Origin: a virus | IMG/VR virus record: IMGVR_UViG_3300008113_004357 | Span: 1 to 64,000 of that record | Length of the DNA: 64,000 nucleotides | Strand: one strand, 5' to 3' | Shown: positions 1 to 64,000 of the stretch, piece after piece | How positions within the stretch are numbered: position 1 is the first letter of the stretch | Layout of the letters: the number at the start of each line of letters is the position of its first letter | Program-made: the position numbers and the translations under genes | Notes under the pieces: generated by a model | Database searches by the model: none | Seen by the model: the letters and a program-made list of their open reading frames with translations, nothing else | Told to the model about the DNA's origin: nothing

Positions 1-1
1 A

Positions 2-544
2 ATGAATCGTGATTATTCGACCGGCACAGCAGATAACATAGATTTTTTTGTTGGCAACGAAGTTGAACACACTCCTGCATTTGGCATGCGTACTCTGTTT
101 GTTACAGGTGTTCAACATGAGCAGGTTATTGAACATCTTTTAAACGAAGAAAACTCGCATATTGATAGTTCCAAACATATTAAGCATATTTTCTTTGGTG
201 CTAATCACAGTTTTAATCCGCAGAGCTACGAAGAACACAAAGCGTGGGAAGACATGATTATGTACTTTCTTAATCGAGATTATCTTTGTAGTTTAGATAT
301 TCCTATAAGTCAAGTTGAAGAATTTCACGAAAGCGGATATTGTGAATACGATAATTTTATTCCGCAGATAAGAGTTCCAATTCCTTATGTAAAACTTTGG
401 AATTATAATACAATGCTTAAAATCGATGACAAAGATTTTAAGGCAACTAATCCCGGTGTATGGTCCCACAGTCTACATACACTAATGGATCGCAGTAAGT
501 TCACAGACTGGTTACAATATAAAAATGACAAGGTATTAAAATGA
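2..544 (+). CDS. Conserved T4-like phage protein, unknown function
   Basis: A 180-residue soluble protein. I do not recognise a catalytic family. The N-terminal half has a hydrophobic strand pattern (GMRTLFVTGV, IKHIFFGANHSF) that could belong to an alpha/beta fold, and the C-terminal half carries a conserved-looking stretch (KATNPGVWSHSLH, LMDRSKFTDW). From memory, similar proteins occur in marine T4-like phages near T-fold/queuosine-type genes, which fits the QueD-like gene two positions downstream; this is recall, not a search. The ATG lies one base from the window edge, so an upstream start cannot be excluded. The stop overlaps the next ATG (ATGA), so translation is probably coupled. Confidence 0.75.
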   Translation: MNRDYSTGTADNIDFFVGNEVEHTPAFGMRTLFVTGVQHEQVIEHLLNEENSHIDSSKHIKHIFFGANHSFNPQSYEEHKAWEDMIMYFLNRDYLCSLDIPISQVEEFHESGYCEYDNFIPQIRVPIPYVKLWNYNTMLKIDDKDFKATNPGVWSHSLHTLMDRSKFTDWLQYKNDKVLK

Positions 545-744
545 AAGAAATCATTGTCAAAGATAGCCCCGGATTTCAACTTCGCATTAAAAAGTGGGAG
601 TGTACTAATCCTAAAGGATTGTATGCTGTTCATTTTATTCAATGTACTAAAGATAAAGAAGGCAATGTTGATAACGAATCAACATATGAATTCTTTATGG
701 AAGAAAATGATCTTAAACTAGTAGCTGAGGCTTTAATTAAATGA
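541..744 (+). CDS. Small hypothetical protein
   Basis: A 67-residue ORF with ATGA overlaps at both ends, which supports it as a real, translationally coupled gene. It alternates charged and hydrophobic residues (LRIKKWECTNPKGLYAVHFI) and ends in an acidic/helical tail. No domain is recognised. It sits between a conserved unknown and a QueD-like gene. Confidence 0.65.
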   Translation: MKEIIVKDSPGFQLRIKKWECTNPKGLYAVHFIQCTKDKEGNVDNESTYEFFMEENDLKLVAEALIK

Positions 745-1136
745 TTATTAAACAAGATGTACGCCCTAATAAAATGATCTGGGTTACTTTCCGCAAGGAA
801 GGAATTCATAAGTATCCTGCGGCACTAACAGATCCTAATCTAGCAACAGGAGACGAATATGACGTATCGTTTTTGGGTTACCCTCATCGCCACATCTTTC
901 ATTTCAGGGTGTGGATCAATGTGCTCCATAATGACAGGGACATCGAATTCATCCAATTCAAACGTTGGCTCGAGTCGCTGTATAATGGTCAAGGTTCCGT
1001 TTTGAGTCTTGACTACAAGAGTTGTGAAATGATGTCAGATGACTTACATAACATCATTGCACTAAAGTATCCTGGCCGTGAGGTTTGGATTGAGGTCTCC
1101 GAAGACGGAGAAAATGGTTCATTTATTAAGTACTAA
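741..1136 (+). CDS. QueD-like tunnelling-fold (6-carboxytetrahydropterin synthase-like) protein
   Basis: A 131-residue protein with the layout of a T-fold pterin enzyme. A histidine near residue 23 (GIHKYPAA) is followed by a His cluster at 49-54 (PHRHIFHF), the place of the QueD HxH zinc ligands. Next comes a D-I-E-F-x-x-F-K-R-W-L element at 68-77, like the (D)F-x-x-L-K element of QueD. The C-terminal SCEMMSDDL at 95-103 and VWIEVSEDGENG at 116-127 resemble the substrate-binding Glu and final strand of the family. QueD converts dihydroneopterin triphosphate, the FolE product, to 6-carboxytetrahydropterin, the QueE substrate; both partners are encoded at 5.5 and 8.0 kb. The motifs are divergent, so this is a probable assignment, and QueF-like or structural T-fold roles remain possible. 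Confidence 0.55.
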   Translation: MIIKQDVRPNKMIWVTFRKEGIHKYPAALTDPNLATGDEYDVSFLGYPHRHIFHFRVWINVLHNDRDIEFIQFKRWLESLYNGQGSVLSLDYKSCEMMSDDLHNIIALKYPGREVWIEVSEDGENGSFIKY

Positions 1137-1151
1137 CTAGAAGAGGCTATT

Positions 1152-1421
1152 ATGGCTATTAATTATAAAAATGTTTCTTACTTCGAAACCCGCCCTGAAA
1201 TTGTAAAGATCTTTGATGATCTTGAAAAGTTTCATGACTTTTGCCGTTTTGAAATGGTAGAGTTTAATCCAGCTAATCTCTACAATAGAGATAGTCAAAT
1301 TTGGAATAACTATTATCACTCAACTCGCCCACGTAAGCCGTGGAACGGTGAACGTAAGCCACGTGGTGAATACAATCGCAGTGGTGGTGGCAACTATAAC
1401 AGAAACTATAACCGTCAATGA
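1152..1421 (+). CDS. Small protein with Arg/Gly/Asn-rich tail
   Basis: An 89-residue protein. The first 60 residues look like a small folded domain (EIVKIFDDLEKFHDFCRFE). The last 30 are low-complexity and basic (RPRKPWNGERKPRGE, then repeated N-Y-N-R), resembling RGG/RG-type nucleic-acid-binding tails. An AGAGG ribosome-binding site lies just before the ATG. The stop overlaps the start of the downstream glycosyltransferase. Binding of RNA or DNA is only inferred from composition. Confidence 0.65.
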   Translation: MAINYKNVSYFETRPEIVKIFDDLEKFHDFCRFEMVEFNPANLYNRDSQIWNNYYHSTRPRKPWNGERKPRGEYNRSGGGNYNRNYNRQ

Positions 1422-2509
1422 TATACATTGTTGATTTAGAAGCTGTTGAAACTCGTTATACGGCACAATGGAAAGAACATGTACCTAAAATCATTAAAAG
1501 ATCAGGACATCAGGTTCAAGTTATCTCTGGTCCTGAAGATATTCCTGCTGCCACTACTCCTGGTGCCTTTCTCAATTTTGGCGGCACTAATATCTATAAG
1601 TCTCGCCAAGTTGAAGAATTTAGTCGCTTATTTACATCCGGAGCAATTAAGCCAGGCGATCATTTTTTGTTTACTGATGCCTGGCATCCTGGTATCATAA
1701 ACTTAAAATACATGAGTGAGTTATTACAGATTCCTGTAACGATTCACGCTCTATGGCATGCTGGTAGTTATGATCCACAAGACTTTCTAGGTAGACTAAT
1801 TGGTCGAGCTAAATGGGTTAGGCATGCTGAGAAAAGTTTCTTCAATTCTATTGACCACAATTATTTTGCCACAGACTTTCACATTAGAATGTTTGTAGAC
1901 AACTTGTTAGAAGATGGTTACAAACGTGAGAATCCTTGGTATGAGGAAGATTACGACGACTACCAAACCAGTGGCAAGATTGTACGCACAGGATGGCCTA
2001 TGGAGTATATGGAAGATACGTTGACTATGTATAAGAATATGCCCAAGCGTGATCTTATTTTATTTCCTCATCGTATTGCTCCAGAGAAGCAGGTTGATAT
2101 TTTTAGAGATCTAAAACATTGGTTGCCGCAATACGAGTTTGTTGTTTGTCAGGAACAACAGCTGACAAAGAACGAATATCATAATTTGTTGGGCGAAGCT
2201 AAACTAGTATTCAGTGCTAATTTGCAAGAGACATTGGGCATTAGTTGTTATGAAGGTGCAGTAGTGGATGCTATTCCTATGGTTCCAGACCGTCTTTCAT
2301 ACAGTGAAATGTATTTTGATACATTCAAATATCCAAGTAAATGGACAGAAGATTACGATACCTACACTACGTTTAGACCCGACCTATGCCGTGCTATAAT
2401 GTCACACATGGACAATTATAAAACTAGATTGCCTATGTTGAAAAAACAAACGGAGGCTCTACATGAGCAATTCTTTTCAGCCAAAGAATTATACAGACGA
2501 TTCACTTAA
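1418..2509 (+). CDS. GT-B glycosyltransferase (GT4-like)
   Basis: A 363-residue protein with GT4-family features in its C-terminal half. PHRIAPEKQVDIFRDL (about 217-232) matches the R-x-x-x-x-K phosphate-contact region, and ETLGISCYEGAVVDAIPMVP (about 272-291) matches the E-x7-E motif that contacts the nucleotide sugar. The N-terminal half has the hydrophobic strands and FTDAWH/IHALWH pattern of an acceptor-binding Rossmann domain. It would move a sugar from an NDP donor to an unknown acceptor in the host cytoplasm. There is no signal peptide or membrane segment. The last 47 bases overlap the next ORF in another frame. Possible acceptors are modified DNA, a virion protein or a host glycan. 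Confidence 0.85.
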   Translation: MIYIVDLEAVETRYTAQWKEHVPKIIKRSGHQVQVISGPEDIPAATTPGAFLNFGGTNIYKSRQVEEFSRLFTSGAIKPGDHFLFTDAWHPGIINLKYMSELLQIPVTIHALWHAGSYDPQDFLGRLIGRAKWVRHAEKSFFNSIDHNYFATDFHIRMFVDNLLEDGYKRENPWYEEDYDDYQTSGKIVRTGWPMEYMEDTLTMYKNMPKRDLILFPHRIAPEKQVDIFRDLKHWLPQYEFVVCQEQQLTKNEYHNLLGEAKLVFSANLQETLGISCYEGAVVDAIPMVPDRLSYSEMYFDTFKYPSKWTEDYDTYTTFRPDLCRAIMSHMDNYKTRLPMLKKQTEALHEQFFSAKELYRRFT

Positions 2510-2843
2510 CGAAGTAATGATTAGTGCTGGCGGCACCGGTGTTAATTTAGATTCTATTACTATCACATTGCCTAATGACAACTTAATGTCATCATATAGC
2601 GGTGATACAATCACATTAACCGGAGCAGCCGGCGGGCCTGTATATACTATAACGTCTGATGCATCTAGCTATGTTAATAACTGGGAATTTAATCAAGCTG
2701 AATGGATAGATAAATTTCCCGACTGGGATAGAGTCAAAGATATGTGTAGTAAATATCCTGGTTTAGAAATTGCATTGAGAAATTTTGAAACTATTTATAA
2801 GCTGGTAAAGGACGACTATGATAACCCAACTCCTAAAAAATAA
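2463..2843 (+). CDS. Phage protein with beta-rich N-terminus and conserved C-terminal helix
   Basis: 126 residues. The N-terminus is rich in Ser/Thr/Gly (TITLPNDNLMSS, DTITLTGAAGG) as in virion-surface or fibre-like segments. The C-terminus (EWIDKFPDWDRVKDMC, LEIALRNFETIYKLVKDDYD) is a Trp/Asp-containing helical region that I recall in several T4-like phage ORFs. The gene begins 47 bases inside the glycosyltransferase ORF and its end overlaps the cupin-like gene. Its layout parallels the gene at 3275. A structural role is inferred only. Confidence 0.65.
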   Translation: MSNSFQPKNYTDDSLNEVMISAGGTGVNLDSITITLPNDNLMSSYSGDTITLTGAAGGPVYTITSDASSYVNNWEFNQAEWIDKFPDWDRVKDMCSKYPGLEIALRNFETIYKLVKDDYDNPTPKK

Positions 2844-3309
2844 ATTCTTTAATTTATTAGAACGAAATGACCGTAAAAGAATTATTATGGACCGTGTGGA
2901 AAATGAACCGTACCTTGAACGGTACTATGTTTTCCTTAAGGACAGAACATGGTTTCCATTTAATGTGTTTCTACACAAGTTTCTTAAATCAGATCCCGAT
3001 GATGTGCATGATCATCCATGGCCTTACGCTACTTTAATTTTAAAAGGTGGCTATTGGGAATGGATTCCACAGTTTGATAAAGAAGGTCGCAAGTTTGGAG
3101 AAATAGCACATTGGCGTGGCCCGGGCCATTTTCGTATTTGTAGTGCTAACAGTTATCATCGTATTGAACTAGATCCTAGTGTAAGTGCATGGACATTGTT
3201 TATGCCAGGACCACAACGTAGAGATTGGGGATTCCTAGTTAATAACAAATGGATACACAACGAGAAATATCTATATGAACGTAAACAGCAAAGTATCAGC
3301 GCCAGTTAA
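2818..3309 (+). CDS. Cupin-like phage protein
   Basis: 163 residues. The motif pattern DVHDHPWPYATLILKGGYWE, then WRGPGHFRI and NSYHRIEL, follows cupin motif 1 (H-x-H ... G-x-W/Y-E) and motif 2 (P-G ... H). H-D-H at about 62-64 and H at about 114 are candidate metal ligands. Cupins include isomerases, dioxygenases and sugar-binding proteins, so the reaction cannot be named. The gene overlaps both neighbours, which are candidate virion-type proteins, and sits three genes from a glycosyltransferase, so a sugar-related role is possible but unproven. Confidence 0.65.
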   Translation: MITQLLKNKFFNLLERNDRKRIIMDRVENEPYLERYYVFLKDRTWFPFNVFLHKFLKSDPDDVHDHPWPYATLILKGGYWEWIPQFDKEGRKFGEIAHWRGPGHFRICSANSYHRIELDPSVSAWTLFMPGPQRRDWGFLVNNKWIHNEKYLYERKQQSISAS

Positions 3310-3670
3310 TATTACTAGTGCATCTAACTCGTATCCCGGATATGGTGCAGTTCCTCCACTAACTTATACAACTACAACAACTAATACCAGCGGACAATTT
3401 TTAACAAACGGCTCTAGTGGACTAACCTGGGCTAATCCAAACGAAAATGTAATGATTGTTAAAAATAGTCCGGCCGAATTAGAAGTTAAAGGTCGGATGG
3501 TACTAAACGGACGTGACTTGGAAGAACGATTAAACACAATTGAAAAAGTCTTGATGATTCCTGAAAGAGATGTTAAACTAGAGGCAAATTATCCGTTACT
3601 TAAACAAAAGTATGATGACTACATTAATACACTTTCTAAATATAGAATGTGGGACGAACTTAAAAAATGA
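3275..3670 (+). CDS. Phage protein with fibre-like N-terminus
   Basis: 131 residues. The first 60 are Ser/Thr/Tyr/Pro-rich (ITSASNSYPGYGAVPPL, TYTTTTTNTSGQF), typical of extended virion segments. The middle has a hydrophobic, charged module (AELEVKGRMVLNGRDLEERL) and the end is helical. The architecture resembles the gene at 2463: a low-complexity head and a conserved helical tail. It overlaps the cupin-like gene by 35 bases and the phosphoribosyltransferase by 4. I infer a virion or assembly role but recognise no named family. Confidence 0.6.
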   Translation: MNVNSKVSAPVNITSASNSYPGYGAVPPLTYTTTTTNTSGQFLTNGSSGLTWANPNENVMIVKNSPAELEVKGRMVLNGRDLEERLNTIEKVLMIPERDVKLEANYPLLKQKYDDYINTLSKYRMWDELKK

Positions 3671-4191
3671 AAAAAACATATTATAATTGGTCGCAAATAG
3701 AAGGAGCATGTTTAGATATTGCTCGACAAATTAACAACAGCGACTGGCGACCAAATTACATTGTAGGCATTACCCGAGGCGGGCTAGTGCCTGCTATCTT
3801 ATTAAGCCAGTATTTAGAAGTTCCAATGCAATCGTTAGATGTTAGTTTACGTGACGGAGGATCTTGTGTTAGTAACTGCGGAATGGCCGAGGACGCCTAC
3901 GGATTTAATGCCGCAGAAAAAGATGGAGACCCATTATGCAAAAACATTTTAATAGTAGACGATATTAATGATCAAGGATCTACTATTGCTTGGATTAAAC
4001 AAGACTGGCAATCAAATTGTTTGCCCAATGACGAACGTTGGAATTATGTATGGGGACAAAATGTACGCTTTGCTACGCTTACTAACAATTTGGCTAGTAA
4101 AGAATCAGTTGACTATTCTGTCTGGGAAGTTAACAAAGCAGAGGATGACTGTTGGTTGGTCTATCCCTGGGAAGAGTACTGGCTAAAATGA
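3667..4191 (+). CDS. Type I phosphoribosyltransferase
   Basis: 174 residues. The PRPP-binding loop NILIVDDINDQGST (about 93-106) is the hallmark of type I phosphoribosyltransferases, and GITRGGLVPA at about 34-43 is the N-terminal PPi loop of the hypoxanthine/xanthine-guanine group. The enzyme would exchange a base with PRPP to form a nucleotide and PPi. Close to FolE, QueD-like and QueE it could salvage purines or act on a 7-deazapurine base; that specificity is inference. A Cys-containing insertion (SCVSNCGM, about 66-73) may bind a metal. It overlaps both neighbours by about 4 bases. Confidence 0.85.
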   Translation: MKKTYYNWSQIEGACLDIARQINNSDWRPNYIVGITRGGLVPAILLSQYLEVPMQSLDVSLRDGGSCVSNCGMAEDAYGFNAAEKDGDPLCKNILIVDDINDQGSTIAWIKQDWQSNCLPNDERWNYVWGQNVRFATLTNNLASKESVDYSVWEVNKAEDDCWLVYPWEEYWLK

Positions 4192-4379
4192 AATTTTTTC
4201 TTGGCTTTTTAATAGCTACTATAATTTGGGTAGGTGTATTGGCTGCTATTCCCATGCCTGAAGAACGAGTTCGTATCTATGACTGTGGCATGGCAGAATG
4301 GCATCCTGATATTCCAGCAGACGTAAAAGAAGCATGTAGAAAAAGATTTAAAAATATGCAGCCTGGGCCAACCACATGA
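4188..4379 (+). CDS. Small membrane-anchored or secreted protein
   Basis: 63 residues starting at the ATG that overlaps the upstream TGA. Residues 3-20 (FFLGFLIATIIWVGVLAA) are strongly hydrophobic, giving a single transmembrane segment or signal anchor, followed by a polar tail of about 40 residues with two cysteines (YDCGMAEWHPDI, EACRKRF). A longer frame opens upstream at 4152, but this start has the coupled overlap and puts the hydrophobic segment at the N-terminus. Possibly a small envelope-acting phage protein. Function unknown. Confidence 0.6.
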   Translation: MKFFLGFLIATIIWVGVLAAIPMPEERVRIYDCGMAEWHPDIPADVKEACRKRFKNMQPGPTT

Positions 4380-4654
4380 TCAATTTTAATATAACTATTA
4401 ATAATTTTTTTAATAAAGATTTTAAACACTTGTGGGGTGGATGTTTTAGTACTGTATTTTTGCACAAGTTTATTGAATATCAACTGTATAGAGACTCTAC
4501 TATACTAGCAATTAGCTTTGATTGGTCCATTAGAAGAGACCACGCTGGATTAAACATTTGTATTGGTTTATTAAGTTACTGTTTTGATTTTAATTTCTAC
4601 GATAATCGTCACTGGAATCATCAGGAGAGACGATATGAAACACACAAAGAATGA
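4376..4654 (+). CDS. Conserved small phage protein
   Basis: 92 residues with ATGA-type overlaps on both sides. The core (KDFKHLWGGCFSTVFLHKF, then SFDWSIRRDHAGLNICIGL) mixes aromatic and hydrophobic residues with charged ones and could be partly membrane-associated. No catalytic motif is recognised. Coupled translation with the small membrane protein upstream and the sugar dehydrogenase downstream. Confidence 0.6.
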   Translation: MINFNITINNFFNKDFKHLWGGCFSTVFLHKFIEYQLYRDSTILAISFDWSIRRDHAGLNICIGLLSYCFDFNFYDNRHWNHQERRYETHKE

Positions 4655-5466
4655 ATACAATGAATTTATTTCCAGGTCCTAAAATTGGCATAGTAGGTGC
4701 AGGATATGTAGGCGGTGCTATTGCTCGAGCATATCAAGATGTTACAGGAAACATAATCTGCGTAGATGCAGATCCTAGTAAATCTACTGGCACTTATCAA
4801 GACCTTATAGACTGCGAAGCTGTATTTGTCTGTGTTCCTAGTCCTAGTAAAGACAATGGCGAATGCGATACTAGTATACTAAATTCTGTTTTATATCTTC
4901 TTAAAGATTATAAAAACGTTATTATTAGTAAAACTACCGCTACTCCTGATTTTTATCAAAGAATTCAAGAAGTATACCCTAATCTAGTTCATGTTCCAGA
5001 GTTTTTAACTGCGGCTAATGCAGTACATGACTTTCTTACACAAGAGCATGTTATAATTGGCGGTGCGGTGTTGGCCTATCAACGAGAAGCTGAAAGAATA
5101 CTAAAATTTGTACAACCAATTAAAGCGGCTGCATATACATCAATAGGTGAGGCTGCTTTAACAAAATATATTATCAATTCATTTCTTGCTACCAAAGTAG
5201 TGTTCATGAATGAAATGTACGAACTAGCAGACAGTCTAGGCTATGACTGGCGCAAAATGTCTATACTGTTAATGAGTGACTCTAGATTAGGCGGCAGTCA
5301 TATGGCTGTACCAGGTCCGGATGGGCAATTTGGTTTTGGCGGTGCATGTTTTCCAAAAGACACAGATGCTTTAATTAAATTTGCCTCTAAAAAAGGTGTA
5401 AACCTAAATACTTTGAAGGCAGCAGTAAAGAAAAACGATCTTTTGAGGTTGCATAAACCTAAATAA
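4651..5466 (+). CDS. Short UDP-glucose/GDP-mannose dehydrogenase family protein
   Basis: 271 residues. GIVGAGYVGGAIA (13-25) is the Rossmann NAD motif. GQFGFGGACFPKDT (225-238) carries the catalytic cysteine at 233 in the family consensus GGxCxPKD, and the central helical domain (ALTKYIINSFLATKVV) is present. These enzymes oxidise C6 of a nucleotide sugar to a uronate with two NAD. The family is usually 390-450 residues; this protein stops shortly after the central domain and lacks the C-terminal UDP-binding domain. It may be a trimmed active form or have altered substrate binding. A full-length relative lies at 29.5 kb. The start overlaps the previous stop; a second Met four residues in is possible. 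Confidence 0.8.
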   Translation: MNTMNLFPGPKIGIVGAGYVGGAIARAYQDVTGNIICVDADPSKSTGTYQDLIDCEAVFVCVPSPSKDNGECDTSILNSVLYLLKDYKNVIISKTTATPDFYQRIQEVYPNLVHVPEFLTAANAVHDFLTQEHVIIGGAVLAYQREAERILKFVQPIKAAAYTSIGEAALTKYIINSFLATKVVFMNEMYELADSLGYDWRKMSILLMSDSRLGGSHMAVPGPDGQFGFGGACFPKDTDALIKFASKKGVNLNTLKAAVKKNDLLRLHKPK

Positions 5467-5477
5467 GTCTGTATAAT
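5449..5477 (+). promoter_or_regulatory. Candidate sigma70-type promoter for folE
   Basis: A perfect TATAAT at 5472-5477 lies 17 bases after a weak -35 (TTGCAT, 5449-5454) that overlaps the end of the dehydrogenase gene. The downstream leader contains a 6-bp inverted repeat (ATAGAC at 5483, GTCTAT at 5495) and a GGAGA ribosome-binding site before the folE ATG. Transcription starting here would feed folE and the following operon. Confidence 0.45.
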
Positions 5478-5518
5478 AACGCATAGACATCCACGTCTAT
5501 AACTCGGAGAAAACTATA

Positions 5519-6355
5519 ATGACAGCAAAATTTAAACCAGACCCCGTAATTAATACAAAAATTGATAAAGACTTTGTCAAGGATGAGTACAAAGACGATT
5601 ATGTACCTTTGAACAAGGAAGTCTATATTAAAGCGGGGGAAATGATGAGTGACAAAGGCTACGAAGAAGCGTATCTTGGTGATCATCTTCGCTTTAAAAT
5701 GAAACGTGATAAGAAACGTTTCTGGGCAGGCGACAATATCAGTGACTACTTACATGAAGGTGATGTAGAAAAACTAATTGACGAGGCAACAGAAGCGTTT
5801 GAACTTGTATTAGATCGATTGCTTATTGATAGAGAAAACGATCCTAACAGTAAAGGTACAGCAAGACGTCTTGCTAAAATGTACTTTAATGAAATAATGG
5901 CAGGAAGATATGAACCATCACCAGACGCAACAGCGTTCCCAAATGATTCGGAGGACCGTTACGAAGGTATGTTGGTTGTCCGTAGCGAGCTTCGCAGTAT
6001 GTGTAGTCATCATCACCAACCCGTTACTGGCGTTGCTTACATTGGCCTTATTGCTGCCGAGAAACTTATTGGTCTCTCAAAGTACACACGTATCGCACAG
6101 TGGTGCGCCAGACGTGGTACTCTCCAGGAGGAACTTTGCAATGACATTGCTAGGGAGATCGAAAAAGCCACAGGTGCCAAAGATCTAGGAGTATATATTC
6201 AAGCAGTACATGGATGCTGTGAGAATCGCGGCATTATGGCACACAGTTCACTGACTCAGACTACAGTATTGAAAGGTGCGTTTAAAGAAGACGGCAATAC
6301 AAAGAAAGAGTTTTTTGACAATATTAAACTACAACAAGAATTTGCACCGAGGTAA
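5519..6355 (+). CDS. folE: GTP cyclohydrolase I
   Basis: 278 residues. Converts GTP to 7,8-dihydroneopterin triphosphate, the entry step to folate and 7-deazaguanines. The zinc site is visible: MCSHHHQP (161-168) gives the Cys and His ligands, and HGCCENRGI (231-239) gives the second Cys (canonical HxC...RGI). IGLSKYTRI and CARRGTLQEEL match the family core. About 80 extra N-terminal residues, rich in Lys/Asp, precede the catalytic domain. With the QueD-like protein and QueE it supplies three steps towards preQ0. It has its own TATAAT upstream and a GGAGA ribosome-binding site. Confidence 0.93.
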   Translation: MTAKFKPDPVINTKIDKDFVKDEYKDDYVPLNKEVYIKAGEMMSDKGYEEAYLGDHLRFKMKRDKKRFWAGDNISDYLHEGDVEKLIDEATEAFELVLDRLLIDRENDPNSKGTARRLAKMYFNEIMAGRYEPSPDATAFPNDSEDRYEGMLVVRSELRSMCSHHHQPVTGVAYIGLIAAEKLIGLSKYTRIAQWCARRGTLQEELCNDIAREIEKATGAKDLGVYIQAVHGCCENRGIMAHSSLTQTTVLKGAFKEDGNTKKEFFDNIKLQQEFAPR

Positions 6356-6360
6356 CTACT

Positions 6361-6774
6361 ATGGCTATTTGGAAAATTACTAATTATCATAAAAAGAATG
6401 CTGTCGAACGCCAATTTTGGTATAAAGACGGTATAACTGTAACTAAAGACGAAGGGTTTCGTTGGGGAAATTGGACCTGTGAAAGTGACGAACGTCCTGA
6501 CATTGACCTAGATAATCCTGACGGGTATGATGTTTTATGTACCGACTATGATTGGGAAATGGAAGATATGAACGACGGTTGTTGGGTCGAATGGACATTC
6601 CCTGATGACATGCCTGAAGAAGAACGTGAGCGTATTCAAGCACTTTGGGATGAAGATTGGTACGAAGGAATGGAAGGCGATGGCTGGACTAACGATGATA
6701 CTGAACATTGGATTTACGGTCCAATTCAACTGACTAATGTAGACACAGGTGAAGAATGGCACGGTAAGGATTAA
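6361..6774 (+). CDS. Conserved acidic phage protein
   Basis: 137 residues, very acidic and Trp-rich (YDWEMEDMNDGCWVEW, ALWDEDWYEGMEGDGW). No enzyme motif is visible. Such composition suggests a compact acidic protein, perhaps a DNA mimic or a partner of a basic protein, but that is speculation. It follows folE by five bases and precedes the HIT gene by two, so it belongs to the same transcript. Confidence 0.7.
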   Translation: MAIWKITNYHKKNAVERQFWYKDGITVTKDEGFRWGNWTCESDERPDIDLDNPDGYDVLCTDYDWEMEDMNDGCWVEWTFPDDMPEEERERIQALWDEDWYEGMEGDGWTNDDTEHWIYGPIQLTNVDTGEEWHGKD

Positions 6775-6776
6775 CA

Positions 6777-7163
6777 ATGACAGATAAATTTTTTGAAGGC
6801 CCCGATGATATTGACGATAGTGAAGCACCTTGGGACAATATTGTTCGAGAAGACTTTCATGTTGCTGTGTACAAAGACAAGTATCCAGTAACTGAAGGCC
6901 ACTTGTTATTTGTTCCCAAGTACAATACTATCACTATTGTAATGCAGGCTATGGAAGACGCTCTTCGAGAAGGCCGTAGAGGTGTAGAGTTAAAAGAGTG
7001 GGACGGCTTTAATGTAGGTATTAACTACGGAGAAGCAAGTGGGCAGACTGTTATGTGGCCACACATTCATATGATTCCAAGACGCAATGGTGATATGGAA
7101 GATCCTAGAGGAGGCGTAAGACATGTTATTCCAGAACGTGGAAACTACAAAAAAGAAACATAA
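6777..7163 (+). CDS. HIT-family nucleotide hydrolase/transferase
   Basis: 128 residues. GQTVMWPHIHMIPRR (about 87-101) is a variant histidine triad (H-x-H-x-x), and PVTEGHLLFVPKYN (about 37-50) matches the HIT N-terminal strand pair. HIT proteins cleave nucleotide phosphoramidates, dinucleoside polyphosphates or NDP-sugars. The third His of the canonical H-phi-H-phi-H-phi-phi is replaced by Ile-Pro. It lies between folE and queE, consistent with nucleotide metabolism. The end overlaps the next gene by 41 bases in another frame. Confidence 0.82.
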   Translation: MTDKFFEGPDDIDDSEAPWDNIVREDFHVAVYKDKYPVTEGHLLFVPKYNTITIVMQAMEDALREGRRGVELKEWDGFNVGINYGEASGQTVMWPHIHMIPRRNGDMEDPRGGVRHVIPERGNYKKET

Positions 7164-7410
7164 AAAGTTAGACATTCCTCCTAAACCAGATTGGTGGCAA
7201 AACAACCTGCCCGATGATCAAGTGATCACAATTAAGTGGCATAATCAAAACAATCAATGGTGGAATGAAACGTGTGCTAGTGTACTAGAAGTATTTGGAT
7301 TACCTGGAAATAGATTTTATTATAAACCTTATCCAGACTTTATGACATTTACTTTTAAAACAAAAAAAGACGCCAATCTGTGTCGTATATTATTAAGTGA
7401 AAAATTATGA
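7123..7410 (+). CDS. Small hypothetical protein
   Basis: 95 residues, basic and Lys-rich at the N-terminus, then Trp-rich (PDWWQNNLPDDQVI, NNQWWNETCASVLEVFGLPG). No family is recognised. The start used overlaps the HIT gene by 41 bases; no closer ATG precedes the conserved-looking part. The stop overlaps the next ATG. Confidence 0.6.
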   Translation: MLFQNVETTKKKHKKLDIPPKPDWWQNNLPDDQVITIKWHNQNNQWWNETCASVLEVFGLPGNRFYYKPYPDFMTFTFKTKKDANLCRILLSEKL

Positions 7411-7703
7411 AGTGGTTTAAAAAATTATTGTGGCGTTGGGCTTACCAAGGACAAGAATTAGAAGAGAATATTAAGATGTCTACTGGCAATAGGTTAATTA
7501 GTAGAGACGAGGCTGCAACATGCGGAGACGATCCTATCTTAAACTTCAAAGTGTATAGTGCAGTAGGTGGAAAGGTTGTAGAGTTTAGACGTTACGATCG
7601 TAAAAATGATTATAACGATACTACTACCTATATCATTACTAATGATCAAGACTTTGGAGATCGTATTGCTAAAATTGCAATGATGGAGAATCTAAAACTA
7701 TGA
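7407..7703 (+). CDS. Conserved phage protein of unknown function
   Basis: 98 residues. The C-terminal two thirds (FKVYSAVGGKVVEFRRYD, TTTYIITNDQDFGDRIAKI) form a beta-rich module that I recall in many T4-like marine phages without assigned function. The N-terminus is basic and amphipathic (MKWFKKLLWRWAY). Overlaps both neighbours by four bases. Confidence 0.65.
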   Translation: MKWFKKLLWRWAYQGQELEENIKMSTGNRLISRDEAATCGDDPILNFKVYSAVGGKVVEFRRYDRKNDYNDTTTYIITNDQDFGDRIAKIAMMENLKL

Positions 7704-8041
7704 TAGCTCAAGAGCCAGCAAAAGGTGTATTGCTAGTAAGTGAATGGGGTTCTAGCAAAATGTACAAAGCCGTATGTGAGTGCGGCGACAACGATTGTAC
7801 TCACACTATAGATGTTGAGGCAGAAGATACTGGCGTTACTGTAACCATTTACACAACTACTAGAACCAATTTTTGGAGTAAGTCACGTTGGAGTCATATT
7901 TGGCAATTGCTAACCAAAGGACATACTAATTTTGAAACTTGTATTATGATGAATAAACAGGTTGCTCTTAACTATGCTAATGTGTTACAATTAGCAGTAA
8001 AGGACGTAGAAGAATTTAGGAACAAGCATGGAAAAAATTAA
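7700..8041 (+). CDS. Cys-containing conserved phage protein
   Basis: 113 residues. CECGDNDCTH (about 26-35) is a Cys/His cluster that could bind zinc. The rest is beta-rich (DTGVTVTIYTTTR) followed by a helical tail with an acidic/basic end. Located directly before queE with a 14-base overlap. Function unknown; a cofactor or nucleic-acid-binding role is possible. Confidence 0.62.
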   Translation: MIAQEPAKGVLLVSEWGSSKMYKAVCECGDNDCTHTIDVEAEDTGVTVTIYTTTRTNFWSKSRWSHIWQLLTKGHTNFETCIMMNKQVALNYANVLQLAVKDVEEFRNKHGKN

Positions 8042-8900
8042 AATAAGTGAAATGTTTTATTCTGCTCAAGGAGAAGGACGCTTTGTAGGCGTGCCTTCTA
8101 TTTTCTTGCGTACATTTGGTTGTAACTTTAAGTGTGCTGGGTTTGGCATGCCTAAAGGAGAATTAAGTACAGAAGCAGATGTTGTAGCAGAACAACAGGT
8201 TTCTTTTAATAAATGGAAAACTTTTGAAGAGCTACCTTTAGTAAACACAGGGTGTGACAGTTATGCTAGCTGGCATCCTGCATTCAAAGAGTTAAGTCCG
8301 TACTATACACTAGACGAATGTATAGACAAAATGTTAGATTACACTCCTAACAAACGATGGACACAGGACAATGGCAATGACGTTCATTTAGTTATTACTG
8401 GAGGGGAGCCATTACTTGGCTGGCAACAACTATACACACCGTTGTTGAAAAATCCTCGTATGCAAGATCTGTGGAATGTAACTTTTGAGACTAATGGTAC
8501 TCAACATCTTTACAAAGAGTTAAAAACATTCATTGCTTGGAATTGGAATGAATATACTGGTAGAGAAGTAACCTTTAGCGTAAGTCCAAAGTTAAGTGCC
8601 AGCGGAGAAGATTGGGCTGACACTATTAAACCAGAAGTAATTCTTGACTATCAAGAAGTTGGTTTTGTTTATCTTAAATTTGTAGTGTCTACGTTAGAGC
8701 ATTTAGAAGAAGTAGATCGCGCAGTTGGTGTGTACAGACGTGCAGGATTTAAAGGCCCTGTATATGTTATGCCAGTTGGGGGCGTTGTCAGTGTCTATGA
8801 CAATAACAGAATTCATATTGCTGATGAAGCATTAAAAAGAGGTTACTACTATAGTCCACGATTACACGTAGACTTGTGGGGTAACGGATGGGGGAAATAA
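8028..8900 (+). CDS. queE: 7-carboxy-7-deazaguanine synthase, radical SAM
   Basis: 290 residues. Converts 6-carboxytetrahydropterin to 7-carboxy-7-deazaguanine in the queuosine/archaeosine pathway. SAQGEGRFVGVPSIFLR (12-28) is the QueE N-terminal signature, VITGGEPLLGWQQL (about 125-138) the SAM-binding GGEP motif, and FETNGTQ the next strand. The iron-sulfur motif is odd: C32-x3-C36, but position 39 is Gly/Phe rather than Cys. The next cysteine is C76 in TGCDSYASW, which matches the CD(T/S) that normally follows the third Cys. The cluster motif is therefore C-x3-C-x39-C with a long inserted loop. It overlaps the upstream gene by 14 bases. Confidence 0.9.
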   Translation: MEKIKISEMFYSAQGEGRFVGVPSIFLRTFGCNFKCAGFGMPKGELSTEADVVAEQQVSFNKWKTFEELPLVNTGCDSYASWHPAFKELSPYYTLDECIDKMLDYTPNKRWTQDNGNDVHLVITGGEPLLGWQQLYTPLLKNPRMQDLWNVTFETNGTQHLYKELKTFIAWNWNEYTGREVTFSVSPKLSASGEDWADTIKPEVILDYQEVGFVYLKFVVSTLEHLEEVDRAVGVYRRAGFKGPVYVMPVGGVVSVYDNNRIHIADEALKRGYYYSPRLHVDLWGNGWGK

Positions 8901-9349
8901 TGAAGAAACTTTTAAAGAAAGTATTTGGACTTGATAAGATAGAGGAAGAAGTTGAGATTGCTCGTCAAAAGCTTGAAGAAGCAGAGAAGGCTAGATTAGA
9001 AGCAGAAGCGTCTGTTCAAAAAGCTCTGGAAGAAGAAGAACTGGCTAAACTTACTCCCAAAGAACGTGCTACAGCCAAAGGTGAACCTTGGGTAGCTGTA
9101 CTGGACACACATGTTAACAAAGACAATATTCGTAACGGCTTTTTTGAACTTGACTGGAATGAACATTTTGTGTTAGAATTAAAACGTGCAGGCTACGGCT
9201 TTGACGGTGATCCAGATGAAGAAATTGTGGATCGTTGGTTTAGAGATTTGGCTAGAAACATTTTAGGTGAAGAAGGTCAAGACACTACTCGCGGTGCCGG
9301 TTTTATAAATGTTGTTCCAATTTCAAAAGGCAAATCAGAGGTTTCATGA
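8900..9349 (+). CDS. Coiled-coil conserved phage protein
   Basis: 149 residues from the ATG overlapping the queE stop and preceded by GGGGAA; another ATG lies 12 bases upstream. Residues about 10-60 are a long heptad-like Glu/Lys/Ala helix (EEEVEIARQKLEEAEKARLE), a clear coiled coil. The C-terminal half is a mixed domain (GEPWVAVLDTHVNKDN, FELDWNEHFVLELKRAGY). Unknown function; likely oligomeric. Transcribed between queE and the RNase H gene. Confidence 0.72.
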   Translation: MKKLLKKVFGLDKIEEEVEIARQKLEEAEKARLEAEASVQKALEEEELAKLTPKERATAKGEPWVAVLDTHVNKDNIRNGFFELDWNEHFVLELKRAGYGFDGDPDEEIVDRWFRDLARNILGEEGQDTTRGAGFINVVPISKGKSEVS

Positions 9350-10311
9350 CTTATATTTTAGTAGATACTGCTAACACATTTTTTCGTGCTAGGCACGTTA
9401 TTCGTGGCGATGCTGACATTAAGTTAGGCATGGCACTACACATTACTTTTAACAGTATCAAAAAGGCATGGCAAGACTTTGATGGCAGTCATGTTGTATT
9501 CTGTCTCGAAGGTCGCTCGTGGCGCAAGGACTATTACAAGCCCTATAAAGCTAACCGTGCAGAAACTCGTGCGGCTATGACTGTAAAAGAACAAGAAGAA
9601 GACAAACTATTCTGGGAAACGTTTGATTCGTTTAAAGATTTTGTTATTAACAAAACTAATTCCACAGTACTTCAAAACTCTGTGCTAGAAGCAGATGATC
9701 TTATTGCAGGTTGGATTGCTAATCATCCCGATGATGACCATGTGATCATTTCGACAGACAGCGACTTTCATCAGTTAATTGCGCCTAATGTCAAACAATA
9801 TAACGGTGTAGCAGAAACATTGACTACACACGAAGGCATCTTTGACAAAAAAGGCAAAATGGTTAAGGATACTAAAACTGGCGAGCCTAAAGACATTCCC
9901 AATCCAGAGTGGATCTTGTTTGAGAAATGTATGCGTGGCGACAGCAGTGATAACGTATTCTCAGCATATCCAAAGGTACGTAAAAACAAGCTTGAAGAAG
10001 CTTTTAAAGATCGTACTAGCAAGGGATTCGCGTGGAACAACATGATGTTGCAACGCTGGGTCGACCATGAAGGCAAAGAACACCGAGTATTAGACGACTA
10101 CGAACGTAATCGTCAACTGATTGATTTGAAACATCAGCCTGACGATATTAAAGCCATTATTAAACAAACTATTGCTGAAAACAGCAAACCTAAAAATATT
10201 GATCAAGTAGGCATTCGTCTTCTTAAGTTTTGTCAACTATATGATATGAAAAGAATGATGGACAGTATTCAACAATATGCAGAACCGTTACAGGCAAAAT
10301 ACAAGGAGTAA
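9346..10311 (+). CDS. rnh: T4-type RNase H / FEN-like 5'-3' exonuclease
   Basis: 321 residues. MTYILVDTANTFFRAR (1-16) holds the first metal-binding Asp, VLEADDLIAGW (about 111-121) the E-A-D-D motif, and HVIISTDSDFHQLI (about 131-144) the S-T-D-S-D-F motif of the FEN/5'-nuclease superfamily. RGDSSDNV (about 197-204) is the G-D-x-x-D-N helix-hairpin-helix entry. It removes RNA primers and flaps during phage DNA replication. Length and layout match T4 Rnh (about 305 residues). The start overlaps the previous gene by four bases. Confidence 0.9.
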   Translation: MTYILVDTANTFFRARHVIRGDADIKLGMALHITFNSIKKAWQDFDGSHVVFCLEGRSWRKDYYKPYKANRAETRAAMTVKEQEEDKLFWETFDSFKDFVINKTNSTVLQNSVLEADDLIAGWIANHPDDDHVIISTDSDFHQLIAPNVKQYNGVAETLTTHEGIFDKKGKMVKDTKTGEPKDIPNPEWILFEKCMRGDSSDNVFSAYPKVRKNKLEEAFKDRTSKGFAWNNMMLQRWVDHEGKEHRVLDDYERNRQLIDLKHQPDDIKAIIKQTIAENSKPKNIDQVGIRLLKFCQLYDMKRMMDSIQQYAEPLQAKYKE

Positions 10312-10315
10312 CCTT

Positions 10316-10795
10316 ATGACAGAATTTCAAGCTAAACCTATTGTAGATGGAAAATTTTGGATCGTTGAAAAAGACGGAGAAAAAATTGGTACGCTATCTA
10401 AAAAAGAAAATAATAAATTTGTCTTAAGTAGCAAAGACGGATCAAGTTTTTTTGGAAAGAAAGAAGAAATTATCAAAGCATTTGGTAAAGATTTTTTTCA
10501 AACAAAAATTAAAACTACTGTAAGTAATGAGTCCATAAGAGATGTTTACGGATACCCGACTAGCTGTCATCCGTATAACCCAATGTTTAATGTTCAAAAG
10601 AAATTACCATTGTTTACAAAAAGTCCAGATAGCAAAAGTCTGTACTGTGCAGGATACTATATTATTAGATTTGACAAAGGATGGGTCAAAAGCTTTTGTC
10701 CCAAGCTAATTACTATTGAACGCTACGAAAACAAAGGTCCTTTTAAAACTGAATTAGAAATGAAGCAGGTGCTATCAAATGCCAGATCCGATTAA
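10316..10795 (+). CDS. Conserved T4-like phage protein, unknown
   Basis: 159 residues. The start is set by an AAGGAG ribosome-binding site eight bases upstream; a longer frame from 10277 would lie inside the exonuclease gene. Two parts are visible: a beta-rich N-terminal module (PIVDGKFWIVEKDGEKIGTL) and a C-terminal module (LYCAGYYIIRFDKGWVKSFC). I recall both from marine T4-like phages, where they follow the exonuclease and have no assigned function. Possibly replication-associated by position. Confidence 0.75.
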   Translation: MTEFQAKPIVDGKFWIVEKDGEKIGTLSKKENNKFVLSSKDGSSFFGKKEEIIKAFGKDFFQTKIKTTVSNESIRDVYGYPTSCHPYNPMFNVQKKLPLFTKSPDSKSLYCAGYYIIRFDKGWVKSFCPKLITIERYENKGPFKTELEMKQVLSNARSD

Positions 10796-11021
10796 TACTA
10801 TTCCTATTCAGCAGTTTATACAACAGGTAAAGGCCGCTGAATTAGCTCAACAAAGAGAAATAAAAATAGACATTAAAAATGCTAAACTTTTGGCATTATG
10901 TCTTGCAGAATTAAGTGCAAAGCTTTTAGAAGACTACGATGCAATTTTAAGCAAAGTCCAGTCTACACAATCCGAAGAAATTGTCATTAAGCTAGATGGC
11001 GGTGGTTTTAGCAATACCTAA
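10779..11021 (+). CDS. Small conserved phage protein
   Basis: 80 residues, mostly helical (IQQFIQQVKAAELAQQREI, NAKLLALCLAELSAKLLED), probably oligomeric, with a short Gly-containing tail. The start overlaps the upstream gene by 17 bases. No function recognised. Confidence 0.65.
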   Translation: MPDPINTIPIQQFIQQVKAAELAQQREIKIDIKNAKLLALCLAELSAKLLEDYDAILSKVQSTQSEEIVIKLDGGGFSNT

Positions 11022-11026
11022 TTATG

Positions 11027-11034
11027 GATAAATA
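11027..11034 (+). promoter_or_regulatory. Late-promoter-like box GATAAATA
   Basis: GATAAATA matches the T4-type late consensus TATAAATA at seven of eight positions and lies 29 bases before the next ATG (11063), in a short intergenic gap. No sigma70 -35 is needed for such promoters. Suggests late transcription of the two small genes that follow. Confidence 0.45.
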
Positions 11035-11062
11035 TATGCGTAGTTAAAAGGACGCATATAAC

Positions 11063-11347
11063 ATGAGTAGACCAAAACCAAAAGTTTTGCTCGAGTACAC
11101 AAACAAAAAAACGTATAAGACAGAACAAGTATTAGATTCAGACGCTATCTGGGCTGTATTTTACAAAAATCAGCCATTTAATCTTAAGAGCTTTAACAGC
11201 CTTACGAGCTATCCTGGACCAAAATACAAAAAAGTCAGTTTTAGTAATCCCGGACATGCTATTAATCTAGCTAAAAAGCTTAATAGAATGTTTAGCAGTG
11301 ACGAATTTCAAGTAGTTAAACTTACTGCTGGCGAAATAATTAAATGA
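11063..11347 (+). CDS. Small basic phage protein
   Basis: 94 residues, basic, with a beta-rich pattern (KVLLEYTNKKTYKTEQVL, FKSFNSL-type core). No named family. The preceding gap holds a late-promoter-like box and an AAGGAC sequence that may act as ribosome-binding site. The stop overlaps the next start. Confidence 0.62.
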   Translation: MSRPKPKVLLEYTNKKTYKTEQVLDSDAIWAVFYKNQPFNLKSFNSLTSYPGPKYKKVSFSNPGHAINLAKKLNRMFSSDEFQVVKLTAGEIIK

Positions 11348-11742
11348 TATCTAGAGAGACATTTACTAAAATTTTTCTTAAAGAAATGAACCGTAGTACG
11401 GATGCGGCAAATGTAAGATTGCATCTAAACGAATGGTGGCAAAGTAAACGCACTAAAGAGGGCGGCGGCTTAAGATTGAGCCTTAAAGGTTACGAGTTTT
11501 TAGTAAGTGAATTAAATCTCAAAGAATACGAAATCCCTTTTAACGAAAAAATTGAACTGAGTCCTCAAACTATAATATTTTTTGATCAGTTTTTGGATAG
11601 TCCGTATTTTTTAACCAACCAAAGTCTTACCGTTTTTAACGAGAAAAAAGCATTTGAACTCTACATGTTTTCAGACGACATTCGAAAATATGGACTTATC
11701 AAGGCCATAAATAATCAAAAACATATTGCTCAAAACGACTAA
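11344..11742 (+). CDS. Conserved phage protein, unknown
   Basis: 132 residues. The central LHLNEWWQSKRTKEGGGLRL and FLVSELNLKEYEIPF look like a compact alpha/beta domain that I recall from T4-like phages (the GGLRLS...G-Y-E-F-L pattern). No catalytic residues recognised. It ends just before the consensus promoter of the MoxR gene, so it closes a transcription unit. Confidence 0.65.
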   Translation: MISRETFTKIFLKEMNRSTDAANVRLHLNEWWQSKRTKEGGGLRLSLKGYEFLVSELNLKEYEIPFNEKIELSPQTIIFFDQFLDSPYFLTNQSLTVFNEKKAFELYMFSDDIRKYGLIKAINNQKHIAQND

Positions 11743-11758
11743 ATCCCCCAAAAAGGCG

Positions 11759-11787
11759 TTGACAACTAGAAGCAATGACACTATAAT
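11759..11787 (+). promoter_or_regulatory. Consensus sigma70 promoter for the MoxR gene
   Basis: TTGACA at 11759-11764 and TATAAT at 11782-11787, separated by exactly 17 bases: a perfect match to the bacterial housekeeping consensus. It lies about 50 bases before the ATG at 11840, which has an AGGAG ribosome-binding site. This should be recognised by unmodified host RNA polymerase, as for an early gene. Confidence 0.88.
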
Positions 11788-11839
11788 AGATACATAGACA
11801 GTTAGTTCTATCAAGTGTTTAACCTAACTAGGAGTTTTT

Positions 11840-12931
11840 ATGAGCGAAATTAGTTCACGTACCGTTGGCCCAAAGGCCGCTAAAAAGAGTCTGCGCCGTG
11901 CCTTTAAAGCCAATCGTCCGTTGTTCCTTTGGGGGCCTCCGGGTATTGGCAAGTCAGATATTGTCAAACAAATGGGCGAGGAACTCAACGCTCATGTTAT
12001 TGATATCCGTTTGAGTCTTTGGGAACCCACTGACATCAAAGGTATTCCGTATTTTGATGCCAATCAAAGCAAGATGCTTTGGGCTCCTCCTATTGAATTG
12101 CCTGATGCCGAAATGGCAGCAAAGCATAACAAGATCATCTTGTTCATGGACGAAATGAACTCTGCGGCTCCTGCTGTACAGGCAGCGGCTTATCAGTTGG
12201 TTTTGAATCGTCGTGTTGGTACTTACAAGTTGCCAGACAATGTACTCATTGTTGCTGCCGGTAACCGTGAAACTGACAAGGGCGTTACTTATCGTATGCC
12301 TGCTCCGTTGGCTAACCGTTTCGTTCACTTGGAAATGAAAGTGGATTGGGAAGACTACTTTACTTGGGCTACTGAGAACCGTATCCATAAAGACGTTGTA
12401 GGCTTTTTGACCTTCAGCAAGAAAGACTTGTACGACTTTGATCCAAAGGCCGCTAGTCGTGCATTTGCTACTCCCCGCTCTTGGACTTTTGTGTCTGAGC
12501 TGTTGTTTGACGATGATGAGGATGTTGGCACGTTAACTGATCTGGTTGCAGGTGCAGTTGGTGAAGGTCTTGCTGTTAAGTTTATGGCTCATCGCAAGAT
12601 TGCGTCTAAACTTCCTGATCCTACAGACATCCTTAAGGGCAAAGTTAAGAAGATGGACACTAAAGAAATCAGTGCCATGTACTCTTTGACTGTGTCATTG
12701 TGCTATGAGCTCAAAGATGCCGCTGACAAGAATGTCAAAGATTGGAACGATCAGGTTAACTGCTTCTTCGAATTTATGATGAATAATTTTGAAACTGAAT
12801 TGGTTGTTATGGGTACTAAACTTGCTCTTACCCAATATCAATTGCCGCTGGATCCAGACGAGATCAAATGCTTTGATGACTTCCATGCCAAATACGGTCG
12901 CTTCATTGCTGCCGCTACTGAGAAGCGTTAA
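11840..12931 (+). CDS. MoxR/CbbQ-type AAA+ ATPase
   Basis: 363 residues. Walker A is WGPPGIGKSD (31-40), Walker B is IILFMDEMN (about 96-104), and the sensor region is NVLIVAAGNRE with the arginine-finger-like MPAPLANRF. MoxR ATPases act as chaperones that activate a VWA-domain partner by inserting or remodelling a metal centre; the next gene encodes exactly such a partner. Each gene has its own consensus sigma70 promoter, so both can be made immediately after infection. The target in the infected cell is unknown. Codon use is somewhat richer in G/C third positions than in nearby small genes. Confidence 0.9.
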   Translation: MSEISSRTVGPKAAKKSLRRAFKANRPLFLWGPPGIGKSDIVKQMGEELNAHVIDIRLSLWEPTDIKGIPYFDANQSKMLWAPPIELPDAEMAAKHNKIILFMDEMNSAAPAVQAAAYQLVLNRRVGTYKLPDNVLIVAAGNRETDKGVTYRMPAPLANRFVHLEMKVDWEDYFTWATENRIHKDVVGFLTFSKKDLYDFDPKAASRAFATPRSWTFVSELLFDDDEDVGTLTDLVAGAVGEGLAVKFMAHRKIASKLPDPTDILKGKVKKMDTKEISAMYSLTVSLCYELKDAADKNVKDWNDQVNCFFEFMMNNFETELVVMGTKLALTQYQLPLDPDEIKCFDDFHAKYGRFIAAATEKR

Positions 12932-12948
12932 TTTGGTTGTAGCACCAT

Positions 12949-12977
12949 TTGACAGGGTCTTCGGACCCTGTTATAAT
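12949..12977 (+). promoter_or_regulatory. Consensus sigma70 promoter with a UUCG hairpin as spacer
   Basis: TTGACA (12949-12954), 17 bases, TATAAT (12972-12977): perfect consensus. The spacer and -35 edge form a perfect 8-bp inverted repeat, ACAGGGTC (12952-12959), TTCG loop, GACCCTGT (12964-12971). In RNA reading through from upstream this makes a very stable UUCG-capped hairpin, possibly a terminator or mRNA 3' end for the MoxR transcript, while in DNA the same bases are the spacer of the next promoter. No U-run follows, so intrinsic termination is uncertain. Confidence 0.85.
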
Positions 12978-13003
12978 ATATACTATATAAACAGGAGCAA
13001 ATT

Positions 13004-14173
13004 ATGACTCAACTAGATCCAGTCATCGACAAAATTGTAGTAGCCCGTGTTGGACTACTTCTTCGTCATCCATTTTTTGGCAACATGGCTACTCGTCTTA
13101 AGATTGAGGAAGCTAGCGATTGGTGCATGACTGCCGCCACAGACGGGCGTCACTTGTATTTTAATCGTGAGTTTTTTGAAAAGATGAGTGTTAAAGAAGT
13201 TGAGTTTGTTGTAGCTCACGAAATCTTACACAATGTATTTGAACACATGTTAAGGGTTGAAGGTCGCGATCCACGTATTTGGAATGCCGCGGCAGACTTT
13301 AGCGTTAACGGTACTCTTGTTCGTGATCGAATTGGCGACAGTCCTAAAGGCATTAAAATTTTCCACGATGCTAAACACTACGGCAAAAGCACTGAACAAA
13401 TCTATGACGAAATTTTTAACGACATGGATGAGCAAGAACTTGCCGCATTGGGCCAACTACTAGACGAACACATTGACTGGGAAAAGGACGGCAAAGATGG
13501 ACGTCCTCAGTACAGCAAAGATGAACTTAAAAAGATTCGTGATGAGATCAAAGAACAGATGATGCAGGCTGCTCAGGCTGCGGGTGCGGGAAATACGCCT
13601 GCTGAGATCCAGCGTATGATCCGTGAACTCACTGAGCCCAAGATGAACTGGCGTGAAATTCTGCGTCAGCAAATTCAAAGTACTATTAAAAACGATTACA
13701 CCTTTATGCGTCCTAATCGTAAGGCATGGCATATGAATGCTATTTTGCCAGGTACTAACTTTGATGAGACCATTGATATTTGTATTGCTATTGACATGTC
13801 AGGCTCTATCGGAGACGACCAGGCTAAAGATTTTATTTCAGAAATCAAAGGCATTATGGATGAATACAAAGACTATAAGATTAAATTATGGTGCTTTGAT
13901 ACCAAAGTCTATAACGAGGCTGACTTCGATGGCTACGGTGATGACATTATGGAATACGAAGTAATGGGCGGTGGTGGCACTGAGTTTGATGCCAACTGGG
14001 AATACATGAAAGAACACGATATTAACCCTAAAAAGTTTATCATGTTTACAGACGGTTACCCTTGGGGTTCATGGGGTGATGAGAACTACTGTGATACAGT
14101 ATTCATTATCCACGGCAACGATAAAATTGTTCCGCCATTTGGTGCTTATGCTTATTACGAGTCAAAGAATTAA
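13004..14173 (+). CDS. VWA-like metallopeptidase-domain protein (DUF2201 type)
   Basis: 389 residues in two domains. The N-terminal domain carries HEILH (72-76) in the context EVEFVVAHEILHNVFEH, a zincin HExxH site, followed by AAADFSVN. The C-terminal domain has ICIAIDMSGSIGDD (about 257-270), the D-x-S-x-S MIDAS motif of a von Willebrand A fold, and later VMGGGGTEFD and MFTDGYPW for the T and D ligands. Such proteins pair with MoxR ATPases, encoded directly upstream. They may process or remodel a host target; the peptidase activity is predicted, not shown. An AGGAG ribosome-binding site precedes the ATG. Confidence 0.88.
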   Translation: MTQLDPVIDKIVVARVGLLLRHPFFGNMATRLKIEEASDWCMTAATDGRHLYFNREFFEKMSVKEVEFVVAHEILHNVFEHMLRVEGRDPRIWNAAADFSVNGTLVRDRIGDSPKGIKIFHDAKHYGKSTEQIYDEIFNDMDEQELAALGQLLDEHIDWEKDGKDGRPQYSKDELKKIRDEIKEQMMQAAQAAGAGNTPAEIQRMIRELTEPKMNWREILRQQIQSTIKNDYTFMRPNRKAWHMNAILPGTNFDETIDICIAIDMSGSIGDDQAKDFISEIKGIMDEYKDYKIKLWCFDTKVYNEADFDGYGDDIMEYEVMGGGGTEFDANWEYMKEHDINPKKFIMFTDGYPWGSWGDENYCDTVFIIHGNDKIVPPFGAYAYYESKN

Positions 14174-14451
14174 TGGCACTGAAAAACGGAAAAGTAAATC
14201 CACTTAATGCTCTGGGCTTGAGGAAGGTTAACTTCCCAGCCCATCATTTTCACTATACAGCACACAATAGATACACTCCGGCTGTAGTAAAGATGTTAGA
14301 CACTTGGATATACCACAATCTTAACGGAAGATACTATGTAGGACAGTCAATTGATTTAATTGATAACACTATAGTATTTGTTACTAAAATTGGATTTGAG
14401 CAAGAAAAAGAACTCAGCTTTTTCAGACTTGCCTGTCCACATTTAACTTAA
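14173..14451 (+). CDS. Small conserved phage protein
   Basis: 92 residues. Its start overlaps the last base of the VWA gene, indicating coupled translation. The sequence (FPAHHFHYTAHNRYTPAVV, MLDTWIYHNLNGRYYVGQS) is His- and Tyr-rich with a beta-strand end. No family recognised; linkage suggests a helper of the MoxR/VWA pair, which is inference. Confidence 0.65.
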   Translation: MALKNGKVNPLNALGLRKVNFPAHHFHYTAHNRYTPAVVKMLDTWIYHNLNGRYYVGQSIDLIDNTIVFVTKIGFEQEKELSFFRLACPHLT

Positions 14452-14476
14452 TAGATAAATTATAAGCATATATAAT
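14448..14476 (+). promoter_or_regulatory. Candidate promoter for the small tandem genes
   Basis: TATAAT at 14471-14476 lies 17 bases after TTAATA (14448-14453, 4/6 to TTGACA). An overlapping GATAAATT (14454-14461) resembles a late box. Either could start transcription of the genes at 14493 onward. An AAGGAGA ribosome-binding site precedes the ATG. Confidence 0.4.
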
Positions 14477-14492
14477 GATATAAGGAGATATC

Positions 14493-14708
14493 ATGACTGA
14501 AGAAGTTACCAATGTAGAAAATACCGCCCAAGCTGAATCTGCACAACTTACACTTAATGACTTGGCCGCACTTAAAAGTATTATAGATGTTGCTTCATCT
14601 AGAGGCGCATTCAAGCCAAATGAGATGATGGCAGTTGGGCAAGCATATAGTAGACTAACTAGTTTTTTAGACACAATTTCTAAACAACCACCACAAGGGG
14701 GAAAATAA
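14493..14708 (+). CDS. Small protein, first of a tandem paralogue pair
   Basis: 71 residues. An acidic Gln/Glu/Ala-rich N-terminus precedes a helical core, LTLNDLAALKSIIDVASSRG then AFKPNEMMAVGQAYSRL. The next gene has the same core (LTISDLAAIKNLIDVVTTRG, AFKGEELSSVG), so the pair is a tandem duplication. The stop overlaps the next ATG by one base. Function unknown; the conserved helix pair suggests dimerisation or heterodimer formation. Confidence 0.72.
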   Translation: MTEEVTNVENTAQAESAQLTLNDLAALKSIIDVASSRGAFKPNEMMAVGQAYSRLTSFLDTISKQPPQGGK

Positions 14709-14947
14709 TGAGTGAAGAAAATAACGTAGTAGATCAAACCGAAGCAACTCAAGCACCGGTTGCTAATCCAGATTTAACCATTTCTGATTTAGCCGCTATT
14801 AAAAATTTGATCGATGTAGTTACTACAAGAGGTGCGTTCAAAGGCGAAGAACTTTCAAGCGTCGGAGTTTTATACGACAAGCTTAATAAGTTTTTAACTG
14901 CCGTTCAAGCACAGGCACAGCAACAACAAACTGCTGAGTCAAATTAA
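14708..14947 (+). CDS. Small protein, second of a tandem paralogue pair
   Basis: 79 residues, paralogous to the upstream gene over about 45 residues from LTISDLAAIK to the Leu-rich helix (YDKLNKFLTAVQAQ). Ends in a Gln-rich tail. Sequence divergence between the copies is clear, so the duplication is old rather than an assembly artefact. A ribosome-binding site GGGGG precedes the ATG. Confidence 0.72.
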   Translation: MSEENNVVDQTEATQAPVANPDLTISDLAAIKNLIDVVTTRGAFKGEELSSVGVLYDKLNKFLTAVQAQAQQQQTAESN

Positions 14948-14956
14948 GGAGATAAT

Positions 14957-15607
14957 ATGGTAGATCTTAAACACGTAGGTAGAATAAAGGCCACAGGAAG
15001 AAAATGTCTTGTAGCTTTTAGAACTCTACCAGGTGATGCATATCACTGTCTAGTAGTACCCACAGAAAACTTACCTGATGATTATCACGATTCACTTATT
15101 CAATTAGTTGAATCTGCATCTGGACAAAGTTCTAACGAATTCGCAGAAGTTTTAGCAAGAGCTAAATTCCCTGACGGAAGCACTATGTTGCCTGCATTGC
15201 ACACGCAAGGTCGCCTAGTTCGATTGCCAACTGATGCAATTGAAATGACTCCTAACTTCCAAGCAAAAATTGGATTAGACGAGTTAAACACTATCATTGC
15301 TGAACAGCGTGGTATAGCTGTTGACGATTTAGCAGTTAAAGATGCCAACAATCCAAATGTTGAAGTCTCTGAAGTTGCTACAGTCAAAGATATATCCACC
15401 CCTGGTAACGCCGATAATGTTGCAAAAACAACGTCTTCTAGCGTTACACAAGATGAACAACCAGCAGTAAGTGCCTTAAATGAAAATGCATCAGCCGAAG
15501 AAAAGGCAAAGTTCTATCGAAGCCAAGCAGACAAATTGGCAAAAGAAGCAGCTCAATTTAGACGATTGGCTGAAGACCTTGTTCCGACTAAAAAGAAAAG
15601 TGGTTAA
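14957..15607 (+). CDS. Conserved T4-like phage protein, unknown
   Basis: 216 residues. The N-terminal 115 residues (VDLKHVGRIKATGRKCLVAF, LIQLVESASGQSSNEFAEVL, MLPALHTQGRLVRL) form a conserved domain I recall from marine T4-like phages. A Thr/Ser/Asn-rich linker then leads to a coiled-coil tail (EEKAKFYRSQADKLAKEAAQ). No known function; the order small paralogues, this gene, small gene, thyX is a plausible conserved block. AGGAGA precedes the start. Confidence 0.75.
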   Translation: MVDLKHVGRIKATGRKCLVAFRTLPGDAYHCLVVPTENLPDDYHDSLIQLVESASGQSSNEFAEVLARAKFPDGSTMLPALHTQGRLVRLPTDAIEMTPNFQAKIGLDELNTIIAEQRGIAVDDLAVKDANNPNVEVSEVATVKDISTPGNADNVAKTTSSSVTQDEQPAVSALNENASAEEKAKFYRSQADKLAKEAAQFRRLAEDLVPTKKKSG

Positions 15608-15917
15608 TGGAAGAACATTACCCAAAGATGCAATAGACAAATGGCCAGAAGTATTTGGTGAGATTACGTGTAACGTAGTTCCACTAACGTACTTACACAC
15701 CATAACTATTACATTTAAAAACGCAAAAGTTTGGGAAATACGAGCTAATAAAATTATGACTGATGATTGGGATTCTTTTGAATCCCATATCAAAGAAGTA
15801 ATTAAAGAATACGAATCAAATATTGAAAGTATAGATTTTCAGCTCGACACAGACAGAATTAAAAAAGACATTACTAAACACACTAAACGTTTTTTAGATA
15901 AAAGAAAATTAAAATGA
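15600..15917 (+). CDS. Small conserved phage protein with GTG start
   Basis: 105 residues if started at the GTG overlapping the upstream stop. The conserved-looking part begins directly after it (VNGRTLPKDAIDKWPEVFGE, ITCNVVPLTYLHTITITF, AKVWEI). A longer frame from 15480 lies inside the upstream coiled-coil region and is probably not translated. Alpha/beta pattern with a basic helical tail (KKDITKHTKRFLDKRK). Function unknown. The stop overlaps the thyX start. Confidence 0.65.
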   Translation: MVNGRTLPKDAIDKWPEVFGEITCNVVPLTYLHTITITFKNAKVWEIRANKIMTDDWDSFESHIKEVIKEYESNIESIDFQLDTDRIKKDITKHTKRFLDKRKLK

Positions 15918-16594
15918 AAGTTAAGTTAGTTTCTTATAGCCAACCTACAGAAGAATTTCGTCAACAAAACATAGACGATGCACTAGATCTAGTAGCTTAC
16001 TGCGCTCGTGTAAGTAACCCTGCTAATCAGTTCAATACAGAAACTAGCGAAAAGCTAATCAAGTATTTGATCAAGCATCAACATTGGAGTCCTCTCGAGA
16101 TGGTTAGTGCTTGTATAGAGATCACTACTACTAGAGATATTGCAAGACAAATCCTACGCCATCGTAGCTTTAGCTTTCAAGAGTTTAGTCAACGCTATGC
16201 TGATCCAACCGCAGAACTAGATGAAGCTTTTGTACTGCGTGAAGCACGATTCCAAGATACAAAGAATCGTCAAAATAGTGTAGAATTTGACATGAACGAC
16301 GAGCAACAAAAACTTCTTGCCTATGAATGGGAACGTGCTCAGAAGCGTGTACTATTTTCAGTTAAACAAGAGTATTCTTGGGCTATTAAAAACGGTATTG
16401 CCAAAGAACAAGCTCGTGCTGTTCTACCAGAAGGCCTTACTGTTAGTCGTATGTATATGAACGGTACTATTCGTAGTTGGATTCATTACATTGAACTTCG
16501 TAGTGCCAATGGAACACAAAAAGAGCATATGGATATTGCTCGTGCCTGTGGTCAAGTTATTGCAGAAGTATTTCCGCTGTCTAAATCATTGTAA
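15914..16594 (+). CDS. thyX: FAD-dependent thymidylate synthase
   Basis: 226 residues. Methylates dUMP to dTMP using methylenetetrahydrofolate, FAD and NADPH. The ThyX signature R-H-R-x7-S-x-R appears as RHRSFSFQEFSQRY (about 82-95). The C-terminal EQARAVLPEGLTVSRMYMNG and SWIHYIELRS match the substrate-binding region. Folate supply may connect to FolE upstream. The 3' end overlaps the 3' end of the convergent gene by 43 bases, so this marks the boundary between the rightward and leftward blocks. Confidence 0.95.
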   Translation: MKVKLVSYSQPTEEFRQQNIDDALDLVAYCARVSNPANQFNTETSEKLIKYLIKHQHWSPLEMVSACIEITTTRDIARQILRHRSFSFQEFSQRYADPTAELDEAFVLREARFQDTKNRQNSVEFDMNDEQQKLLAYEWERAQKRVLFSVKQEYSWAIKNGIAKEQARAVLPEGLTVSRMYMNGTIRSWIHYIELRSANGTQKEHMDIARACGQVIAEVFPLSKSL

Positions 16595-17484
16595 TGGAGA
16601 ACATTATCTGATTTCCTTGTTATATTGAAATCAAATGTTTTAAACCACTTACTTTGAATAGCTGTTAACGGTTCATCATCTATAGGGAGCTCATGCTTAA
16701 TGAGATTCCCTATTTTTTTGGCCAGTGCTAGTGGGTCTTCATTTTTAACTTTATCATAAAAGAAAGTATTGAGATAATCAAAGTCTCGAACATTAATAAA
16801 ATCCCAATCAGTAAAATGTGTCATGTAACAACCCTGACGAGCTCCTAGTATACTCCAAATGCCGTTTGATACATCTGCGCCTACCATTGACCAAATTCCT
16901 AATCGTTGGTAGTTACCTGGCCATACATCTTTTAATTGATTAACTCGTTGACCCTGTTCAAGTGACATCTTGACGCCTTCACGAAAGCCAGCTCTCCATG
17001 CTTGTAGTGGACTGCCGTTATTATGTATTTGACTAAAGGCTTTGTCTAAAGGCAAATATTCTAAATCCCAGCAAAAGTCTATTTGGCTTTTTACATTGTC
17101 ATTAGGAGCAGCTTCATGTGTTTGCATGTTAAGGACAACGTGCTTCGGCCAGCATTTAATGCCGCCATTGCCGTACATAAGTCCGTTGATAATATTATAA
17201 CTAGGCCAACTTACTACACAATTATCAAAATTAACATCTTCAGGTACTTCAATTACTTGATTAAGAAACTTTCCTGTAAGTACATTGTCACCGTCAATGG
17301 TGACAAATCTGTTTGTTTCAGATAAGTTTGCGGCAGCTTTATGAGCAGCATCACTGCCTTTAACACCGTGAACACGTTTTGCCCAAGGTATCTTTGAACA
17401 AAGATCTGCATAGTTACGATCAGCATCTGGCTCATCGTAACTGATATAGATTACATCATATTCACTTACTGTTATTTTTTTCAT
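16552..17484 (-). CDS. Glycosyltransferase-like protein of the VHGVKGSDAAH family
   Basis: 310 residues. DVIYISYDEPDADRNYADL at the N-terminus, then AKRVHGVKGSDAAHKAAA and RFVTIDGDNVLTG with a D-x-D-N motif, indicates a GT-A-like nucleotide-sugar binding fold. The second half contains a conserved MYGNGGIKCWPK and QAWRAGFREGVKMSLEQGQ. It is a close paralogue of the gene at 37501 and of the C-terminal domain of the giant repeat protein immediately upstream, with which it overlaps by 23 bases. Probably transfers a sugar; donor and acceptor are unknown. Last gene of the leftward run; its stop overlaps thyX tail to tail. Confidence 0.78.
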   Translation of the reverse strand: MKKITVSEYDVIYISYDEPDADRNYADLCSKIPWAKRVHGVKGSDAAHKAAANLSETNRFVTIDGDNVLTGKFLNQVIEVPEDVNFDNCVVSWPSYNIINGLMYGNGGIKCWPKHVVLNMQTHEAAPNDNVKSQIDFCWDLEYLPLDKAFSQIHNNGSPLQAWRAGFREGVKMSLEQGQRVNQLKDVWPGNYQRLGIWSMVGADVSNGIWSILGARQGCYMTHFTDWDFINVRDFDYLNTFFYDKVKNEDPLALAKKIGNLIKHELPIDDEPLTAIQSKWFKTFDFNITRKSDNVLHYNDLDSGNTSAIT

Positions 17485-20400
17485 TTAAGAATTGCTCGTA
17501 TAACCAATCAAAGTCGTTGATCTTAAATAAGTTGTCAGGATTTTCTGTGGCAAACTTACGTCCGGCGAGTGCGCCTTTTATGGCAAATTCACCGTAGGGT
17601 TTATCTGCTCCTTGTGTACACCACACATTTAGACGTTCTTCTGTTTCACTATCTACTTGACGATCAATAGTTTTACCTGCTAGTTTAGCACATTCACGGA
17701 ACGCTGACTTCCATGTTGAAAATTCATCAGTGTTAAAGGAAGTAACGTTACTGACAACTTGTACTGGTTTAAATTTATCGCTGATGCTAGTTGTCATATC
17801 AGGACGAGTTACATCCATACTCAATGTAAGTTGACGAGGTAACAGTTTAACACCACCATAACCGTAGACTAGATTATTAACAGGGTTTTGACTGCGCCAT
17901 ACATGAACTGTATCTCTTTCCCATACAGGTATTTCATAATCAAACTTGAAGTCATCAACTACAACTGCGTCACCATCAACTACCCAGAAGTTATCTGTAT
18001 CTGCCTGTTCGGCTGCTTTGATGTGAGCTTGATGAATGCCTTTAACTCCGTGTACACGTTTGACCCTTGGATACAGCGTTTTAACTCTGTCAAAGTTTTC
18101 ATCAGCATTACTTTCGTTATAACTAATAAACACAATGTCATATGGTTTAACTTTACTAGCTGTAATATTCCATTCTTTACGCTCAACTAGATAACGGAAA
18201 GTAATTTCCTTTTCACTTACAGGGGCATGTTTACTCATCAGGTTAATACCATTATAGTTTTCTTCGCCTCTAAATAAGTGTTTAAAACTGTGATTCATAT
18301 TTCTATCATAGGTATTATGATGACTGAAATAAGTGTCAAATGTAAATGTATCTAATACTTGAACTTCTTTTGGTACTACCCAGAACATGTCTGTAGTAGA
18401 CTCTTCAAGAGCAACTAGATAATCTCTATAAGTGCTTACTGTAAACTTATCAAATTGTTTTGGATTACTTGCTATTGTTTCAATTTCTTTTTTCTCTATA
18501 AAGAATCTTGTTTTAAATTCTCTTTCAGAGATTTGTTCTTCTTTTGAAAATAAACAAATGCCGTCCCAATGTTCACCATTCTTAAAAATATGTGTAACAT
18601 GTTGATTGTAACGAGGAACATAATAATCAAAGTTAAAATCTTCAACAACTTCTACATCTGGCCAGACGCACCAGAACATGTTAGACTCAGATAGTTTACA
18701 AGCTTGTTCGTAGTCCTTGTATGTTGAAATATTAAATTTATCAAACATTTTAGGCGTGCTAGCAACTTCGTCCCATTCCTTACGATCTGAAATGTGTCTA
18801 AATTTAAATTCTTTTTCAGAAATTAATTTTTTCTTGCTGGCAAGAATGACACCGTCATATGTGTCTCCGTTGAGGAACATATGATTTTCTTCTCTTTCGT
18901 AGCTGTTGTGGTAGCTGAAGTAAACATCAAACTTAAATTCATCAGATACAATTACGTCACTAGGAACTATCCAGAATAGATCAGTATCTGATTTTTCAAC
19001 TGCATCCATGTATTCATTGTAGCTGTCAATGTAAAATATATCGTATTTCTTTGGATAACTTGCGACTAATTCAACTATTATTTCTTTATCAGCAAAGAAT
19101 CTATATCTAAATTCTTTTTCAGAAACAAGTACTTCGGTTGAAAATAAACAAATACCGTCATAATGTTTGCTATTCTTAAACACATGAGTTAAGTGTTGAT
19201 TATAACGAGGCACATAGTAATCAAAGTCAAAATCTTCAACAACTTCTACATCATGCCATACACACCAGAACATCTTTGATGTTGAATTTTTTACAGCATT
19301 AAGATAATCGTCATAGGTTTTTATATTAAAGAATCTACTAAATTCTTTTGGTCTACTTGCAAGAACTTCCCACTCTTTTCTGTCGCTTAAAAATCTATAT
19401 TTGAATTCTTTTTCGCTTATGGATTTAAACTTACTGGCAAGTATAATTCCGTCATATGTATCTCCGTTGAGGAACATATGATTTTCTTCTCGTTCGTAGC
19501 TGTTGTGATAACTGAAATAAAGATCAAACTTAAATTCTTCAGCAGTAATAACATCGCTAGGAACTATCCAGAATAGATCAGTATTTGAGTTCTCAACTGC
19601 ATCAATGTATTCATTGTAGCTGTCAATGTAAAATATATCGTATTTCTTTGGATAACTTGCTAGGTAGTCAATTTCTTTCTTTTCTGTAAAGAATCTGTAC
19701 TTGAATTCTTTTTCGCTTACCTGTGAAGTTTTGCTGAATAAACAAATACCATCAAAATGATCTCCGTTCTTAAAAACGTGTGTAATGTGTTGATTGTATC
19801 GAGGTACATAGTAATCAAAGTCAAAATCTTCTACAACGTCTACATCATGCCATATGCACCAAAACATATTGCTTTTAGATTCTTTGCAAGCATTAAGATA
19901 CTGTTCATACGTTTTAATATAAAATTTATCAAACTCTTGTGGTATACTTACAAGTGTATCCCATTCTTTTCTTTCATTTAAGAATCTATATCTAAATTCT
20001 TTTTCACTTATAGGTCTAAACTTACTGGCAAGAATAACACCGTCATATGTATCTCCGTTAAGGAACATATGATTTTCTTGTCGACTATAGGTGTCATGGT
20101 GGCTAAAATAAAGATCAAACTTGTAGTCATTAACTACTGTAACGTCACTAGGTATTAACCAGAGCAAGTCTGTAATAGAAGATTGAACAGCATTTAAATA
20201 TTCATCGTATGTGTTAACATAAAATATATCATAATTTTTAGGATAGCTGATAGTATAGTCAACTTCTTTTTTGTCAGTAAAGAATCTGTACTTAAATTCT
20301 TTTTCACTTACTTTAGTGTGCTTACTAAACAGACAAACACCGTCATAGTACTCGCCGTTTTTAAAAATATGAGTAATATGTTGATTATAACGAGGAACAT

Positions 20401-22072
20401 AATATTCAAAGTCAAAATCTTCTACAACATCAATGTCGGGCCATATTGCCCAGAACATATCAGTTGTTGACTGTTCACAGGCTGTGAGATATTCTTCAAA
20501 AGAACTTATATTAAAAATTTCAAACTTAACCGGCGTACTTACTAATAACTCTTCTTCTTTTTTCTCAATGACAAATTTATTATCAAATTCCTTTTTAGAA
20601 ATTTCTAAAGATTTTGGAGTTAATAATACTCCGTCATAGAAATCACCGTTAAGAAAAGCATGATGTACAGATCTATCAAAGACATTGTCATGAGTATAAT
20701 AAACATCAAATTTAAAATCATCTTTGAGATTAATACCGGAAGGTATAATATAAAACAGTTCTGTTCTTGATTTTGATTTAGCTTCTAAATATTGCTCGTA
20801 AGAATCAACATAAAATTTATCGTACTGGCAGGGAACACTGGCTAAAAGATCCCATTCTTTACGCTCGACAATATATCTATGTTCTATTTCTTTGGCGCTA
20901 ACTGGCTTGTACTTACTTAATAAGAAGATACCGTTATATAATTTGTCATTATTAACTAGGTGTACAAATGCGTGATTTTCTTGTCGTTCGTAGGCATTAT
21001 GATATGTAATGTATAGATCAAATTTAAAATCATCGACTACTTTTAAGTTAGGACTAGTCATCCAAAACAAATCTGTAGTCGACTGCTTTACTGCTTCTAA
21101 ATATTGATCATACGTTTCTATTTCAAAAATATCGTATGATTTTGGAACGCTGGCAACATAATCAACTTCTTTTTTGTCAGTGAAGAATCTATATTTAAAT
21201 TCTTTTTCAGTTACTTTGTTGTGTTTACTAAACAGACAAAGTCCATCATAATATTCTCCATTTTTAAATACATGGGTAACATTCTGATTATAACGAGGTG
21301 CATAGTAATCAAAAGTAAAATCTTCTAAAAGTTCTATGTCATACCATATTGCCCAGAACATATTTGTTGTTGAATTTTCGCAGGCAGCAAGATAATCGTC
21401 GTAGGTTTTTATATTAAACTTTTCAAACTCTTTAGGACGACTTGCAAGAATTTCCCATTCTTTTTTGTCGCTTAAGAATCTATATCTAAATTCTTTTTCA
21501 CTTATAGGTTTAAATTTTGATGCTAAAATGATTCCGTCATATGTATCTCCGTTAAGGAACATATGATTTTCTTGTCTCTCATAACTATTATGATGACTAA
21601 AATACAGATCAAATTTAAATTCTTCAACGACTGTAACATCGCTAGGAACTATCCAAAACAAATCAGTGGTTGCATTTTCCAGTGCGTTGATATATTCTTC
21701 ATAGGTATCTATGTAAAAAATATCGTACTGTTTAGGAATACTTGCTACTAAATCAATTTCTTTTTTATCAGTAAAGAATCTATATTTGATTTCTTTATCG
21801 CTAATATACTTGTGGCGGGGGACCAAAGACAATCCGTCAAAGTATTCGTTATTTTTAAAAATATGCACATAGTCTTCGTCCCATTTAGGGATTGAATAAG
21901 AAGAAAAATCAAAATCGTCTTTTAGTTCTATGTCGTCCCACACTGTCCAGAACATAGAAGTAAGAGCTTTTGATTTAGCTTCGTCGAAGTTTTTGGCTTT
22001 TTTAGCAAACGGATATTTTGATTTAATGACTTTCCAATTTGGATTATTTCCAATAACAAAAATATCGTACAT
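17462..22072 (-). CDS. 1,536-residue protein of 13 glycosyltransferase-derived repeats plus a full C-terminal domain
   Basis: The protein is almost entirely repeats. Residues 1-1310 hold 13 modules of 97-115 residues; 1311-1536 form a complete domain homologous to the genes at 16552 and 37501 (YDIVFISYNESNADENF, RVKRVHGVKG, FWVVDGDAVVVDDFKFD). Modules alternate between two types. Type I reads FW-x-x-W-x-D ... YYVPRYNQHITHVFKNG ... DGICLFSK; type II reads LFWIVPSDV ... YFSHHNSYER ... NHMFLNGDTYDG ... ILASK. Each aligns to residues around the DGD of the C-terminal domain, with DGD changed to PSD or WxD, so the modules probably keep the fold but not catalysis. No signal peptide or membrane segment. 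Possible roles: a multivalent glycan-binding array, a scaffold or a processive polymerase. I know of no described protein of this design. Confidence 0.85.
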   Translation of the reverse strand: MYDIFVIGNNPNWKVIKSKYPFAKKAKNFDEAKSKALTSMFWTVWDDIELKDDFDFSSYSIPKWDEDYVHIFKNNEYFDGLSLVPRHKYISDKEIKYRFFTDKKEIDLVASIPKQYDIFYIDTYEEYINALENATTDLFWIVPSDVTVVEEFKFDLYFSHHNSYERQENHMFLNGDTYDGIILASKFKPISEKEFRYRFLSDKKEWEILASRPKEFEKFNIKTYDDYLAACENSTTNMFWAIWYDIELLEDFTFDYYAPRYNQNVTHVFKNGEYYDGLCLFSKHNKVTEKEFKYRFFTDKKEVDYVASVPKSYDIFEIETYDQYLEAVKQSTTDLFWMTSPNLKVVDDFKFDLYITYHNAYERQENHAFVHLVNNDKLYNGIFLLSKYKPVSAKEIEHRYIVERKEWDLLASVPCQYDKFYVDSYEQYLEAKSKSRTELFYIIPSGINLKDDFKFDVYYTHDNVFDRSVHHAFLNGDFYDGVLLTPKSLEISKKEFDNKFVIEKKEEELLVSTPVKFEIFNISSFEEYLTACEQSTTDMFWAIWPDIDVVEDFDFEYYVPRYNQHITHIFKNGEYYDGVCLFSKHTKVSEKEFKYRFFTDKKEVDYTISYPKNYDIFYVNTYDEYLNAVQSSITDLLWLIPSDVTVVNDYKFDLYFSHHDTYSRQENHMFLNGDTYDGVILASKFRPISEKEFRYRFLNERKEWDTLVSIPQEFDKFYIKTYEQYLNACKESKSNMFWCIWHDVDVVEDFDFDYYVPRYNQHITHVFKNGDHFDGICLFSKTSQVSEKEFKYRFFTEKKEIDYLASYPKKYDIFYIDSYNEYIDAVENSNTDLFWIVPSDVITAEEFKFDLYFSYHNSYEREENHMFLNGDTYDGIILASKFKSISEKEFKYRFLSDRKEWEVLASRPKEFSRFFNIKTYDDYLNAVKNSTSKMFWCVWHDVEVVEDFDFDYYVPRYNQHLTHVFKNSKHYDGICLFSTEVLVSEKEFRYRFFADKEIIVELVASYPKKYDIFYIDSYNEYMDAVEKSDTDLFWIVPSDVIVSDEFKFDVYFSYHNSYEREENHMFLNGDTYDGVILASKKKLISEKEFKFRHISDRKEWDEVASTPKMFDKFNISTYKDYEQACKLSESNMFWCVWPDVEVVEDFNFDYYVPRYNQHVTHIFKNGEHWDGICLFSKEEQISEREFKTRFFIEKKEIETIASNPKQFDKFTVSTYRDYLVALEESTTDMFWVVPKEVQVLDTFTFDTYFSHHNTYDRNMNHSFKHLFRGEENYNGINLMSKHAPVSEKEITFRYLVERKEWNITASKVKPYDIVFISYNESNADENFDRVKTLYPRVKRVHGVKGIHQAHIKAAEQADTDNFWVVDGDAVVVDDFKFDYEIPVWERDTVHVWRSQNPVNNLVYGYGGVKLLPRQLTLSMDVTRPDMTTSISDKFKPVQVVSNVTSFNTDEFSTWKSAFRECAKLAGKTIDRQVDSETEERLNVWCTQGADKPYGEFAIKGALAGRKFATENPDNLFKINDFDWLYEQFLNEKNNSK
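18143..22072 (-). repeat. Tandem array of 13 coding modules, about 597-nt super-period
   Basis: Module residue limits are 1-115 (I), 116-215 (II), 216-312 (I), 313-416 (II), 417-516 (II), 517-613 (I), 614-713 (II), 714-810 (I), 811-910 (II), 911-1009 (I), 1010-1109 (II), 1110-1206 (I), 1207-1310 (II). A type I-type II pair spans about 197-199 residues. At DNA level a 56-base block at 19008-19063 recurs exactly at 19605-19660 and a 28-base block at 18960 recurs at 19557, both 597 bases apart, showing recent duplication or conversion of whole pairs. Confidence 0.9.
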
Positions 22073-22078
22073 ATCATT

Positions 22079-22810
22079 CTACCATGTAATAAACTTATAT
22101 AGCTCTTTTGCGTAGAGCTCGTGAGGTTTTTCTCCGTGATGCCAATATTTTGCTAAAGAATTCTGATGACCTTCTCGCTGGTACTTGAGATAAAAAGAGT
22201 TATTTGAATTATCAAAATCCATATATCGAGAACCGTCTATTAACTTTAAGTAAAAATCAGTCCATCGATCTCGTTTGACAAAGTGCATGGTATTACACAT
22301 GACATACTGAATACCCATTGACTTAAAATAAGACTGTAGTTGATGTACAAGATTTAAACTTTGAATTTCTAAATATGACTGATTTGATGCCATGAACTTT
22401 TGATAAAATGGTATTAATCTTTTTTCCCAATCTGAATTTCCATTAAAGCCAGGATTTAATCTATAGAATACATTATTAGTATTTCCAAACCAAGAATTAG
22501 TTTCAGATATAATATATTTTGTTCCTAATTCTGACGGTATCTCCATACGCACACTTTCGGTCCATGCTACGCAGACAAATAGGTCCATACTTTCAGGATC
22601 ATATTCTCTATGCATCCATTCTAATATTGATCTAGCTATAGTAGGGTTAGCCGATCCTGGAGAAGAAATATTAATAGGTCTATACCCTAGCATCTCAGCT
22701 AATATGTTTCCAAATGATTTGCTTCTATTAAAATCAGAATCTAATTGCCCATCTATCTCTGATCCCGATGCGTGGCTGCATCCAGAGATTAACATTACTT
22801 TCTCTTTCAT
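22079..22810 (-). CDS. SGNH/GDSL-like hydrolase
   Basis: 243 residues. LISGCSHASGSE near the N-terminus (Ser12 in G-C-S-H) is the nucleophile block. NISSPGSANPTIARSILEW gives the Gly/Asn blocks, and KYWHHGEKPHELYAKEL near the C-terminus supplies the catalytic His. SGNH enzymes include O-acetylesterases and acyltransferases that act on polysaccharides, so it could trim or acylate the glycan made by neighbouring glycosyltransferases. There is no signal peptide, so action would be cytoplasmic unless released at lysis. Overlaps the upstream gene by four bases. Confidence 0.75.
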   Translation of the reverse strand: MKEKVMLISGCSHASGSEIDGQLDSDFNRSKSFGNILAEMLGYRPINISSPGSANPTIARSILEWMHREYDPESMDLFVCVAWTESVRMEIPSELGTKYIISETNSWFGNTNNVFYRLNPGFNGNSDWEKRLIPFYQKFMASNQSYLEIQSLNLVHQLQSYFKSMGIQYVMCNTMHFVKRDRWTDFYLKLIDGSRYMDFDNSNNSFYLKYQREGHQNSLAKYWHHGEKPHELYAKELYKFITW

Positions 22811-24063
22811 TTTACTAACCTTTGAACAGTTTTAAAAGTTGTTTTAGACAATAAACATTGATAATTATGATCTAATATTGATTGCATTTGATCGTACATG
22901 TCACGCAGTTCGTTAATAGATTTAGAATTTATATAATTTATAAGATTTAAAATTTTAATAGTTCGTACTTCATGATTAGATTCTTCATCATAACTTTCAT
23001 CCCAGAAATCGCTAAATGTTTTAAATCCCATCCTTTTAGCATATTCTAAAGTGTACGGTGGTGCTACTAATATAAATGGTTTTTTATATCTTATAGCTTG
23101 ATATAATTTTTCACTGTAATTTCCACAATGTTGCGCGAAACGTGTTTCATTAATTACATCACAAAAACTATCATTATAAAAATCTCCCAGTGGATTTAAT
23201 TTAAAATTATTAATAGCAGGGGTTTCATAATTATCATAGCTTTCTGTTATAGGATAATAAGATGGATTTTCATTGTTTATATCAACAGCATTAGTTGCTT
23301 TAATATCTAAACAAACAGGAGAATGATAATTTAAAATTTCAAATCCAGACATTAGTTGTTCGTATAATTCTTTATTTGTTTTTTTCCAATTGTGTATTGG
23401 AAAAAATAAATCATGTGCAAATGCTTGACCATTGCAATTAAAATACCAACTGTAGTTAGAAGAAACTGTTGATAAAAATGCTGTAATTAGATGACGGTGT
23501 TTTGTATATCTCCAATTTACACAAATAAACTTTTTAGTAAATTTGTTGTTAGGAAAACTTTCAAATAACGAGTAATTTTTTAAAAACAAATCATTTGTTA
23601 CTAGTTTCATTATTTTAGTGTAATGTGGATGATAGTAGGCTACCTTATAATCGCAAGTATTCACTATTACTCTTTTTAATCCATTACGTATAACATACTC
23701 TTTAATGCTGTCTAATTCGTCAGCTCTTATTTCGTTTAGATTTGTTTCAAAAGGAAACTCGCTGTAGAATCCTCTATTATGATGATAATTCTCCCTACGA
23801 GAACAAATAGGCTCATATAAGAAAAAATATAAACCCAATCTATTCATAGTTTCCACATCACTGGCACTATGATTAATATTTTTTAATCCTGTCAATTCCC
23901 CGTTACCCATATAGACAAAAACAGGAATATGAGGAGCTAGGCCGGAAGAATTTCTAACTTGGGTCATGAATACATTTGCATCTGTTTCAGGGCGATTTTT
24001 CATGCCAGGAATACTAAACCAATGTAACTGAGTCAATTCGTGATCTGGCGGATTAGAGCTCAT
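22807..24063 (-). CDS. Glycosyltransferase-like protein, SEK/KPF paralogue family (copy 1)
   Basis: 418 residues. The C-terminal part has NYSEKLYQAIRYKKPFILVA, GFKTFSDFWDESYDEESNHE and LDHNYQCLLSKTTF. The middle has FICVNWRYTKHRHLITAFLS. The same layout (x-N-x-R-x-x-H-R-x-x-L then S-E-K-x-F/L ... P-F-I-L ... G-x-K-T-F) occurs in the genes at 28401 and 31542. The E-x-x-x-x-x-S-E-K ... P region resembles the donor-binding end of GT-B/exostosin-like transferases. Sugar and acceptor unknown. Overlaps the oxygenase gene by 11 bases. Confidence 0.68.
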   Translation of the reverse strand: MSSNPPDHELTQLHWFSIPGMKNRPETDANVFMTQVRNSSGLAPHIPVFVYMGNGELTGLKNINHSASDVETMNRLGLYFFLYEPICSRRENYHHNRGFYSEFPFETNLNEIRADELDSIKEYVIRNGLKRVIVNTCDYKVAYYHPHYTKIMKLVTNDLFLKNYSLFESFPNNKFTKKFICVNWRYTKHRHLITAFLSTVSSNYSWYFNCNGQAFAHDLFFPIHNWKKTNKELYEQLMSGFEILNYHSPVCLDIKATNAVDINNENPSYYPITESYDNYETPAINNFKLNPLGDFYNDSFCDVINETRFAQHCGNYSEKLYQAIRYKKPFILVAPPYTLEYAKRMGFKTFSDFWDESYDEESNHEVRTIKILNLINYINSKSINELRDMYDQMQSILDHNYQCLLSKTTFKTVQRLVK

Positions 24064-24559
24064 TAAGTTCTCCTGTAATTTGAAGTGTGTACCTATCTGC
24101 TATTCCAATATTACTAGCTGCATGGGGAACATCGTACTGCCAGAAAAAATAATCTCCTGCTTTCCAATTTACATAACCAACATCTGCTATTTCTAAATAA
24201 TGTCCAGGTTTCCAATCTTCTAACATGATTAACACTCTACACACATTACTTGGAACTGCGTTAAATAATTTAGTGTAAGTTCTAAAATGATCTGTGTGCA
24301 TGGGCATTATTTCTAAAGTACTCATTTTATAAAAATTATAGGTTTGATTTTTTAGACCGAACATATTATTAAATTTTTGTACCCAGTCTGGTAAAAGATT
24401 TTTACTGTCGTACATTGATCCTGTAAAACTTTTTACATAGTCGTAACCCTTTTCTTTCCATTGAGAAACTTCTTGTTCAGTAACTGGTTGTTTAATATAT
24501 GAAAAAGTTCTATAACTGTGATCCCAAAAAGGATTAACATGACCGGTATAAAAATTCAT
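24053..24559 (-). CDS. 2-oxoglutarate/Fe(II)-dependent oxygenase-like protein
   Basis: 168 residues. H88-x-D90 (PMHTDHF), H146 (DVPHAASN) and R156 (ADRYTLQ) form the H-x-D...H...R pattern of the double-stranded beta-helix oxygenases, with strands RVLIMLEDWKPGHYLEI and AGDYFFW between. Would hydroxylate an amino acid, nucleoside or sugar-linked amine using 2-oxoglutarate and O2. Placed between an amidinotransferase and a glycosyltransferase-like gene with 4- and 11-base overlaps, so it probably acts in the same pathway. Distinguished from a simple cupin by the HxD spacing and the late Arg. Confidence 0.78.
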   Translation of the reverse strand: MNFYTGHVNPFWDHSYRTFSYIKQPVTEQEVSQWKEKGYDYVKSFTGSMYDSKNLLPDWVQKFNNMFGLKNQTYNFYKMSTLEIMPMHTDHFRTYTKLFNAVPSNVCRVLIMLEDWKPGHYLEIADVGYVNWKAGDYFFWQYDVPHAASNIGIADRYTLQITGELNEL

Positions 24560-25530
24560 GTGTGTTTCCTTTTTATATCAAGAGTAACGCAGTGAAATCC
24601 ACCACCTAGTGTACGCTGTTGTCGCATAGGCAACATAGCACTATCAATATTATACTTTTCTAATTCTTTACGTAAATTATCTTGATTTTCTTCTAATGCT
24701 ACTAGATTAGGATTGACACTAAACAAGTTCATATTGATCCAAGTGCTGGCATTACAATAACCTGGATAGTGTCCAATATCTACAGGCTCAGGGCACCAAA
24801 TATAATCCCAGCTTTGTAACGGTTTAGGCAATTGATCAATGCTCTTAATTCTACTAGGATTTAACAGCATTAGCCCTTCACGTAATAGACAAATAGTACT
24901 GTCAAGATGCATATAACTATACACACCCTCGATAGTCCAAACTTTTTTATTTGGCATTAGTTCTTGAAGATATTCAGCACCTTTCTTGTTACCACTGTTG
25001 CTGACTAGATAATATAAGTTGTCGTTATCTCTTAATATATTAGCAGCATCAAATGCAGGTTCTGTTTCATTAAGTGCTAGTGTATCAGGATCGCCGAGAC
25101 AATTTAAATTGTATAAACTTTCATCGTATGAACACTTGGTAATCGTTACATAATTATTTTCAAAATGTTCTTGTAGGGCATAATATTCGTTATGTCTTGC
25201 TTTTAACGGCTGAGGAGTTGATAAGATTAGATTGTCATGTACTAACACTCCGTCTCTAGGACAATAGTTATAATAACTAGGAACAACATTTTTATTTGGT
25301 CTCAATACAGACACATTACAAGATTTTAAAAACTCAACAAATTTTTCTAAATCTTCGTTGGCTTCGTTGATAACTTGTTGAGGATAAGGTCCAACTAAAA
25401 TTTCATCAATATTTTTTACATCTGCATAATTAACAGTTCGCAAACTAGTATCAATAGCAGGAATTTTAGCGTCATCTGCAACGCCAACTATAACTGTTTC
25501 TAATGGATCCCATTCGTTCTTACTTAACAT
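24556..25530 (-). CDS. Arginine:glycine amidinotransferase-like enzyme
   Basis: 324 residues of the guanidino-modifying superfamily. NEWDPLETVIVG opens the fold, CPRDGVLVHDN (90-100) contacts substrate, EPAFDAAN (158-164) carries Asp161, YSYMHLDSTICLL (205-216) carries His208 and Asp210, and TLGGGFHCVTLDIKR (308-321) carries the nucleophile Cys314. A full triad suggests an active amidinotransferase moving the amidino group from arginine to an amine, although agmatine/arginine deiminase activity is possible. The upstream neighbour is a StrS-like aminotransferase. The same enzyme pair builds guanidino groups on aminocyclitols in streptomycin biosynthesis. Confidence 0.85.
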   Translation of the reverse strand: MLSKNEWDPLETVIVGVADDAKIPAIDTSLRTVNYADVKNIDEILVGPYPQQVINEANEDLEKFVEFLKSCNVSVLRPNKNVVPSYYNYCPRDGVLVHDNLILSTPQPLKARHNEYYALQEHFENNYVTITKCSYDESLYNLNCLGDPDTLALNETEPAFDAANILRDNDNLYYLVSNSGNKKGAEYLQELMPNKKVWTIEGVYSYMHLDSTICLLREGLMLLNPSRIKSIDQLPKPLQSWDYIWCPEPVDIGHYPGYCNASTWINMNLFSVNPNLVALEENQDNLRKELEKYNIDSAMLPMRQQRTLGGGFHCVTLDIKRKHT

Positions 25531-26110
25531 TAAACACTCTCATTTTACTAATGTCAGGATAATCTTTATCACTCCAACATTTTGGTTTTAAATCTTTTAT
25601 TTGTTCAAATCGTTGTATCCCTAACTCTGCAGATTCAGGTGTCATATAATAATGATATCCTAACAGATCAACATCTTGTTCTTTCCACAGTACGTCGGGC
25701 AATCTACCATCATAGCTCATTTTTTTTAAAATATTAGCAGCTTCTTGGTTGTCAGTTAAAATCATTCCGCCGCGGCCCAAATTAAGATGCTTTCTAAATT
25801 GAAAACTCAAACACATAAATGTGCCAGGAATATAACTATCTTTTTTCCATAAGACTGCTGCATCAATGATATTTGTATTACCAATAAAATAATAGTCTTG
25901 CCATTGCGATTCAACAAACTCCCACGACAGTCCTAGTTTTTCAAATGTCATTGGTATAGATAGATATGTGTGTGCAGGGCAAGTTACTGACTTGGGAGTT
26001 GTGTAACGCAAGCAAAGTTCTACGGCATGAGTACAACTGTCTGTTGCAACTGCATACTCAGAACCAAAATAGTTTGCGATAATATTTTCAAAGTCAGTTA
26101 CTGGAGACAT
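25520..26110 (-). CDS. Miniature DegT/DnrJ/EryC1/StrS aminotransferase
   Basis: 196 residues. FENIIANYFGSEYAVATDSC and THAVELCLR match the PLP-fold entry of the DegT family, CPAHTYLSI the substrate loop, DAAVLW the PLP-pyridine Asp, and CLSFQFRKHLNLGRGGM (100-116) the internal PLP Lys107. Typical members have 360-400 residues; this one stops after YYMTPESAELGIQRFEQ and lacks most of the C-terminal domain, though that final helix is the normal family segment. It may be a minimal enzyme or need a partner. Would transfer an amino group to a keto sugar or cyclitol. Overlaps both neighbours by 11-17 bases. Confidence 0.8.
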   Translation of the reverse strand: MSPVTDFENIIANYFGSEYAVATDSCTHAVELCLRYTTPKSVTCPAHTYLSIPMTFEKLGLSWEFVESQWQDYYFIGNTNIIDAAVLWKKDSYIPGTFMCLSFQFRKHLNLGRGGMILTDNQEAANILKKMSYDGRLPDVLWKEQDVDLLGYHYYMTPESAELGIQRFEQIKDLKPKCWSDKDYPDISKMRVFNVK

Positions 26111-28349
26111 TTTCTTTTGTTTTCTTAATACTAGAAATTGGAATTACTACATTAGAATGCATTGCTTGTTTTTCAGGTATGGCATCCATGTTTGAAGCAT
26201 TTGAAACTTCTACTTCGTATTCTTTAAAATTACCCCAGTGGCCTTGTCCTCTATATCTGTATTGAAAGGTGAAATTTATAGTATTGTTTAATATTCTTTC
26301 TTCTTCTAAAAGATCATTAAAGTCATCACCACTTCTTCCGGCTTCAACATCCCATGTTGGTTTAGCTAACTTTCTTGCTCGCTTTGCAGTATTACTCATC
26401 ATTCGACTATAGTCTTGAGCATAGAAAGGACCTTTACGTCCCCTAGGAGGTGGCTCTCTTTCGTCATAGGGATTATCAATTTGATCAAATTTATATTTAA
26501 AGTCAGCAGCCCACTCACCGTCATCTGAAATTTTAAATTTAAATACTGCATTGTACATGCCTGGACCATACTGCGTTCCAAATTCTTTCAAATCAATTTC
26601 AGGATTAAATAAAATCTCAGCTTCATAGCCACCGCGAGTTTTCCATAGCATACGGAAGAATGGCCACATCTCATTTACTAGTGCGTCAGCAAAAGGATTA
26701 ATGCTAGGTTTAATTATATCGTAATCAAATTTTTCATATTCAATTTCTTTTACAAGATAAGGATTGTTTAACTTTATTGAATAGTGCTCTTTAGCTAGAT
26801 TAAATCTCACAGGATAACCAAACGGTACTTCTGTACAGCCTGTCATAAAATCTAGGAACATATGCATTATTTTAACACGAGACATGACATGTGTGCCGCC
26901 CTTGGTAAAATCATTAGTGATCCAATGTCCTTGATATTTTTGCCAGCTGATATTAAACTTGTGGGGGTTTTGTCCAACAATAGTTTCTGGACCAAGTCCA
27001 TATCCTACACCAGCACCTACGTTATTGATGTTCATGTTACGCATACGCCATAGTAACGTCATGCTGTCAGCAAAGTCTTGTAGTGTCTCTGTAGGGAATC
27101 CTACAATCCAATTAGTAGCTGCATAGATACCAACTTCTTTGCCATGCTTAAAGTTGTCTTCCATTTCTTTAATAGTAACACCTTTGGCCATGTCATCTAG
27201 AACATGTTGACTGCCGCTTTCGATTCCGTAGTTTAACATAATACAGCCGCCGGCCTTTAAATCTTTAAAGTACTCAAGGTCCATGCGACCATCACAGCGA
27301 GCATAGCCTGTCCAGTTAATTTTTAGACCTTTGGCTTCAACTGCTTTACAAAAGGCACGTAGTTCTTTTAGGTTACCGTTAACTAGGCTATCAATGAACC
27401 AGATAACATCTACACCTTTGTTATAGTATAACCACTCTATTTCAGAAATTAAATCTACTGATTGACGTTGACGATATTTCCAAAAGTGTGTTTCTTCACA
27501 GAATGTACACTTGGCTGTACAACCTCGACTAATCTCTGTGTTAACTCCGTTAGGCAAATCGTAGAGACTAAAGTCAATGCTTTCGTAATCAGGCATTGGA
27601 AGTCCGTTAATATTGACACGTTCATATTCGTCTTGTGTTAATACAACAGGTTCAGTATGTTCTACTCCGTTTTCTACATCTTCTAATAACTTTAATAGAT
27701 TAATTTCACCCTCACCTACTACAACATAATCATAATAAGGATGTACAGTAAACCAACTTTTGTGTGCGTTAGGTCCGCCAACTGCAATTTTAATATGCGG
27801 AGCACGGCGTTTTAATTCTTGGGCCATCCATTTAGTAGGTTCTTCACTGATGTAGTACATACTAAAACCGACAACCTGCGGATTCATTTCTATTATTTCT
27901 TCTATTGCCTGTTCAAGAATAGGTTGTAGAATAGGATGTATATCTTTCATATACGTTTCCCCTAACCAGTGCCAACTGGCTGCAGGGTCCCACAATCTAA
28001 AAGGAAGTTTATTATTAGGGATCCAATCTTCTTGATGAGCGCGATATGCTTTAACATTAAGATCCATAATATGAGTTTCATATCCTGCACTTTTAGCAAC
28101 ACCGCTTAATCTAGCAAGACTAAACGGAGGCATATAAGGACTCCATTCTGGACATAGTACTAAAACTAATTTGGTATTTCTAGTCTTGTAGTCTACGTAA
28201 ACAGGAGTAAGATTTTTTTGTACAGTTGCTTTAGCATAGGGAGCAATGGCCTTCATCATAGACATATGACGTGCATCAGCTAAATCTTCGGGCGGCTTTT
28301 CGGGCAGGACTACTTCTTTTTTAGCAAGTCCTTGTAGATTAAAATCCAA
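26094..28349 (-). CDS. B12-binding radical SAM enzyme
   Basis: 751 residues. A cobalamin-binding Rossmann-like domain spans about 60-225 (LVLVLCPEWSPYMPPFSLAR, VVGFSMYYISEEPTKW, IAVGGPNAHKSW, YVVVGEGE). The radical SAM domain follows with C277-x3-C281-x2-C284 (SRGCTAKCTFCEE) and GIESGSQHVL. A C-terminal region of about 230 residues (AVFKFKISDDGEWAADFKYK, NFTFQYRYRGQGHWGNF) is not recognised. Such enzymes methylate unactivated carbons or rearrange skeletons. The start codon is TTG with AGGAG seven bases upstream. First gene after a 51-base gap; overlaps the aminotransferase by 17 bases. Confidence 0.88.
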   Translation of the reverse strand: MDFNLQGLAKKEVVLPEKPPEDLADARHMSMMKAIAPYAKATVQKNLTPVYVDYKTRNTKLVLVLCPEWSPYMPPFSLARLSGVAKSAGYETHIMDLNVKAYRAHQEDWIPNNKLPFRLWDPAASWHWLGETYMKDIHPILQPILEQAIEEIIEMNPQVVGFSMYYISEEPTKWMAQELKRRAPHIKIAVGGPNAHKSWFTVHPYYDYVVVGEGEINLLKLLEDVENGVEHTEPVVLTQDEYERVNINGLPMPDYESIDFSLYDLPNGVNTEISRGCTAKCTFCEETHFWKYRQRQSVDLISEIEWLYYNKGVDVIWFIDSLVNGNLKELRAFCKAVEAKGLKINWTGYARCDGRMDLEYFKDLKAGGCIMLNYGIESGSQHVLDDMAKGVTIKEMEDNFKHGKEVGIYAATNWIVGFPTETLQDFADSMTLLWRMRNMNINNVGAGVGYGLGPETIVGQNPHKFNISWQKYQGHWITNDFTKGGTHVMSRVKIMHMFLDFMTGCTEVPFGYPVRFNLAKEHYSIKLNNPYLVKEIEYEKFDYDIIKPSINPFADALVNEMWPFFRMLWKTRGGYEAEILFNPEIDLKEFGTQYGPGMYNAVFKFKISDDGEWAADFKYKFDQIDNPYDEREPPPRGRKGPFYAQDYSRMMSNTAKRARKLAKPTWDVEAGRSGDDFNDLLEEERILNNTINFTFQYRYRGQGHWGNFKEYEVEVSNASNMDAIPEKQAMHSNVVIPISSIKKTKENVSSN

Positions 28350-28400
28350 GTTAATTCTCCTATCAAATATTTAACAGTTTTAATTTTAGCCGTTTTTTTT

Positions 28401-29531
28401 CTAAACATTTACTGTGTCTAAACGATAACACGTTTTTTCCATCAATACTTGATAATTATGATCAAGAATTTCTTTGACAGCTTTCTGCCATTCAATCCAT
28501 TGGCTATCGCTGAATTCGCACAACCTTAAAACTTCTTTCCAAATCATGTCCAGTCGTGCATGATCGTCAATTTCATTATCGTAACTTTCGTCTATTAAGG
28601 GATCAAATGTTTTGTATCCTAATTTTTTTAAATGCTGCAATGAAAAGGGTCTTGACGCTAAAATGAAAGGGTGTTTTAATGCAATTGGCCTAAATGTTTT
28701 TTCTGTTAAAAATATAGAATCCCTAGCATCTATATACGGAAAAAAGTCATTGTGCTCTTTGAAAAACAGAGTTTCAGTAACCAAACTAAAATAACTGTCA
28801 TTGTGATAGTGTATATCGTCAAGTCGTACATCAATTGGATTGTATCTATCATCAGGGACATTAAGGCGAAGCGGGAATATGTCTTGGTATCTCGTAAATA
28901 ATTTACGCATTCTTTTATATTTCTGCGAATTACCTATACGATTTATCACATCTATACCATATTCAAAAGACGAATAAGTTTTTTCTAAAAGATTACTGTC
29001 AAGTATTTTGTAAAAAAGAAGTACTCTGTGTTCCCTTAACTGTTTGTTAAGACAACAAAATAATTTAGATTTTTTTTGAATTAAGTATTCAATTGTTGGA
29101 TGATTAGTTTCACGATAGAAAACAGAAAGATTTTCTTTCATTACATTTTCAAAAACACTACTGCAACAAATCTCAAGTAATGGTTCTATATTTTGTTCTA
29201 AACAATAGTTTTGATATACTTCTTTTCCATTTTGTGCTGAGGTCAGATATATGTAAGAAACGCTGTAATCATTTATTTGTCTAATAATTCTATGAATTTT
29301 TCTTATATGATCAAAGTAAACTGCTTCATTAACATTGTCAAATAAAATTCTTTTATATCCAGCACTGATTGCCGATTTGATAGAATCTATTATTGGATCT
29401 GTTTCTATTTTAGGAAAGGGATAATTGAAATATGTTCCAGCATAAACATAGAAAGTCTTGCTGTCTATCTCGCCAATAACTTCTGTTAAAAATTTAATGC
29501 TTAAATCAATTTTACTTTGTTCTAAAATTAA
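28401..29531 (-). CDS. Glycosyltransferase-like protein, SEK/KPF family (copy 2), no standard start codon
   Basis: The frame is open from the A10 run that ends the upstream dehydrogenase. The first ATG in frame is at 29141, giving 246 residues, yet the 130 codons before it match the paralogue at 31542: DNVNEAVYFDHI against NNSHEAFHSVVDGI, and CLNKQLREHRVLL against NLNRRWRFHRPAL. From 29531 it is 376 residues, like the 379-residue paralogue. The C-terminus has FLTEKTFRPIALKHPFILAS and GYKTFDPLIDESYDNEID. No ATG, GTG or TTG precedes 29141, so it is made by -1 frameshift fusion, by ATT initiation (29528 or later), or the sequence has an indel. Sugar specificity unknown. Confidence 0.65.
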   Translation of the reverse strand, partial: LILEQSKIDLSIKFLTEVIGEIDSKTFYVYAGTYFNYPFPKIETDPIIDSIKSAISAGYKRILFDNVNEAVYFDHIRKIHRIIRQINDYSVSYIYLTSAQNGKEVYQNYCLEQNIEPLLEICCSSVFENVMKENLSVFYRETNHPTIEYLIQKKSKLFCCLNKQLREHRVLLFYKILDSNLLEKTYSSFEYGIDVINRIGNSQKYKRMRKLFTRYQDIFPLRLNVPDDRYNPIDVRLDDIHYHNDSYFSLVTETLFFKEHNDFFPYIDARDSIFLTEKTFRPIALKHPFILASRPFSLQHLKKLGYKTFDPLIDESYDNEIDDHARLDMIWKEVLRLCEFSDSQWIEWQKAVKEILDHNYQVLMEKTCYRLDTVNV

Positions 29532-30721
29532 TTTTTTTTTTGGCGAGAATTGCCGTAGTGTATTAATTCAAAATTGGCACCATCTACAGTTTGCAATTTG
29601 CGCCACGGGTCTATTACAATAGATCCATTAGGGAATTCTACATATTTTACCCATTCTTCCCAGTAACCAATGAGATATACTTCAGTCCACTCAGATTTTA
29701 AATCTAAATCGCCTGTGTTTTTATCATAATAATTTACATTGCCACCTAGCTGTTCAATGTAATGGCCTACTAATAAACTGGGGCTTCCGATAGTATAATG
29801 TACACCCGGTTTGTATGCTTTACCTACTATGGTAACATTTTTACCTTGAGAGATACATTTTTTAGCAATGCGTTCAGATTGTACTTCTCTAGCTGTCATA
29901 ATAGCATCGAATAAATCATACCCCAGGTCAAGCTTGTCAGCTAGATATCTTAATGCTATGTTATCTCTTGGATGGCATGCGCCGCCATCACCGAGTCCTG
30001 CTGTCATATATGCAGGCCCCATAATACGATAAGAACTTTTTGCCAATGCATTAGTGACAACATCAACATTGATATTTCCATTTGTTTCTGCAACATCTTG
30101 TATCATATTAACCAGTGCTAGTTTTGTACTGATAAAAGTATTGTAAAAGATTTTAATGCTTTCTGCTTCGTCCCAAGTCCCAACTTCATACCGTGGGTTA
30201 TTTTTCATAAGAGGGTTATAAAAATCAATTAACTCTTGTGCATCACCAGTTAAACTGCCGTCTTCTGTACCTATGATAACCATTTCAGGATTAATCATAT
30301 CATACTTAACTGTACCCATGGCAATAAGATACGGATTATAGATAAAACGAGCATTAGTTATTAAGGGCTCTAATTGAGATCTTACAGTACCTGGTAAAAC
30401 TGTACTGATTAAAACAACTAGTTGTTTTTTGTTAACATGTCTATTAACTTCTTGTAAAATATTCTTAACAATAGTGTAATCAAAATCTTTATTTGGTAAA
30501 TGACTTGTCGGTGTTTCGCCGCCGTACATAGGGTCATGTGGTGTAGGTGCCGCAATAAAAATAAAATTGCTGTCTTCTACTGCATCTTTTATTGAAGACA
30601 TCATAGGAAAAGCAGGCGATCTAGGCTCAACGTCATAGCCTACTACTTGGTAGTGTTCTGCCATTACTTCGGCGCAATCTTGCCCAAGTTTTCCAACACC
30701 AATCATAGCAACTTTAGTCAT
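29528..30721 (-). CDS. UDP-glucose/GDP-mannose 6-dehydrogenase, full length
   Basis: 397 residues with all three family domains. MIGVGKLGQDCAEVM (6-20) is the NAD-binding motif, VLISTVLPGTV and EAESIKIFYNTFISTK form the centre, and GLGDGGACHPRDN (242-254) carries the catalytic Cys249. VTIVGKAYKPGVHYTIGSPS, after about residue 295, is the C-terminal nucleotide-binding domain. Oxidises an NDP-hexose to NDP-uronate, giving an acidic sugar for the local glycosyltransferases. Start preceded by AGGAAT. The gene ends in RQKKN encoded by an A10 run; see the frameshift site. Confidence 0.88.
   Translation of the reverse strand: MTKVAMIGVGKLGQDCAEVMAEHYQVVGYDVEPRSPAFPMMSSIKDAVEDSNFIFIAAPTPHDPMYGGETPTSHLPNKDFDYTIVKNILQEVNRHVNKKQLVVLISTVLPGTVRSQLEPLITNARFIYNPYLIAMGTVKYDMINPEMVIIGTEDGSLTGDAQELIDFYNPLMKNNPRYEVGTWDEAESIKIFYNTFISTKLALVNMIQDVAETNGNINVDVVTNALAKSSYRIMGPAYMTAGLGDGGACHPRDNIALRYLADKLDLGYDLFDAIMTAREVQSERIAKKCISQGKNVTIVGKAYKPGVHYTIGSPSLLVGHYIEQLGGNVNYYDKNTGDLDLKSEWTEVYLIGYWEEWVKYVEFPNGSIVIDPWRKLQTVDGANFELIHYGNSRQKKN
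29532..29541 (-). other. A10 run: candidate -1 ribosomal frameshift site
   Basis: Ten consecutive A (minus strand) sit five bases before the end of the dehydrogenase gene. In its frame they read C-AA AAA AAA AA-T TAA, containing the canonical slippery heptamer A AAA AAA. A -1 slip leads into KLILEQSKIDLS, the downstream glycosyltransferase-like frame, which has no normal start codon. A homopolymer-length sequencing error would give the same picture. Confidence 0.5.
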
Positions 30722-30739
30722 TTATATTCCTCAAAAAAC

Positions 30740-30747
30740 TATTTATT
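30740..30747 (-). promoter_or_regulatory. Late-promoter-like box AATAAATA
   Basis: On the minus strand AATAAATA matches TATAAATA at seven of eight positions, 18 bases before the ATG of the dehydrogenase gene, in one of the few gaps of the leftward run. Could provide late transcription of the dehydrogenase and genes downstream of it. Confidence 0.35.
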
Positions 30748-30750
30748 AAG

Positions 30751-31548
30751 TTAAAACCAATCTATTTTTATTTCTTTATTCATCACAACTGGAGGGTTAT
30801 TAGCGTCTAAATTAAACGTGTGATGAATATCATCAACAGTTGGACAAGCTTTTAAAAGTTTAGTAGATTGTATAGCGTACTTGTAGGTTTCTTGTGATAT
30901 GTCAAAACCCACTTTTTTTAAATATGCATAATATCTTGCCGGAGACGGATGGTAATCTTGAAATTTAATTCCCTGTTGCGGGTGATCATAAACGTGCCCA
31001 TGGTCCCAATGTCCTCTCATTTCTGTTTGAAATAAGTTAGGCAAACATATGCTAGTTACAGGTTTATATACATTCAATATTTTACCAATATCTTGTGTTT
31101 CTTCATTTTGATAATTCCAAGGAACACTAGTAAGAAAAATATAATCACATGGCAAACTATCAAGTAATCCTTTGGTCAAACTTACAACATTTAAATCTCT
31201 TAAAATATAGCCTTTTGTATCGCAGAATTTTTTAACAAAATTTTCAGGATAATATGCTTGAGTGAATATGTTTCCTGGTGTCTGCCAATGATCGTTTACG
31301 TATCTATCTTCTCTACAAAAAGTTGTCCACATTACCACAACTAGATCATCCTCTGTATAATTTAATTTAGTGTTACCTTCAGCTACTTTATACGAAATAA
31401 AAGGGTTGCCAGCTCCAGATTTTCCTAGGTTAATAAACTCTGTGTCTGGCATAGTATGTGCAAGAATATCTGCCCAGGTTGGCCAAATATATTTTGTAAA
31501 ACTACATCCAACTGTAATTAATCTTTTATATTTTTTTAAATTTAACAT
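30751..31548 (-). CDS. SGNH-type hydrolase/esterase-like protein
   Basis: 265 residues. RLITVGCSFTKYIWPTWADI puts Ser16 in the G-x-S nucleophile block; NLGKSGAGNPFI gives the Gly/Asn blocks; VVVMWTTFCREDR follows; and QDYHPSPARYYAYLK near residue 215 gives the D-x-x-H-P catalytic end. A second member of this superfamily lies at 22079. Likely an esterase or acyltransferase on a sugar or polysaccharide. No signal peptide is visible. Overlaps the upstream gene by seven bases. Confidence 0.75.
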   Translation of the reverse strand: MLNLKKYKRLITVGCSFTKYIWPTWADILAHTMPDTEFINLGKSGAGNPFISYKVAEGNTKLNYTEDDLVVVMWTTFCREDRYVNDHWQTPGNIFTQAYYPENFVKKFCDTKGYILRDLNVVSLTKGLLDSLPCDYIFLTSVPWNYQNEETQDIGKILNVYKPVTSICLPNLFQTEMRGHWDHGHVYDHPQQGIKFQDYHPSPARYYAYLKKVGFDISQETYKYAIQSTKLLKACPTVDDIHHTFNLDANNPPVVMNKEIKIDWF

Positions 31549-32681
31549 AATTTTGTTGTAAAGGTCGATTTTGAAAGCAAAGTATCAAAATTATATTTGC
31601 ATATAGATTTAGAAAAATCTAAAAACTCTGCTAGCTCAGTTGTATTTAAGTTAGATAAACGCTCAATTTCATCTACTATGGCTATCATACGTTTTACATC
31701 GTCTTCAATAAGATCGTATGCTTCATTAATATACGGATGAAAAGTTTTATAACCTATAGACCTAATTGCTTCTAGACTGTTAGGTCTACTTACAATTATA
31801 AAAGGATGGAAATTTGCAATTGGTTTAAAAAGTTTTTCGCTTAAAAATCTTCCCTTTTCTAGAAAATCATAATAATTTGTTTCGCTTACTACACTAAAAT
31901 AAGTTTCTTCATAAAATTTAGTAGTACTTTGCAATAAGGTAACATGGTTAATCTCCATGTCTGTCCTATCTACAAATAACTCTGGCAATGATAAAATTTT
32001 ATCTTTATTATTTTTTAAAAACTCTAATTCTGTATAATGATTTCTATGGATATCTAAAATGTCGTTCCAAACTTTATCCCAAGTTTTGTTATCGTCCGAT
32101 TTTGCTAAACTTACATATCCATAATCTAGCAAATTTCTAGCAGCCAAAAATGCTACTAACGCAGGTCGATGAAATCTCCATCTTCTGTTTAAATTTAAAA
32201 ACTTTTTAGAATAATTTTTTATATTAAGAGTATCCGGTAAAACATAACCCATACTAGTTACATCGCACTTTGTTGATAGTTCAAAAACTCTTGACCATTC
32301 GGATGTAATAGGTTTACAATTATATTTTTTAGATACTATACCAATTTCAACAGCTATATCCGCAGACTCGCTTAATAGTAATATTTGTTCTTCGGGAATT
32401 TTAAATTTAATAACAACAAATTTATAAATTCCATCAACTACAGAATGAAACGCTTCATGGCTGTTATTTAAAATTAACTTGATTCGTTTACGTCGAATTG
32501 AAATCAAAATATTAGACGGAACAACTTTGTTTAAATGCTCAAGTCCTTCACCTGTCATAAAGTCGACACAAAAATACTGTGCATCATTAAACTTTCTCAT
32601 TCGAGGAAGAACAGTTTCGTCCCGCATAGAGATTTCACTATTTCCGTCAATATAAGGAACTACGTTGTTTACTATAGACAT
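31542..32681 (-). CDS. Glycosyltransferase-like protein, SEK/KPF family (copy 3)
   Basis: 379 residues. FLNLNRRWRFHRPALVAFLA and RFLSEKLFKPIANFHPFIIV with SIGYKTFHPYINEAYD are the family landmarks shared with the genes at 22807 and 28401. ATG start directly after the stop of the SPASM-type radical SAM gene. The conserved Ser-Glu-Lys and Asn-Arg-His-Arg positions suggest a phosphate or nucleotide-sugar pocket, which is inference. This copy has an intact start and serves as the length reference for the copy at 28401. Confidence 0.7.
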   Translation of the reverse strand: MSIVNNVVPYIDGNSEISMRDETVLPRMRKFNDAQYFCVDFMTGEGLEHLNKVVPSNILISIRRKRIKLILNNSHEAFHSVVDGIYKFVVIKFKIPEEQILLLSESADIAVEIGIVSKKYNCKPITSEWSRVFELSTKCDVTSMGYVLPDTLNIKNYSKKFLNLNRRWRFHRPALVAFLAARNLLDYGYVSLAKSDDNKTWDKVWNDILDIHRNHYTELEFLKNNKDKILSLPELFVDRTDMEINHVTLLQSTTKFYEETYFSVVSETNYYDFLEKGRFLSEKLFKPIANFHPFIIVSRPNSLEAIRSIGYKTFHPYINEAYDLIEDDVKRMIAIVDEIERLSNLNTTELAEFLDFSKSICKYNFDTLLSKSTFTTKLC

Positions 32682-33647
32682 TTAAATCATTTCAAATTTA
32701 GGAATTATAATATCTGTTCCGCAATGGCAATGTTCTTTACCGCACATAATCTTTTTAGGACCAACTGCACTAATATCTTGCAATATATGACCAATTTTGT
32801 CGCCTTGGCCGCAACTGGCTAAACTTACATCACCTGACGGATTTATAAAGATTGAGTCTCCAACACTACATATCCAATCTTTAAAAAAGTTTTGGCCGTT
32901 AACAATAATCTCATTACTATTAGTCGGAGATTTTGTTCCGTCAGAATATCTATTATAACTTACTGCTTTACTTTCTTTGCGAGGTTTATTAATAGTAAAA
33001 TTCATTTCTACATTATGTTCATCAATAAACTTTTTCTTTTCAGGATCTTTGTATTCCCACGGTCCAGCGTTAACACTCATTTCATCAAACAACGGAGTCC
33101 ATTCAATAAAATAGTTAGGCATTACAGTTTTCAAATGCTCGCCATATTCTACAACTTCCCAAAATCTTTCTTCGTGCATTAACATTTTTGTACAAAGGTA
33201 ATTTACTTTATCGCAGAGAAAAATGTTGTTTTCTTTATATTTTTCTTTGTCAGAAAATTCTACATGAAAACTAGCTACTATGTCATCAAAGAGGTGATAA
33301 TGTTTTTCCCACCAGGCCAAAGGTCTACTGAGGTTAGTATTAACTGCTAGGGTGCAATTAGGCAACTGTTCTCTTAACCATTCGCAAATGGGAATAAAAT
33401 TTTTCCACGCAGTTGGTTCTCCGCCGCTAAAGAAAAACTTATAATGTTTGTACCCAACACTTTTATACCTATCAATAATAATTTTAAGATTTTTTAAATA
33501 GACATCTAAATTATCGTCATTGCGAAAATTTCCTCCCCAGTTGCCGGGATTACAATAACTACATTTAAAATTACAAAAATTATTAACTTGCCATGTAACC
33601 GCTAGATAAGGCTCAGGAGCAAATATAGATATTAATTTTTTGCCCAT
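32682..33647 (-). CDS. Radical SAM enzyme with SPASM-like C-terminus
   Basis: 321 residues. C25-x3-C29-x2-C32 (NNFCNFKCSYCNP) binds the 4Fe-4S cluster, FFFSGGEPTAWKNFI is the SAM GGEP motif, and LAVNTNLSRPL the next strand. The C-terminus has cysteines DWICSVGD, ASCGQG and MCGKEHCHCGTD, suggesting one auxiliary SPASM/twitch cluster. Such enzymes modify peptides, sugars or cyclitols. Gene order places it between a glycosyltransferase-like gene and three N-twitch radical SAM genes, overlapping the latter by 16 bases. Confidence 0.88.
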   Translation of the reverse strand: MGKKLISIFAPEPYLAVTWQVNNFCNFKCSYCNPGNWGGNFRNDDNLDVYLKNLKIIIDRYKSVGYKHYKFFFSGGEPTAWKNFIPICEWLREQLPNCTLAVNTNLSRPLAWWEKHYHLFDDIVASFHVEFSDKEKYKENNIFLCDKVNYLCTKMLMHEERFWEVVEYGEHLKTVMPNYFIEWTPLFDEMSVNAGPWEYKDPEKKKFIDEHNVEMNFTINKPRKESKAVSYNRYSDGTKSPTNSNEIIVNGQNFFKDWICSVGDSIFINPSGDVSLASCGQGDKIGHILQDISAVGPKKIMCGKEHCHCGTDIIIPKFEMI

Positions 33648-34891
33648 CTATAGACCTCTTTAAGTTCTGGAATAACATCTAAAATACTTTCGTTGCGAGC
33701 GGCGTCTAACTCGTCATTAAATTTAATAAACTCTTGTATACCACCTTTGTTAGGATCTCCGCTTTTTAAATTTTGACTTATCATTTTAAACCCGTTGCTA
33801 ATCTCAGGATTATACGAATACTTGTGAATGTATTCTCGATATAATCTACCTAACTTTTCTTTTGAGAATTCAGGGAGAATCATAATATTGGAATACCAAG
33901 GACTGGTAGCAAGATTAAATCTAGGCACAGTATTCTTGTCAATTAGTTCGTTGTCGATCAAGTAGTCAAAGAATTTAGGAAATTGAAATACGTTCCAAAT
34001 ACTAATAGTAGGAGTTATTTGGAACTGTGCGTGGGGTACTAGTTCTTTTAGTTCTCTTAAGTTTTTCTCTATCCTATCCCAATCAGTACCTTTACGAATT
34101 AATTCGCTATGTGGTCCCATGCCGTCTAGGCTAGCCCAAATAATTAAGTTAGGAAATTTTTTCCAATAATCAATTAAGTCTTTATCTTTAAACTTAAGGC
34201 TGCTAAAGTTTGTTGTATAACTTAACTCAATAGTTTCATTTATACCATTTTCAATCCAGTAGTCTAAACACTCATAATGTTCTGGAGTGATAATAATTTC
34301 GCCGCCTGCAAAATATACTTCAACTACATCTTTAAGGTACGGTTTTAATTTAGTCATTAACACTTGATCATCGTTGTTACTAACTACCATTTTAGTCATG
34401 TTAAAATGTTTGTTTAAAACTTCAACACCTTTTTGGTCAATAAATTCCTGTGCCCATTGACTAGAACAGCTTGGTCCGCAACTACGACATTTCATATTGC
34501 AGAGATTACTAAAACGAATGTCCATGTACTTTAACTTAAATTCGTTTAAACTTCCATCGTCATTAGTGTCCTCAACTGTGTCAACAAAATCAAGTCCTCT
34601 GCGTCTGTTATGACTTTGTCTCATAGTCCACGTGCCTAATTTTTCGAGATCGTAGCATCGTTGGCATGCTTCAACTGGTTCGTCATTGAGCATGTTTAAT
34701 CGCATTTTCTTATACTCTTCACTGTTCATCATTTCAAGTATAGATTCATTTGATTTGATTTCACCTACTGGTTTATTACTGTCAGCTACACAGCATGGCA
34801 ACACCCTGCGATCTGGCCAGGCATGAAAATGAATCCAAGGAAGGATACAAAAGTGTTTTCCATTTTCAACAAGCTCTGTTACGTTTTTCAT
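33632..34891 (-). CDS. N-twitch radical SAM enzyme (copy 1)
   Basis: 419 residues. The N-terminal auxiliary domain has HFCILPWIHFHAWPDRRVLP then CC (33-34) and C76-x2-C79. The radical SAM site is C131-x3-C135-x2-C138 (SNLCNMKCRSCGP), and YFAGGEIIITPEHYE is the SAM strand. The auxiliary cluster sits before, not after, the radical SAM core, an architecture known as N-terminal twitch. Its substrates are not established. LIIWASLDGMGPHSELIRKG follows. Three paralogues in tandem suggest successive reactions on related substrates. Two bases separate it from the next copy upstream. Confidence 0.85.
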   Translation of the reverse strand: MKNVTELVENGKHFCILPWIHFHAWPDRRVLPCCVADSNKPVGEIKSNESILEMMNSEEYKKMRLNMLNDEPVEACQRCYDLEKLGTWTMRQSHNRRRGLDFVDTVEDTNDDGSLNEFKLKYMDIRFSNLCNMKCRSCGPSCSSQWAQEFIDQKGVEVLNKHFNMTKMVVSNNDDQVLMTKLKPYLKDVVEVYFAGGEIIITPEHYECLDYWIENGINETIELSYTTNFSSLKFKDKDLIDYWKKFPNLIIWASLDGMGPHSELIRKGTDWDRIEKNLRELKELVPHAQFQITPTISIWNVFQFPKFFDYLIDNELIDKNTVPRFNLATSPWYSNIMILPEFSKEKLGRLYREYIHKYSYNPEISNGFKMISQNLKSGDPNKGGIQEFIKFNDELDAARNESILDVIPELKEVYRWAKN

Positions 34892-34893
34892 TG

Positions 34894-36132
34894 TTACTCC
34901 GTTAGATTCATAAGTCTATTTAATTCTGGGAAAGTTTTAATGAAACTTTCACCTCTAATTTTATCAGTTGACAAGACATGCATAAAAAATGTCTTTTTAT
35001 TTTCATCCCAAGTGTTGCTTTCATCTGCAAATTTTATTGCATCTGTTACAAGATTGTTTAACAGCACCCATTCAGGACCGTTAGAAGATATAAATTTTTC
35101 TGCATTTTCTTTTGCAGCTGCCTTTAAAATTTTTGGCATACTTTTAGCAGAATAATAACTAGGATGAACGGCAAGATATAAACTGTGATACCAGTCGTCC
35201 AATCTTACAATATTTTTTTCCTTAAGATAGTTATAAAAATCTCCAATAGTCAGATAATTGAAAATACTGAATACTGTGTTTATTTGAAAATGTACATAGT
35301 CTAATTGTCTAAAAGTAAGCAGGTTACTTTCAACTTTACCCCAATCTGTACCGTGACGTAACCACTCTGCTCGTTCGCCGTAATGGTCAATTGAACAGCT
35401 TAATTCAACACGTTTAAAATGTTTCCACAAGTCTAGTATGTCATGATTTTTATATTTAATATTGCTGGCATTAGTGTTATAACGTAAAGTTACATCAGTT
35501 CTACCCTTACGAATCATTTCTTCAAGGATAGTGTAGTGCTCATCTGTGATTAAAGGTTCGCCTCCAGCAAAGTAAGCAAGATCGATGTGTTCAATGTGTG
35601 TTAGTACTTCATTAAGCAAATCGCCTTTACCGTCATCGGCATGAATAACTATAGGATGATTAGGATCAAAATTTGCTTTTTGTTCGGCGGCCCATTGACT
35701 GCTAAATTCAGCACCACAGGTTCTACATTTAAAATTACAAATATTACTAAAACGTATGTCGTAATATTTCATTTTAAAATCTGGCATTGTGCCATCTACT
35801 TGTGTTTGTGGCACTAGTTCGTCAAAATCTTTTCCCCAATGTTCTTTGCTATAATTTCTAAAACTGTGAGGACCTGCTTCTTCATGCTTATAACAAAACG
35901 TACAAATTTCACTTTTAGTTTCGTTTAACATGTTAAGACGAATAGTTTTCATCTTGTCGTTATTAAACGCATCTTTTAATGTTGTTTGCTTTGTATTACC
36001 AAATGGAGTAGTATAGTTGTTACTACAGCAAGGGTATATGTCTCCTTTTGGTGTTACATTTAAATGCATCCATGGAAACATGCAAAATACTTTGCTTTCA
36101 TTTAATAAAAAATCTTTATCTATATTGTTCAT
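34894..36132 (-). CDS. N-twitch radical SAM enzyme (copy 2)
   Basis: 412 residues. FCMFPWMHLNVTPKGDIYP and C35-C36 with C77-x2-C80 form the N-terminal twitch cluster; C132-x3-C136-x2-C139 (SNICNFKCRTCG) is the radical SAM site; YFAGGEPLITDEHYTIL has an intact GGEP. VELSCSIDHYGERAEWLRHG follows. The closest paralogue appears to be copy 1. Copies 2 and 3 keep GGEP, whereas copy 1 has GGEI. Overlaps copy 3 by 17 bases. Confidence 0.86.
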   Translation of the reverse strand: MNNIDKDFLLNESKVFCMFPWMHLNVTPKGDIYPCCSNNYTTPFGNTKQTTLKDAFNNDKMKTIRLNMLNETKSEICTFCYKHEEAGPHSFRNYSKEHWGKDFDELVPQTQVDGTMPDFKMKYYDIRFSNICNFKCRTCGAEFSSQWAAEQKANFDPNHPIVIHADDGKGDLLNEVLTHIEHIDLAYFAGGEPLITDEHYTILEEMIRKGRTDVTLRYNTNASNIKYKNHDILDLWKHFKRVELSCSIDHYGERAEWLRHGTDWGKVESNLLTFRQLDYVHFQINTVFSIFNYLTIGDFYNYLKEKNIVRLDDWYHSLYLAVHPSYYSAKSMPKILKAAAKENAEKFISSNGPEWVLLNNLVTDAIKFADESNTWDENKKTFFMHVLSTDKIRGESFIKTFPELNRLMNLTE

Positions 36133-37504
36133 TGGCTATTTCGCAAAGTTTGTAAAAGCTTTCCATTTCTGGAAATGCTTGTAAAAAGTTAGTATCTCGT
36201 CTTTTATCCATGGCGCTAAACCAATTGAAAAAATCTTTTCGACCTTCAACTAATTTTTCCATAGTATAATTTGTTGACTCCATATAATCGACTACACGTT
36301 TAAATTTTTCATATTCAACGCTGGTAAACTTATCGCTGGCATTATCGTCAACATTCTCTTCCATAAATTTAAGATGCTCGTGCATATAGGGCATAAACTC
36401 TTGTTTTGGTAGTATGTTCATATCATATTGAATAGGATCTCTGAGATAGGGTGTGTCAAATCTTACGCGATGTTCTTTACGATCCTCGTACCATCCATAT
36501 TGTTTACGCCATTCAAGAATTTTTTCTAATAAAGATTTAAATGTTGTTACACTTAAAATATTAAATGTAATCATAAAAGTTATCGGACTAGTAGTATTTG
36601 TAAGATATGTGTGAAAATTTTGTTCCCATAACGAAAGATCTAAACCTGTACGAATGTACTCAGCACGAGGACCCCATGTGTCCATACTAGTAAACAATTT
36701 AAAATTTTTAATTTTATCGTTAACTTTTAAATTTTCAACTTCGGTAGATAATCGATCTACTAAACTGCTCTTGACACCAAGATTACTGTTAACATTAAGT
36801 TCAAGCCAGGGCATTGGTTCTTTGTTAATTTTATCTAATAATCTCCACGTGCTTACGTGCATCAATGGCTCTCCGCCAGTAACACGCATAATATTCAATG
36901 TCTTACGTAACTGAGGCCACCAACGCCAAAACGCATCTACATATGGATTATCTTCTTCTCGACTATACAGCTTCATCCAGTCAATGTCGCAACGATGATT
37001 TTTAACTGTGGTCACTGGACCGTGTTCTTTAATCTCATTAAAGAATCTTGAACTGTATTTGGGATGGCAGTATCCGCATTTGAAATTACATTCATTGCCA
37101 AAATTGATTTCAATATACTCAGGATTAATGTTTTGGTCCCAAGAGCCTTTGGCTGTTTGCTCGTAGCGTTCTTCCGTAAAAATACTGGCATTGCGAATAT
37201 GTCTATCGCTAATATAATCGGGACCCATTGCTTCGATGTTCCAGCAGTATTGACAACCTTCGGGCTTTTTGCCTTCTAGCATCATTTTACGTTCTTGCTT
37301 CTTATGTTCAGTGTTGTGCAACGCACTGGGATTGTCAAATACTTCAATTAAAGGAATCTTATGAGGAGCAGGATGATAACAACTATGTGTTTCTCCTGTT
37401 TGTAGATACATGGTCACGTGATGCCATTTGGCTAGACAAAATGTAGAGCTTACTTCATTCTCTACTTTAATCTTGATTGTTTTGATCTTTTCTTGTTCAT
37501 TCAT
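36116..37504 (-). CDS. N-twitch radical SAM enzyme (copy 3)
   Basis: 462 residues, the longest copy. FCLAKWHHVTMYLQTGETHS with C42 and C84-x2-C87 is the twitch part; C139-x3-C143-x2-C146 (GNECNFKCGYCHPK) is the radical SAM site; RVTGGEPLMHVSTWRLL is the SAM motif. LFTSMDTWGPRAEYIRTG matches the TSxDxxGxRxEYxRxG region of the family. More divergent than copies 1 and 2. Overlaps the GT-like gene upstream by four bases. Confidence 0.87.
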   Translation of the reverse strand: MNEQEKIKTIKIKVENEVSSTFCLAKWHHVTMYLQTGETHSCYHPAPHKIPLIEVFDNPSALHNTEHKKQERKMMLEGKKPEGCQYCWNIEAMGPDYISDRHIRNASIFTEERYEQTAKGSWDQNINPEYIEINFGNECNFKCGYCHPKYSSRFFNEIKEHGPVTTVKNHRCDIDWMKLYSREEDNPYVDAFWRWWPQLRKTLNIMRVTGGEPLMHVSTWRLLDKINKEPMPWLELNVNSNLGVKSSLVDRLSTEVENLKVNDKIKNFKLFTSMDTWGPRAEYIRTGLDLSLWEQNFHTYLTNTTSPITFMITFNILSVTTFKSLLEKILEWRKQYGWYEDRKEHRVRFDTPYLRDPIQYDMNILPKQEFMPYMHEHLKFMEENVDDNASDKFTSVEYEKFKRVVDYMESTNYTMEKLVEGRKDFFNWFSAMDKRRDTNFLQAFPEMESFYKLCEIANEQYR

Positions 37505-38397
37505 TTGAAATAGTTTCTCAGTGTATCGTGCATTTTTTTATAGTAAATAGATCCATCAGCATCAAGGTCAGCAATTTCAATTCCGTGTGCTTGCTTGATT
37601 TCGTTACCGTAAAATTTAATTTTTTCTTCTGCATGATCAATAGTTTTATCTGACCATTGTTCTTTCCAATACTCAGTTAAGTACTCAAAATCTCTTACGT
37701 TAGCGTACTCCCAATTTGTACAATTTGTAAGATAGCAGCCTTCTCTGGCGCCTAGCAGACTGTACAAACCATTATCAACATCACGCCCAACAGAGCACCA
37801 TGTAATTAATCTATAATAGTTTTCCCACCAAATTTGTTTTTTCATATCCGTAACTTTGGCACCTTGGTCTAGGCTCATCTTTACACCTTCACGAAAGCCC
37901 GCTCGCCATGCTTGAAATGGCGTAGCATTAGTAAAGGTAGTGCTATAATTGCCCCCAAACTGATGATACCTATGATCAAAACAAAACTCTACTAAACCTT
38001 TATGATCTGCAGGGTCTGAATTTTCATGGGTTTTCATTTCGTTGACAAATTTACGTGTCCACATTTTAAGGCCACCATTGCCATACATAAGATGATTGAC
38101 ATGTACACGACCAGCCCAGCTAAAAACATAGCTATCATCAAAACCTAGTTCGTCTAAATCAACAACTACTTGAAAAAATTTACTGTCAACAATATTGTCA
38201 GCATCAACAGTGACAAAATATTCTGTTTCACTTTTTGCAGCACAAGCTTTATGTGCGGCGTCGCTGCCTTTGACTCCGTGTACACGTTTAGCCCATGGCA
38301 CTTTCTTTAATAGGTCAGCATAATTTTTTTCAGCATTAGGTTCATCATAACTTAAAAATACAATGTCCTGATCAATGACTTTAATTTTATTACTCAT
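37501..38397 (-). CDS. Glycosyltransferase-like protein of the VHGVKGSDAAH family
   Basis: 298 residues. DIVFLSYDEPNAEKNYADLL, AKRVHGVKGSDAAHKACA and YFVTVDADNIVDSKF (D-x-D-N) give a GT-A-like core; LMYGNGGLKMWTRKF and QAWRAGFREGVKMSLDQG are shared with the gene at 16552. It is colinear over its whole length with that gene and with the last domain of the repeat protein, so these three share one ancestor. Likely a sugar transferase; the cofactor site is inferred from the DxD only. Confidence 0.78.
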   Translation of the reverse strand: MSNKIKVIDQDIVFLSYDEPNAEKNYADLLKKVPWAKRVHGVKGSDAAHKACAAKSETEYFVTVDADNIVDSKFFQVVVDLDELGFDDSYVFSWAGRVHVNHLMYGNGGLKMWTRKFVNEMKTHENSDPADHKGLVEFCFDHRYHQFGGNYSTTFTNATPFQAWRAGFREGVKMSLDQGAKVTDMKKQIWWENYYRLITWCSVGRDVDNGLYSLLGAREGCYLTNCTNWEYANVRDFEYLTEYWKEQWSDKTIDHAEEKIKFYGNEIKQAHGIEIADLDADGSIYYKKMHDTLRNYFK

Positions 38398-38965
38398 ATT
38401 TTTCCTTAATTCCGTAATTAGGAAATCTTTTTAATGTTGCTACACTTATTTGTCCGAGATTCTCTTCGTAATTAGTTTCAAAACTGTAATCTATCTTACC
38501 GTCAATAATATTACTAGCGTCAACTGTAAAATATCTGTACAAATAATGTGGGTCGTCTTTTTTACAAATATAAAATGTAATTGGAGGCAATACTTCTAAT
38601 TTTTCTAACGCTTCTTCATCAAAATATACTGTCCATTTATGATCAATTGTGTTGTGCTCAAGTATAACAGTATCATTAACATTGTATGTTAGAGGTAAAA
38701 TTTGAAATAATGGCTTACTGTATTCTACAGTATCATTTTCAGAAATTCTAATACCTTTACTTAAATTATAAAAATATTCTATATTATATTTTCTAAAATC
38801 TTTTTTACCATTAATAAAATCATCTATCAAAAAAAGATCAATTTCAAATACTTTATACTTGTCTTCTTTAACATTACTCAATAAATGTACAGTACCTTCA
38901 TTGTCATAATGAACATAGAAAGAATTATATACCATTCCTGATGTTGAACGTTCTTTTCTACTCAT
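38390..38965 (-). CDS. Hypothetical protein of the leftward module
   Basis: 191 residues, Asp/Tyr-rich and predicted beta-rich (GMVYNSFYVHYDNEGTVHLL, KWTVYFDEEALEKL, ITFYICKKDDPHYLYRYFTV). No recognised motif. Overlaps the flanking genes by four and eight bases, so it is co-translated with two glycosyltransferase-like proteins. Could be a non-catalytic partner. Confidence 0.65.
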   Translation of the reverse strand: MSRKERSTSGMVYNSFYVHYDNEGTVHLLSNVKEDKYKVFEIDLFLIDDFINGKKDFRKYNIEYFYNLSKGIRISENDTVEYSKPLFQILPLTYNVNDTVILEHNTIDHKWTVYFDEEALEKLEVLPPITFYICKKDDPHYLYRYFTVDASNIIDGKIDYSFETNYEENLGQISVATLKRFPNYGIKEKYE

Positions 38966-39792
38966 AGATTTTCCAATTTTTTAATTATATCGTCAGTAAG
39001 AAATTCGTTTTCTACATAATGAAATAAGCCGTGTTGCTGAAAATTGCCAACTTTTAAATTTCCACTTTCACTAAAATAAGAAGAAATAGCCGAAGTCCAT
39101 TTACTTGGAATATTTTTCCAACCCTGTATTGCCGGTTTCATATGTGTAAAACTTGGCACTAGTGTATCTTTAGTAGTAAATTCTTCCTCGCATCCCATAA
39201 ATTTAAGGGCCAATGCTACACTGACATCCATACTACAAAATGTTTGAGGAGAATTTTTAAGATGTAGTGGATAAAATTTTCTCCACTGGTCAATAATAAT
39301 TTCTACCCATTTAAAAAATTCATAAGTTCTATCAACCTTTTTAAAATAAAAGGCACCACTATATGTGTTGACTAGATTATTAGCCGTGAATGTTTTTCTA
39401 TAGTAATCATTGTTAATTACGTTTCCTCGATAGTCTAAAACATTCGAAGTAAAAAATAAATCTTTTTGTTCTAAATATTTCCACCAATGATCGTTACTGT
39501 TTAATAACAACATATCAGTATCGTAGACAATGTTTTCAATAAACGGACTTACATGTATTACTTTCCATCTATTTTCAATTTTCCAAGATGACCCTTCTGC
39601 ATCATCACCCCACGGAATTGGTAGTATATGATCAAATGCATGTCTATAAGATTCCGGTACTTCGTTATTAGTAATTAAACATGTTTCACGATATAACTTA
39701 TTATTCTTTTTAATGCTTAATGCCAATGCGTAAGCTTGTCTTACATAATCAACATTAGAATTTTGTGCTACAAAAATATGACCATTAGACAT
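38962..39792 (-). CDS. GT8-like glycosyltransferase
   Basis: 276 residues. HIFVAQNSNVDYVRQAYALA is the GT8-type opening, NIVYDTDMLLLNSNDHWW carries the D-x-D (DTD) metal motif, and YSGAFYFKKVDRTYEFFKW is the acceptor-side strand. Would transfer a hexose from a UDP donor with a divalent metal. Paralogous to the next gene upstream, with which it overlaps by eight bases. Confidence 0.75.
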   Translation of the reverse strand: MSNGHIFVAQNSNVDYVRQAYALALSIKKNNKLYRETCLITNNEVPESYRHAFDHILPIPWGDDAEGSSWKIENRWKVIHVSPFIENIVYDTDMLLLNSNDHWWKYLEQKDLFFTSNVLDYRGNVINNDYYRKTFTANNLVNTYSGAFYFKKVDRTYEFFKWVEIIIDQWRKFYPLHLKNSPQTFCSMDVSVALALKFMGCEEEFTTKDTLVPSFTHMKPAIQGWKNIPSKWTSAISSYFSESGNLKVGNFQQHGLFHYVENEFLTDDIIKKLENL

Positions 39793-40621
39793 TGTTAATC
39801 TGCCTTAATAAACTATACTTGTTCATTACATGAACATCCACGGTTGATGTCTTTACTGGGGTAAAATCTGAAGCTTGATCTTGCTTTTGTACTAAAAATT
39901 TCATCACCGATTCTTTAATTTCAAAAAGAATATCAGAATCTCTTATATAAAAAAGTTTACCAGGTAAATGATGTGCAAACGTGCCTAGACTAAATCCATT
40001 AAGCATATGGATTGCAATACTAAATGCGTAATCATTTCTAAAATTAGTACTGTGTATTTGATACACTAACTTATAATAAGTCCAATTTTCTTTAACATGT
40101 TTTACTAACGCAAACAACAATTCAGTATTTTTAGTTTTCTTAAAGAAAAATACCGTAGCCCAGTAAAATGGAATGCCGTGCTCACCGACTGTGGTGAATT
40201 CAGACACATCTCGCCACTGTGCTAGGTCAAATCCTTTTTGGTAAATTAGGAAGTCGTGGGGCTGATCCCAGCAGTAGTTTAATGTTTTTGAGTTTACAAT
40301 ATAATCTGAATCAATTACTAGAGTATTTTCATATGGGGTAAGATCAAAAACACTATGTCGTGTGCTGTTTTTCCAAGGAAGCTTGACGCTTTTACTAGCA
40401 CCGTCATAGAAATATTTTGAATTAGAGTGTTCTTCTTGCTCTAATTCTATAATTTTATCGAATACCGAAGTGTCTAACTTGTCAAAGATAGATTTATCAT
40501 CTGTGATAACTGTTACTGGCACTTCTAGAAATTTTGCTACCTTTTTTGCCGCAAACCAGGCCAGTTGTGCATAATCAATTTCTTGATTATTATAGGCAAA
40601 CAGCACTACTCCGTTAGTCAT
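39785..40621 (-). CDS. GT8-like glycosyltransferase
   Basis: 278 residues. VVLFAYNNQEIDYAQLAWFA, VPVTVITDDKSIFDKL and ENTLVIDSDYIVNSKT (D-x-D) define a GT-A fold like GT8; FYWATVFFFKKTKNTELLF follows. Second gene from the module promoter. Its start overlaps the previous stop by four bases. Confidence 0.73.
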   Translation of the reverse strand: MTNGVVLFAYNNQEIDYAQLAWFAAKKVAKFLEVPVTVITDDKSIFDKLDTSVFDKIIELEQEEHSNSKYFYDGASKSVKLPWKNSTRHSVFDLTPYENTLVIDSDYIVNSKTLNYCWDQPHDFLIYQKGFDLAQWRDVSEFTTVGEHGIPFYWATVFFFKKTKNTELLFALVKHVKENWTYYKLVYQIHSTNFRNDYAFSIAIHMLNGFSLGTFAHHLPGKLFYIRDSDILFEIKESVMKFLVQKQDQASDFTPVKTSTVDVHVMNKYSLLRQINNV

Positions 40622-40965
40622 GCTACAAGAGTCTCCACTGATCTGCTATTCTTAAGTTGTGAATACTTGGTATAATACTCGTTAATAGAACTTTGATAAA
40701 TCACTATCAGTGTGTCTAAAAAGTTTTTAAGATTTTCAATGTTAATAGGAGTATGGTTGTCATCAACTAACACCATATCTTCATCGTAACCTAGATCAAT
40801 TAGTGTTTTAACAAAATTTATAAGGTCACGGGTTACAGTAAATGTTCCACCGTTTTGATAATGGATCAAATTTTGAAGAAATTCTTCTTTGAGTATGTGT
40901 TTTTGGTTTGACAACGTAGTCATATAATTGGCTACGTCAAAGGCTTTTTGGACGATTGGATCCAT
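40618..40965 (-). CDS. Small helical protein, first gene of the leftward module
   Basis: 115 residues, mostly helical (IVQKAFDVANYMTTLSNQKH, LINFVKTLIDLGYDEDM) with a Ser/Tyr-rich end. No recognised domain. It is the first gene after the consensus sigma70 promoter at 41.0 kb and has an AGGAG ribosome-binding site. Could be a regulator or a structural helper. Confidence 0.65.
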   Translation of the reverse strand: MDPIVQKAFDVANYMTTLSNQKHILKEEFLQNLIHYQNGGTFTVTRDLINFVKTLIDLGYDEDMVLVDDNHTPINIENLKNFLDTLIVIYQSSINEYYTKYSQLKNSRSVETLVA

Positions 40966-40988
40966 GACAACTCCTAGATTTAATAGTT

Positions 40989-41017
40989 ATTATACTATTT
41001 TATCTAAAAATTGTCAA
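40989..41017 (-). promoter_or_regulatory. Consensus sigma70 promoter of the leftward glycan/radical SAM module
   Basis: On the minus strand TTGACA (41017-41012), 17 bases, TATAAT (40994-40989): perfect consensus. The -35 lies within the last codons (Leu-Thr) of the virion gene at 41000-41866, whose stop falls in the spacer. Start of transcription would be about 15 bases before the AGGAG of the first module gene. The middle module can therefore be read by unmodified host polymerase, separately from the virion genes upstream. Confidence 0.88.
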
Positions 41018-41866
41018 GTAGTTATCTGTGAAAGTAACAGTAAATGCTAATGTGTTAGCAGTAGGTCTACTTACTGCAACCGTATATCGATTTTCAGCAT
41101 ACTGTGTTACACTAGAAGATTGAGTAAGAATGTTCGTAGCACCTGCACCAGTTACAAGGGTTTGAAATCCTACAGCAGATCCTACACTGCCGCCGGCATT
41201 TACTGAACCTGTAATGTTAGTGCTAGATGCTCTAAAATTAAGTGTACCAAAACCACTTAACATATTAGACCAATCTGTATCTTTTGTAGTTGCGGCTGCG
41301 CCTGTTCTTGAACCGGTAATTTGAATTGACCCACCGGCGTTGAAGAAACAGCGAATATGATCAGCTGCTGGTACTGTAAGGCTTCCCGAAGTGTATCCTG
41401 CAAACGTTAAAGTGATAGTATGAGAAATACTAGTTCCTAAACCAGTCGTACCCCAGTTTGATGACCTAGTTGTTGATGTCAATGACACTCCTGGAGTAGT
41501 CTGAGCAGCGGCGACCGTTGCTCGATTGGCGTTTACTCCATTGTCTGCAAAGTCCTGATATTGGAATCGAATAGCTTCACTGACCACTGTTGACGGTGTA
41601 ACGTCAAATAGTGTCTGCCATGGGCTTCCGCTAGTAGTGCTGGCGGTAGAAACTGCGGTATTGGTTTGGTGTATTCTAGCCTTGGATAAGTCATCTCGCA
41701 ATGCGTCCCATTGAGTAGAAGTCATTGTAGTACTTTGACTTACTGGACTACTAGCAATTGGTTGCCCGTAGCCAGTTGTTCCAGTGCCGATGCCCATCAC
41801 TGACGCAATAACAGACTGAATGTTATTATAATCTTGAGCCGTTGCTCTTGTTCCTGATCCTGCCAT
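41000..41866 (-). CDS. Virion structural protein with FNAGG motif
   Basis: 288 residues, rich in Ser/Thr/Gly/Ala. The segment ADHIRCFFNAGGSIQITGSR, then DTDWSNMLSGFGTLNFRASS, is one I recall as conserved in structural proteins of many marine phages, placed next to tail-fibre genes. The N-terminus has a short helical DYNNIQSVIASVMGIGTG. Probably a tail or baseplate-associated surface protein. AAGGAA precedes the ATG. Confidence 0.75.
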   Translation of the reverse strand: MAGSGTRATAQDYNNIQSVIASVMGIGTGTTGYGQPIASSPVSQSTTMTSTQWDALRDDLSKARIHQTNTAVSTASTTSGSPWQTLFDVTPSTVVSEAIRFQYQDFADNGVNANRATVAAAQTTPGVSLTSTTRSSNWGTTGLGTSISHTITLTFAGYTSGSLTVPAADHIRCFFNAGGSIQITGSRTGAAATTKDTDWSNMLSGFGTLNFRASSTNITGSVNAGGSVGSAVGFQTLVTGAGATNILTQSSSVTQYAENRYTVAVSRPTANTLAFTVTFTDNYLTIFR

Positions 41867-41876
41867 TTTATATTCC

Positions 41877-43661
41877 TTACAATATTATTGCTTCGATTAG
41901 TTTTACATCTTCAGATTCGCTAGTTTCTAAAGCTATAGCAAAAGTATCTGGAAAATTACCTGCTAAAATAGCTGTGTTTCTCAAAACATTTCTAGCTGCG
42001 CCTGCGCATCCGTTTCCTGCTGCTACTAATTTATCACCTTTCTTTACGGTTCCGACAACTTTTACAGGAACACGGCCTTTAAGAGCAACATACGTACCGC
42101 CTTCTAACCCTGCATTCATCATATATGCAGGGTTTGCACTCACTGCACCAAATGCTCTATCACCAAATCTACATGCTGTAACTTCAGCATCGCCACCAAC
42201 AGTTACTACTGTTCCTACTTCATACTCTTCATCAGCTAGATATTTTTCTGCAAGGTCAGCAAATAGCGCACTAGTAGCAGTACCTTGGAACAACACAGCA
42301 TTAAGATTTCCTTCGCTGTCTCTACAGGGAACTGTAAAAGGTGTACCGTTACTAGCTGTGTCAATTGCTGTTGATCTATAGTTTGTACCAACTAACAATG
42401 TATTAGCTTGAGTTGCAGTCACAGCAGTTGTAGCTGAAGTTGCGTTACCTAAAAATGCAGCAGCACATAGTCTACCTGAAGAATCTCTTACTGCAACTGT
42501 ATTAACAGTCCCAACTCCTGCTGAGTCTACAGCGGCACTTCTATAGTTTGCTCCAACTTTTAATTCATCCGCTCTTGAAGTTGTTCCAACAAACTCATTA
42601 GCATAAACTTTGTTAAAAACTGCACCAGGTGCTCCAAGATTAGTATTTCCAGCAATATCAGGAACCAACGCAGGTGCTGTTAACCCGTTGTACGGTGCAG
42701 ATGATGCTTGCGAAGCTGTTATAAATCTAAATTTTGTAAGATTGCTTGGCTGTGTGTTATCTGCTAATCTTACGTCGATACCTTGGTTTAAAGTTTTTCT
42801 TTCAATAATAACGTCATTACTTAAAACTTTAACTTCTAAATCGTCATCATTACCAAGAGTATACCCTACATCTCCAAACTTAACATTAATATTTGGAGGT
42901 CCAATAAAAGAAGTTGTGCCTGTGCCTTTTTCAATAAAGTCATCAGCAGTTCTTGTTTGCCCAGCACTATTAATTAATCTTCTAGAAGCACTAGCAGTAC
43001 CCCAGAAAGCAATAGTAGGAACAGGGCCGCCGGGGCTTACATCACCTGGTTGTAGGTTAGCTAGAGTAATACCTTTCTTAATTGCTGTAAAAGCTCCTGC
43101 ATTTCCTACGTTTAAAATATCTTGACTAGCTGAATTAAGTGTGTATTCGTTAGAAGTTGAAATAGTGTAAGCAACTTTGCCGTCTACAAAAGCAGCAACC
43201 ACAGGGTAAGGGTTGTTAGATGTATCAAATACCTTGATAGATTTTAGCTGAGTAGTACCTACTCCAGCAAGACCTTGCGGACCAACAAGCACAAAACTAG
43301 TTCCGTTATATACATAAAGTTGATTGTTAGCTGTATCAAACCAAAAATCTCCAGAACTTAATCCTGTTGGTTCACTGCTACCTGCTTCCGAACCACCGCT
43401 AGTTTTCCATTTAGTAGTGCTTTGATCGTAAAATTTAATCTTTTTAGCTGAGCTATCGTACCAAATTTGTCCATTAATTGGACGCGGTGGCGCACTAGGG
43501 CCAGCAAAATTTTCTAGCATATGAACTAGATTTTCATTTTGCGCTTCTCCGTAGCCAGCATAGTTTTTTCCTATGAGTTTGATATCTAACGTACTATCAA
43601 TAGTACCATCTTCAACAACAGCTACAGTAGTTCCGTTATACTTATCTATGGTGTATGCCAT
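41877..43661 (-). CDS. Tail-fibre-type protein with duplicated C-terminal module
   Basis: 594 residues. The N-terminal module, MAYTIDKYNGTTVAVVEDG and IGKNYAGYGEAQNENLVHML with PINGQIWYDSSAKKI, is shared with the genes at 43702 and 46938. The C-terminal 160 residues (ADLAEKYLADEEYEVGTVVT, GRVPVKVVGTVKKGDKLVAA) match the stand-alone gene at 50078. Between them are beta-rich repeats (KVGANYRSAAVDSAG and LVGTNYRSTAIDTAS). Likely a host-recognition fibre or its cap. Preceded by a perfect late promoter TATAAATA and an AGAGG ribosome-binding site. Confidence 0.82.
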   Translation of the reverse strand: MAYTIDKYNGTTVAVVEDGTIDSTLDIKLIGKNYAGYGEAQNENLVHMLENFAGPSAPPRPINGQIWYDSSAKKIKFYDQSTTKWKTSGGSEAGSSEPTGLSSGDFWFDTANNQLYVYNGTSFVLVGPQGLAGVGTTQLKSIKVFDTSNNPYPVVAAFVDGKVAYTISTSNEYTLNSASQDILNVGNAGAFTAIKKGITLANLQPGDVSPGGPVPTIAFWGTASASRRLINSAGQTRTADDFIEKGTGTTSFIGPPNINVKFGDVGYTLGNDDDLEVKVLSNDVIIERKTLNQGIDVRLADNTQPSNLTKFRFITASQASSAPYNGLTAPALVPDIAGNTNLGAPGAVFNKVYANEFVGTTSRADELKVGANYRSAAVDSAGVGTVNTVAVRDSSGRLCAAAFLGNATSATTAVTATQANTLLVGTNYRSTAIDTASNGTPFTVPCRDSEGNLNAVLFQGTATSALFADLAEKYLADEEYEVGTVVTVGGDAEVTACRFGDRAFGAVSANPAYMMNAGLEGGTYVALKGRVPVKVVGTVKKGDKLVAAGNGCAGAARNVLRNTAILAGNFPDTFAIALETSESEDVKLIEAIIL

Positions 43662-43683
43662 CTTTTAACCTCTTAATCTTATG

Positions 43684-43691
43684 TATTTATA
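43684..43691 (-). promoter_or_regulatory. Perfect T4-type late promoter TATAAATA
   Basis: Minus-strand TATAAATA lies 23 bases before the ATG of the fibre gene at 43661, in the gap after the stop at 43702. Exact match to the T4 late consensus; consistent with sliding-clamp-activated late transcription of virion genes. Confidence 0.7.
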
Positions 43692-43701
43692 TCTTACTGC
43701 T

Positions 43702-46700
43702 TTAGTGCAGATCTACCCACGAGCCCGGAGCAACATAGGCTTGTATCTTATTAACATCACTATTGTAAATTAATTCCCCATAATTTAAGAAATTAAGAAC
43801 CCTAGCTCCTAGTTGTGCATTTGTATAAGTTGGTAATCTAAAACTAGAACCGTTAATGTTGCTAGTACTAGAGTTAGAAACAACGATATCCCCAAACAAG
43901 TTAGTAGTTGGACGAAGTCCAAACGCTGCACCAGGAGTGACCTGCATTACATATTGCTCTTGTACACTAGTATTGTCAAATGCACTTATTCGAAGACCGG
44001 ATCCACCAGAACGAATAGTTATAGCATTAGTTCCAGAAATAAGGTTAAGTGTACTGGTTCCAGTTACATTAAGTGCTGGATTTGTGATGTTACCAGTTAC
44101 GTTACCCGACACATTACCTGATAAATTACCGTTGATACCGCCTGATACTGTTAAACTTGTAAGTGTTCCTAAACTTGTAATATTAGGCTGTGCTGGTGTA
44201 AGCACATTACCTGTAAGGTTACCAGATACACTACCTGTTAATGATCCAGTTACTGCACCACTTAAATTACCTACAAACTGTGCTACAGGTCCAACAGTAC
44301 TAATTACTGTGCCACCTGTGTTTGTTGACAGCATGTTACCCCTTAAATTACCTATAACATCTACTAAAATTGTATTAGGCAAAGGTAACGTTTCAAGATA
44401 TTTCCAACCAATTGATCCGCCTGTATAGATGAATCCTAGAGCAGTATCTTTTTCATTTAATATAACATCGTCGTCAGCACCTAGTAACATATCTAAAACT
44501 AGTTTGAATGATAGGTCGTTACCATCATACATAGTAAATGCCAACCCAGGTGCAAAACTATATGTACCGGCTACATCAAATCTAAATGCAGTGCCTGTGT
44601 CAACAAAATTTGTTGGGGTTAAAACTGTTGACTCTCCAGTAAATGTAACACCTATTGGACTTGGATGATCAATTAAGAAATTAGGATATGTAACTTTGTT
44701 AACTGTGATTCTTGTAATTCCAGGAGAAGGATTAGTTGAAGATACTAATACATAATCTTTAAATCCTCCGCTGACACCACCTACTGGATCTATTAATGCT
44801 CCGTCTATGGTAATCGTGTCGTTTGTTCTATATGCATATCCGTGACTGTTAGGCGCAATGTTAATGTTAACTTCAGAATAAATTCCAGTTACGCTTATGT
44901 CTAAATTAATAGTAAGACCTGAACCAGAAATAGAATCAGTTGTTGTAGCTAAATTTAGTTTTGAGAATGGTGTTGTAACATTTGGAGATATGCCTTTAAT
45001 TGTTCCTGGATCATAATCTCTATATCGTATTAAACGTAAATTATCTGTATCAAATGCTGAATCAGCATCAATAATTCTTATCGTACTACCAATAGCTCTT
45101 AAAGAATCTTTTGGTAAGACAAAGTCTCTGCCGCCGGTGCTTCTTGTTCTAGCCAAAATTCTATCAGAAACATTTAAGTTATAATCTGCTGATTGCTCGT
45201 CCCAAGGTCTGTTAAAATCGTCAACATACTTTTTAGTAACTAGCGTATCATCAGTGTCACCACCGATAGTGATAATTCCTGAGCCAACAATTTTAGAACC
45301 TAATAAGTCAACTTGCCCTGTACTTGGAAGAAGTTGCAGGTCTCCACGAGCATAAATTTTTTCATCTGTAATTGTAAGGTTGGCAGTATGGATAGTTTTA
45401 ATACCAATAGTTCTTACATTGTTAATGTTGCCTTCTGTTGGTAGTGTTCCGCCTGTGGCAACTACTGATAAAGTTGACGATGTTTTTGCAGTAACAATAT
45501 GATAGTTATTTGCACCAAGACTTCCTGCACCACTGTCAGCAGTAATATAAGACCCAACAACAAATTCAGCAGTTGAACTTAATCCTGTGATATTGTAGTT
45601 ATAGATCTGAGAACCAGTGTCAACCAAGTCGGTGATAAATCCGCTACTTACAGGAGCTGAGGTAATACCAGTAATACCAAAACCGGCGGCTTTTGTAATA
45701 CTGTTAGCGATTACACTTGCTGAAAGAACTGTTACATCATTAATTCTATATTCTTTACCAAACGCAACATTAAAATGTTCTGAACTGTGCCAGGATTCTT
45801 CTGTATTATTGTAAATCAATTCAATGTTAGCTGATGTTACACCATCTCCGCCCTTTAATATAATACCGCCGTTGTCGGCCAGAGCGTTGTCATTATTACC
45901 GTCAGCTAAAATAATATTTTTATCTTTTACAACTAGATCATTAGTAGTGATAGTTGTTGTTGAACCTGTTATTGTAAGATTACCGTCAATGATAGCATTG
46001 CCGCCAACATGCAAGGTAGCGTTTGGAACTGTTTTAAATACACCCAAGTACTGCGAACTTGCATCGATAGAAATAGCATCATATTGTGTTCCAGCATTAA
46101 GCGTGGTAATTTTAATATCTTGTCCGTTTCTATTGCTTTGTAATCTAAATGTAGCTGCATCTACTAAAATTGTATTCTCTTGGTTAACACCTAACTTTAA
46201 CGGAGTAATGTTTTGAATTGACAATGTACCGAATACAGTATTATTTTGTGTAGCTAGCAACACATCCGCAGGTGTAATTAGAGTACCGTTTGCAGCAACA
46301 AGAGCATCAGCACTAGATGCCCGTGTGTTAAATTTAAAAACATTTAACGGGTCATTAAACACGCCTTGGGTGAATCCTGTTTTAATTATACCAGAAAAAT
46401 CACCAATTTGACCAACTAATGTAAATTGTTCGTGTTTACTAAAAATGCCCATGACCTTACCAGCAGACCAAAGCACAGTTACAGTACGTTGGTTGCCTCG
46501 ACTGTCGGAAACTGTTTCTACTGTGAAACCGCTTTTTCCTTGGCTATCTTTCCAAATCTTACCAGCAGGGAATTGACCTACGCCTGTGTAAAAATATAAT
46601 TGGTTTTCAATATTGTCGATCCAAAAGTCGCCTTGACCGGGTGTAATTGGTGCTGTGTTACTTACGATTGGTCCGGCACCAATTCTAAATACTGTACCGT

Positions 46701-46938
46701 CATAGACTTTTAATCTATTATCACTAGTGTCATACCATACTTGCCCTACAATTGGATTATTTGGTTCAGTTGTTGAAGCAAAATTTTCTAATAATCTTAC
46801 AAAGTTTTCGTTAATGTATTCGCCATAACCGACTACGTTTTTGCCAATTAATGTTAAATCTGTGGCGCTGGTGTCTAGTCCGTTGTCAACTAATTCTGCT
46901 AGTAAGCTTCCGTCAGTTTTATTAATCTTGTACGCCAT
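43702..46938 (-). CDS. Long tail-fibre protein
   Basis: 1,078 residues. N-terminal fibre module (MAYKINKTDGSLLAELVDN, IGKNVVGYGEYINENFVRLL, PNNPIVGQVWYDT). Then repeated strands typical of trimeric beta-helical shafts, for example VGGNAIIDGNLTITGSTTT and the N-x-S/T-G runs SGNVSGNVTGNITN and SGAVTGSLTGSVSGNLTG. The end is YGELIYNSDVNKIQAYVAPG, a probable tip. No peptidase S74 chaperone domain is seen. The start overlaps the stop of the next fibre gene (TAATG). Probably trimeric; located at the distal tail. Confidence 0.85.
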   Translation of the reverse strand: MAYKINKTDGSLLAELVDNGLDTSATDLTLIGKNVVGYGEYINENFVRLLENFASTTEPNNPIVGQVWYDTSDNRLKVYDGTVFRIGAGPIVSNTAPITPGQGDFWIDNIENQLYFYTGVGQFPAGKIWKDSQGKSGFTVETVSDSRGNQRTVTVLWSAGKVMGIFSKHEQFTLVGQIGDFSGIIKTGFTQGVFNDPLNVFKFNTRASSADALVAANGTLITPADVLLATQNNTVFGTLSIQNITPLKLGVNQENTILVDAATFRLQSNRNGQDIKITTLNAGTQYDAISIDASSQYLGVFKTVPNATLHVGGNAIIDGNLTITGSTTTITTNDLVVKDKNIILADGNNDNALADNGGIILKGGDGVTSANIELIYNNTEESWHSSEHFNVAFGKEYRINDVTVLSASVIANSITKAAGFGITGITSAPVSSGFITDLVDTGSQIYNYNITGLSSTAEFVVGSYITADSGAGSLGANNYHIVTAKTSSTLSVVATGGTLPTEGNINNVRTIGIKTIHTANLTITDEKIYARGDLQLLPSTGQVDLLGSKIVGSGIITIGGDTDDTLVTKKYVDDFNRPWDEQSADYNLNVSDRILARTRSTGGRDFVLPKDSLRAIGSTIRIIDADSAFDTDNLRLIRYRDYDPGTIKGISPNVTTPFSKLNLATTTDSISGSGLTINLDISVTGIYSEVNINIAPNSHGYAYRTNDTITIDGALIDPVGGVSGGFKDYVLVSSTNPSPGITRITVNKVTYPNFLIDHPSPIGVTFTGESTVLTPTNFVDTGTAFRFDVAGTYSFAPGLAFTMYDGNDLSFKLVLDMLLGADDDVILNEKDTALGFIYTGGSIGWKYLETLPLPNTILVDVIGNLRGNMLSTNTGGTVISTVGPVAQFVGNLSGAVTGSLTGSVSGNLTGNVLTPAQPNITSLGTLTSLTVSGGINGNLSGNVSGNVTGNITNPALNVTGTSTLNLISGTNAITIRSGGSGLRISAFDNTSVQEQYVMQVTPGAAFGLRPTTNLFGDIVVSNSSTSNINGSSFRLPTYTNAQLGARVLNFLNYGELIYNSDVNKIQAYVAPGSWVDLH

Positions 46939-49562
46939 TATAAAATCCTACCAGTAAAAATAACATAATTAATTGCTTGATAAGGGTTCATAATATCAAA
47001 CGGTTGTCCAACTGCTCCAACGACATCAATGTCACCGGTTGTTGGTAATAGCTGAGCGTTAGTAAGAGTGTTGTTAATGTTAGTTGTAATAGCTCCAGAG
47101 TCTGCCGGAGCTCCGATTGCAAATCGCAAAGCATAATACTGATTACCTGCACTACCTATTAAATCATGAGAGTGTTGAGGTAATTGATTTACAGTCAGTG
47201 TTTGTTGTCTTGATCCGCCAACTATGCCAGGTGCATTAGCTGAAGGTACTCTAGGTACTGCCGGTGCTCCACCACCACCGTCAATATTGCCCAGCGAAGT
47301 AAGTGTAAGTCCTGACAAGGATGGGTATGTTACAGGCTGAGGTTGGCAACTACAGACAATAGTTGTGAATCCAGGACTTGGAGTATTGTTAGTTATAGAA
47401 GTAATAACAACAGGAGCATTAGTAGTTACTAGGCCGTGTCCTAGAACAACTTTACCTAGCTGGAACGGTCCGTTGATTACTAAAGAATTTTGAACTACAA
47501 ACTCTACAGAAATAGCACTAATTGTGGTAATTGCATTACGTGTTCCAGAAGTTACTGACGTTTCAATATTAACAGTATTATTATTGTCCATATTTTCAAC
47601 ACCAATTGCAAAACGACCTCTGAGATCAGGTAGAGCAAAAGTTTGATAACCTTGTAACAATACTTGGGATCTATAAGTGTACCCAATTGCAGCAAATAGT
47701 TCAGGATATAAAGACTGACGCTGTTCGCTGCCATCACATAACAAATATCCTGGAGGAGGTGTTGCACCTGCAAAGGGGAACACCGCGCCTGGCGGCACTG
47801 TACCTAAATTTTGAAATAAGGTAGTCTTGCTTATTTTTCTTAATGGTGGAGATAACGATGCTCTGTACACCAAGAAGTAATCACTGTTTAAAGAATCAGC
47901 TACTGGTTCTTTTGTGTTAATAATTTCATCACTGATTGTAGTAACAAACACACCACCGGACTGCGGTGTCACTGTTCCAGTAACTGTTGCTGCCGCAATA
48001 GTACCAGCAACTGCTGTTGTATACTCAAACCAGTAACCAAAAGTTATGTCTTGACCTATAGCTGTAATAGGTTGATTAGTTATACTAAATTGTGAATTAC
48101 TACAAGATACGTTGATAAACCAACTTACTTGAAACTGATGATCTACTGCGCCTGTAAAAACTCTAGCAGTAAAGTTTGATCTCTGTGCTCTAGTAAGTGT
48201 TCTTGTAGGTGTAGGTTGGCTACCGTTAAATTGAATCAATGTACTGTTAACGTCGCCAGTTAGTCTAAACACAGTATTGGCTGCTAATCGAGCAGCAGAT
48301 CCTGTAATACTGCCTGTTAAGTTTCCTGTGAAACTTCCTGTGAAACTGTCGCCAAAATAATTTTTAGCGTAGACATTTCTAAATCTTTTGTTACCGCTGC
48401 CAACAATACTTGAATCAGCTCCAAGATCGTGTGCTTCATTTGTTCTAGGATTAATAGCAACGCCACCAAGTTGTGTTCCTACTGTAAGGTGTCCAGTAAC
48501 ATTGATGTCGCCGCCAACATAGGCATTGCCAGTTATGCCTATTCCACCAGTAGTTACAATACTACCAGTAATTGTTGATGTTGAATTAGTGTTATCAGTA
48601 GTATAAATTTGTCCGTTTAACAACAAATTTCCGTTGATGTCTAAACTAGATCTCTCACTTTGATACGGGGCTGGCATAAAGTCTGGATTGCTTTTATTAA
48701 TACCAACTTGACTTAAACCGGTTATAGTAACAACATCTTTAGGTGCATTATTTAGATCGTTAGTTCTTAATACAATAGAAGAACCTAATGCTTTGTTTCC
48801 TAAAATTGTTTGTTTGTTAGTTGTTGAAATCAGTGTAGTTTCTAACGAATCTCCAATTCTTACACCTGCGGCATTTCGAATATTAAAAGGAAAGTTAGTA
48901 GTACTAGACTGGTCATTTCTTAAAAAATTTGCGGCAGGAACAGTATCGTTACCTACAATCAAAGAGTTAGATTTTTCACTTATTCCCCAGAACTTAACCG
49001 AGTTAATACCGTCAGTGTCAAAGTCTTCTGTGGTTAAATTAACACCCTGTCTTATTTTTTCAAAGCCTGTGATAACTGATTTTGGAAAGAATTCGTCTTT
49101 GCTGATAATAGCAACACGTAGGCCGTTTATATATAATGTAAGAACAGTTCTTTTAGTGTTAGTATCTCTATCGTCAATTTCTTCTGCTTTGAGTCCCGAT
49201 GCTGTTCCGCCTTTGAACTCAGGACCAACTAGCACCCATAAAGATCCATTATACAAATAAAGTTGTTGATTAGTTGTATCGACCCATAAGTCGCCTGTTA
49301 CACTTTTATCTGACCCTGGAGCAGTATTGGCTTTAATAATATTACCTGCTTCTCTCCAGTTTGTGCCGTCAAACAATCTTAACTGAGGGCGAGGTGGAGA
49401 CGAATCTGAATCAGTGTCGTACCATAATTGTCCGACTATAGGATTAGGAGGAGAATTTTTGTTTGCAAAATTTTCTAGTAAATGTAAGAAATTTTTCCCT
49501 ACTGGAATAGCAAATTCTGGATAATTTTTTCCTACAAAAGTAAGACTGCGTGTGTAAGCAAT
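46938..49562 (-). CDS. Tail-fibre protein with tail-collar domain; ATT as likely start
   Basis: 874 residues if started at ATT 49562. The frame opens with (I)AYTRSLTFVGKNYPEFAIPV then LLENFANKNSPPNPIVGQLW, colinear with MAYT... of the sister fibre genes but about 20 residues shorter. No ATG, GTG or TTG exists before 49376, which lies beyond this conserved module. The C-terminal part is a phage tail-collar domain: PPGAVFPFAGATPPPGYLLC, FALPDLRGRFAIG, then a long insertion and QTLTVNQLPQHSHDL, ending FDIMNPYQAINYVIF. It overlaps the upstream gene by 31 bases. The initiation problem could also reflect a deletion or sequence error. Confidence 0.75.
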   Translation of the reverse strand: MAYTRSLTFVGKNYPEFAIPVGKNFLHLLENFANKNSPPNPIVGQLWYDTDSDSSPPRPQLRLFDGTNWREAGNIIKANTAPGSDKSVTGDLWVDTTNQQLYLYNGSLWVLVGPEFKGGTASGLKAEEIDDRDTNTKRTVLTLYINGLRVAIISKDEFFPKSVITGFEKIRQGVNLTTEDFDTDGINSVKFWGISEKSNSLIVGNDTVPAANFLRNDQSSTTNFPFNIRNAAGVRIGDSLETTLISTTNKQTILGNKALGSSIVLRTNDLNNAPKDVVTITGLSQVGINKSNPDFMPAPYQSERSSLDINGNLLLNGQIYTTDNTNSTSTITGSIVTTGGIGITGNAYVGGDINVTGHLTVGTQLGGVAINPRTNEAHDLGADSSIVGSGNKRFRNVYAKNYFGDSFTGSFTGNLTGSITGSAARLAANTVFRLTGDVNSTLIQFNGSQPTPTRTLTRAQRSNFTARVFTGAVDHQFQVSWFINVSCSNSQFSITNQPITAIGQDITFGYWFEYTTAVAGTIAAATVTGTVTPQSGGVFVTTISDEIINTKEPVADSLNSDYFLVYRASLSPPLRKISKTTLFQNLGTVPPGAVFPFAGATPPPGYLLCDGSEQRQSLYPELFAAIGYTYRSQVLLQGYQTFALPDLRGRFAIGVENMDNNNTVNIETSVTSGTRNAITTISAISVEFVVQNSLVINGPFQLGKVVLGHGLVTTNAPVVITSITNNTPSPGFTTIVCSCQPQPVTYPSLSGLTLTSLGNIDGGGGAPAVPRVPSANAPGIVGGSRQQTLTVNQLPQHSHDLIGSAGNQYYALRFAIGAPADSGAITTNINNTLTNAQLLPTTGDIDVVGAVGQPFDIMNPYQAINYVIFTGRIL

Positions 49563-50062
49563 CTTGGATTGCCTGTTGTACTATAACTTACAAGTCCTAA
49601 TTCATCAAATACAAATTTACTTTCGTTGTCGCTTGTATTATCAAACGCATCTTGTCCTGCTGGTTCGCCGTAGTCTAACAGACAAGTTACAAATACATCA
49701 GTGTAATATTTTCCAGAAACGTGTCTAGTTTCTATTCTATTTCGTGTAGGGTCTAGATTAGATGAAGATCTATCATTTACAATTTTAGAATATGTTTGAT
49801 TATACAAACTCGCATTTGTACCAATCGAATTTGGAGTGAGGTAGGTAATAATACCGGTTGGGTCAACTGTAGTTCCCCCGTTCCCAAATGCCATCGAATT
49901 TATAAATCCTTGACCTGTATCAGCAATACTTTCTGCTAGCGCAATACTCATATTTTCATAATGAATAGCATTACGCTTATTAACAAAAACTTGTTCCGAT
50001 ACAGGGTCAAAAATCTTTATGTGGCCTTCAATATGAATTCCTGATAGATCTTTACCTTGCAT
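49532..50062 (-). CDS. Tail/baseplate-associated structural protein
   Basis: 176 residues. IHIEGHIKIFDPVSEQVFVN, RNAIHYENMSIALAESIAD and FINSMAFGNGGTTVDPTG look like a small virion component found before tail-fibre genes. FVFDELGLVSYSTTGNPRLL near the end resembles a segment that in such proteins, from memory, continues for another 20-30 residues; here it stops at THAVLLL, where the next fibre frame begins. A junctional deletion is possible. An AGTCTAAT-type spacer with weak ribosome-binding site precedes it. Confidence 0.68.
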   Translation of the reverse strand: MQGKDLSGIHIEGHIKIFDPVSEQVFVNKRNAIHYENMSIALAESIADTGQGFINSMAFGNGGTTVDPTGIITYLTPNSIGTNASLYNQTYSKIVNDRSSSNLDPTRNRIETRHVSGKYYTDVFVTCLLDYGEPAGQDAFDNTSDNESKFVFDELGLVSYSTTGNPRLLTHAVLLL

Positions 50063-50077
50063 ATTAGACTCTTTAAA

Positions 50078-50617
50078 TTATAGACGACCAACTACGATTT
50101 CAATAACACCTTCTTCGCCATTAAAATCTTCTAACGCTTTTCCAATAACTGAACCTAGTTTTGGATTTTCAGCAGCCTTGGCTCGGCCGTTGCCAGCACT
50201 GACCATAAGATCGCCTTTCTTAACTGAACCGTAAATACCAACAGGAACTCGGCCTTGTAAAGCTACCACTGCGGTATGCTCTCCAAGACTTACAGCACAT
50301 TCTAGTTGGCTGTTCATAATAAATCCTGGATTAAAAGAAACAACTCCTGCAACTCTTGCTGTATCTTCTGTTGCTACTGTAACTTCTTGGGCGCCGCCAA
50401 ACATTAAAACTGTGCCAGGCTCGTAAACTGCATCGGCAACATATTTTTCAGCTAAATCGGCGTAACGGCTTGACGTTGCAGTTCCTTGAAACAGTCCTGC
50501 ATTTAAGTTTCCATCAGCATCTCTACATGCTATGGTGAATGGTGTACCGGTGCTTGCGGTATCGATGCTAGCTTCTCTGTAAAGCTGGCCTACTTTTAGT
50601 GTATCTGCTTGAGACAT
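50078..50617 (-). CDS. Stand-alone fibre C-terminal-type module
   Basis: 179 residues. TLKVGQLYREASIDTASTGT and FTIACRDADGNLNAGLFQGT are followed by YADLAEKYVADAVYEPGTVL and GRVPVGIYGSVKKGDLMVSA, all paralogous to the last 200 residues of the fibre at 41877. It lacks the N-terminal fibre module, so it may form a decoration, tip or exchangeable receptor-binding unit. The start is preceded by AGGAG and late-promoter-like sequence. Confidence 0.75.
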   Translation of the reverse strand: MSQADTLKVGQLYREASIDTASTGTPFTIACRDADGNLNAGLFQGTATSSRYADLAEKYVADAVYEPGTVLMFGGAQEVTVATEDTARVAGVVSFNPGFIMNSQLECAVSLGEHTAVVALQGRVPVGIYGSVKKGDLMVSAGNGRAKAAENPKLGSVIGKALEDFNGEEGVIEIVVGRL

Positions 50618-50632
50618 AATAAAGACTCCTAA

Positions 50633-50646
50633 TATTTTATATTTAG
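50633..50646 (-). promoter_or_regulatory. Candidate late promoter
   Basis: On the minus strand CTAAATATAAAATA contains two near-matches to the late box (CTAAATA and TATAAAATA) about 20-30 bases before the ATG at 50617, in the gap after the giant protein gene. Weaker than the TATAAATA at 43684. Confidence 0.4.
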
Positions 50647-50699
50647 TTAAATCAAAAACTACGGTTTTTGTCGTGATAAACTGCTACTTTGATTCCTTT

Positions 50700-53600
50700 T
50701 TAATATTTATCTTGATACTTATTTGGCCAAACTGACGGGGTATCTTTTAAGAAACTAGCTATCGTATTATTAGATTTAGCCAGTCTCTGTCCTAGATCGT
50801 TCCATAGTTTGCCCTGCTTTTTAACTACTACAACTTTAAGCTCAACTTTTGCATTATTAGCTAAAGTTTTAATAGGTAACTCAGTTAATTGTAAACGAGT
50901 CGTTCCAGTTGTGTTAAATTCTTTAACAACTGTTTGATCTCCTTCAGGGCTGTACGGATATTCAGTGTTAAGATACTCTGTGTATTCAGATTTTCTTAAT
51001 CTTCTTCCGCCTACAAAAATTTCAATTTCATTGATTTTTGGAATATAGGGTAACTCTATAATACCCTGAGTGTACAATAACGGATCGTCAATTGGATTGC
51101 CTGTTTTAACTATTTCAGTATCTTTATAAGGAATTGTTTCAGAAGCACCAATGCCCTGAACTACGCTACCTGATTCGTGATAAACCGGCAGGCCTGTTCC
51201 TAGTGTACCTCGACGCAACTGTCCTAGATTATTACCAGTCTTGCTAAAATATTCAATACGTTCTCCGTTAATTTCAATAATTCCAGGAATATTTTTAGCA
51301 GGATTTGGATCATCTAACGCTGAAGAATCTACAACAGATATTGTGTTATCACCCTGATATAGATTTCGTGTTAGTGTTGTGGCTTTATTCTTATTAAGTC
51401 TCTTATAATGAACTCTGTTCAATATATCCTTAAACTGCATGTAGCCAAAACTTTCACTTACTACGGTATTTGTAAAGGCAATAATCTGAATAGCATCAGC
51501 ATCTGTTAGATAATTTGCTAATCTTATAGTGATATGATCTTTATCAAGATAGTAATCAACATTGTTGATTAGTAAATTACCATTCTTAATTACCCATACA
51601 AAATCACCGGACACCGCAGTTTTACGCAGTCTAAAACTGCCGCCTAGCTTGCCTGCAAGTTCATAAAAATCTGGAGTGCCTGGAGCAATTTGTGTAATCG
51701 GAATAAGCGTATCGATTGTTCTTTCTACATCTAAAATATTATGATTATAGAAACTAACAATTTCAAATTTAGTTCCGTTTGTATATGTATTTTTAAATGT
51801 AATTGAATTAGTAGTTGTGATATAATCTCCAGTATTATCTATCACTACAGAAAAATCTTTACCTTCTTGATATCTAATTTGATTGAGAATTACTGTAATA
51901 TTTGGAGGATTTTGTCTTACAACAAAATTAGCAGAAATAGTTGCACCACTGCCTGTGCCGCCTGAAATTGCAAACGGACTTGTAGGAGGTGTAACATATA
52001 CGCCCAATCCTACTACAATAACTTCTTGAATCTCTCCAGTAAATTGATTAATACGTGTAACTTCTAATTTAACAGGAGAGCCAGCAATGCCTTGATCACC
52101 ACCAATTGCATCAATAATGTCACCTACAATATAACCAGTTCCGCCGGAAGGAACAACTGAATCTTTTTCAACTTCATAGGTAAAAATTGTATAATCTAGT
52201 TCAACATTAAAGTCAGGACCTTGTACTAGCTCTTCTTCATCAATATAAACTTTTACATCGTTAGTATTAATTAAACTAGGATCGTACTTGTGATCTTTTA
52301 AACTATATGATAACAGATTGTTTGTCATAGTGAAATAATCAGCTGCTCTAGGAGTAAGAAAACTTTGACCTTGTTTTACTAACACATTTTGGTCGTAAGG
52401 TTTGTTTGTGCCAATCTTGTTAGAAAGATTGTATGTAGATTGTCCTGTTAGATATACTATCTCTTCCGATCTAACAATAGTAGCATTATTTTCTACATTT
52501 CCAGAGTCAATAATATAATTTATTAGTGCGCCCATTGCCGGCGGAGTAGCAAATTGGATTCCTATTCTTGATCTCCAAGATTGATCTATCTTATCTGTAT
52601 ACTCGTCGTCTGTGCTGAACAGCGAATATTCTGCTAATTCACCGTTGACTAGTACAATGGCTGTAGCAGTTACAAACCATCCTGCTTTAGTAATAAATTC
52701 TTTAGTAACTCCATCGCCAACAAAATAATCAGTATCTAACATGTTAGACGATGAAAATCCAATACTTATAATTGAAATTACCTGATTTGCTGGCGGCATT
52801 GTTGTAAATTCTATTTTGTTATTTTGATAATCAATTATATAATCATCATCTATTTTTTTAATTTGATCATCAATTTTAACAATTACTGAAGTATCAATTT
52901 GTCCAGGAACAAGTTCTTCTGTTCCGCCATTGCGTTCAACAGAAACAAAATCATCTCCATCTAATACAATATCATCAGGTGATAAACCTGTTGCACTGGT
53001 TAACGCACCGTTATTGAACGAACCTCCAGACAACTGTGTGTCGTAGGTATCTTCGTCCATTGGGTAACTACCATCCGATTCTTGCTTTCTAAATATGATT
53101 CTATCACCATATTTTCCAGCAAACTGTGTAGTTTGAATTTCTCTTAATTGTAAATTTACAGATACAGGAACATTAATAATGTCAAAAGCATTATTTCCAG
53201 TAAATGTTAACATCACTGCATCTGCATTTGTCTGTAATGGAGTACTGTAATAAGGATCATCAATTCGTACTGGAGTATCGTACTTGTTACCCCAAACATA
53301 ACCTCCTATACCTAGTTGAGGTGTTTCTTCTAAAATAATAATAAACTCTTTGTTTGACACAAGTCGTTTAACAATATGAATACCATTACAGTTAGGATCA
53401 GGATCACTAGGATTAGCTTTAACTACTCCTTCAATAATAATAGTTGCGCCAAGATCTAATTTATGATCTTCTTGCGTTACAATTTTTACTGCATTTGATT
53501 CGCTGTTAAACACAGTAATTGAATTAATTAGCGAAACATTAAACCTAGAAACGTAGGTGTTTACCTGTTGATTATTTGACGGAATATAAGGCAATCTAAA

Positions 53601-56600
53601 CTCTGTGACGCCAGATTGTGTAACTGTGACTATATAATCGGTAAATTTTGGATTATAATTATCCCATAACCCAACACCCCACGGAACTGCATTCCAACCA
53701 TAGTTAATACCTAGGTCAATTCCGTTAATGGTTACTCCACCGTAGTCTACGCCCTGCATCAACTGATCTAAATCTTTTCCTAGTTGTCCAGTTACAGGAT
53801 TGTAATAATAATTAATTCTGTCAGTTGCTGATAGATGATTAAAGTTTTTAGTGTACTCAATAGTAATTACACTACCAACTGCTGGAGCAATTGTAAATGT
53901 AAGTAGTCCTGAATAGCTGGTATATCCTCTAGTTGTAGATGTTATTGTAGTTAATGTATAATCACTACGTAGCATTTCTACACCATTAATTGTAACATAA
54001 GAATTACCGTAGGTAATATCAGGACTCCATCTCAACGGAAACTGTGTCTTTGATCCTGAAACAATGTTTCCAGAGAACGTTTCATTTTCAATAAGGTCAG
54101 TTAATAGATATGTTCCAGAAATTCGATCAAACTTAACAGTAATTTGATTTGATCTTATTAACGGATTTCCTATAATGGCTATTGCTTTAGCAGGTGTTCC
54201 TGTTGGGCTTAATCCGCCTTTGATTTCAATTACAGGTGCTTTACTAAAATAGCCACCATAGTTAGTAATTTCAATTCTATTAATTTTACCATTAGAAATA
54301 TAAGCTTTTGCTGTTGGATTGATTGTAACTAGCTGTTGATTACTTTCATTAGTGCTTACGCCAGTTCCTGTTATTTTTATCACAGGCGGAGTTACATATC
54401 CGCTGCCTGCATCTAATACTTTAATTTCGATTAAAGAAAATCCAATATGTTTTACAGTAAAACTATTAAAATAATCTAGACTGTCTAAATTAGTTGTCTG
54501 ACTGGTAACGATTCCGTTTTCATCTACTAAAATATTTTTATTCTGAATCTGATACGAGTCTGTGACAGTTGGCAATAAATCAAAATCTGATACAAATGTT
54601 CTAGTTGGATCTATTGCATTGTAGTTACTGACAAATTCTCTTACCTTTGTTCTATAAGGTTTTACTTCTTTAATATATTCTTCAAAGAATTCAAGATTAT
54701 CACTGTTGTATGTGACTTTCTGTTTGAGTTCGCCTACATTATGTTGACCTTTAACAAAACTTGTTTTAAATGCCCAGTCAATGTATAGTTGTTCTGTAAG
54801 AGCATATCTTACACCGGCAAAGAATAATTTTAAGTATTCGCCTTGCAATTCGTCAACTAAAATTTTATTTTTAATTGTGTTTAAAATAATTCTTAATTCA
54901 GCTTCTGGGTTTCCGTCAAAGCTAAACGTATCGTATAACGGTCCATCGTAGCCCAATGTATTTGTAGTAAATTTATAAAGGGTCGAATTAAACTGAATTG
55001 AACCTTGTTGTCTACCAACTACTACATAATTGTTTTCTGTAAGGAAAAAAGATTGTGCTATCTTTTTAAATAATACCCAGCCGCCTGATCCAATATTGGC
55101 AACTTTGACTATGCTTCCAGTAGGAATTTCTGTAGTAATTAACTCATAAGTGTTGCTGACTAGATAATCGATCTTTGTAAATTCATTGTAAGTTTCAATT
55201 ATTCCAGTTGTAGGATCTGTATAAGATCCATACCAATCTATATAAGACCAATATTTTCTTACATCATAACTTTGTGCTTTAATTTTACTCCAAATTCTGT
55301 TAACAGTATCCCAAGTATAAATTGTCCAAGCATCGCTGTTAGTAGAATCAGACTGTACTAGTACACAGAAATTTCTTACTACTATTCGTGTGCCGGACGC
55401 ATATCCTTCTCCAGAATTTTCAATAAGTATCTCAATAATTTTACCTTCAGCATCAATAACTGATTTTAATGCAGCGCCCGTGCCGCTGCCACTGATAGTT
55501 AGAGCTGGACCAAACCAGCTTATAGGATCGTTGTTTACATCTACTTTATAGACTTTAAGTCTACCATAGTTTTTACCAGGATTGACAATATTAGCAGAAA
55601 CTATTCTACCATTGAGCAACACTGGGGTAATAACAGCCTGTCGAATTAGAGTTGTTTGTACAAACTGTAATTCTTCTTCAGTGTCAATCTTCTGGTCCCA
55701 CAGTCCAGATACAATAGTTGGTTGTGCTTCAAATTTTTGCAGGTCTGATAGATCGTAATCATCAGCTAACAGTTTATCTTTAAGAACTAGGTTAACTCTT
55801 TCTACAAATTGTTTTAAAGCTTCAATTCTGTTGGCAAACATACCCTGTCTAGGTCTAAACTCAATACCGTATTTTTTCTTTTCAGGTAAAGAGATATCTG
55901 GAACTGGTCTTCCATTTTCATCTCTGCCAACTAAACTATGGAACCATTTTTGTTCAATGGCAAATGGAATCTCTGTGCTTCGATTAGTGCTTAATAATTT
56001 CCATTCACTGTGATAGTTACTTTCTTTATAATCAGACTTCCAATATTGAATATTAACTGCAACATTTTTTGCGTTTAAGTATTTTTTACAATTTACTAAA
56101 CTAAAACTGTTTGGTCCTGTGAATGCAATATAGCTATACCCGTATGAAGTTGGATCGGCAATTAGTTGCGAAATATTAAGAGCTGTAAAAGTTCTGCCTT
56201 CAATATTTGGTATTGTTGTTTTATTCTTTACCCAGAAATAGTAAGTTTCTTTAAATGTCTGACTTACTGAATCGTAGCGTTTCTTTACACTATAAACTGA
56301 ATCGTCATATTTTGTAGTGCCAGTAACACCCTGAGCAAGACCTTTATCTGTGCCAGACACTTTATTCCATTGAGAAGGAAGGATGGAACTTTCTACCCAT
56401 TCATAGATATCAATGCTGGCAAATGGATGAGGTTTATTCCAGTTTGTTGTTCTGTAACTTACATCCCCTGACTGAGAATCTATGAACCTTGCAGTGGATA
56501 AATCCCACCATAAAGCTCCAACAGCTGATTTAGTCCAATTTGATGTTTCGTCAACTGTTACAGAATCCGTTCCTACAGAATAATTTGCAGGATCAAAGTA

Positions 56601-59600
56601 AGTTTTATATTTGATTTCTTGATCAGCGATGCCGGGAATTTTACCGTAAACTGGATCTACTACATCAAGATATCTAATAAGTTTTCCAGTTTCTGTGCTA
56701 TACAAATAAACTTTTTTAATTTTAGTTACATCAACGTTTGGTATTTGTTCGTAATGTTTTTGCCAACTGCTTTCAGTAGCAGATTTAACATAAGAATATA
56801 CTCTACCAGATCCAGTGTAATTAATAGAAGACACTACTCTATCAACATCAGATTCTGCCGCAAATGATAATAGTAGAGTGTTATTATAACTAGAAATGTT
56901 TGTAATGTTTATTGTTCGTTTAGCAGTCAACGCACCTACAACAAAAGTTCTTGGTGCTGCAATATTATATGTACCTGTTAATCCATTGCCTGTGCCATTA
57001 GAAACAATTTTTACAGGTTGGAGATTATTTCCGTAGACGGTAGCACCTACTTCAATTCTTCCCAAAGTAACATTAGTCACAGTTAGTGTTGTACCAGAGA
57101 TAGAACCGACAAACGCAGCATCGGACGTTGGAGTAATTGTTTCTCCAAAGATAAATGTTGAATCTAGCAGATCAAAAATATCAACTTTGTTTTCGTTTGA
57201 AGTTCTTTCAAATACTGTTAAGTTAGAATCAAAGGTAGTTGAATTTGAATCAAATAAGGTAGCATCAATTCCCGAGCTTACAGAATAAGAATATAAACTC
57301 TTGTCATTGTTTAAAAATCCAATGTCTGTACCAAACTGCTCTGATCTGTATTCTCTAGGACTTCTTAAAACTTGTCCTATTCCTGCTGCCGGATCATGTA
57401 CAAAACTAGCGTTTACATATTTGTAAATTCTTATTTCACCTACGTCAGTTTTTCCGTTCACATCTGTTCTAGATACTCCAATAGCTAGAGTAAGACCATC
57501 ACCGGACAACGCCACTGATTGACCTAATCTTTCTTGATTTAATCCTGAAAAAGATACCAGACTACTATAAGTAAGTTCATATTCATAGACAAATACTTTT
57601 CCAGAGTTTAAGTTATCTCCGGGAGCAGATATTGCTAATATTCTTCCACTATTAGAACAGGCAATATCAAATCCAAAATATTCATTTGTTGATATACCTG
57701 CCGGTGCTGGTATTGTTGCTCCTGCTAGCCAACCACCACCAGTAATAATAAAATATTCGTAGACTCTGCCTGTATTACTAGCATAGCCTGTAGCTGCTAC
57801 AAACAATTTATATTCAATATCAGTTGCTTTGATCAAAGCAAGACTACTGCCAAATTTATCGCCGGCTGTTTGTCCTACTAATGTTTCAGTTATTTCAAAT
57901 GCTCCAGACTGTTGTCTATAGTAAATTTGTACTTGGCCTTTGTCAGAATCGTGTGTAGGTATACCTACTGCTAACCAACGTCCGTCAGGACTAAATTTTA
58001 AAGTAGAGGCAACTACATCCGGAATTCTATCAAATAGCGACCATGAATTATCGTTTGATCCTTTTTGGTATAGTGCTACATATTCGGCAGTAGCTACTGC
58101 GGCTAAATTACCAGATCCGTCTATTGCCATGCAACGGCCAAAGTTAAAAGAATTAGCAGGTTCTAAATTAACTAAATCATCTTTTCTATAAACAGGATTG
58201 TTTTTATAAACAATATAGTTACCTGCTTGATTACTATCGATCCATGCTAACTCACCTGGCTTAAACTCTTCTGGAAGATAAGAATTTAAAGTAGTAATAT
58301 GCGGAGAACGTTGTTTAAAAATTTTATATGTTACGATTGTACTGCTATCAGCAAAAGACTGCCAGCCCTGCACATCTTTAACAAATTTAAATTGATTCCC
58401 AGTTACTGCTGTAACCTTATGGAATCCGTTTAATTTTTCTGTTCCTTTAATACCAATTATATCACCAACTGCCAGCGGAGGTAGTGCAAAAGAAGTTACA
58501 GTTACTTGTTTAGTGGAATTTTCGTAAGTTACTGTTTTAACTTTTAAATCATACAAGCTAAATCTATACACTGACCAATCTCTAGACTCAAATGCTGCCC
58601 AGATGTAGTCACCATTAGAAAACTCATCTATGTTTAAAGTAAGAACATTGGCTATTGACTTTACTGTAGTTTTTACATCTTCAGATCTTACATAACCACT
58701 GGTTCTTAAAAATCTATTAGTTGTACGAGTTGGCCATATGTTGTTTGTATAACCTAACGGTTTGATATAAAGATCGGTAGGCTTATATCTATAGACAAAA
58801 TCTTTTTCATTAATATCAATAGAATCAACTAATTCAAATGATTGAGGATTTATTTTAAATTTATTTTCATCTAGAATAAATTCGACTTCGTCAAAAGTAT
58901 CTACTGCTCCGTATTCTCCAACACGGAAGGCCCACTCTTCATCAAAAGTTAGACTTTCTTGATCTGCTGCGCTTAACACATCAAAAAGTTTATTTAGAAC
59001 ATTTTGTGTGCCTTTTTCAATGATCATACCTTGATAGAACTTATACTGACTTACATCATTTTGAATAATGTTTTCAAGGTACTGTCGCTTCTGATAACCA
59101 ATCAAATGTTGTGCAACTTTTTGCTGTCCAGCATCAAAGTTGTCTGTGTCAAGATCATAGAAGTCTGTAAACTGCTCTGCTCTATAATCCCAGTTAGGCA
59201 ATAGTTGAGGCGTAGGTGTTTCTTCTAAAACGACCCAAGTGTCATCGTTGAATTCTTTAACTCCTTGGATTCGCTCTTTTGCAGCATAATAGAATTGTTT
59301 GTATTTTACAATGTCACCAAGGTTATAATCAGTCCATGGTTCCCATTCTTGAATCTTGGCTTCGTCATAGATGAATCCTTTGATTTCAAAACCTCCAGTC
59401 CAATTAGCTGCTACATATCCTACAACTTTAATTCTTTCCTGATGGTAACCAGCTTCAATATCATAGATAGTATCGTTGAATAAAGTTTTATTGTCAATAA
59501 CAACTACATGTTCTTTCTGTATTAAATGTAAAGTAATCCCGTATATACCGTAATTGGTATTCTCTGGTTCGATCACAAATTGATTTTCGTTTCTATAAAC

Positions 59601-62600
59601 TTTTATAAATTCTTCATCTAACTTTTGTCCGTCTACACGAAGAACACTATAATTGTAAAAATTATCTGTTAAATCAGCAACAACTGAATTTTGCGATTGG
59701 AAAATAAGTTTATTGGCGCTGGGGCTTATGCTGATTACAGATCCTTCAGCCCAATTTTGTGTAGTCCAGAACGCAAATTCTTTTGCACTGGTTTCCCAGT
59801 TTGTTACTGTTCCTAGATTGTTGTTAAAATCATCGAACACAAATCCCTGGTCTTCTAAATAGGCGCCGTAGCCCATTATAATGTCAACCACTTCTTGGAC
59901 TGTGGCAATTCTCTTGCCGTATGGAATTTTAACGGTGTTATTGGAATTGAAATTCTTTTTTAGTTCTATTTCTCTACCACCAATTATAGGAAGTTCTGCA
60001 AGTCTAGAATACAAACGATCATCAAATTCTGCGGTAGTAGTATGTGTAGTTTTTACTCTGTAATATAGATTATTGTATCTTACAATCTTGCCAGCAACAT
60101 AGATTTCGCCAGATTTCCATTCTAGGAAACTTTCGCTGATGCCGCCGACTTTAATTACTCTATCTGTTAGTTTAGATTTATAAACAATGAAATAAGGATT
60201 CTGTGTGTTGTAGCCTTTTAGTTCATAACCGTTGCCAAATCTTGTAATCAACAAGCCGCTGTAAATTACTTTTCTTACAGCACTTGATGTATTAAGATTG
60301 ACTGAATAATTCTCTTCGGGTACAAAAACACCGCCGGAACTTGTTGGTGTTTTGCTGTCTAATAAAATTTTAAACTTTTCTTTATTTGTATAAGACCCTA
60401 ATCTTGTTGACATTTTATTAGTCAGAGATGCTAGGTCGTATTTGTATTGAGATAATCTTGCTGTGTTTTTACTAGTGAGATACTCAACAACATAATTGAG
60501 TAAGCCCGAAGTGTATCTTCTTCCTGTTTCAATTTCGTCTGCAATAGAAGGAAACACAAGATCCTGTAATCTAATACGAAGACCAGTCTCTGAATATACC
60601 AATTGTTGAGTATTATTTTTTACTATTCTGCTTCTGTCAATGCAGCGACCAAAAACATCATTTGGTTTTAATAGCAGAAGTGTGCTAATTAGTGCAAACG
60701 GATAATAACTGCTTTTTCTCCAAGCAGCTTCGACTGGACCTTGATCTCCAAACACATAGAATGAGTCTGTTGAATTTTGGATTGTGCCTGCTACATATCC
60801 AGCATTCAACGGATCAAGCAAGAGACCGTTAGTGTCAACCGGAGCACCTTGTTCTAAAATTGATCTAGCAAATTGTTTGTTAATTTTAGGTGGCTTGCCA
60901 GGTTCTCTAATTAATCCTTCTTTAAGATCGTCCCATAAAAATAAATTATCTTTAGTATAAGGAGCAGGACCATAAACGTCTCTCCACCAAGAAGGTTCAA
61001 TGGCAAATCCCAATGATTCCCATGGAGTAAGATGAGGAGTATCTGTATCAAAATACCATTTATAGATTCCTCTCCAGTAAGCAGGGACAGGTCTACCGTC
61101 CGGTGCTACATGATCTCTATAGTTGTAAGTAAATGGATTTTCTCTGTCATAGAACAACGGACGAGAATAGTCTTCTTGAATGTTCAGTGTCCATTGATAA
61201 AAATATTTTGATAGTACTGAATTAAACTCATCTATTGTATAATCACTATCTCTACTATAACTAGGGACATAGTTGAATATATTAAACAACTCTGCGTTGT
61301 ATGATATTTTTACATTGTTAAAAATTCTTTTTTCTAATTCTAAAATTAGATCATCTCTGTAATCATCAAACGCCACAGTGATACTACCGTCGTGACCTTT
61401 AATAACTTTTGTTTTTTCAATATACGTATCATCTTCATATATTGCAGGTTCAAATAACGGATACAAACCTAATTTACTAGGTGTAGGAGGAACAAAACAA
61501 CCATCAGTTGATTCGTACTCATATACCTCAATAATATCATTTTCGCTTAATTCCGTTAGAATCGTAACAAACTCAGTGTCGCCAAAAACGTAGTCAATGC
61601 CATGTATTAATTGATTATCGTTAATATAAATTCCAACAGCACGATTAGACAATGTCTTTAAATTAAATGTCTTGCTTAATGGATACGATTTAGTTCTAGA
61701 ATCTAATACTGTGTATTCCGTACGACTTGCAGCCGTATATCCAAACATATCCGAAAGGTAGTAAGGACTAGATTTAGGTTTATTTGCAAACATATTTTGC
61801 AATATAAAATCTACGTGTCTTCTTGGCTCAGCATCAAAACCGCTGTCTGTTGCTGCGATAATAAATGCTCTCTTAAACTGTGCGTAGTCAAGACGTGCAG
61901 TATCTAACGCTTTAAGCAAGTTGGCAGACTTGTCGCCAAGGTGATATAGTGCAAGATTCATTGGACCAGTGTGCTGAACAAATCTTGTTCCGTACTCACT
62001 TAATCGTCCAGCATCTCTTAATACTGCTTTAGGGCCGTTATTAAAAAATACCAGTGGATTGTTTCCAATGATAGAATCAACGTGATCAATTACTTCGCCT
62101 AGAGTAAAATCTTGAATGTTATTGTTTAACGGATTGTTTTCTAAATTAATTGGTAGTTTATAATAACCGTTTTGATTTTTATGTTTTTTTGTAAAACATT
62201 CTATAGTAACAACAGAATCAACTGCATCAGTTGTTAGCCTTACTAGTTTATAAACAACGTCGTCAACAATAGAAAATTTTGACGGGATCAAGCGTGTTCC
62301 GTTAACATAAACTTTAACAAATAAATCTTCTAAATTATCTTTAGTATCAAAAACATCTAATGGAAAATCATTTACTATTGAAACTAAAGAAGTTGTGCCA
62401 GTTTCGTCAACTACTGTGTTAGTTTCATTTTTATAAACTCTTACAATTGGTTGTACATTAGTCAGTACATTTTTAATCCATCCGTTTTCAAATTTAATAC
62501 TGTCTAAATTATTAATTATTTTAAGGAATCCGTTGCTAATTGGTTTAGAAATTAAACTAGACCCTAGCTTGTATTTGAATTCAGAATCAGACGCTAAATT

Positions 62601-64000
62601 AAAATTAAAAAGTATATCGCCTATATTATTAATGTTTTGATAAGTTAGTGCAAAACCTAACACTGAATCGGCGGTACCCGTGCCTGTCTTGTAGGAAAAA
62701 ATCTTATTGCCGGCAAAGGTTGATCCGCTATACTTTGTAAGATCAGAAAAACTTATACCGCTTTCGTCAAATATATCAAACAATGGGGCTTGATTTACTG
62801 CTGTCTTTTCTTGTGCAGGTTTCCAGTTTGTTCCATCAAACCAATATGTTTTAGATTGATTTTGAATTCCTAAATTTACTGTGACTGTTTCGTATTCTAT
62901 TGGTGTTGAATCTAGAGTTTCTTCTAGATAAATTTGTTTACGTGGATATTTGAACAACTCTAACTTATGTGTTCCTTCGCCTTTGGCTAGTATGTCTGCT
63001 CTTACAGAAAGATCAGGTTTAGTGTATAATTCAATAGTCACTGCATCAATGACATTTACATAATACACCTGTCTATGTGTAAGACCGGGAACTGAGTCTA
63101 ATGTAGTGTTGTTATAAACAACTCTACTTTTTACTGTAAGGCCGTGATTAGCACCAAACGTAATAGTGTTCAATGCAGGATTAACCTGTGTTGCATCAAA
63201 TAATAATTCAGAAGTTTGAGGTGTTACATCAATAAAATTAACTTTATAAATTTTATTTTTTACTAAAGAATCTGTATCTGCTGTAAACAGTACACGCATA
63301 CCCTGTATTAGATCTATGCCATCTATATTATAGCCAAGGCTTCCTTCGACTGTACTGAATACGTCTTTGGTAAATGAGTCAATTACATCGATAGGAGTTT
63401 TAGCTGCATGGCCGTAATTAAATAATTTAATACCTGGTCTAAATTCAATAATGGGCCTAGTAGCTCTAAAATTTTGATTTAAGTCAGGTTCTTCTCCTAA
63501 CACTTGAGCACTGGCAATAATAACATCTTGATGGAACCAGCGATTATATCGTGACCATGGATTTTGATCAGGACTTGCTCTGTTGATAGTTATGTAGTCT
63601 GGTCTTACAGGATATGTTCCAACTTCACTAAATGGTAATTGGTCAAATGGTGTGTCATCAAATAGAATGCTTTTATCTGCTGAAAAAGTAGATCGTATTT
63701 CAAGCTCTCGTTCTGCCACTACTCTTATACCGGTACCAACACCTTCAATGTAATAAGCACCTTCGGCATATTTGCTGGGGATAACTTCTCCACCAAATTT
63801 TACTTTCATGCCGTTACTAACACGTAATCCTTCTGCTGTGCCATTAGGAATAATATATTCTTTCTTTCCTAAAAAATCTGTGTCAAGATTAATGATTGTG
63901 TTTTCTTCAATATCTAATACTTGAAAAACTCCGCCAGTATCAATTGAGTTTTCACTAACATAGAATAACACGCTTGGAGCATCAAGCGGTACTTCAAACG
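50700..64000 (-). CDS. Giant virion structural protein (3' part; at least 4,400 residues in window)
   Basis: The frame is open to the right edge (VPLDAPS precedes the GTG at 63971), so the N-terminus lies outside. Visible regions: several short beta modules with G-S-G-T/G-A motifs and Y-V-T-P-P (near 55.4-55.6, 54.2-54.4 and 51.9-52.1 kb); a run of FG-GAP-like propeller blades at about 57.3-58.2 kb (FGRCMAIDGSGNLAAVAT, FGSSLALIKATDIEYKLFVA, LGQSVALSGDGLTLAIG); SITVAFDDYRDDLILELEKR near 61.4 kb; and a C-terminal IPGIIEINGERIEYFS module. The composition suits a tail or baseplate-associated protein facing outward. Fusion of many domains in one chain is unusual. Not assigned to a T4 gene. Confidence 0.8.
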   Translation of the reverse strand, partial: FEVPLDAPSVLFYVSENSIDTGGVFQVLDIEENTIINLDTDFLGKKEYIIPNGTAEGLRVSNGMKVKFGGEVIPSKYAEGAYYIEGVGTGIRVVAERELEIRSTFSADKSILFDDTPFDQLPFSEVGTYPVRPDYITINRASPDQNPWSRYNRWFHQDVIIASAQVLGEEPDLNQNFRATRPIIEFRPGIKLFNYGHAAKTPIDVIDSFTKDVFSTVEGSLGYNIDGIDLIQGMRVLFTADTDSLVKNKIYKVNFIDVTPQTSELLFDATQVNPALNTITFGANHGLTVKSRVVYNNTTLDSVPGLTHRQVYYVNVIDAVTIELYTKPDLSVRADILAKGEGTHKLELFKYPRKQIYLEETLDSTPIEYETVTVNLGIQNQSKTYWFDGTNWKPAQEKTAVNQAPLFDIFDESGISFSDLTKYSGSTFAGNKIFSYKTGTGTADSVLGFALTYQNINNIGDILFNFNLASDSEFKYKLGSSLISKPISNGFLKIINNLDSIKFENGWIKNVLTNVQPIVRVYKNETNTVVDETGTTSLVSIVNDFPLDVFDTKDNLEDLFVKVYVNGTRLIPSKFSIVDDVVYKLVRLTTDAVDSVVTIECFTKKHKNQNGYYKLPINLENNPLNNNIQDFTLGEVIDHVDSIIGNNPLVFFNNGPKAVLRDAGRLSEYGTRFVQHTGPMNLALYHLGDKSANLLKALDTARLDYAQFKRAFIIAATDSGFDAEPRRHVDFILQNMFANKPKSSPYYLSDMFGYTAASRTEYTVLDSRTKSYPLSKTFNLKTLSNRAVGIYINDNQLIHGIDYVFGDTEFVTILTELSENDIIEVYEYESTDGCFVPPTPSKLGLYPLFEPAIYEDDTYIEKTKVIKGHDGSITVAFDDYRDDLILELEKRIFNNVKISYNAELFNIFNYVPSYSRDSDYTIDEFNSVLSKYFYQWTLNIQEDYSRPLFYDRENPFTYNYRDHVAPDGRPVPAYWRGIYKWYFDTDTPHLTPWESLGFAIEPSWWRDVYGPAPYTKDNLFLWDDLKEGLIREPGKPPKINKQFARSILEQGAPVDTNGLLLDPLNAGYVAGTIQNSTDSFYVFGDQGPVEAAWRKSSYYPFALISTLLLLKPNDVFGRCIDRSRIVKNNTQQLVYSETGLRIRLQDLVFPSIADEIETGRRYTSGLLNYVVEYLTSKNTARLSQYKYDLASLTNKMSTRLGSYTNKEKFKILLDSKTPTSSGGVFVPEENYSVNLNTSSAVRKVIYSGLLITRFGNGYELKGYNTQNPYFIVYKSKLTDRVIKVGGISESFLEWKSGEIYVAGKIVRYNNLYYRVKTTHTTTAEFDDRLYSRLAELPIIGGREIELKKNFNSNNTVKIPYGKRIATVQEVVDIIMGYGAYLEDQGFVFDDFNNNLGTVTNWETSAKEFAFWTTQNWAEGSVISISPSANKLIFQSQNSVVADLTDNFYNYSVLRVDGQKLDEEFIKVYRNENQFVIEPENTNYGIYGITLHLIQKEHVVVIDNKTLFNDTIYDIEAGYHQERIKVVGYVAANWTGGFEIKGFIYDEAKIQEWEPWTDYNLGDIVKYKQFYYAAKERIQGVKEFNDDTWVVLEETPTPQLLPNWDYRAEQFTDFYDLDTDNFDAGQQKVAQHLIGYQKRQYLENIIQNDVSQYKFYQGMIIEKGTQNVLNKLFDVLSAADQESLTFDEEWAFRVGEYGAVDTFDEVEFILDENKFKINPQSFELVDSIDINEKDFVYRYKPTDLYIKPLGYTNNIWPTRTTNRFLRTSGYVRSEDVKTTVKSIANVLTLNIDEFSNGDYIWAAFESRDWSVYRFSLYDLKVKTVTYENSTKQVTVTSFALPPLAVGDIIGIKGTEKLNGFHKVTAVTGNQFKFVKDVQGWQSFADSSTIVTYKIFKQRSPHITTLNSYLPEEFKPGELAWIDSNQAGNYIVYKNNPVYRKDDLVNLEPANSFNFGRCMAIDGSGNLAAVATAEYVALYQKGSNDNSWSLFDRIPDVVASTLKFSPDGRWLAVGIPTHDSDKGQVQIYYRQQSGAFEITETLVGQTAGDKFGSSLALIKATDIEYKLFVAATGYASNTGRVYEYFIITGGGWLAGATIPAPAGISTNEYFGFDIACSNSGRILAISAPGDNLNSGKVFVYEYELTYSSLVSFSGLNQERLGQSVALSGDGLTLAIGVSRTDVNGKTDVGEIRIYKYVNASFVHDPAAGIGQVLRSPREYRSEQFGTDIGFLNNDKSLYSYSVSSGIDATLFDSNSTTFDSNLTVFERTSNENKVDIFDLLDSTFIFGETITPTSDAAFVGSISGTTLTVTNVTLGRIEVGATVYGNNLQPVKIVSNGTGNGLTGTYNIAAPRTFVVGALTAKRTINITNISSYNNTLLLSFAAESDVDRVVSSINYTGSGRVYSYVKSATESSWQKHYEQIPNVDVTKIKKVYLYSTETGKLIRYLDVVDPVYGKIPGIADQEIKYKTYFDPANYSVGTDSVTVDETSNWTKSAVGALWWDLSTARFIDSQSGDVSYRTTNWNKPHPFASIDIYEWVESSILPSQWNKVSGTDKGLAQGVTGTTKYDDSVYSVKKRYDSVSQTFKETYYFWVKNKTTIPNIEGRTFTALNISQLIADPTSYGYSYIAFTGPNSFSLVNCKKYLNAKNVAVNIQYWKSDYKESNYHSEWKLLSTNRSTEIPFAIEQKWFHSLVGRDENGRPVPDISLPEKKKYGIEFRPRQGMFANRIEALKQFVERVNLVLKDKLLADDYDLSDLQKFEAQPTIVSGLWDQKIDTEEELQFVQTTLIRQAVITPVLLNGRIVSANIVNPGKNYGRLKVYKVDVNNDPISWFGPALTISGSGTGAALKSVIDAEGKIIEILIENSGEGYASGTRIVVRNFCVLVQSDSTNSDAWTIYTWDTVNRIWSKIKAQSYDVRKYWSYIDWYGSYTDPTTGIIETYNEFTKIDYLVSNTYELITTEIPTGSIVKVANIGSGGWVLFKKIAQSFFLTENNYVVVGRQQGSIQFNSTLYKFTTNTLGYDGPLYDTFSFDGNPEAELRIILNTIKNKILVDELQGEYLKLFFAGVRYALTEQLYIDWAFKTSFVKGQHNVGELKQKVTYNSDNLEFFEEYIKEVKPYRTKVREFVSNYNAIDPTRTFVSDFDLLPTVTDSYQIQNKNILVDENGIVTSQTTNLDSLDYFNSFTVKHIGFSLIEIKVLDAGSGYVTPPVIKITGTGVSTNESNQQLVTINPTAKAYISNGKINRIEITNYGGYFSKAPVIEIKGGLSPTGTPAKAIAIIGNPLIRSNQITVKFDRISGTYLLTDLIENETFSGNIVSGSKTQFPLRWSPDITYGNSYVTINGVEMLRSDYTLTTITSTTRGYTSYSGLLTFTIAPAVGSVITIEYTKNFNHLSATDRINYYYNPVTGQLGKDLDQLMQGVDYGGVTINGIDLGINYGWNAVPWGVGLWDNYNPKFTDYIVTVTQSGVTEFRLPYIPSNNQQVNTYVSRFNVSLINSITVFNSESNAVKIVTQEDHKLDLGATIIIEGVVKANPSDPDPNCNGIHIVKRLVSNKEFIIILEETPQLGIGGYVWGNKYDTPVRIDDPYYSTPLQTNADAVMLTFTGNNAFDIINVPVSVNLQLREIQTTQFAGKYGDRIIFRKQESDGSYPMDEDTYDTQLSGGSFNNGALTSATGLSPDDIVLDGDDFVSVERNGGTEELVPGQIDTSVIVKIDDQIKKIDDDYIIDYQNNKIEFTTMPPANQVISIISIGFSSSNMLDTDYFVGDGVTKEFITKAGWFVTATAIVLVNGELAEYSLFSTDDEYTDKIDQSWRSRIGIQFATPPAMGALINYIIDSGNVENNATIVRSEEIVYLTGQSTYNLSNKIGTNKPYDQNVLVKQGQSFLTPRAADYFTMTNNLLSYSLKDHKYDPSLINTNDVKVYIDEEELVQGPDFNVELDYTIFTYEVEKDSVVPSGGTGYIVGDIIDAIGGDQGIAGSPVKLEVTRINQFTGEIQEVIVVGLGVYVTPPTSPFAISGGTGSGATISANFVVRQNPPNITVILNQIRYQEGKDFSVVIDNTGDYITTTNSITFKNTYTNGTKFEIVSFYNHNILDVERTIDTLIPITQIAPGTPDFYELAGKLGGSFRLRKTAVSGDFVWVIKNGNLLINNVDYYLDKDHITIRLANYLTDADAIQIIAFTNTVVSESFGYMQFKDILNRVHYKRLNKNKATTLTRNLYQGDNTISVVDSSALDDPNPAKNIPGIIEINGERIEYFSKTGNNLGQLRRGTLGTGLPVYHESGSVVQGIGASETIPYKDTEIVKTGNPIDDPLLYTQGIIELPYIPKINEIEIFVGGRRLRKSEYTEYLNTEYPYSPEGDQTVVKEFNTTGTTRLQLTELPIKTLANNAKVELKVVVVKKQGKLWNDLGQRLAKSNNTIASFLKDTPSVWPNKYQDKY

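Follow-up and report, generated by a model that had tools for sequence, protein, structure and literature searches.

What does the leftward gene block between the virion genes and thyX of this phage make, and on what is the product placed? In an ORF survey of the window (the whole 64-kb stretch of DNA analysed), 21 leftward ORFs were found at 16552-40965 (-), in line with the more than 20 genes reported by the first-pass annotation. The 4-17-base overlaps given there hold for most ORFs; one overlap measures 23 bases, and there are a few small gaps. The reported position was confirmed: virion genes lie upstream, and ThyX is encoded at 15914-16594 (+). All major contents listed earlier were recovered (five radical SAM proteins, amidinotransferase, StrS-like aminotransferase, UDP-sugar dehydrogenase and glycosyltransferase (GT)-like proteins, the latter numbering at least seven). 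The 2OG oxygenase was recognised by a motif and a PhyH match below cut-off, and the two SGNH proteins by motif or weak Pfam matches only. Searches of the 64-kb window for tRNA and Rfam families gave no match.

The genes relevant to guanidino- and amino-sugar chemistry are as follows.

24053-24559 (-), 2OG-Fe(II) oxygenase-like protein: weak PhyH match below cut-off; HxD...H...R motif
24556-25530 (-), AMID324, StrB1-type amidinotransferase: 1BWD (StrB1), E 2e-61
25520-26110 (-), AT196, mini DegT/StrS aminotransferase: PF01041, 65.8 bits versus a cut-off of 19.8
29528-30721 (-), UDP-sugar 6-dehydrogenase (UGDH) with an A10 run at its end: PF00984 and PF03721 over cut-off; phrog_9148, E 2e-100

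The closest solved relative of AMID is StrB1, about 95 bits above the next, and the catalytic Cys/His/Asp of pentein amidinotransferases lie in invariant FHC, MHxDST and FDAAN motifs. Judged by sequence, AMID belongs to the inosamine-phosphate amidinotransferase (StrB1) family, with inosamine phosphate as a putative acceptor. In the alignment AT196 retains the PLP lysine and DAA; it is 196 aa long (195-238 aa in all phage relatives) and lacks the full-length fold of about 360 aa with a C-terminal small domain typical of DegT/StrS. The HxD...H...R motif is common to the window protein and the annotated 2OG oxygenase of cyanophage S-SCSM2R. UGDH did not reach the TIGR03026 subfamily cut-off. Among 51 AMID loci, 2OG was present in 46 and AT in 42, usually in the order B12rSAM-AT-AMID-2OG, and AT, a radical SAM protein, 2OG and AMID are clustered as well in the cultured S-SCSM2R. 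As far as sequence comparison can tell, B12rSAM-AT-AMID-2OG is a sub-pathway whose genes move together.

The CxxxCxxC motif was found in five proteins (751, 321, 419, 412 and 462 aa).

26094-28349 (-), B12-binding radical SAM protein, 751 aa: PF04055 and PF02310 over cut-off
32682-33647 (-), rSAM321, radical SAM protein with a C-terminal Cys cluster: PF04055, 33.4 bits, over cut-off
33632-34891 (-), rSAM419, N-twitch radical SAM protein: NF033640, 369.2 bits
34894-36132 (-), rSAM412, N-twitch radical SAM protein: NF033640, 373.4 bits; twitch region aligns with BtrN
36116-37504 (-), rSAM462, N-twitch radical SAM protein: NF033640, 312.8 bits; CxxxCxxC

The N_Twi_rSAM family model NF033640 has a curated cut-off of 170 bits; rSAM321 scored 36 bits, under that cut-off. 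Cysteines C17, C35, C77 and C80 as well as C132/C136/C139 are invariant in the N-twitch alignment. The family also aligns with BtrN, whose twitch domain is its only solved match. The 751-aa protein matched C-methyltransferase-type families under their cut-offs and reached no equivalog cut-off. In bacteria (78 loci), N-twitch genes occur in arrays, and the phage GT families are absent beside them, bar three contigs; these three, from bacterial bins, resemble phage DNA. Peptides are often the substrates of twitch/SPASM radical SAM proteins, which counts against a sugar as substrate here.

StrB1-, StrS- and BtrN-like proteins resemble enzymes of aminocyclitol antibiotic pathways, where the closest solved relatives of AMID and the N-twitch domain are found. 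It is nevertheless very improbable that a small diffusible aminoglycoside-like or guanidino metabolite is made during infection: cyclitol-forming enzymes such as a cyclitol synthase, a kinase and an exporter were not recognised in the block, whose genes sit among many phage GTs at a location tied to fibres.

The remaining genes of the block encode GT-like, SGNH, repeat and small proteins.

16552-17484 (-), GTa310, GT-A-like protein, last module gene: 46% to GTa298
17462-22072 (-), REP1536: degenerate GT-A-like repeats of 100 aa (about 13), and at the C-terminus a GTa domain with DGD
22079-22810 (-), SGNH1, SGNH-hydrolase-like protein: GCSH motif; conserved family; Pfam uninformative
22807-24063 (-), GTf418, GT-B-like protein: GTf379 family by alignment
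28401-29536 (-), third GT-B-like protein: -1 frame, open for 379 residues from the UGDH A-run
30751-31548 (-), SGNH2, SGNH-hydrolase-like protein: weak Lipase_GDSL_2 match, E 0.1; conserved family
31542-32681 (-), GTf379, GT-like protein of predicted GT-B fold: model pLDDT 93.7
37501-38397 (-), GTa298, GT-like protein of predicted GT-A fold: model pLDDT 90.6; DAD here, DGDN in relatives
38390-38965 (-), H191, fast-evolving protein: only some relatives have it (25-84% identity)
38962-39792 (-), GT276, GT8-like protein with DTD: glycogenin profile match; conserved order
39785-40621 (-), GT278, GT8/glycogenin-like protein with DSD: GT276+GT278 profile versus glycogenin, E about 6e-4
40618-40965 (-), H115, conserved first module gene, 115 aa: same position in many contigs, 25-96% identity

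Pfam is almost blind to the GT-like proteins, which are backed by structure models and the glycogenin (GT8) match. In the predicted model of GTa298 the N-terminal half contains a GT-A domain, matched over some 140 residues with Z about 10 and rmsd 3.2, and the DxD is seen in the alignment. GTf379 is predicted to adopt a two-domain GT-B fold; its model matched T4 beta-glucosyltransferase (BGT; Z 11.1, rmsd 5.4, 287 residues aligned, with many GT-B enzymes tied), a fucosyltransferase (Z 10.6) and GtfC/Gtf3 (Z about 10-11). REP1536 gave 15 domain matches, its relatives 16-18. In the phage collection no match was found to GTa298, GT276 or H288 (see below) of the window.

The BGT match, together with thyX, FolE and QueE close by on the opposite strand, might be taken to indicate hypermodification of DNA by sugars in T-even style. 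This is highly unlikely, as BGT shares its rank with many GT-B enzymes, a base hydroxylase/kinase set was not recognised in the block, and the block follows fibre genes and is missing in some relatives.

The third GT-B-like protein had been annotated as a 246-aa GT. This had to be revised: counted from the end of UGDH, 379 residues are open in the -1 frame, and the ATG at 29141 yields just 246 of them. In contigs L001, L004, L005 and L032 an A9-A10 run is combined with the conserved -1-frame protein, with no start codon in common. UGDH and the GT-B-like protein are thus probably joined by frameshifting at the A-run, as far as the sequences indicate.

Upstream of H115 the following features were located.

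40989-41017 (-), sigma70-type promoter TTGACA-N17-TATAAT: before H115, 12/12 match
41000-41866 (-), H288, adhesin-like protein directly upstream of, and outside, the 16552-40965 interval: before H115 in nearly every relative reaching there
41877-49376 (-), TF594, TF1078 and TF812, three tail-fibre-like genes: PHROG tail, tail fibre and virion structural matches

The neighbourhood described as virion genes can thus be refined, in that the phage is a T4-related jumbo phage and the block comes after its tail-fibre genes. As in host-recognition clusters, the GT-rich variable region adjoins tail fibres. The giant virion protein of the window matches phrog_10938. No close DNA relatives were found among named phages; the nearest matches to gp23 of a relative were PA5oct-type jumbo phages, and this gp23 and the flanking genes group the window phage with jumbo phages of the PA5oct/Phosso/Atu_ph07 type.

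Co-occurrence in conserved order, proposed as a check with the first-pass annotation, was examined across phage contigs. The order H288-H115-GT278-GT276-GTa-rSAM462-rSAM412-rSAM419-rSAM321 is kept in about 30 contigs (at least six groups at 60% identity), and variable genes, the jointly moving B12rSAM-AT-AMID-2OG set among them, come after this run. The 3' half of the block is collinear in five other contigs, thyX junction included. In a comparison of the window with contig G003, divergence is shared by the GT-B, SGNH, REP and H191 genes and those for fibres (28-58%), with radical SAM, GTa and UGDH still at 80-89%. Assembly chimerism was ruled out because both ends of the block recur in independent contigs. 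A captured bacterial O-antigen locus, the other pitfall named in advance, found no support either, as the junctions recur and membrane proteins are absent: in a hydropathy scan no module protein contained a 19-residue stretch above KD 1.45. The block therefore offers no candidate flippase or polymerase and, lacking these and a lipid-carrier transferase, does not resemble a Wzy-type O-antigen/capsule locus.

The single perfect sigma70 promoter reported before H115 was confirmed (41017-40989 (-), 12/12). It is present at the same spot in L001-L005 and as an 11/12 match in L042/L043; inspection by eye revealed a similar TTGACC-TATAAT upstream of H115 in L092. Only in L048/L049/L068 is it replaced by TATAAATA; in the window this sequence lies at 43684-43691 (-), before TF594. 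The idea that TCTAAATACTC, located before H115 in one clade, is a late promoter of general use was rejected, as it occurs once in 200 kb and once in 139 kb. The sigma70-like promoter of the window clade suggests expression by the host polymerase, possibly early, and would fit modification of the host surface too.

Surface polysaccharide loci typically carry UGDH and StrS-type genes, and the presence of both here is compatible with remodelling of the host envelope, i.e. a change made to the infected cell's LPS/O-antigen or capsule that blocks superinfection or aids release. The GTs in the host recognition clusters of pelagimyophages have been read in this way too (PMC7029224). We consider such remodelling possible but rather doubtful, given that the block encodes no lipid-carrier transferase, flippase, polymerase or other membrane protein; the module GTs may yet be peripheral core enzymes.

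The reading we favour, with about even confidence, is that an exchangeable accessory island makes a guanidino/amino sugar which soluble GTs attach, likeliest to tail-fibre adhesins and otherwise to the host envelope. The glycan or glycoconjugate proposed by the first-pass annotation is upheld to the extent that the island is biosynthetic and glycan-like and is kept in many phages with both its ends; the target named there (virion, host envelope or DNA) was too open. Fibres are favoured because the block lies behind fibre genes, lacks membrane proteins, and follows H288, whose family member in L092 matches PA5oct EST35_0123, a protein flagged by ESI-MS/MS. H288 is a candidate acceptor.

We infer the following reactions, in this order, for the island, which lies where the host-recognition (tail-fibre) operon of T4-related jumbo phages ends: (i) UGDH would form a UDP-hexuronate; (ii) radical SAM proteins of the BtrN-like twitch and B12 types would oxidise and/or C-methylate sugar intermediates; (iii) the mini StrS/DegT enzyme would convert a keto-sugar to an amino sugar; (iv) the StrB1-like enzyme would turn the amine into a guanidine; (v) the 2OG enzyme would contribute a hydroxylation step; (vi) soluble GT8-, GT-A- and GT-B-type transferases would build the unusual sugar on the acceptor, for which fibre/adhesin proteins of the phage itself, e.g. 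H288, are the most likely candidates. Decoration might then alter receptor binding or shield the virion. Apart from the radical SAM proteins, the block contains no obvious maker of the keto-sugar, which counts against this route.

The same site has other contents elsewhere. It is empty in PA5oct and Paride, directly after a protein with an H288-type domain. In Phosso/Atu_ph07 it lies in the same position, behind the giant virion protein, an H176 homologue and a fibre gene; unlike the window, it holds SPASM-type radical SAM genes, a cupin and, beside the radical SAM genes, a protein with C-terminal CHxS repeats, and no recognised GTs or amidinotransferase. Contig L163 encodes a long CHSSCHSS... 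tail flanked by radical SAM genes. Protein searches of viral contigs with the Phosso CHxS protein found no relatives; in a DNA-pattern search L163 and Atu_ph07 had real CHxS tails, other matches being unconfirmed as such. As the Phosso-type fibre and H176 were not found in the contig of L163, the link of the CHxS cassette to fibres rests on Phosso/Atu_ph07 only. Next to the H176 homologue of phage 121Q, neither radical SAM nor GT genes are annotated.

These cassettes raise the prospect that a virion protein or a small protein undergoes RiPP-like radical-SAM modification and that GT-like proteins glycosylate the peptide. For the window this appears unlikely: inspection by eye revealed no Cys/His-repeat protein or other precursor candidate in the module, its N-twitch proteins are of a different family from the SPASM type, and AMID, AT and UGDH would be superfluous. 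Tentatively, the tail-fibre locus of T4-related large phages may be a general slot for post-translational radical-SAM chemistry on receptor-binding proteins, occupied by a guanidino-sugar pathway, CHxS-repeat peptide maturation or nothing, with fibre remodelling tuning host recognition. If fibres are decorated, phages would have a new route to varied host recognition, and their small soluble enzymes would be a source of novel sugar and peptide chemistry. Conserved order, the guanidino-sugar sub-pathway, the empty site and the alternative cassette in cultured phages make the question testable.

The view that this is not ordinary phage metabolism holds as regards a biosynthetic island; it has precedents from 2010 (PMC2853527) and 2020 (PMC7029224), with functions that are putative. 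The Campylobacter phages CP220/CPt10 carry an interchangeable module in which five radical SAM genes are joined by sugar-transferase-like genes and a putative glycine amidinotransferase; the authors proposed a metabolic benefit, and the available part of their report draws no link to fibres (Timms et al. 2010, PMC2853527). In CP220 these genes lie upstream of the tail-fibre-like CPT_0101/0103. CP220/CPt10 share with the window the grouping of an amidinotransferase with five radical SAM genes, and matches to window families were seen for CPT_0086 and some of their radical SAM proteins. The block of the window exceeds theirs in size, with B12-radical SAM, mini StrS, 2OG, UGDH, GT-B proteins, the N-twitch trio and the repeat protein, and the amidinotransferases share a low identity of 24%.

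The hypervariable host recognition cluster of pelagimyophages, located behind VrlC in most genomes, resembles the window in combining tail fibres, GTs, UDP-glucose dehydrogenase and radical-SAM cassettes; freshwater members are reported to lack LPS and radical SAM genes, and the available part of the report does not mention an amidinotransferase/aminotransferase sub-pathway (PMC7029224). Unlike these phages, the window phage has the jumbo affinity described above. No description of the module turned up in the moraphage paper or in literature searches on cyanophages. New here are the conserved order, the sub-pathway, the site with alternative contents, the degenerate GT-A repeat protein and the probable UGDH/GT-B frameshift fusion. 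The Synechococcus phage S-SCSM2R (PQ898602) has an AT-rSAM-GT-2OG-AMID run with a 195-aa DegT and an AMID 61% identical to that of the window, without the N-twitch trio, B12-radical SAM and repeat protein; in this 244-kb cyanophage with psbA/psbD the likeness is one of gene cluster content.

The linear virus record measures 67.3 kb, of which 64.0 kb lie in the window. Read leftward, its virion genes precede the block as follows:

from ~64 kb, leftward, first: 4423-aa virion protein (phrog_10938)
after this giant protein, leftward: H179 and H176, two small structural-type genes
then, leftward: three tail-fibre-like genes, followed by the adhesin-like H288 and by the block (16552-40965, minus strand)

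The left end of the block is convergent with thyX. The leftward overlapping genes described in the first-pass annotation were confirmed as 21 minus-strand ORFs, most of which overlap by 4-17 bases. GC ranged from 0.30 to 0.38 across the block and from 0.35 to 0.43, higher on average, in the left flank. A second UDP-glucose-dehydrogenase-like gene (4651-5466, plus strand) lies distant from the module. FolE- and QueE-like genes (5519-6355 and 8028-8900, plus strand) are possibly of the 7-deazaguanine pathway.

A scan of IMG/VR yielded 56 loci. A conserved order in several phages had been proposed as a check, and the order H288-H115-GT278-GT276-(H191)-GTa-rSAM462-rSAM412 (one or more)-rSAM419-rSAM321 (GT, glycosyltransferase-like; rSAM, radical SAM) was indeed found in about 30 contigs, which fall into six groups at 60% identity of GT278. 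Gene content downstream of rSAM321 was variable. Among 51 loci found with the amidinotransferase AMID324, 46 carried the 2OG oxygenase, 42 the aminotransferase (AT), 33 the B12-binding radical SAM protein (B12rSAM) and 26 the UDP-sugar dehydrogenase (UGDH), usually arranged as B12rSAM-AT-AMID-2OG. The earlier concern that the block is an assembly chimera does not hold because its collinear 3' half, through the thyX junction, recurs in five contigs from other records (DNA identity 76-85%). The block is also present in three contigs (L068, L092, L102) binned as Rhodobacteraceae and Rickettsiales genomes; these are probably phage DNA in bacterial bins, and hint at alphaproteobacterial hosts.

The motif CxxxCxxC is present in five block proteins. 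Three, scoring far over the NF033640 cut-off, are N-twitch radical SAM proteins; a fourth is of the B12-binding radical SAM type; and the 321-aa protein was assigned to radical SAM by Pfam only. The N-twitch profile has a single solved relative, the twitch domain of the butirosin-synthesis dehydrogenase BtrN, itself a radical SAM enzyme, and the auxiliary cysteines of the two align. AMID324 has StrB1 as its nearest solved relative (E 2e-61; AGAT, E 6e-31); an alignment of relatives shows no variation in its Cys, His and Asp motifs. AT196 retains the PLP lysine and large-domain motifs of StrS/DegT enzymes. At 196 aa (25520-26110, minus strand) it is a 'half-size' enzyme, as are all phage relatives (195-238 aa). 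The 2OG protein contains HxD...H...R, and the UGDH assignment is clear.

Pfam detected almost no glycosyltransferases in the block. In structure models built from alignments of relatives (pLDDT 93.7 and 90.6), GTf379 is predicted to adopt a GT-B fold (T4 BGT, fucosyltransferase and GtfC/Gtf3, Z ~10-11) and the N-terminal half of GTa298 a GT-A fold (Z ~10); glycogenin was a weak match of GT276/GT278. Counting the paralogues GTf418, UGDH-linked GTf, GTa310 and REP1536, at least seven GT-like proteins are present. REP1536 (17462-22072, minus strand) comprises ~13 degenerate GT-A-like repeats of ~100 aa that have lost DxD, followed by a C-terminal domain with DGD; its relatives show 16-18 repeat hits and diverge rapidly (50-71%).

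The distance from the perfect sigma70 promoter to GT278 is kept across most of the window clade, and L042/L043 possess a counterpart (11/12 match). In L048/L049/L068, TATAAATA takes its place, a sequence rarer than expected in the window (2 observed versus 10.7), with one copy before the fibre gene TF594. This arrangement suggests that the module is transcribed as a unit of its own. In L016-L047, the region upstream of H115 contains a TCTAAATACTC-N-TAGGAGT element that is strongly conserved and overlaps the ribosome-binding site of this gene; the TMTAAATACTC core of the element was found a single time in each of two records, over 200 kb and 139 kb, respectively.

Most likely, UDP-hexuronate would be formed, oxidised/methylated by the radical SAM enzymes, transaminated, amidinated and hydroxylated, and the product transferred by soluble GTs. 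Fibre proteins are the favoured acceptor, at about even odds. Between the window and the related locus G003, protein identity was 80-89% for radical SAM, GTa and UGDH and 28-58% for GT-B proteins, SGNH, REP, H191, H288 and fibres, a contrast expected if acceptor-facing enzymes change along with fibres or host surface. The host envelope ranks second as acceptor and is rather unlikely; a complete O-antigen route is argued against by a block devoid of membrane proteins.

Related phages carry other genes, or none, in this slot. The gp23 of L059, a relative, is 65-67% identical to that of PA5oct-type, Vibrio 2.275.O and Phosso phages, and H176 has its closest matches in Phosso and Atu_ph07. In PA5oct and Paride, the giant protein is followed in turn by an H176 homologue, a gp10-like tail pin, a further virion protein and a protein that has an H288-type domain, after which the run stops and the module is absent; in PA5oct the run proteins carry an ESI-MS/MS flag. 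At the same place, Phosso and Atu_ph07 have several radical SAM genes along with a cupin-like gene and a protein of 306 or 296 aa, ending in CHTSCHASCHSSRSRR and CHSSCHASCHNSRSRR, respectively. Peptide chemistry, the third reading of the block after fibre and host-envelope modification, appears improbable. The tail-fibre genes of Campylobacter phage CP220, one of them having a domain in common with TF594/H179, have radical SAM genes, an amidinotransferase and sugar-transferase-like genes upstream of them. The theme common to these phages is radical-SAM cassettes near fibres.

Passages on CP220/CPt10 describe an exchangeable radical-SAM/amidinotransferase module with a suggested metabolic role (PMC2853527), and passages on pelagimyophage host recognition clusters describe radical-SAM cassettes with GTs, the latter read as modifying host O-chains (PMC7029224). 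No description of the conserved block, the sub-pathway or the alternative slot contents was found in the open-licence papers searched.

Phage proteins that end in repeats of CHxS (L163 has about a dozen units) adjoin SPASM-type radical SAM and cupin-like genes at L065:22641-30384, L066:23460-31109 and L163:7956-8660. They are a candidate phage RiPP-like system, of which the open-licence literature searched yielded no description. Finally, UGDH ends in an A10 run (in the stretch 29500-29545), from which the next GT-B gene (28401-29536, minus strand) is open in the -1 frame and lacks ATG, GTG and TTG over 133 conserved codons. Judged from sequence, -1 frameshifting or transcriptional slippage at the run probably yields a UGDH-GT fusion. 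An A9-A10 run also occurs in L001/L004/L005/L032; L035 instead has its own ATG.

Follow-up and report, generated by a model that had tools for sequence, protein, structure and literature searches.

A phage gene joining a predicted GT2-like glycosyltransferase domain to a length-variable array of reduced GT-A modules

What might a phage protein do that strings many similar modules together ahead of a single enzyme-like domain? The question is raised by a gene in a 64,000-nucleotide stretch of viral DNA (IMGVR_UViG_3300008113_004357:1-64000, hereafter the window), in which ORF calling placed a reading frame of 1536 aa with an ATG start at 17462..22072 on the minus strand. The encoded protein consists of 13 modules of 97 to 114 aa followed by one complete domain of 226 aa, which we call TERM. 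When the protein was compared with itself, the main peak was observed at an offset of 197 aa with 26% identity, a period that corresponds to one pair of type I and type II modules, and weaker peaks appeared at 301, 396, and 498; anchor motifs recurred every 97 to 104 aa. A module HMM recovered 13 modules at 112 to 159 bits apiece and then TERM at 422 bits, with the modules beginning at residues 2, 116, 216, 313, 417, 517, 614, 714, 811, 911, 1010, 1110, and 1207 and TERM at residue 1311. The original prediction had proposed this extent, 13 modules plus one complete domain, and the type order I-II-I-II-II-I-II-I-II-I-II-I-II, all of which were reproduced exactly (Table 1). It had also described the DGD motif of TERM as changed to PSD or WxD in the modules. 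This holds for most of them, but modules 4, 5, and 13 carry SPN, PSG, and PKE at the equivalent position.

Table 1. Coordinates of the array gene, its parts, and neighboring features in the window
Feature	Coordinates	Strand	Description
Whole array gene	17462..22072	-	13 pseudo-GT-A modules and C-terminal GT2-like domain (predicted), 1536 aa
Module 1	21728..22072	-	Type I, forming the N-terminal cap; aligns collinearly with TERM from residue 1 of the module; orthologues throughout the family
Module 2	21428..21727	-	Type II, PSD
Module 3	21137..21427	-	Type I, WYD
Module 4	20825..21136	-	Type II, SPN
Module 5	20525..20824	-	Type II, PSG; II-II break in the alternation
Module 6	20234..20524	-	Type I, WPD
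Module 7	19934..20233	-	Type II, PSD
Module 8	19643..19933	-	Type I, WHD
Module 9	19343..19642	-	Type II, PSD
Module 10	19046..19342	-	Type I, WHD
Module 11	18746..19045	-	Type II, PSD
Module 12	18455..18745	-	Type I, WPD
Module 13	18143..18454	-	Type II, PKE; final module, with orthologues in the last modules of L005, L010, L011, L030, and L033
TERM	17465..18142	-	Complete GT2-like GT-A domain (predicted), aa 1311-1536
DGD (DxD) motif of TERM	17969..17977	-	Metal-site motif, aa 1366-1368
PAR	16552..17484	-	GT-like paralogue, 310 aa, 33% identical to TERM
Second PAR copy	37501..38397	-	298 aa, 49% identity to first PAR; adjoins two sugar-transferase-like genes and tail-fibre genes
Gene island	22079..40965	-	Co-oriented genes
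Tail-fibre/tail-collar genes	41877..49376	-	Border the island
4423-aa ORF	50700-63971		Matches virion structural family phrog_10938; past the tail-fibre genes

The relation of the modules to TERM was evident from profile-profile comparison, in which the two aligned over TERM residues 41 to 109, including the DGD motif, with a probability of 97.9% and an E value of 4.9e-13, as the original prediction had claimed for the DGD region. From its first residue on, module 1 runs collinear with the N-terminal part of TERM; in the same alignment, the other modules lack the part that corresponds to TERM residues ~10 to 36. A model of modules 6 to 8 (pLDDT 94.3, pTM 0.85) predicted for each module a strand-helix-strands-helix-long strand topology, with ~3 residues separating the last strand of one module from the first strand of the next. 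Single modules were overlaid on GT-A enzymes over 92 to 101 residues with rmsd of 2.7 to 3.5 and Z scores of 5 to 6.7, a range that, as the tool warns, may reflect only a common arrangement; the structural matches listed were all GT-A-type enzymes, either transferases or nucleotidyltransferases. Since the modules are also homologous to TERM in sequence, their assignment to the GT-A fold is much firmer than these Z scores alone would make it. The modules are thus predicted to be reduced, stripped GT-A cores derived from a glycosyltransferase.

The catalytic motif is gone from these units, as the original prediction had proposed. Both aspartates of the DxD motif were kept in none of 467 distinct modules, and a YGxGG, DMT, or WKSAFRE-like C-terminal motif in none of 470. 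The modules of the window amount to less than half of the 231 positions of the GT-A common core (PMC7185993), and a full-size core with a DxD motif was not found among them. An enzyme that has lost only DxD need not be inactive, since GT14 and bacterial GT6 enzymes without it stay active (PMC7185993); because other active-site parts have been lost as well and the size is below half of the common core, we strongly infer that the modules are almost certainly catalytically dead. The original prediction had considered multivalent nucleotide-sugar binding, and an array that channels or stores the donor for TERM would be in keeping with the origin of the modules in a nucleotide-sugar-binding fold. 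Nevertheless, the interior modules lack both the DxD and the stretch corresponding to TERM residues ~10 to 36, each of them usually a part of the donor site; judging from the alignment, this is the stretch that helps to bind the nucleotide in GT-A enzymes. We therefore regard donor binding by the array as very improbable.

TERM, by comparison, retains the features of an enzyme. Among 128 distinct TERM domains of relatives, DxD is kept in 127, DMT in 123, and YGxGG in 111; by position, and as assigned by inspection, YGxGG and DMT fit the G-loop and the xED catalytic acid. D115 is invariant in the relatives, which also carry a WKSAFRE-like C-terminal motif. The Pfam model Glycos_transf_2 (PF00535) matched the TERM region of a Bdellovibrionales relative (L113) with 29.8 bits against a cut-off of 23.3, and 9 of 67 family members were matched at E ≤ 0.05; the window protein itself gave no match to PF00535 in the Pfam search, and the TERM profile had no sequence match in the PDB. 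In an AlphaFold2 model of modules 10 to 13 with TERM (mean pLDDT 91), the TERM part aligned by VIA-align to B4GALNT1 with UDP over 138 residues (Z 11.2, rmsd 2.8), and SunS/ThuS and WrtF also matched TERM residues structurally, GT-A enzymes overall reaching Z scores of 9 to 11. IspD-type nucleotidyltransferases, which have the same fold, score like GT-A enzymes against TERM, so the fold alone cannot assign it as a glycosyltransferase. Taking sequence and model together, TERM is predicted to be a GT2-like GT-A glycosyltransferase, and from its sequence we infer that it is catalytically active. Together with the sequence homology, the predicted structures speak for a reduced GT-A core in the modules and for a complete GT-A domain with conserved active-site residues in TERM.

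Next, relatives were gathered by scans of uncultured viral contigs, with queries that included single arrays, the module alignment being too diverse; one scan returned at least 560 candidate stretches of uncultured viral DNA. The number of modules in the relatives' proteins ranged near-continuously from 0 to 16. Modules were counted in 139 distinct TERM proteins whose 5' end was closed: 44 had no module, 11 had one, 13 had two, 16 had three, 12 had four, and 11 had five, the series continuing onward to 16. The low counts of L009, L193, L207, and L038 are an effect of split ORFs. Equal counts recurred in separate metagenomes (14 modules in L005-L007, 5 in L014-L021, 16 in L182-L184), which makes assembly collapse an unlikely source of the length variation, although the assembly of repeats from short reads remains a caveat. 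As a separate observation, L004:555-5030 encodes a protein nearly identical to that of the window but lacking 44 aa in module 1, a difference that is either real or an assembly error. Relatives in cellular genomes occurred only in metagenome-assembled genomes, where phage sequence may be present.

In a tree of modules, the first module formed a single group across the family and the last module its own group in the clade tested. Interior modules clustered by lineage (window/L005 versus L010/L011), indicating that they expanded separately in different clades. The type order varied as well, reading I-II-II-II-I... or nearly all type II in relatives, so that strict alternation, which might have been taken for a design rule, is not conserved. 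A passive tandem expansion, in which the array has no function of its own, would be compatible with arrays that vary in length and recombine freely. However, dN/dS was 0.08 to 0.15 over ~1300 module codons, compared with 0.05 to 0.08 for TERM (among the more distant pairs, dS approaches saturation), and the modules are under purifying selection. Y12, H55, G65, and E79 were present at 100% in 79 non-first modules, and the first and last modules are conserved as orthologues, all of which makes passive expansion a highly improbable account.

The same length series would suit a molecular ruler, with array length determining how long a glycan chain becomes or how far apart sugars are placed on a fibre. 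Consistent with this, module length is near-constant, counts run near-continuously from 0 to 16, and large arrays turn up in two or more distinct regions of the TERM tree, the backbone of which is weak. Close relatives also differ in number: the window has 13 modules and L005 has 14, and L008 is identical to L005 save for an 80-aa deletion that fuses two modules. On the other hand, we know of no product of regulated length, and closely related phages tolerate different array lengths; we consider a ruler unlikely.

Modules and TERM do not always occur together. A complete 842-aa protein with seven modules and no TERM is encoded at L204:5893-8418, and also in L172 and L203, indicating that modules can exist without a linked catalytic domain. 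A part of ~130 aa precedes the seven modules in this type of protein and may be a divergent module. In other relatives TERM has different partners: at L030:5899-8790 it is fused to a radical-SAM/SPASM protein with three N-terminal modules, at L029:5881-7812 the same fusion occurs without modules, and in L087, L091, L110, and L113 it is fused to PAR. The original alternative of an active transferase with an array or a pure scaffold thus holds insofar as both architectures occur, with TERM as a presumably active transferase. In L038, L074, and L092, the array is divided between two overlapping ORFs at a module junction located around 4690-4720; the first ORF stops just past the opening strand of the final module, within which the second begins again in a different frame. 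Such a split would result from a gene fission with translational coupling or else from a conserved +1 frameshift.

The array gene is located at one end of a co-oriented, tail-fibre-adjacent island. PAR begins 23 bases before the array gene ends, an arrangement common to L004-L013, and the PAR profile found only a weak match to GmaR (E 0.022). An association of arrays with an adjacent PAR gene was weak (Fisher p 0.029, kinship ignored) and was set aside. The island encodes 2OG-oxygenase-like and amidinotransferase-like enzymes, a DegT fragment, a UDP-glucose dehydrogenase, sugar-transferase-like genes, and five radical SAM genes, the latter including B12-binding and weak matches. At 25520-26110, a 196-aa protein covers only part of the DegT/DnrJ/EryC1 aminotransferase model; this short form recurs in 16 loci and is thus not a random truncation. 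Elsewhere in the window, GTP cyclohydrolase-like and QueE-like genes at 5519-8900 suggest a deazaguanine pathway in the source phage.

With tail-fibre genes bordering the island, and with the TERM-less array of L204 close to tail sheath and other virion genes, the array protein might instead be a structural or receptor-binding virion protein that binds host glycans directly, TERM being vestigial or lectin-like. This proposal must be set against the catalytic residues kept in TERM of nearly all relatives, the zero-module forms that are stand-alone enzyme-like domains, and the many biosynthetic genes in the neighborhood. Pfam and PHROG searches detected no tail-fibre domain in the array, and such a virion role seems rather doubtful.

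The reading we prefer, with a probability of roughly 50%, is a phage GT2-like transferase with a length-variable pseudo-GT arm that docks its acceptor. TERM, at the C terminus, would transfer the sugar, and the arm of degenerate, stripped GT-A copies would most likely form a rod by which a large acceptor is docked or positioned; candidates for this acceptor are a tail fibre, some other protein of the virion, and a surface polysaccharide. Array length may shift when similar modules recombine with one another, comparable to the varying number of TPRs in O-GlcNAc transferase (OGT). An acceptor-docking arm with a catalytic head is the most economical reading by analogy with the TPR repeats of OGT and with COSMC; on this reading, the array would bind the acceptor and the rod would be rigid. 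Docking is weakened as an explanation by the 44 relatives in which TERM stands without any module, so that the arm is dispensable in many phages. The L204-type array also counts against it, since in the absence of TERM it must act without a catalytic domain in cis. More tentatively, a dead GT-A fold of ~97 residues could be reused up to 16 times as a variable rod that docks or measures an acceptor and, with its occurrence in the L204 clade without a linked catalytic domain, might represent a new class of repeat protein.

The original prediction knew of no described protein with this plan, but it is not confined to the window: module counts in relatives run from 0 to 16, and UniProt holds two uncharacterised proteins from uncultured Caudovirales, A0A6J5LK21 (804 aa) and A0A6J5L5L5 (1076 aa). 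Both gave strong predicted-structure matches (E 2.7e-34 and 3.3e-31, respectively) that extend over modules plus TERM. In 50,697 phage records, tblastn with the array, PAR, and a stand-alone TERM (L026) gave no match, and a three-module query gave only a chance match (E 3) in the phage record collection. No Pfam, PHROGs, or NCBIfam model was convincingly matched by the window protein; Phosphonate-bd, DUF4198, Coatomer, and other weak Pfam and PHROG matches were below the Pfam cut-offs or confined to short or weak stretches and were rejected. A literature search found no paper describing such an array protein or either UniProt protein. The fold and the superfamily of the enzyme are known, and to our knowledge no tandem arrangement of reduced, dead copies has been described. 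Enzymes with repeat arms usually build them from helical or beta repeats of a generic kind, whereas the unit here looks like a reduced version of the enzyme itself; it would seem that phages have made a repeat arm of adjustable length out of a dead enzyme fold. The natural series of 0 to 16 copies makes it testable what a dead GT-A fold binds and whether array length controls the product. The findings also indicate a glycosyltransferase family that has no name so far and is encoded next to tail-fibre genes, in a region of a kind linked to host recognition.

Among known systems, GT2/GT-A enzymes (PF00535; SunS/ThuS, WrtF, B4GALNT1, and SpsA) share with TERM the GT-A core, the DxD, and, as judged by position, the glycine-rich loop, but we know of no described member with an array of up to 16 reduced copies. 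OGT, of family GT41, combines a GT-B catalytic fold with TPR helices. It resembles the window protein, by analogy only, in having a C-terminal transferase behind an N-terminal repeat array; the window protein differs from GT41 in its GT-A catalytic fold and in alpha/beta repeats homologous to that fold. In OGT, the TPR repeats contact and recognise the acceptor (PMC5493779). As to gene content, the closest likeness is the host recognition cluster of pelagimyophages and cyanomyophages, described as a hypervariable island, flanked by VrlC and the neck gene gp14, in which tail fibres, glycosyltransferases, and radical-SAM cassettes occur (PMC7029224). The island in the window likewise unites tail fibres, glycosyltransferases, and radical-SAM genes, and the 4423-aa virion structural protein lies past its tail-fibre genes; the likeness described here is one of gene content. 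The passages of that paper on the pelagimyophage cluster, in which its authors suggest modification of the host O-chain, do not describe the array protein (PMC7029224), and work cited in PMC12619734 indicates that phages may also glycosylate their own virions. Finally, duplicated GT-A domains, some of which lack catalytic motifs and serve as scaffold, occur among COSMC, CHPF-CHSY3, LARGE1, and chondroitin polymerase, COSMC being an inactive GT31 protein that acts as scaffold and chaperone (PMC7185993); these systems employ two or a few full-size domains, compared with up to 16 units of ~97 aa in the phage family.

Follow-up and report, generated by a model that had tools for sequence, protein, structure and literature searches.

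Large aquatic phages carry a pair of adjoining genes whose products probably add a strongly basic guanidine group to a sugar of the phage or of its host. One encodes an arginine amidinotransferase (AMT) and the other a compact pyridoxal phosphate (PLP) aminotransferase, here termed miniAT. Both are enzymes of known kinds, on which the compact aminotransferase and its pairing with AMT are a variation. Enzyme families, catalytic residues and gene coupling are read here from sequence or structure prediction. The DNA analysed (64,000 nucleotides, hereafter the window) is part of a virus record of 67,284 bases, which is itself a fragment. In the window, the pair lies inside a cluster of glycosyltransferase and UDP-glucose dehydrogenase (UGD) genes, in the same stretch as a tail-collar protein. 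The order on the minus strand is B12-radical-SAM protein, miniAT, AMT and 2-oxoglutarate (2OG) oxygenase, with an overlap of a few bases at each junction. The two open reading frames (ORFs) that the original prediction described as overlapping by 11 bases are both present, the shared bases being 25520-25530; AMT and the 2OG oxygenase ORF overlap by 4 bases, and the B12-radical-SAM ORF overlaps the start of miniAT. For AMT, miniAT and the 2OG oxygenase, dN/dS was 0.05-0.18 (computable in 10 of 11 comparisons), indicating purifying selection on all three; the three comparisons giving a value for AMT lie at 0.05-0.09.

Table 1. Genes of the glycan cluster, in window coordinates, with the basis of each assignment
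Product	Position	Strand	Basis
SGNH-like protein, 243 aa	22079..22810	-	motif only
Glycosyltransferase-like protein, 418 aa	22807..24063	-	motif and context
2OG-Fe(II) oxygenase-type protein, 168 aa	24053..24559	-	HxD...H...R residues and predicted fold
AMT, StrB/AGAT-type arginine amidinotransferase, 324 aa	24556..25530	-	StrB 1bwd match, catalytic residues
miniAT, compact DegT/StrS-type PLP aminotransferase, 196 aa	25520..26110	-	Pfam DegT, AlphaFold2 fold
B12-binding radical SAM protein, 751 aa	26094..28349	-	Pfam B12-binding 8.5e-12, Radical_SAM 6.7e-17
Glycosyltransferase-like protein, 246 aa, same cluster as 22807..24063	28401..29141	-	blast cluster 1
UGD, UDP-glucose/GDP-mannose dehydrogenase	29528..30721	-	Pfam UDPG_MGDP_dh; PHROG 9148, E 2e-100

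The nearest solved relative of AMT is StrB (1bwd), the inosamine-phosphate amidinotransferase of streptomycin biosynthesis, which it matches over its full length (E 2e-61, residues 4-321); HsvA, AGAT (6e-31) and SxtG follow. Searched against the PDB, a profile of 21 AMTs scored StrB at 321 bits (E 8e-95), AGAT at 199 (E 1e-57), HsvA at 197 and SxtG at 180, and the matches below E 1e-50 were exclusively amidinotransferases. Pfam and NCBIfam profiles gave no match to AMT, and the single PHROG match was to a family without an assigned function. D93, D161, H208, D210 and C314 are kept in 76/76 phage AMTs and align with D170, D254, H303, D305 and C407 of AGAT; D161, H208 and C314 also align with D179, H227 and C332 of StrB. 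Cys314, His208 and Asp161 had been correctly named as catalytic in the original prediction. AMT shares with StrB the Asp/His/Asp/Cys catalytic residues and the flanking LGGGFHC motif but differs from it just before the catalytic His, where StrB has A-S-T and AMT has S-Y-M (residues 205-207). By profile and catalytic residues, AMT is assigned as an arginine amidinotransferase, which would move the amidino group of arginine to an amine and free ornithine. In such enzymes the amidino group is carried as a covalent thiouronium on the catalytic Cys. Arginine deiminases belong to the same pentein fold class, and AMT might on that ground be a deiminase-like hydrolase serving only to deplete host arginine. 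We consider this very improbable: the profile search returned no deiminase at E <=1, its strong matches are all transferases, and AMT adjoins an aminotransferase.

That aminotransferase is reduced in size. miniAT scores 65.8 bits against Pfam DegT (PF01041), whose cut-off is 19.8. The match falls into two parts, covering profile positions 26-98 and 163-240 of 360; in place of some 64 internal positions miniAT has only 22 residues, and it has no counterpart of the C-terminal 120. The two-domain DegT architecture, 360-400 residues long with a small C-terminal domain, is not found in its 196 residues. K107, which the original prediction had named as the PLP lysine, is aligned with that of GDP-perosamine synthase (the title of structure 3dr4 names a K186A mutant of this enzyme). 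D83, S102 and K107 are invariant in 85/85 aligned members, D83 being, to judge by its motif, the probable PLP Asp. The AlphaFold2 model is confident (pLDDT 96.1, pTM 0.92); its top Foldseek matches in the PDB are GDP-perosamine synthase and ArnB, and full-size sugar aminotransferases can be superposed on 182-192 of the 196 residues with Z 17-20 and rmsd 2.1-2.8 Å. A profile search likewise placed GDP-perosamine synthase first, with the keto-inositol aminotransferases 2c7t, 5w71 and 7b0d weaker. miniAT thus has the fold and PLP lysine of the DegT/StrS sugar aminotransferases (3bn1/3dr4, ArnB, WlaRG) but is half their size, lacks their C-terminal domain and has the middle of the profile compressed. 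The original prediction of a StrS-type aminotransferase holds for the family and not for a full StrS: from its sequence, miniAT is best classed as a compact variant, not a typical member.

A truncated or frameshifted aminotransferase was considered and ruled out, since relatives are of equal length and the record holds no second DegT piece. Relatives in other phages span 194-220 residues (one ORF of 141 residues, at locus L035, is a cut copy outside this range), and no neighbour supplies a full-size DegT protein, none being present in the record. At least 589 relatives were confirmed in viral contigs, and others occur in marine bacteria. In one phage glycan cluster, that of Flavobacterium phage immuto (L055), the compact DegT aminotransferase occurs alongside a full-size one and adjoins a gene annotated as a pilin glycosylation protein. 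No solved precedent for a DegT enzyme of 196 residues appeared among the matches listed, and activity of this form is not certain because the solved DegT enzymes listed have a C-terminal domain that it lacks. The profile positions that are missing would also suit a degenerate or regulatory PLP protein, with AMT using an amino-sugar of host origin. We regard this as improbable in view of the invariant PLP Asp/Ser/Lys, the confident fold, a dN/dS of 0.11-0.15, the hundreds of relatives and, in cells, the pairing with a dehydratase.

Next, we asked how closely the two genes are coupled. miniAT was found in 43 of the 50 AMT records searched whole, and in 31/31 of those of at least 36 kb; the 7 in which it was not found are fragments 5.4-35.4 kb long. 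An independent sample was drawn by UGD, which gave 80 loci, 50 of them analysed. At E below 1e-40, the limit for a strong match, both genes were present in 16 records, AMT alone in 1, miniAT alone in 0 and neither in 33 (Fisher p 3e-12, a value that ignores relatedness); weak matches to miniAT in G117 (4e-4) and to AMT in G128 (1.5e-4) were left uncounted. Ten of the 16 records were already in the AMT set, and without them the counts are 6, 1, 0 and 33. A divergent lineage accounts for five of the 16: its AMT and miniAT are only 42-44% identical to those of the window and yet remain neighbours; one of its members (L233) has UGD, a different 2OG-oxygenase-like ORF (by reading), miniAT and AMT in succession. 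Both genes are also present in a cultured isolate, Synechococcus phage S-SCSM2R (host Synechococcus WH7803), where they are annotated as an inosamine amidinotransferase (AMT) and a 3-amino-5-hydroxybenzoic acid synthase (miniAT) and are surrounded by GT25 and glycosyltransferase genes. Our searches of the open-access literature gave no paper naming this phage.

These results bear on the possibility that AMT makes a small guanidino metabolite for the host (guanidinoacetate, homoarginine or a guanidino-polyamine) and that miniAT is adjacent only through a shared hypervariable region. AGAT and HsvA also match the AMT profile (E ~1e-57), an ocean-virus survey reports a viral gene for guanidinoacetate methyltransferase (PMC11360552), Campylobacter phage AMTs have been named glycine amidinotransferases (PMC2853527), and the 92-kb record with AMT alone (G129) has it beside UGD with no detectable miniAT. 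However, StrB scores far above AGAT and HsvA, and the near-obligate partnership with miniAT would not be expected of an independent metabolite. We therefore judge this explanation unlikely.

To compare the settings of miniAT, we collected 83 loci from AMT or miniAT searches or from fetched phage matches, de-duplicated by miniAT sequence and with at least 3 kb on both sides; 52 have AMT and 31 do not, although 3 of the latter (L117, L125, L152) come from records with an AMT outside the locus. In 29 of the 52, AMT comes immediately after miniAT, overlapping it in 28, and the commonest overlap is 11 bases (13 loci). Four loci (L014, L130, L134, L139) have two different AMT genes each. The two sets differ in their neighbours (Fisher values on these counts ignore relatedness). 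The 2OG protein is found in 31 loci with AMT versus 1 without, the B12-radical-SAM cluster, within 5 kb, in 33 versus 0, and a carbamoyltransferase in 23 versus 0, whereas cupins (1 versus 22), methyltransferases (0 versus 13) and short-chain dehydrogenases (SDRs; 11 versus 24) are distributed the other way. One or both of the 2OG and B12-radical-SAM proteins occur in 51/52 AMT loci; in the exception (L019), the 2OG gene lies slightly outside the 5-kb limit.

Among the other neighbours in the window, the two glycosyltransferase-like ORFs of Table 1 are putative glycosyltransferases. The 418-residue protein is without a Pfam, NCBIfam or PHROG match, and its cluster recurs in 30/52 AMT contexts; the 246-residue protein is longer in many relatives. 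The SGNH-like protein, also unmatched in Pfam, NCBIfam and PHROGs, recurs in 12/52. An O-carbamoyltransferase-type gene is found in 21 of 36 AMT records, with none in the window's own record. In five loci (L009, L011, L012, L026, L074), UGD is apparently fused to its neighbouring glycosyltransferase-like protein in ORFs of 740-1039 residues, hinting that UDP-glucuronate feeds that protein.

In the AMT-free setting, a cassette of cupin, methyltransferase, miniAT and SDR is found in bacterial contigs (15 loci, of which one, L070, has an AMT-like gene) and in many phages. It is conserved in L058-L069 (e.g. L059:7034-9541) as a cupin, a small methyltransferase, miniAT and a GMD-like SDR, in contigs labelled Alphaproteobacteria, Neomarinimicrobiota, Prochlorococcus and others. 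An SDR of this GMD-like cluster immediately follows miniAT in 25 loci; scans of three of them against NCBIfam gmd (GDP-mannose 4,6-dehydratase; cut-off 415) gave 335-371 bits. Some SDR of the GMD Pfam family is present in 33 of 46 records searched, at best 197 bits, a score only roughly comparable with 335-371 because the models differ (Pfam versus NCBIfam gmd). The bacterial cassette is likely a compact perosamine-type pathway in cells. The window's record holds no GMD-family dehydratase, the gene sought as the mark of a GDP-perosamine pathway, which leaves the 2OG enzyme, the B12-radical-SAM enzyme or the host as candidate sources of a keto-sugar.

The two settings also differ within miniAT itself. 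Residue 106, immediately before the PLP lysine, is K, R or H in 61/62 AMT-linked sequences versus 7/33 others, and the L233 miniAT again has a basic residue there. After the distant sequences L055, L056, L070 and L071 were dropped, a phylogenetic test gave only 2 well-supported independent contrasts, and we therefore keep residue 106 as a subfamily signature only. In our reading, one compact enzyme has a different specificity in each context; as speculation, the basic residue might lie opposite an acidic group, for instance a uronate.

The 2OG oxygenase that had been predicted to follow the pair is supported by its iron-binding residues and predicted fold. Pfam, NCBIfam and PHROGs gave no family match for this protein. 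All 38 relatives compared have H88, D90 and H146, and at least 90% have R156. Its AlphaFold2 model (pLDDT 92.7) aligned best to SnoN (Z 14.3, 148/168 residues), with entries within 1 Z counted as tied, and the structural matches among the 50 listed are mostly named 2OG-Fe(II) oxygenases; by Foldseek alone, cupins were also present, one of them ranked first. The HxD...H triad, the Arg and the modelled double-stranded beta-helix support a 2OG-Fe(II) oxygenase.

How, then, might these enzymes work together? A StrB-like AMT with a DegT-type partner in a glycosyltransferase/UGD cluster is best read as amination followed by guanidinylation. miniAT would aminate a keto group through a Schiff base on K107, most likely on a nucleotide-linked keto-sugar; AMT would take the amidino group of arginine as a thiouronium on C314, with H208 and D161, and pass it to that amine with release of ornithine. 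The neighbouring 2OG oxygenase, the B12-radical-SAM enzyme or both would make the keto-sugar or tailor the product, and the neighbouring glycosyltransferases would transfer the guanidino sugar to a surface glycan, either the host O-chain or a virion fibre. This two-step guanidino-sugar module is the best explanation of the locus, and our confidence in it is slightly better than even; against it, AMT could use a free amine instead.

The original prediction had placed the pair in a streptidine-like logic. In its strict form, miniAT would convert a keto-inositol into an aminocyclitol of the scyllo-inosamine type, which would then be the acceptor. No solved relative is nearer to AMT than StrB, keto-inositol aminotransferases are among the weaker profile matches of miniAT, and the host could supply keto-inositol. 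The strict aminocyclitol route includes a GFO/IDH/MocA-type inositol dehydrogenase. Genes of this type were found in 0/36 AMT-bearing records, a further difference from StrB; the best Foldseek and profile matches of miniAT are to GDP-perosamine synthase, a nucleotide-sugar aminotransferase; and close, AMT-free relatives of miniAT directly precede the GMD-like SDR. What stands of the prediction is the StrB-like AMT with a DegT-type aminotransferase in a glycan cluster, while the aminocyclitol pathway itself has little chance of being correct, and the substrate is probably a sugar rather than an inositol.

Campylobacter phages CP220 and CPt10 are reported to have a putative glycine amidinotransferase within a radical-SAM cluster (PMC2853527), which resembles the present locus in combining AMT, radical SAM and sugar-transferase-like genes. 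However, the Campylobacter phage AMT is only ~24% identical to that of the window, and miniAT gave no match in these phages. The hypervariable host-recognition regions of pelagimyophages and cyanomyophages are tail-fibre-linked and contain glycosyltransferases, UDP-glucose 6-dehydrogenase and radical SAM cassettes, and such genes in pelagimyophages are read as O-chain modification; the word aminotransferase is, however, absent from the main text of the paper describing them (PMC7029224). We found no report of phage guanidino sugars in the open-access literature.

Other features of the window were recorded alongside the cluster. A 1536-residue protein at 17462-22072 (-) has long internal repeats and a glycosyltransferase-like 'VDGDA' tail, and many of the phage clusters described above also encode a relative (e.g. 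L233:9712-12276). Four radical SAM proteins, two with SPASM domains, stand in a row at 32682-37504 (-). A second UGD-like ORF (4651-5466 (+), PHROG 9148, 271 residues) lies outside the glycan cluster. GTP cyclohydrolase I and a QueE-like radical SAM protein (5519-6355 (+) and 8028-8900 (+)) suggest 7-deazaguanine DNA modification. At 11840-14173 (+), a VWA/DUF2201 protein is encoded after an AAA (MoxR-like) ATPase, and a single 4423-residue ORF at 50700-63971 (-) adjoins tail genes.

More broadly, we tentatively propose, at somewhat less than even confidence, that aquatic phages have evolved a dedicated and portable pathway for a guanidino sugar, often also carbamoylated, built from a half-size aminotransferase and a StrB-like AMT, with a 2OG or B12-radical-SAM enzyme replacing the 4,6-dehydratase as source of the keto-sugar. 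The presence of a guanidino sugar on a phage glycan would be testable, since cultured phage S-SCSM2R carries both genes; a guanidino modification (CH2N2) shifts mass by +42.022 Da, against +42.011 for acetyl. miniAT is a very small form of sugar aminotransferase and a tractable one for probing what the C-terminal domain is for. If the proposal is true, a guanidino sugar on host LPS or virion fibres would place a permanent positive charge on a surface that other phages and grazers recognise, and surface charge, superinfection exclusion and receptor recognition could change. The chemistry of aminoglycoside antibiotics would then be a phage tool for surface decoration.

Follow-up and report, generated by a model that had tools for sequence, protein, structure and literature searches.

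Phage radical SAM clusters and the locus under study

In the Campylobacter phages CP220 and CPt10, five radical SAM genes and an amidinotransferase gene form clusters that are interchangeable (PMC2853527), and the host-recognition islands of pelagimyophages combine glycosyltransferases with radical SAM cassettes (PMC7029224). Both phage radical SAM/amidinotransferase clusters and host-recognition islands are known in outline. New in the locus described here are a member of the B12 type with its C-terminal domain, the set of five enzymes, and how widely this set occurs in uncultured aquatic phage contigs. The locus lies in a stretch of 64,000 nucleotides (positions 1 to 64,000 of IMG/VR record IMGVR_UViG_3300008113_004357), which we call the window and whose features are collected in Table 1.

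Five radical SAM genes and one amidinotransferase are what the locus shares with CP220, CPt10 and a further Campylobacter phage, F379, in which a sugar-nucleotide transferase and tail genes are also nearby. However, the amidinotransferases are only about 25% identical, the Campylobacter phages yielded no homologue of the B12 enzyme, and the hosts are unrelated. The pelagimyophage cluster resembles ours in being a large, variable, tail-adjacent island with glycosyltransferases, UDP-glucose 6-dehydrogenase and radical SAM cassettes, but the B12 type is unmentioned in that paper, whose freshwater group is without radical SAM genes (PMC7029224). Closer in sequence is the cultured cyanophage S-SCSM2R of Synechococcus, with counterparts of the half-size aminotransferase (mini-DegT, 58% identity) and the amidinotransferase (61%) in a cluster that brings together a 2OG oxygenase, annotated glycosyltransferases and one radical SAM gene; neither the B12 enzyme nor any of the four radical SAM enzymes that accompany it in the window was detected in its sugar-cluster region. 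The streptomycin system (StrB1, PDB 1BWD, and the StsC/DegT-type aminotransferase) has the same amidinotransferase family adjoining a DegT-family aminotransferase, although the phage aminotransferase is of half the size. A cobalamin-type radical SAM gene of a cultured phage is gp36 of Streptomyces phage SF3, annotated as B12-binding, but it is 24% identical across 40% of the query, encodes 499 residues without the C-terminal domain and lies in another context.

Among the solved enzymes, TokK and CysS (PDB 7KDX, 9N1B) have the same order of a Rossmann cobalamin domain followed by the radical SAM core, align with the phage protein through both and lack a DxHxxG motif; they differ in their C-terminal domain, in gene context and in sequence (14-17% identity in structural alignments). 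TsrM (6WTE) and OxsB (5UL4) are the best Foldseek matches to the phage model, but their C-terminal parts differ, and no tryptophan or nucleotide pathway lies near the phage gene.

Table 1. Features of the B12 radical SAM gene and of the surrounding island, in window coordinates
Feature	Position	Strand	Basis or remark
Cobalamin-type radical SAM protein, 751 aa, TTG start	26094..28349	-	ORF, Pfam, NCBIfam, AlphaFold model, fold and profile matches
Shine-Dalgarno AGGAG, 7 nt upstream of TTG	28357..28361	-	relatives' start codons also fit
Cobalamin-binding-type Rossmann domain, residues ~57-240	27630..28181	-	Pfam, model, profile alignment
Radical SAM core, residues ~267-450	27000..27551	-	Pfam, model, conserved cysteines
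Codons of C277/C281/C284	27519-27521, 27507-27509, 27498-27500	-	within radical SAM core
Uncharacterised C-terminal alpha/beta domain, residues ~500-720	26190..26852	-	model, conservation
DxD protein, f298 family, GT-A-like (weak)	16552..17484	-
Conserved 243-aa protein	22079..22810	-	at most 8 kb from the B12 gene in 57/80 loci
Conserved protein without recognised family	22807..24063	-	glycosyltransferase role guessed (see text)
Putative 2OG-Fe(II) dioxygenase	24053..24559	-	PhyH match weak; annotated phage 2OG oxygenase matched at 41% over 111 aa
StrB1-like (inosamine-phosphate) amidinotransferase, 324 aa	24556..25530	-	1BWD, E 2.2e-61
Half-size DegT/DnrJ/EryC1/StrS aminotransferase (mini-DegT), 196 aa	25520..26110	-	PF01041, 65.8 bits
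Conserved protein without recognised family	28401..29141	-
UDP-glucose 6-dehydrogenase-like protein	29528..30721	-	Pfam, NCBIfam
Possible SGNH/GDSL hydrolase (weak)	30751..31548	-
Conserved protein without recognised family	31542..32681	-
rSAM321, radical SAM enzyme with extra invariant cysteines	32682..33647	-
TwA, N-terminal twitch/SPASM radical SAM	33632..34891	-	NF033640, 369 bits
TwB, N-terminal twitch/SPASM radical SAM	34894..36132	-	NF033640, 373 bits
TwC, N-terminal twitch radical SAM	36116..37504	-	NF033640, 313 bits
DxD protein f298, adjoins TwC	37501..38397	-	weak Glycos_transf_2 match, E 0.033

The B12 radical SAM gene and its product

The first-pass annotation had described an open reading frame with a TTG start, a B12-binding-type domain fused to a radical SAM core with three cysteines, and an unrecognised C-terminus; all of this was recovered, including the coordinates of the frame, which lies on the minus strand. 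That TTG is the true start is indicated by the ribosome-binding motif upstream and by the codons that relatives keeping the same N-terminal residues have at this very position (TTG in 28, ATG in 14, GTG in 4), while 12 other relatives have codons such as ATT there. Promoter and terminator scans of positions 26000-30000 gave nothing better than shuffled sequences. The dN/dS ratio is about 0.04 for the whole protein against its two closest relatives and 0.06-0.08 for the C-terminal part, and thus the entire protein is under strong purifying selection. Since 187 IMG/VR stretches encode relatives and dN/dS is so low, this gene is no chance reading frame.

Two Pfam families matched above their curated cut-offs, i.e., Radical_SAM at residues 272-432 (E 6.7e-17) and B12-binding (PF02310) at residues 144-217 (E 8.5e-12). 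The AlphaFold model, for which 63 aligned sequences were used as input, contains a Rossmann domain and a radical SAM barrel (mean pLDDT 88.5, pTM 0.87), and all 46 relatives compared keep C277, C281 and C284. Two features of class-1 cobalamin radical SAM enzymes are present: the CX3CX2C motif, seen in this triad, the Pfam match and the modelled barrel, and the N-terminal Rossmann cobalamin domain, seen in PF02310, in five strands of the model and in the alignment with TokK, CysS and OxsB. Within the Rossmann domain, GG(P/S)N and GEGE are conserved. The DxHxxG motif is absent in all 46 relatives, which is to be expected, because class-1 enzymes are also without it. In enzymes of this class, a residue from the loop after strand 3 sits under the cobalt (PMC13331322). 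The corresponding loop of the phage family has an invariant Y165 and a nearly invariant Y166 and I167; since OxsB Asn186 aligns with Y165 and TokK Trp76 with I167, the Y165/Y166/I167 loop is predicted to lie beneath the cobalt.

In a Foldseek search of the PDB, TsrM and OxsB ranked at the top (E 4e-15 to 2e-14), followed by AprD4 and MiaB. With VIA-align, AprD4 in complex with paromamine scored highest (Z 18.3, rmsd 3.1, 386 residues aligned), followed by OxsB (Z 17.2, rmsd 3.3, 392), MgmA (Z 16.7, rmsd 4.0, 364), MiaB (Z 16.3, rmsd 3.8, 354) and TsrM (Z 16.2, rmsd 3.5, 408); neighbouring values are near-ties, and therefore the fold alone does not decide between cobalamin and non-cobalamin relatives. 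Nor can it settle B12 dependence, because AprD4 and MiaB share this fold and, to our knowledge, make no use of cobalamin. Unlike the fold, sequence profiles do separate the two groups. A widened family profile, whose scores were raised by the cellular B12 enzymes and paralogues that it took in, aligned with TokK (E 2.3e-51) and CysS (E 4.6e-36) across the cobalamin domain and the core, and with AprD4, MiaB and RimO in the radical core only; with the profile of the strict family, TokK was still matched in the cobalamin domain (E 2e-5). The nearest NCBIfam relatives are RiPP C-methyltransferases, the PhpK P-methyltransferase and BchE, all under their cut-offs. For the RiPP radical SAM C-methyltransferases, ApyD gave 104 bits (cut-off 750) and rSAM_ocin_1 gave 100 (cut-off 282). 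No B12 radical SAM equivalog of NCBIfam reached its cut-off, and assignment to any of them was accordingly rejected. The assignment of the protein as a class-1 cobalamin-type radical SAM enzyme, similar to TokK, CysS, OxsB and TsrM, is well supported, and both fold and sequence make it likely that it binds cobalamin.

The C-terminal domain is of the alpha/beta type and has many invariant residues. The search for known domains in residues 500-751, the check that the first-pass annotation had proposed, gave no Pfam match better than chance and no convincing sequence match in the PDB, and the best Foldseek match to the PDB had an E of 0.66. VIA-align gave at best Z 4.8 (rmsd 4.5, 103 residues aligned), i.e., no clear fold match; as the model of this region is moderate (pLDDT 79.6, pTM 0.69) and VIA-align re-ranks Foldseek candidates only, this result is no proof of a new fold. 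The domain was found on no other protein among the related loci examined, and a more distant marine relative (L086) has no detectable match to it. This domain may hold the substrate site.

The five-enzyme island and its distribution

The island occupies 40965 to 16552 of the minus strand, with mostly overlapping genes, between ThyX and the tail genes. Apart from the B12 enzyme it encodes rSAM321 and three N_Twi_rSAM proteins (TwA, TwB and TwC), all three above the curated cut-off of 170 bits of NF033640, which makes five radical SAM enzymes. All five keep CX3CX2C, in every one of the 61 sequences of each family alignment. In the 80 loci anchored on rSAM321, TwA and TwB are found near this gene in 80 and TwC in 76. 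A close relative of the B12 enzyme is present on 22 of 24 large contigs carrying members of the four-enzyme set, which were picked by size, overlap in part with the first search and come from related phages that are not independent. The membership of the B12 enzyme in a conserved phage module is well supported. The first-pass annotation, right about the identity of the enzyme, had missed this main context of a five-radical-SAM module in a sugar-modification island.

The mini-DegT gene overlaps the B12 gene by 17 bp. Its product lacks the full fold of about 360 residues and the C-terminal domain that belongs to it, the matched PF01041 positions ending at 240 of 360, and the PLP residues K107 and D83 are invariant in 41 sequences. 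The amidinotransferase has StrB1 (1BWD) as its best solved relative, aligned over residues 4-321. This full-length homology is accompanied by the catalytic motifs of inosamine-phosphate/arginine amidinotransferases: D161 and H208 are invariant in 41 sequences, and a GFHC motif is found at 311-314. The amidinotransferase is present on 12 of the 24 contigs, and mini-DegT on all 12 of these vs. 1 of the other 12 (one-sided p 4.8e-6, a value that ignores the kinship of the phages). Since the pair was found in about half of the contigs, some of which are fragments, it does not appear to be strictly tied to the B12 enzyme. In streptomycin synthesis, an StsC-type aminotransferase and then StrB1 act in succession, and thus, by analogy, it is a reasonable guess that an amine and then a guanidino group would be added here. 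A guessed glycosyltransferase role for the products of 22807-24063, 28401-29141 and 31542-32681 was dropped for want of family support. In a marine relative, the corresponding place is taken by an island rich in radical SAM genes that includes members of epimerase/decarboxylase, carbamoyltransferase, FkbM and sugar-nucleotide-transferase families.

The phage setting is supported by the genes of the window, which include a MoxR-type ATPase, a VWA protein, ThyX and tail-fibre genes, and by T4-like capsid genes of the Gp23 type, found on 13 of 25 related contigs of up to 364 kb. Among the 187 pattern-matched IMG/VR stretches, the best 80 encode relatives at 65-94% identity; a second IMG/VR scan, made with the alignment of the family, gave 216. 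A search of 50,697 phage records gave only distant, partial matches, SF3 gp36 among them. Judged from these searches, the gene type is rare in isolates and common in uncultured aquatic T4-like phages, so that the earlier remark on its rarity in phages holds for isolates and fails for uncultured aquatic phages, with about 200 IMG/VR relatives. Our impression is that the related contigs are mostly from fresh water. One genome scan for a cellular home of the gene revealed no close bacterial homologue; its best match, L086 (32% in the best segment), is labelled a gammaproteobacterial MAG and is probably itself a phage, because its contig carries phage tail genes. In the literature, only general mentions of a B12 radical SAM family in phages were found.

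Proposed function and alternative readings

We consider, with a probability of about 0.5, that the B12 enzyme C-methylates a building block for a glycan that the phage specifies and that is partly guanidinylated, or carries out related B12 radical chemistry on it. The radical SAM cluster would cleave SAM to a 5'-deoxyadenosyl radical that would take a hydrogen atom from the substrate, and methylcobalamin, which would sit base-off, with no histidine ligand, between the Rossmann domain and the barrel, would then most likely give its methyl group to the substrate carbon. The enzyme would work with the four other radical SAM enzymes of the module, and the product would most likely be a building block or chain of the glycan, with participation of the UDP-glucose dehydrogenase; in about half of the phages, the aminotransferase and the StrB1-like amidinotransferase would add a guanidino group. 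Such a glycan would either alter the envelope of the host, and so keep rival phages out, or serve as a decoration of the virion. We infer methyl transfer because it is the commonest chemistry of the relatives, the sugar substrate because of the gene context, and the biological role likewise stands as our interpretation. As for the methylation or rearrangement chemistry with host B12 that had been suggested from the sequence, the dependence on B12 is presumed from fold and sequence, DxHxxG being absent as it is in other class-1 enzymes.

The main rival has a protein as the substrate of the module: the B12 enzyme would C-methylate, and the twitch/SPASM enzymes would cross-link or epimerise, a phage tail or host protein, in the manner of RiPP maturation or of a Mmp10/MgmA-type modification. 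Twitch/SPASM architecture is common in peptide-modifying radical SAM enzymes, the best NCBIfam scores belong to RiPP enzymes (ApyD and rSAM_ocin_1), the protein methylase MgmA is among the structural neighbours, and the island adjoins tail genes; but the remaining enzymes that could be recognised work on sugars or guanidino groups, and no precursor peptide or RiPP recognition domain was noticed in the general annotation of the cluster. We regard this reading as unlikely, though as deserving more weight than the remaining ones. It is improbable that the protein is a Rossmann-fold radical SAM enzyme without cobalamin that would catalyse sugar dehydration, dehydrogenation or epimerisation in an AprD4-like manner: AprD4 with paromamine leads the VIA-align ranking, with OxsB close behind, but its alignment to the family is confined to the radical core, whereas those of TokK and CysS run through the cobalamin domain, and the NCBIfam AprD4 model (NF033070) gives 34 bits vs. 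a cut-off of 500.

More improbable still is a role in nucleic acid or nucleotide modification together with the QueE-like radical SAM gene (8028-8900) and the GTP cyclohydrolase gene (5519-6355) of the window, as these are about 17-23 kb away, on the opposite strand and in another gene block, and are unmatched in the neighbourhoods of 80 relatives. The first-pass annotation had itself named a MiaB-type housekeeping enzyme as the finding that would overturn its reading. A MiaB/RimO-type tRNA or ribosome methylthiotransferase shares the fold of the two N-terminal domains (VIA-align Z about 16), but the family scores are 32-44 bits (44 vs. 251 for TIGR00089, 32 vs. 355 for TIGR01574) against cut-offs of 251-357, the sequence match is restricted to the radical core, and the Pfam search of the protein reported no TRAM domain. 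The N-terminal cysteine triplet of such enzymes is also missing: C66 is the one cysteine of that domain with wide conservation (44 of 46 relatives), and position 176 is a cysteine in 27 of 46. This assignment was rejected, and we give it practically no credence.

Since 2010, phage clusters of radical SAM and amidinotransferase genes have been on record, with no function assigned to them. To these the present family contributes, as judged from its sequence, a cobalamin-type member with a large natural set of relatives, and the recurring aminotransferase-amidinotransferase pair points to a testable product class. If the glycan reading is right, phages would use radical chemistry to build specialised sugars and would tie infection to the vitamin B12 of the host. 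A bolder and doubtful extension of the glycan reading is that abundant freshwater T4-like giant phages run, during infection, a dedicated pathway of five radical SAM enzymes, one of them B12-dependent, plus a streptomycin-like pair of aminotransferase and amidinotransferase. The product would be aminoglycoside-like, C-methylated and guanidinylated, either a glycan or a small molecule, and would remodel the host surface or act against competitors. If this were true, the chemistry of infection would depend on host vitamin B12.

Other B12-type radical SAM genes

Many of the phage contigs that carry the B12-type radical SAM gene also encode another B12-binding radical SAM protein, a shorter paralogue of about 640 aa. 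Record G001 (the record of locus L101) holds a close relative of the B12 gene that is broken into two overlapping frames, a split that reflects a frameshift or an assembly error. There is also a B12-type radical SAM gene (475 aa) in a Halobacteriovoraceae MAG, where, together with a second radical SAM gene, it lies directly 3' of genes encoding a dihydrolipoamide dehydrogenase-like protein and a 2-oxoacid dehydrogenase E2 subunit-like protein.

Contigs C3 and C12 of the gammaproteobacterial MAG MED685 (G025; loci L263-L265 and L269-L270) carry phage tail genes as well as nine genes of the N-terminal twitch radical SAM family N_Twi_rSAM above the cut-off, and therefore probably represent phage DNA that was placed in a bacterial bin.

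Neighbouring and other genes of the window

The 1,536-aa repeat protein consists of about ten repeats, each of roughly 120 residues, which are apparently degenerate copies of the beginning of its own C-terminal DxD domain. This domain is similar to two neighbouring DxD proteins. The DegT-type aminotransferase (196 aa) is devoid of the usual C-terminal domain, is kept in 41 sequences and in one cultured cyanophage, and is perhaps a minimal PLP enzyme.

The GTP cyclohydrolase and QueE-like genes suggest a possible deazaguanine DNA modification, and the 4,423-codon frame, adjoining the tail genes, probably encodes a giant structural protein.

Positions of the genes discussed
Feature	Record or locus	Positions	Strand
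Second UDP-glucose-dehydrogenase-like gene, shorter (271 aa)	window	4651-5466	+
GTP cyclohydrolase	window	5519-6355	+
QueE-like radical SAM gene	window	8028-8900	+
DxD neighbour	window	16552-17484	-
Repeat protein	window	17462-22072	-
DegT-type aminotransferase	window	25520-26110	-
DxD neighbour	window	37501-38397	-
Single open frame	window	50700-63971	-
Shorter B12-binding paralogue (among others)	L042	2063-3997	
Shorter B12-binding paralogue	L043	4093-6021	
Shorter B12-binding paralogue	L263	13173-15062	
Halobacteriovoraceae radical SAM pair	L087	3472-5715	
Broken B12-gene relative	G001	42372-44500
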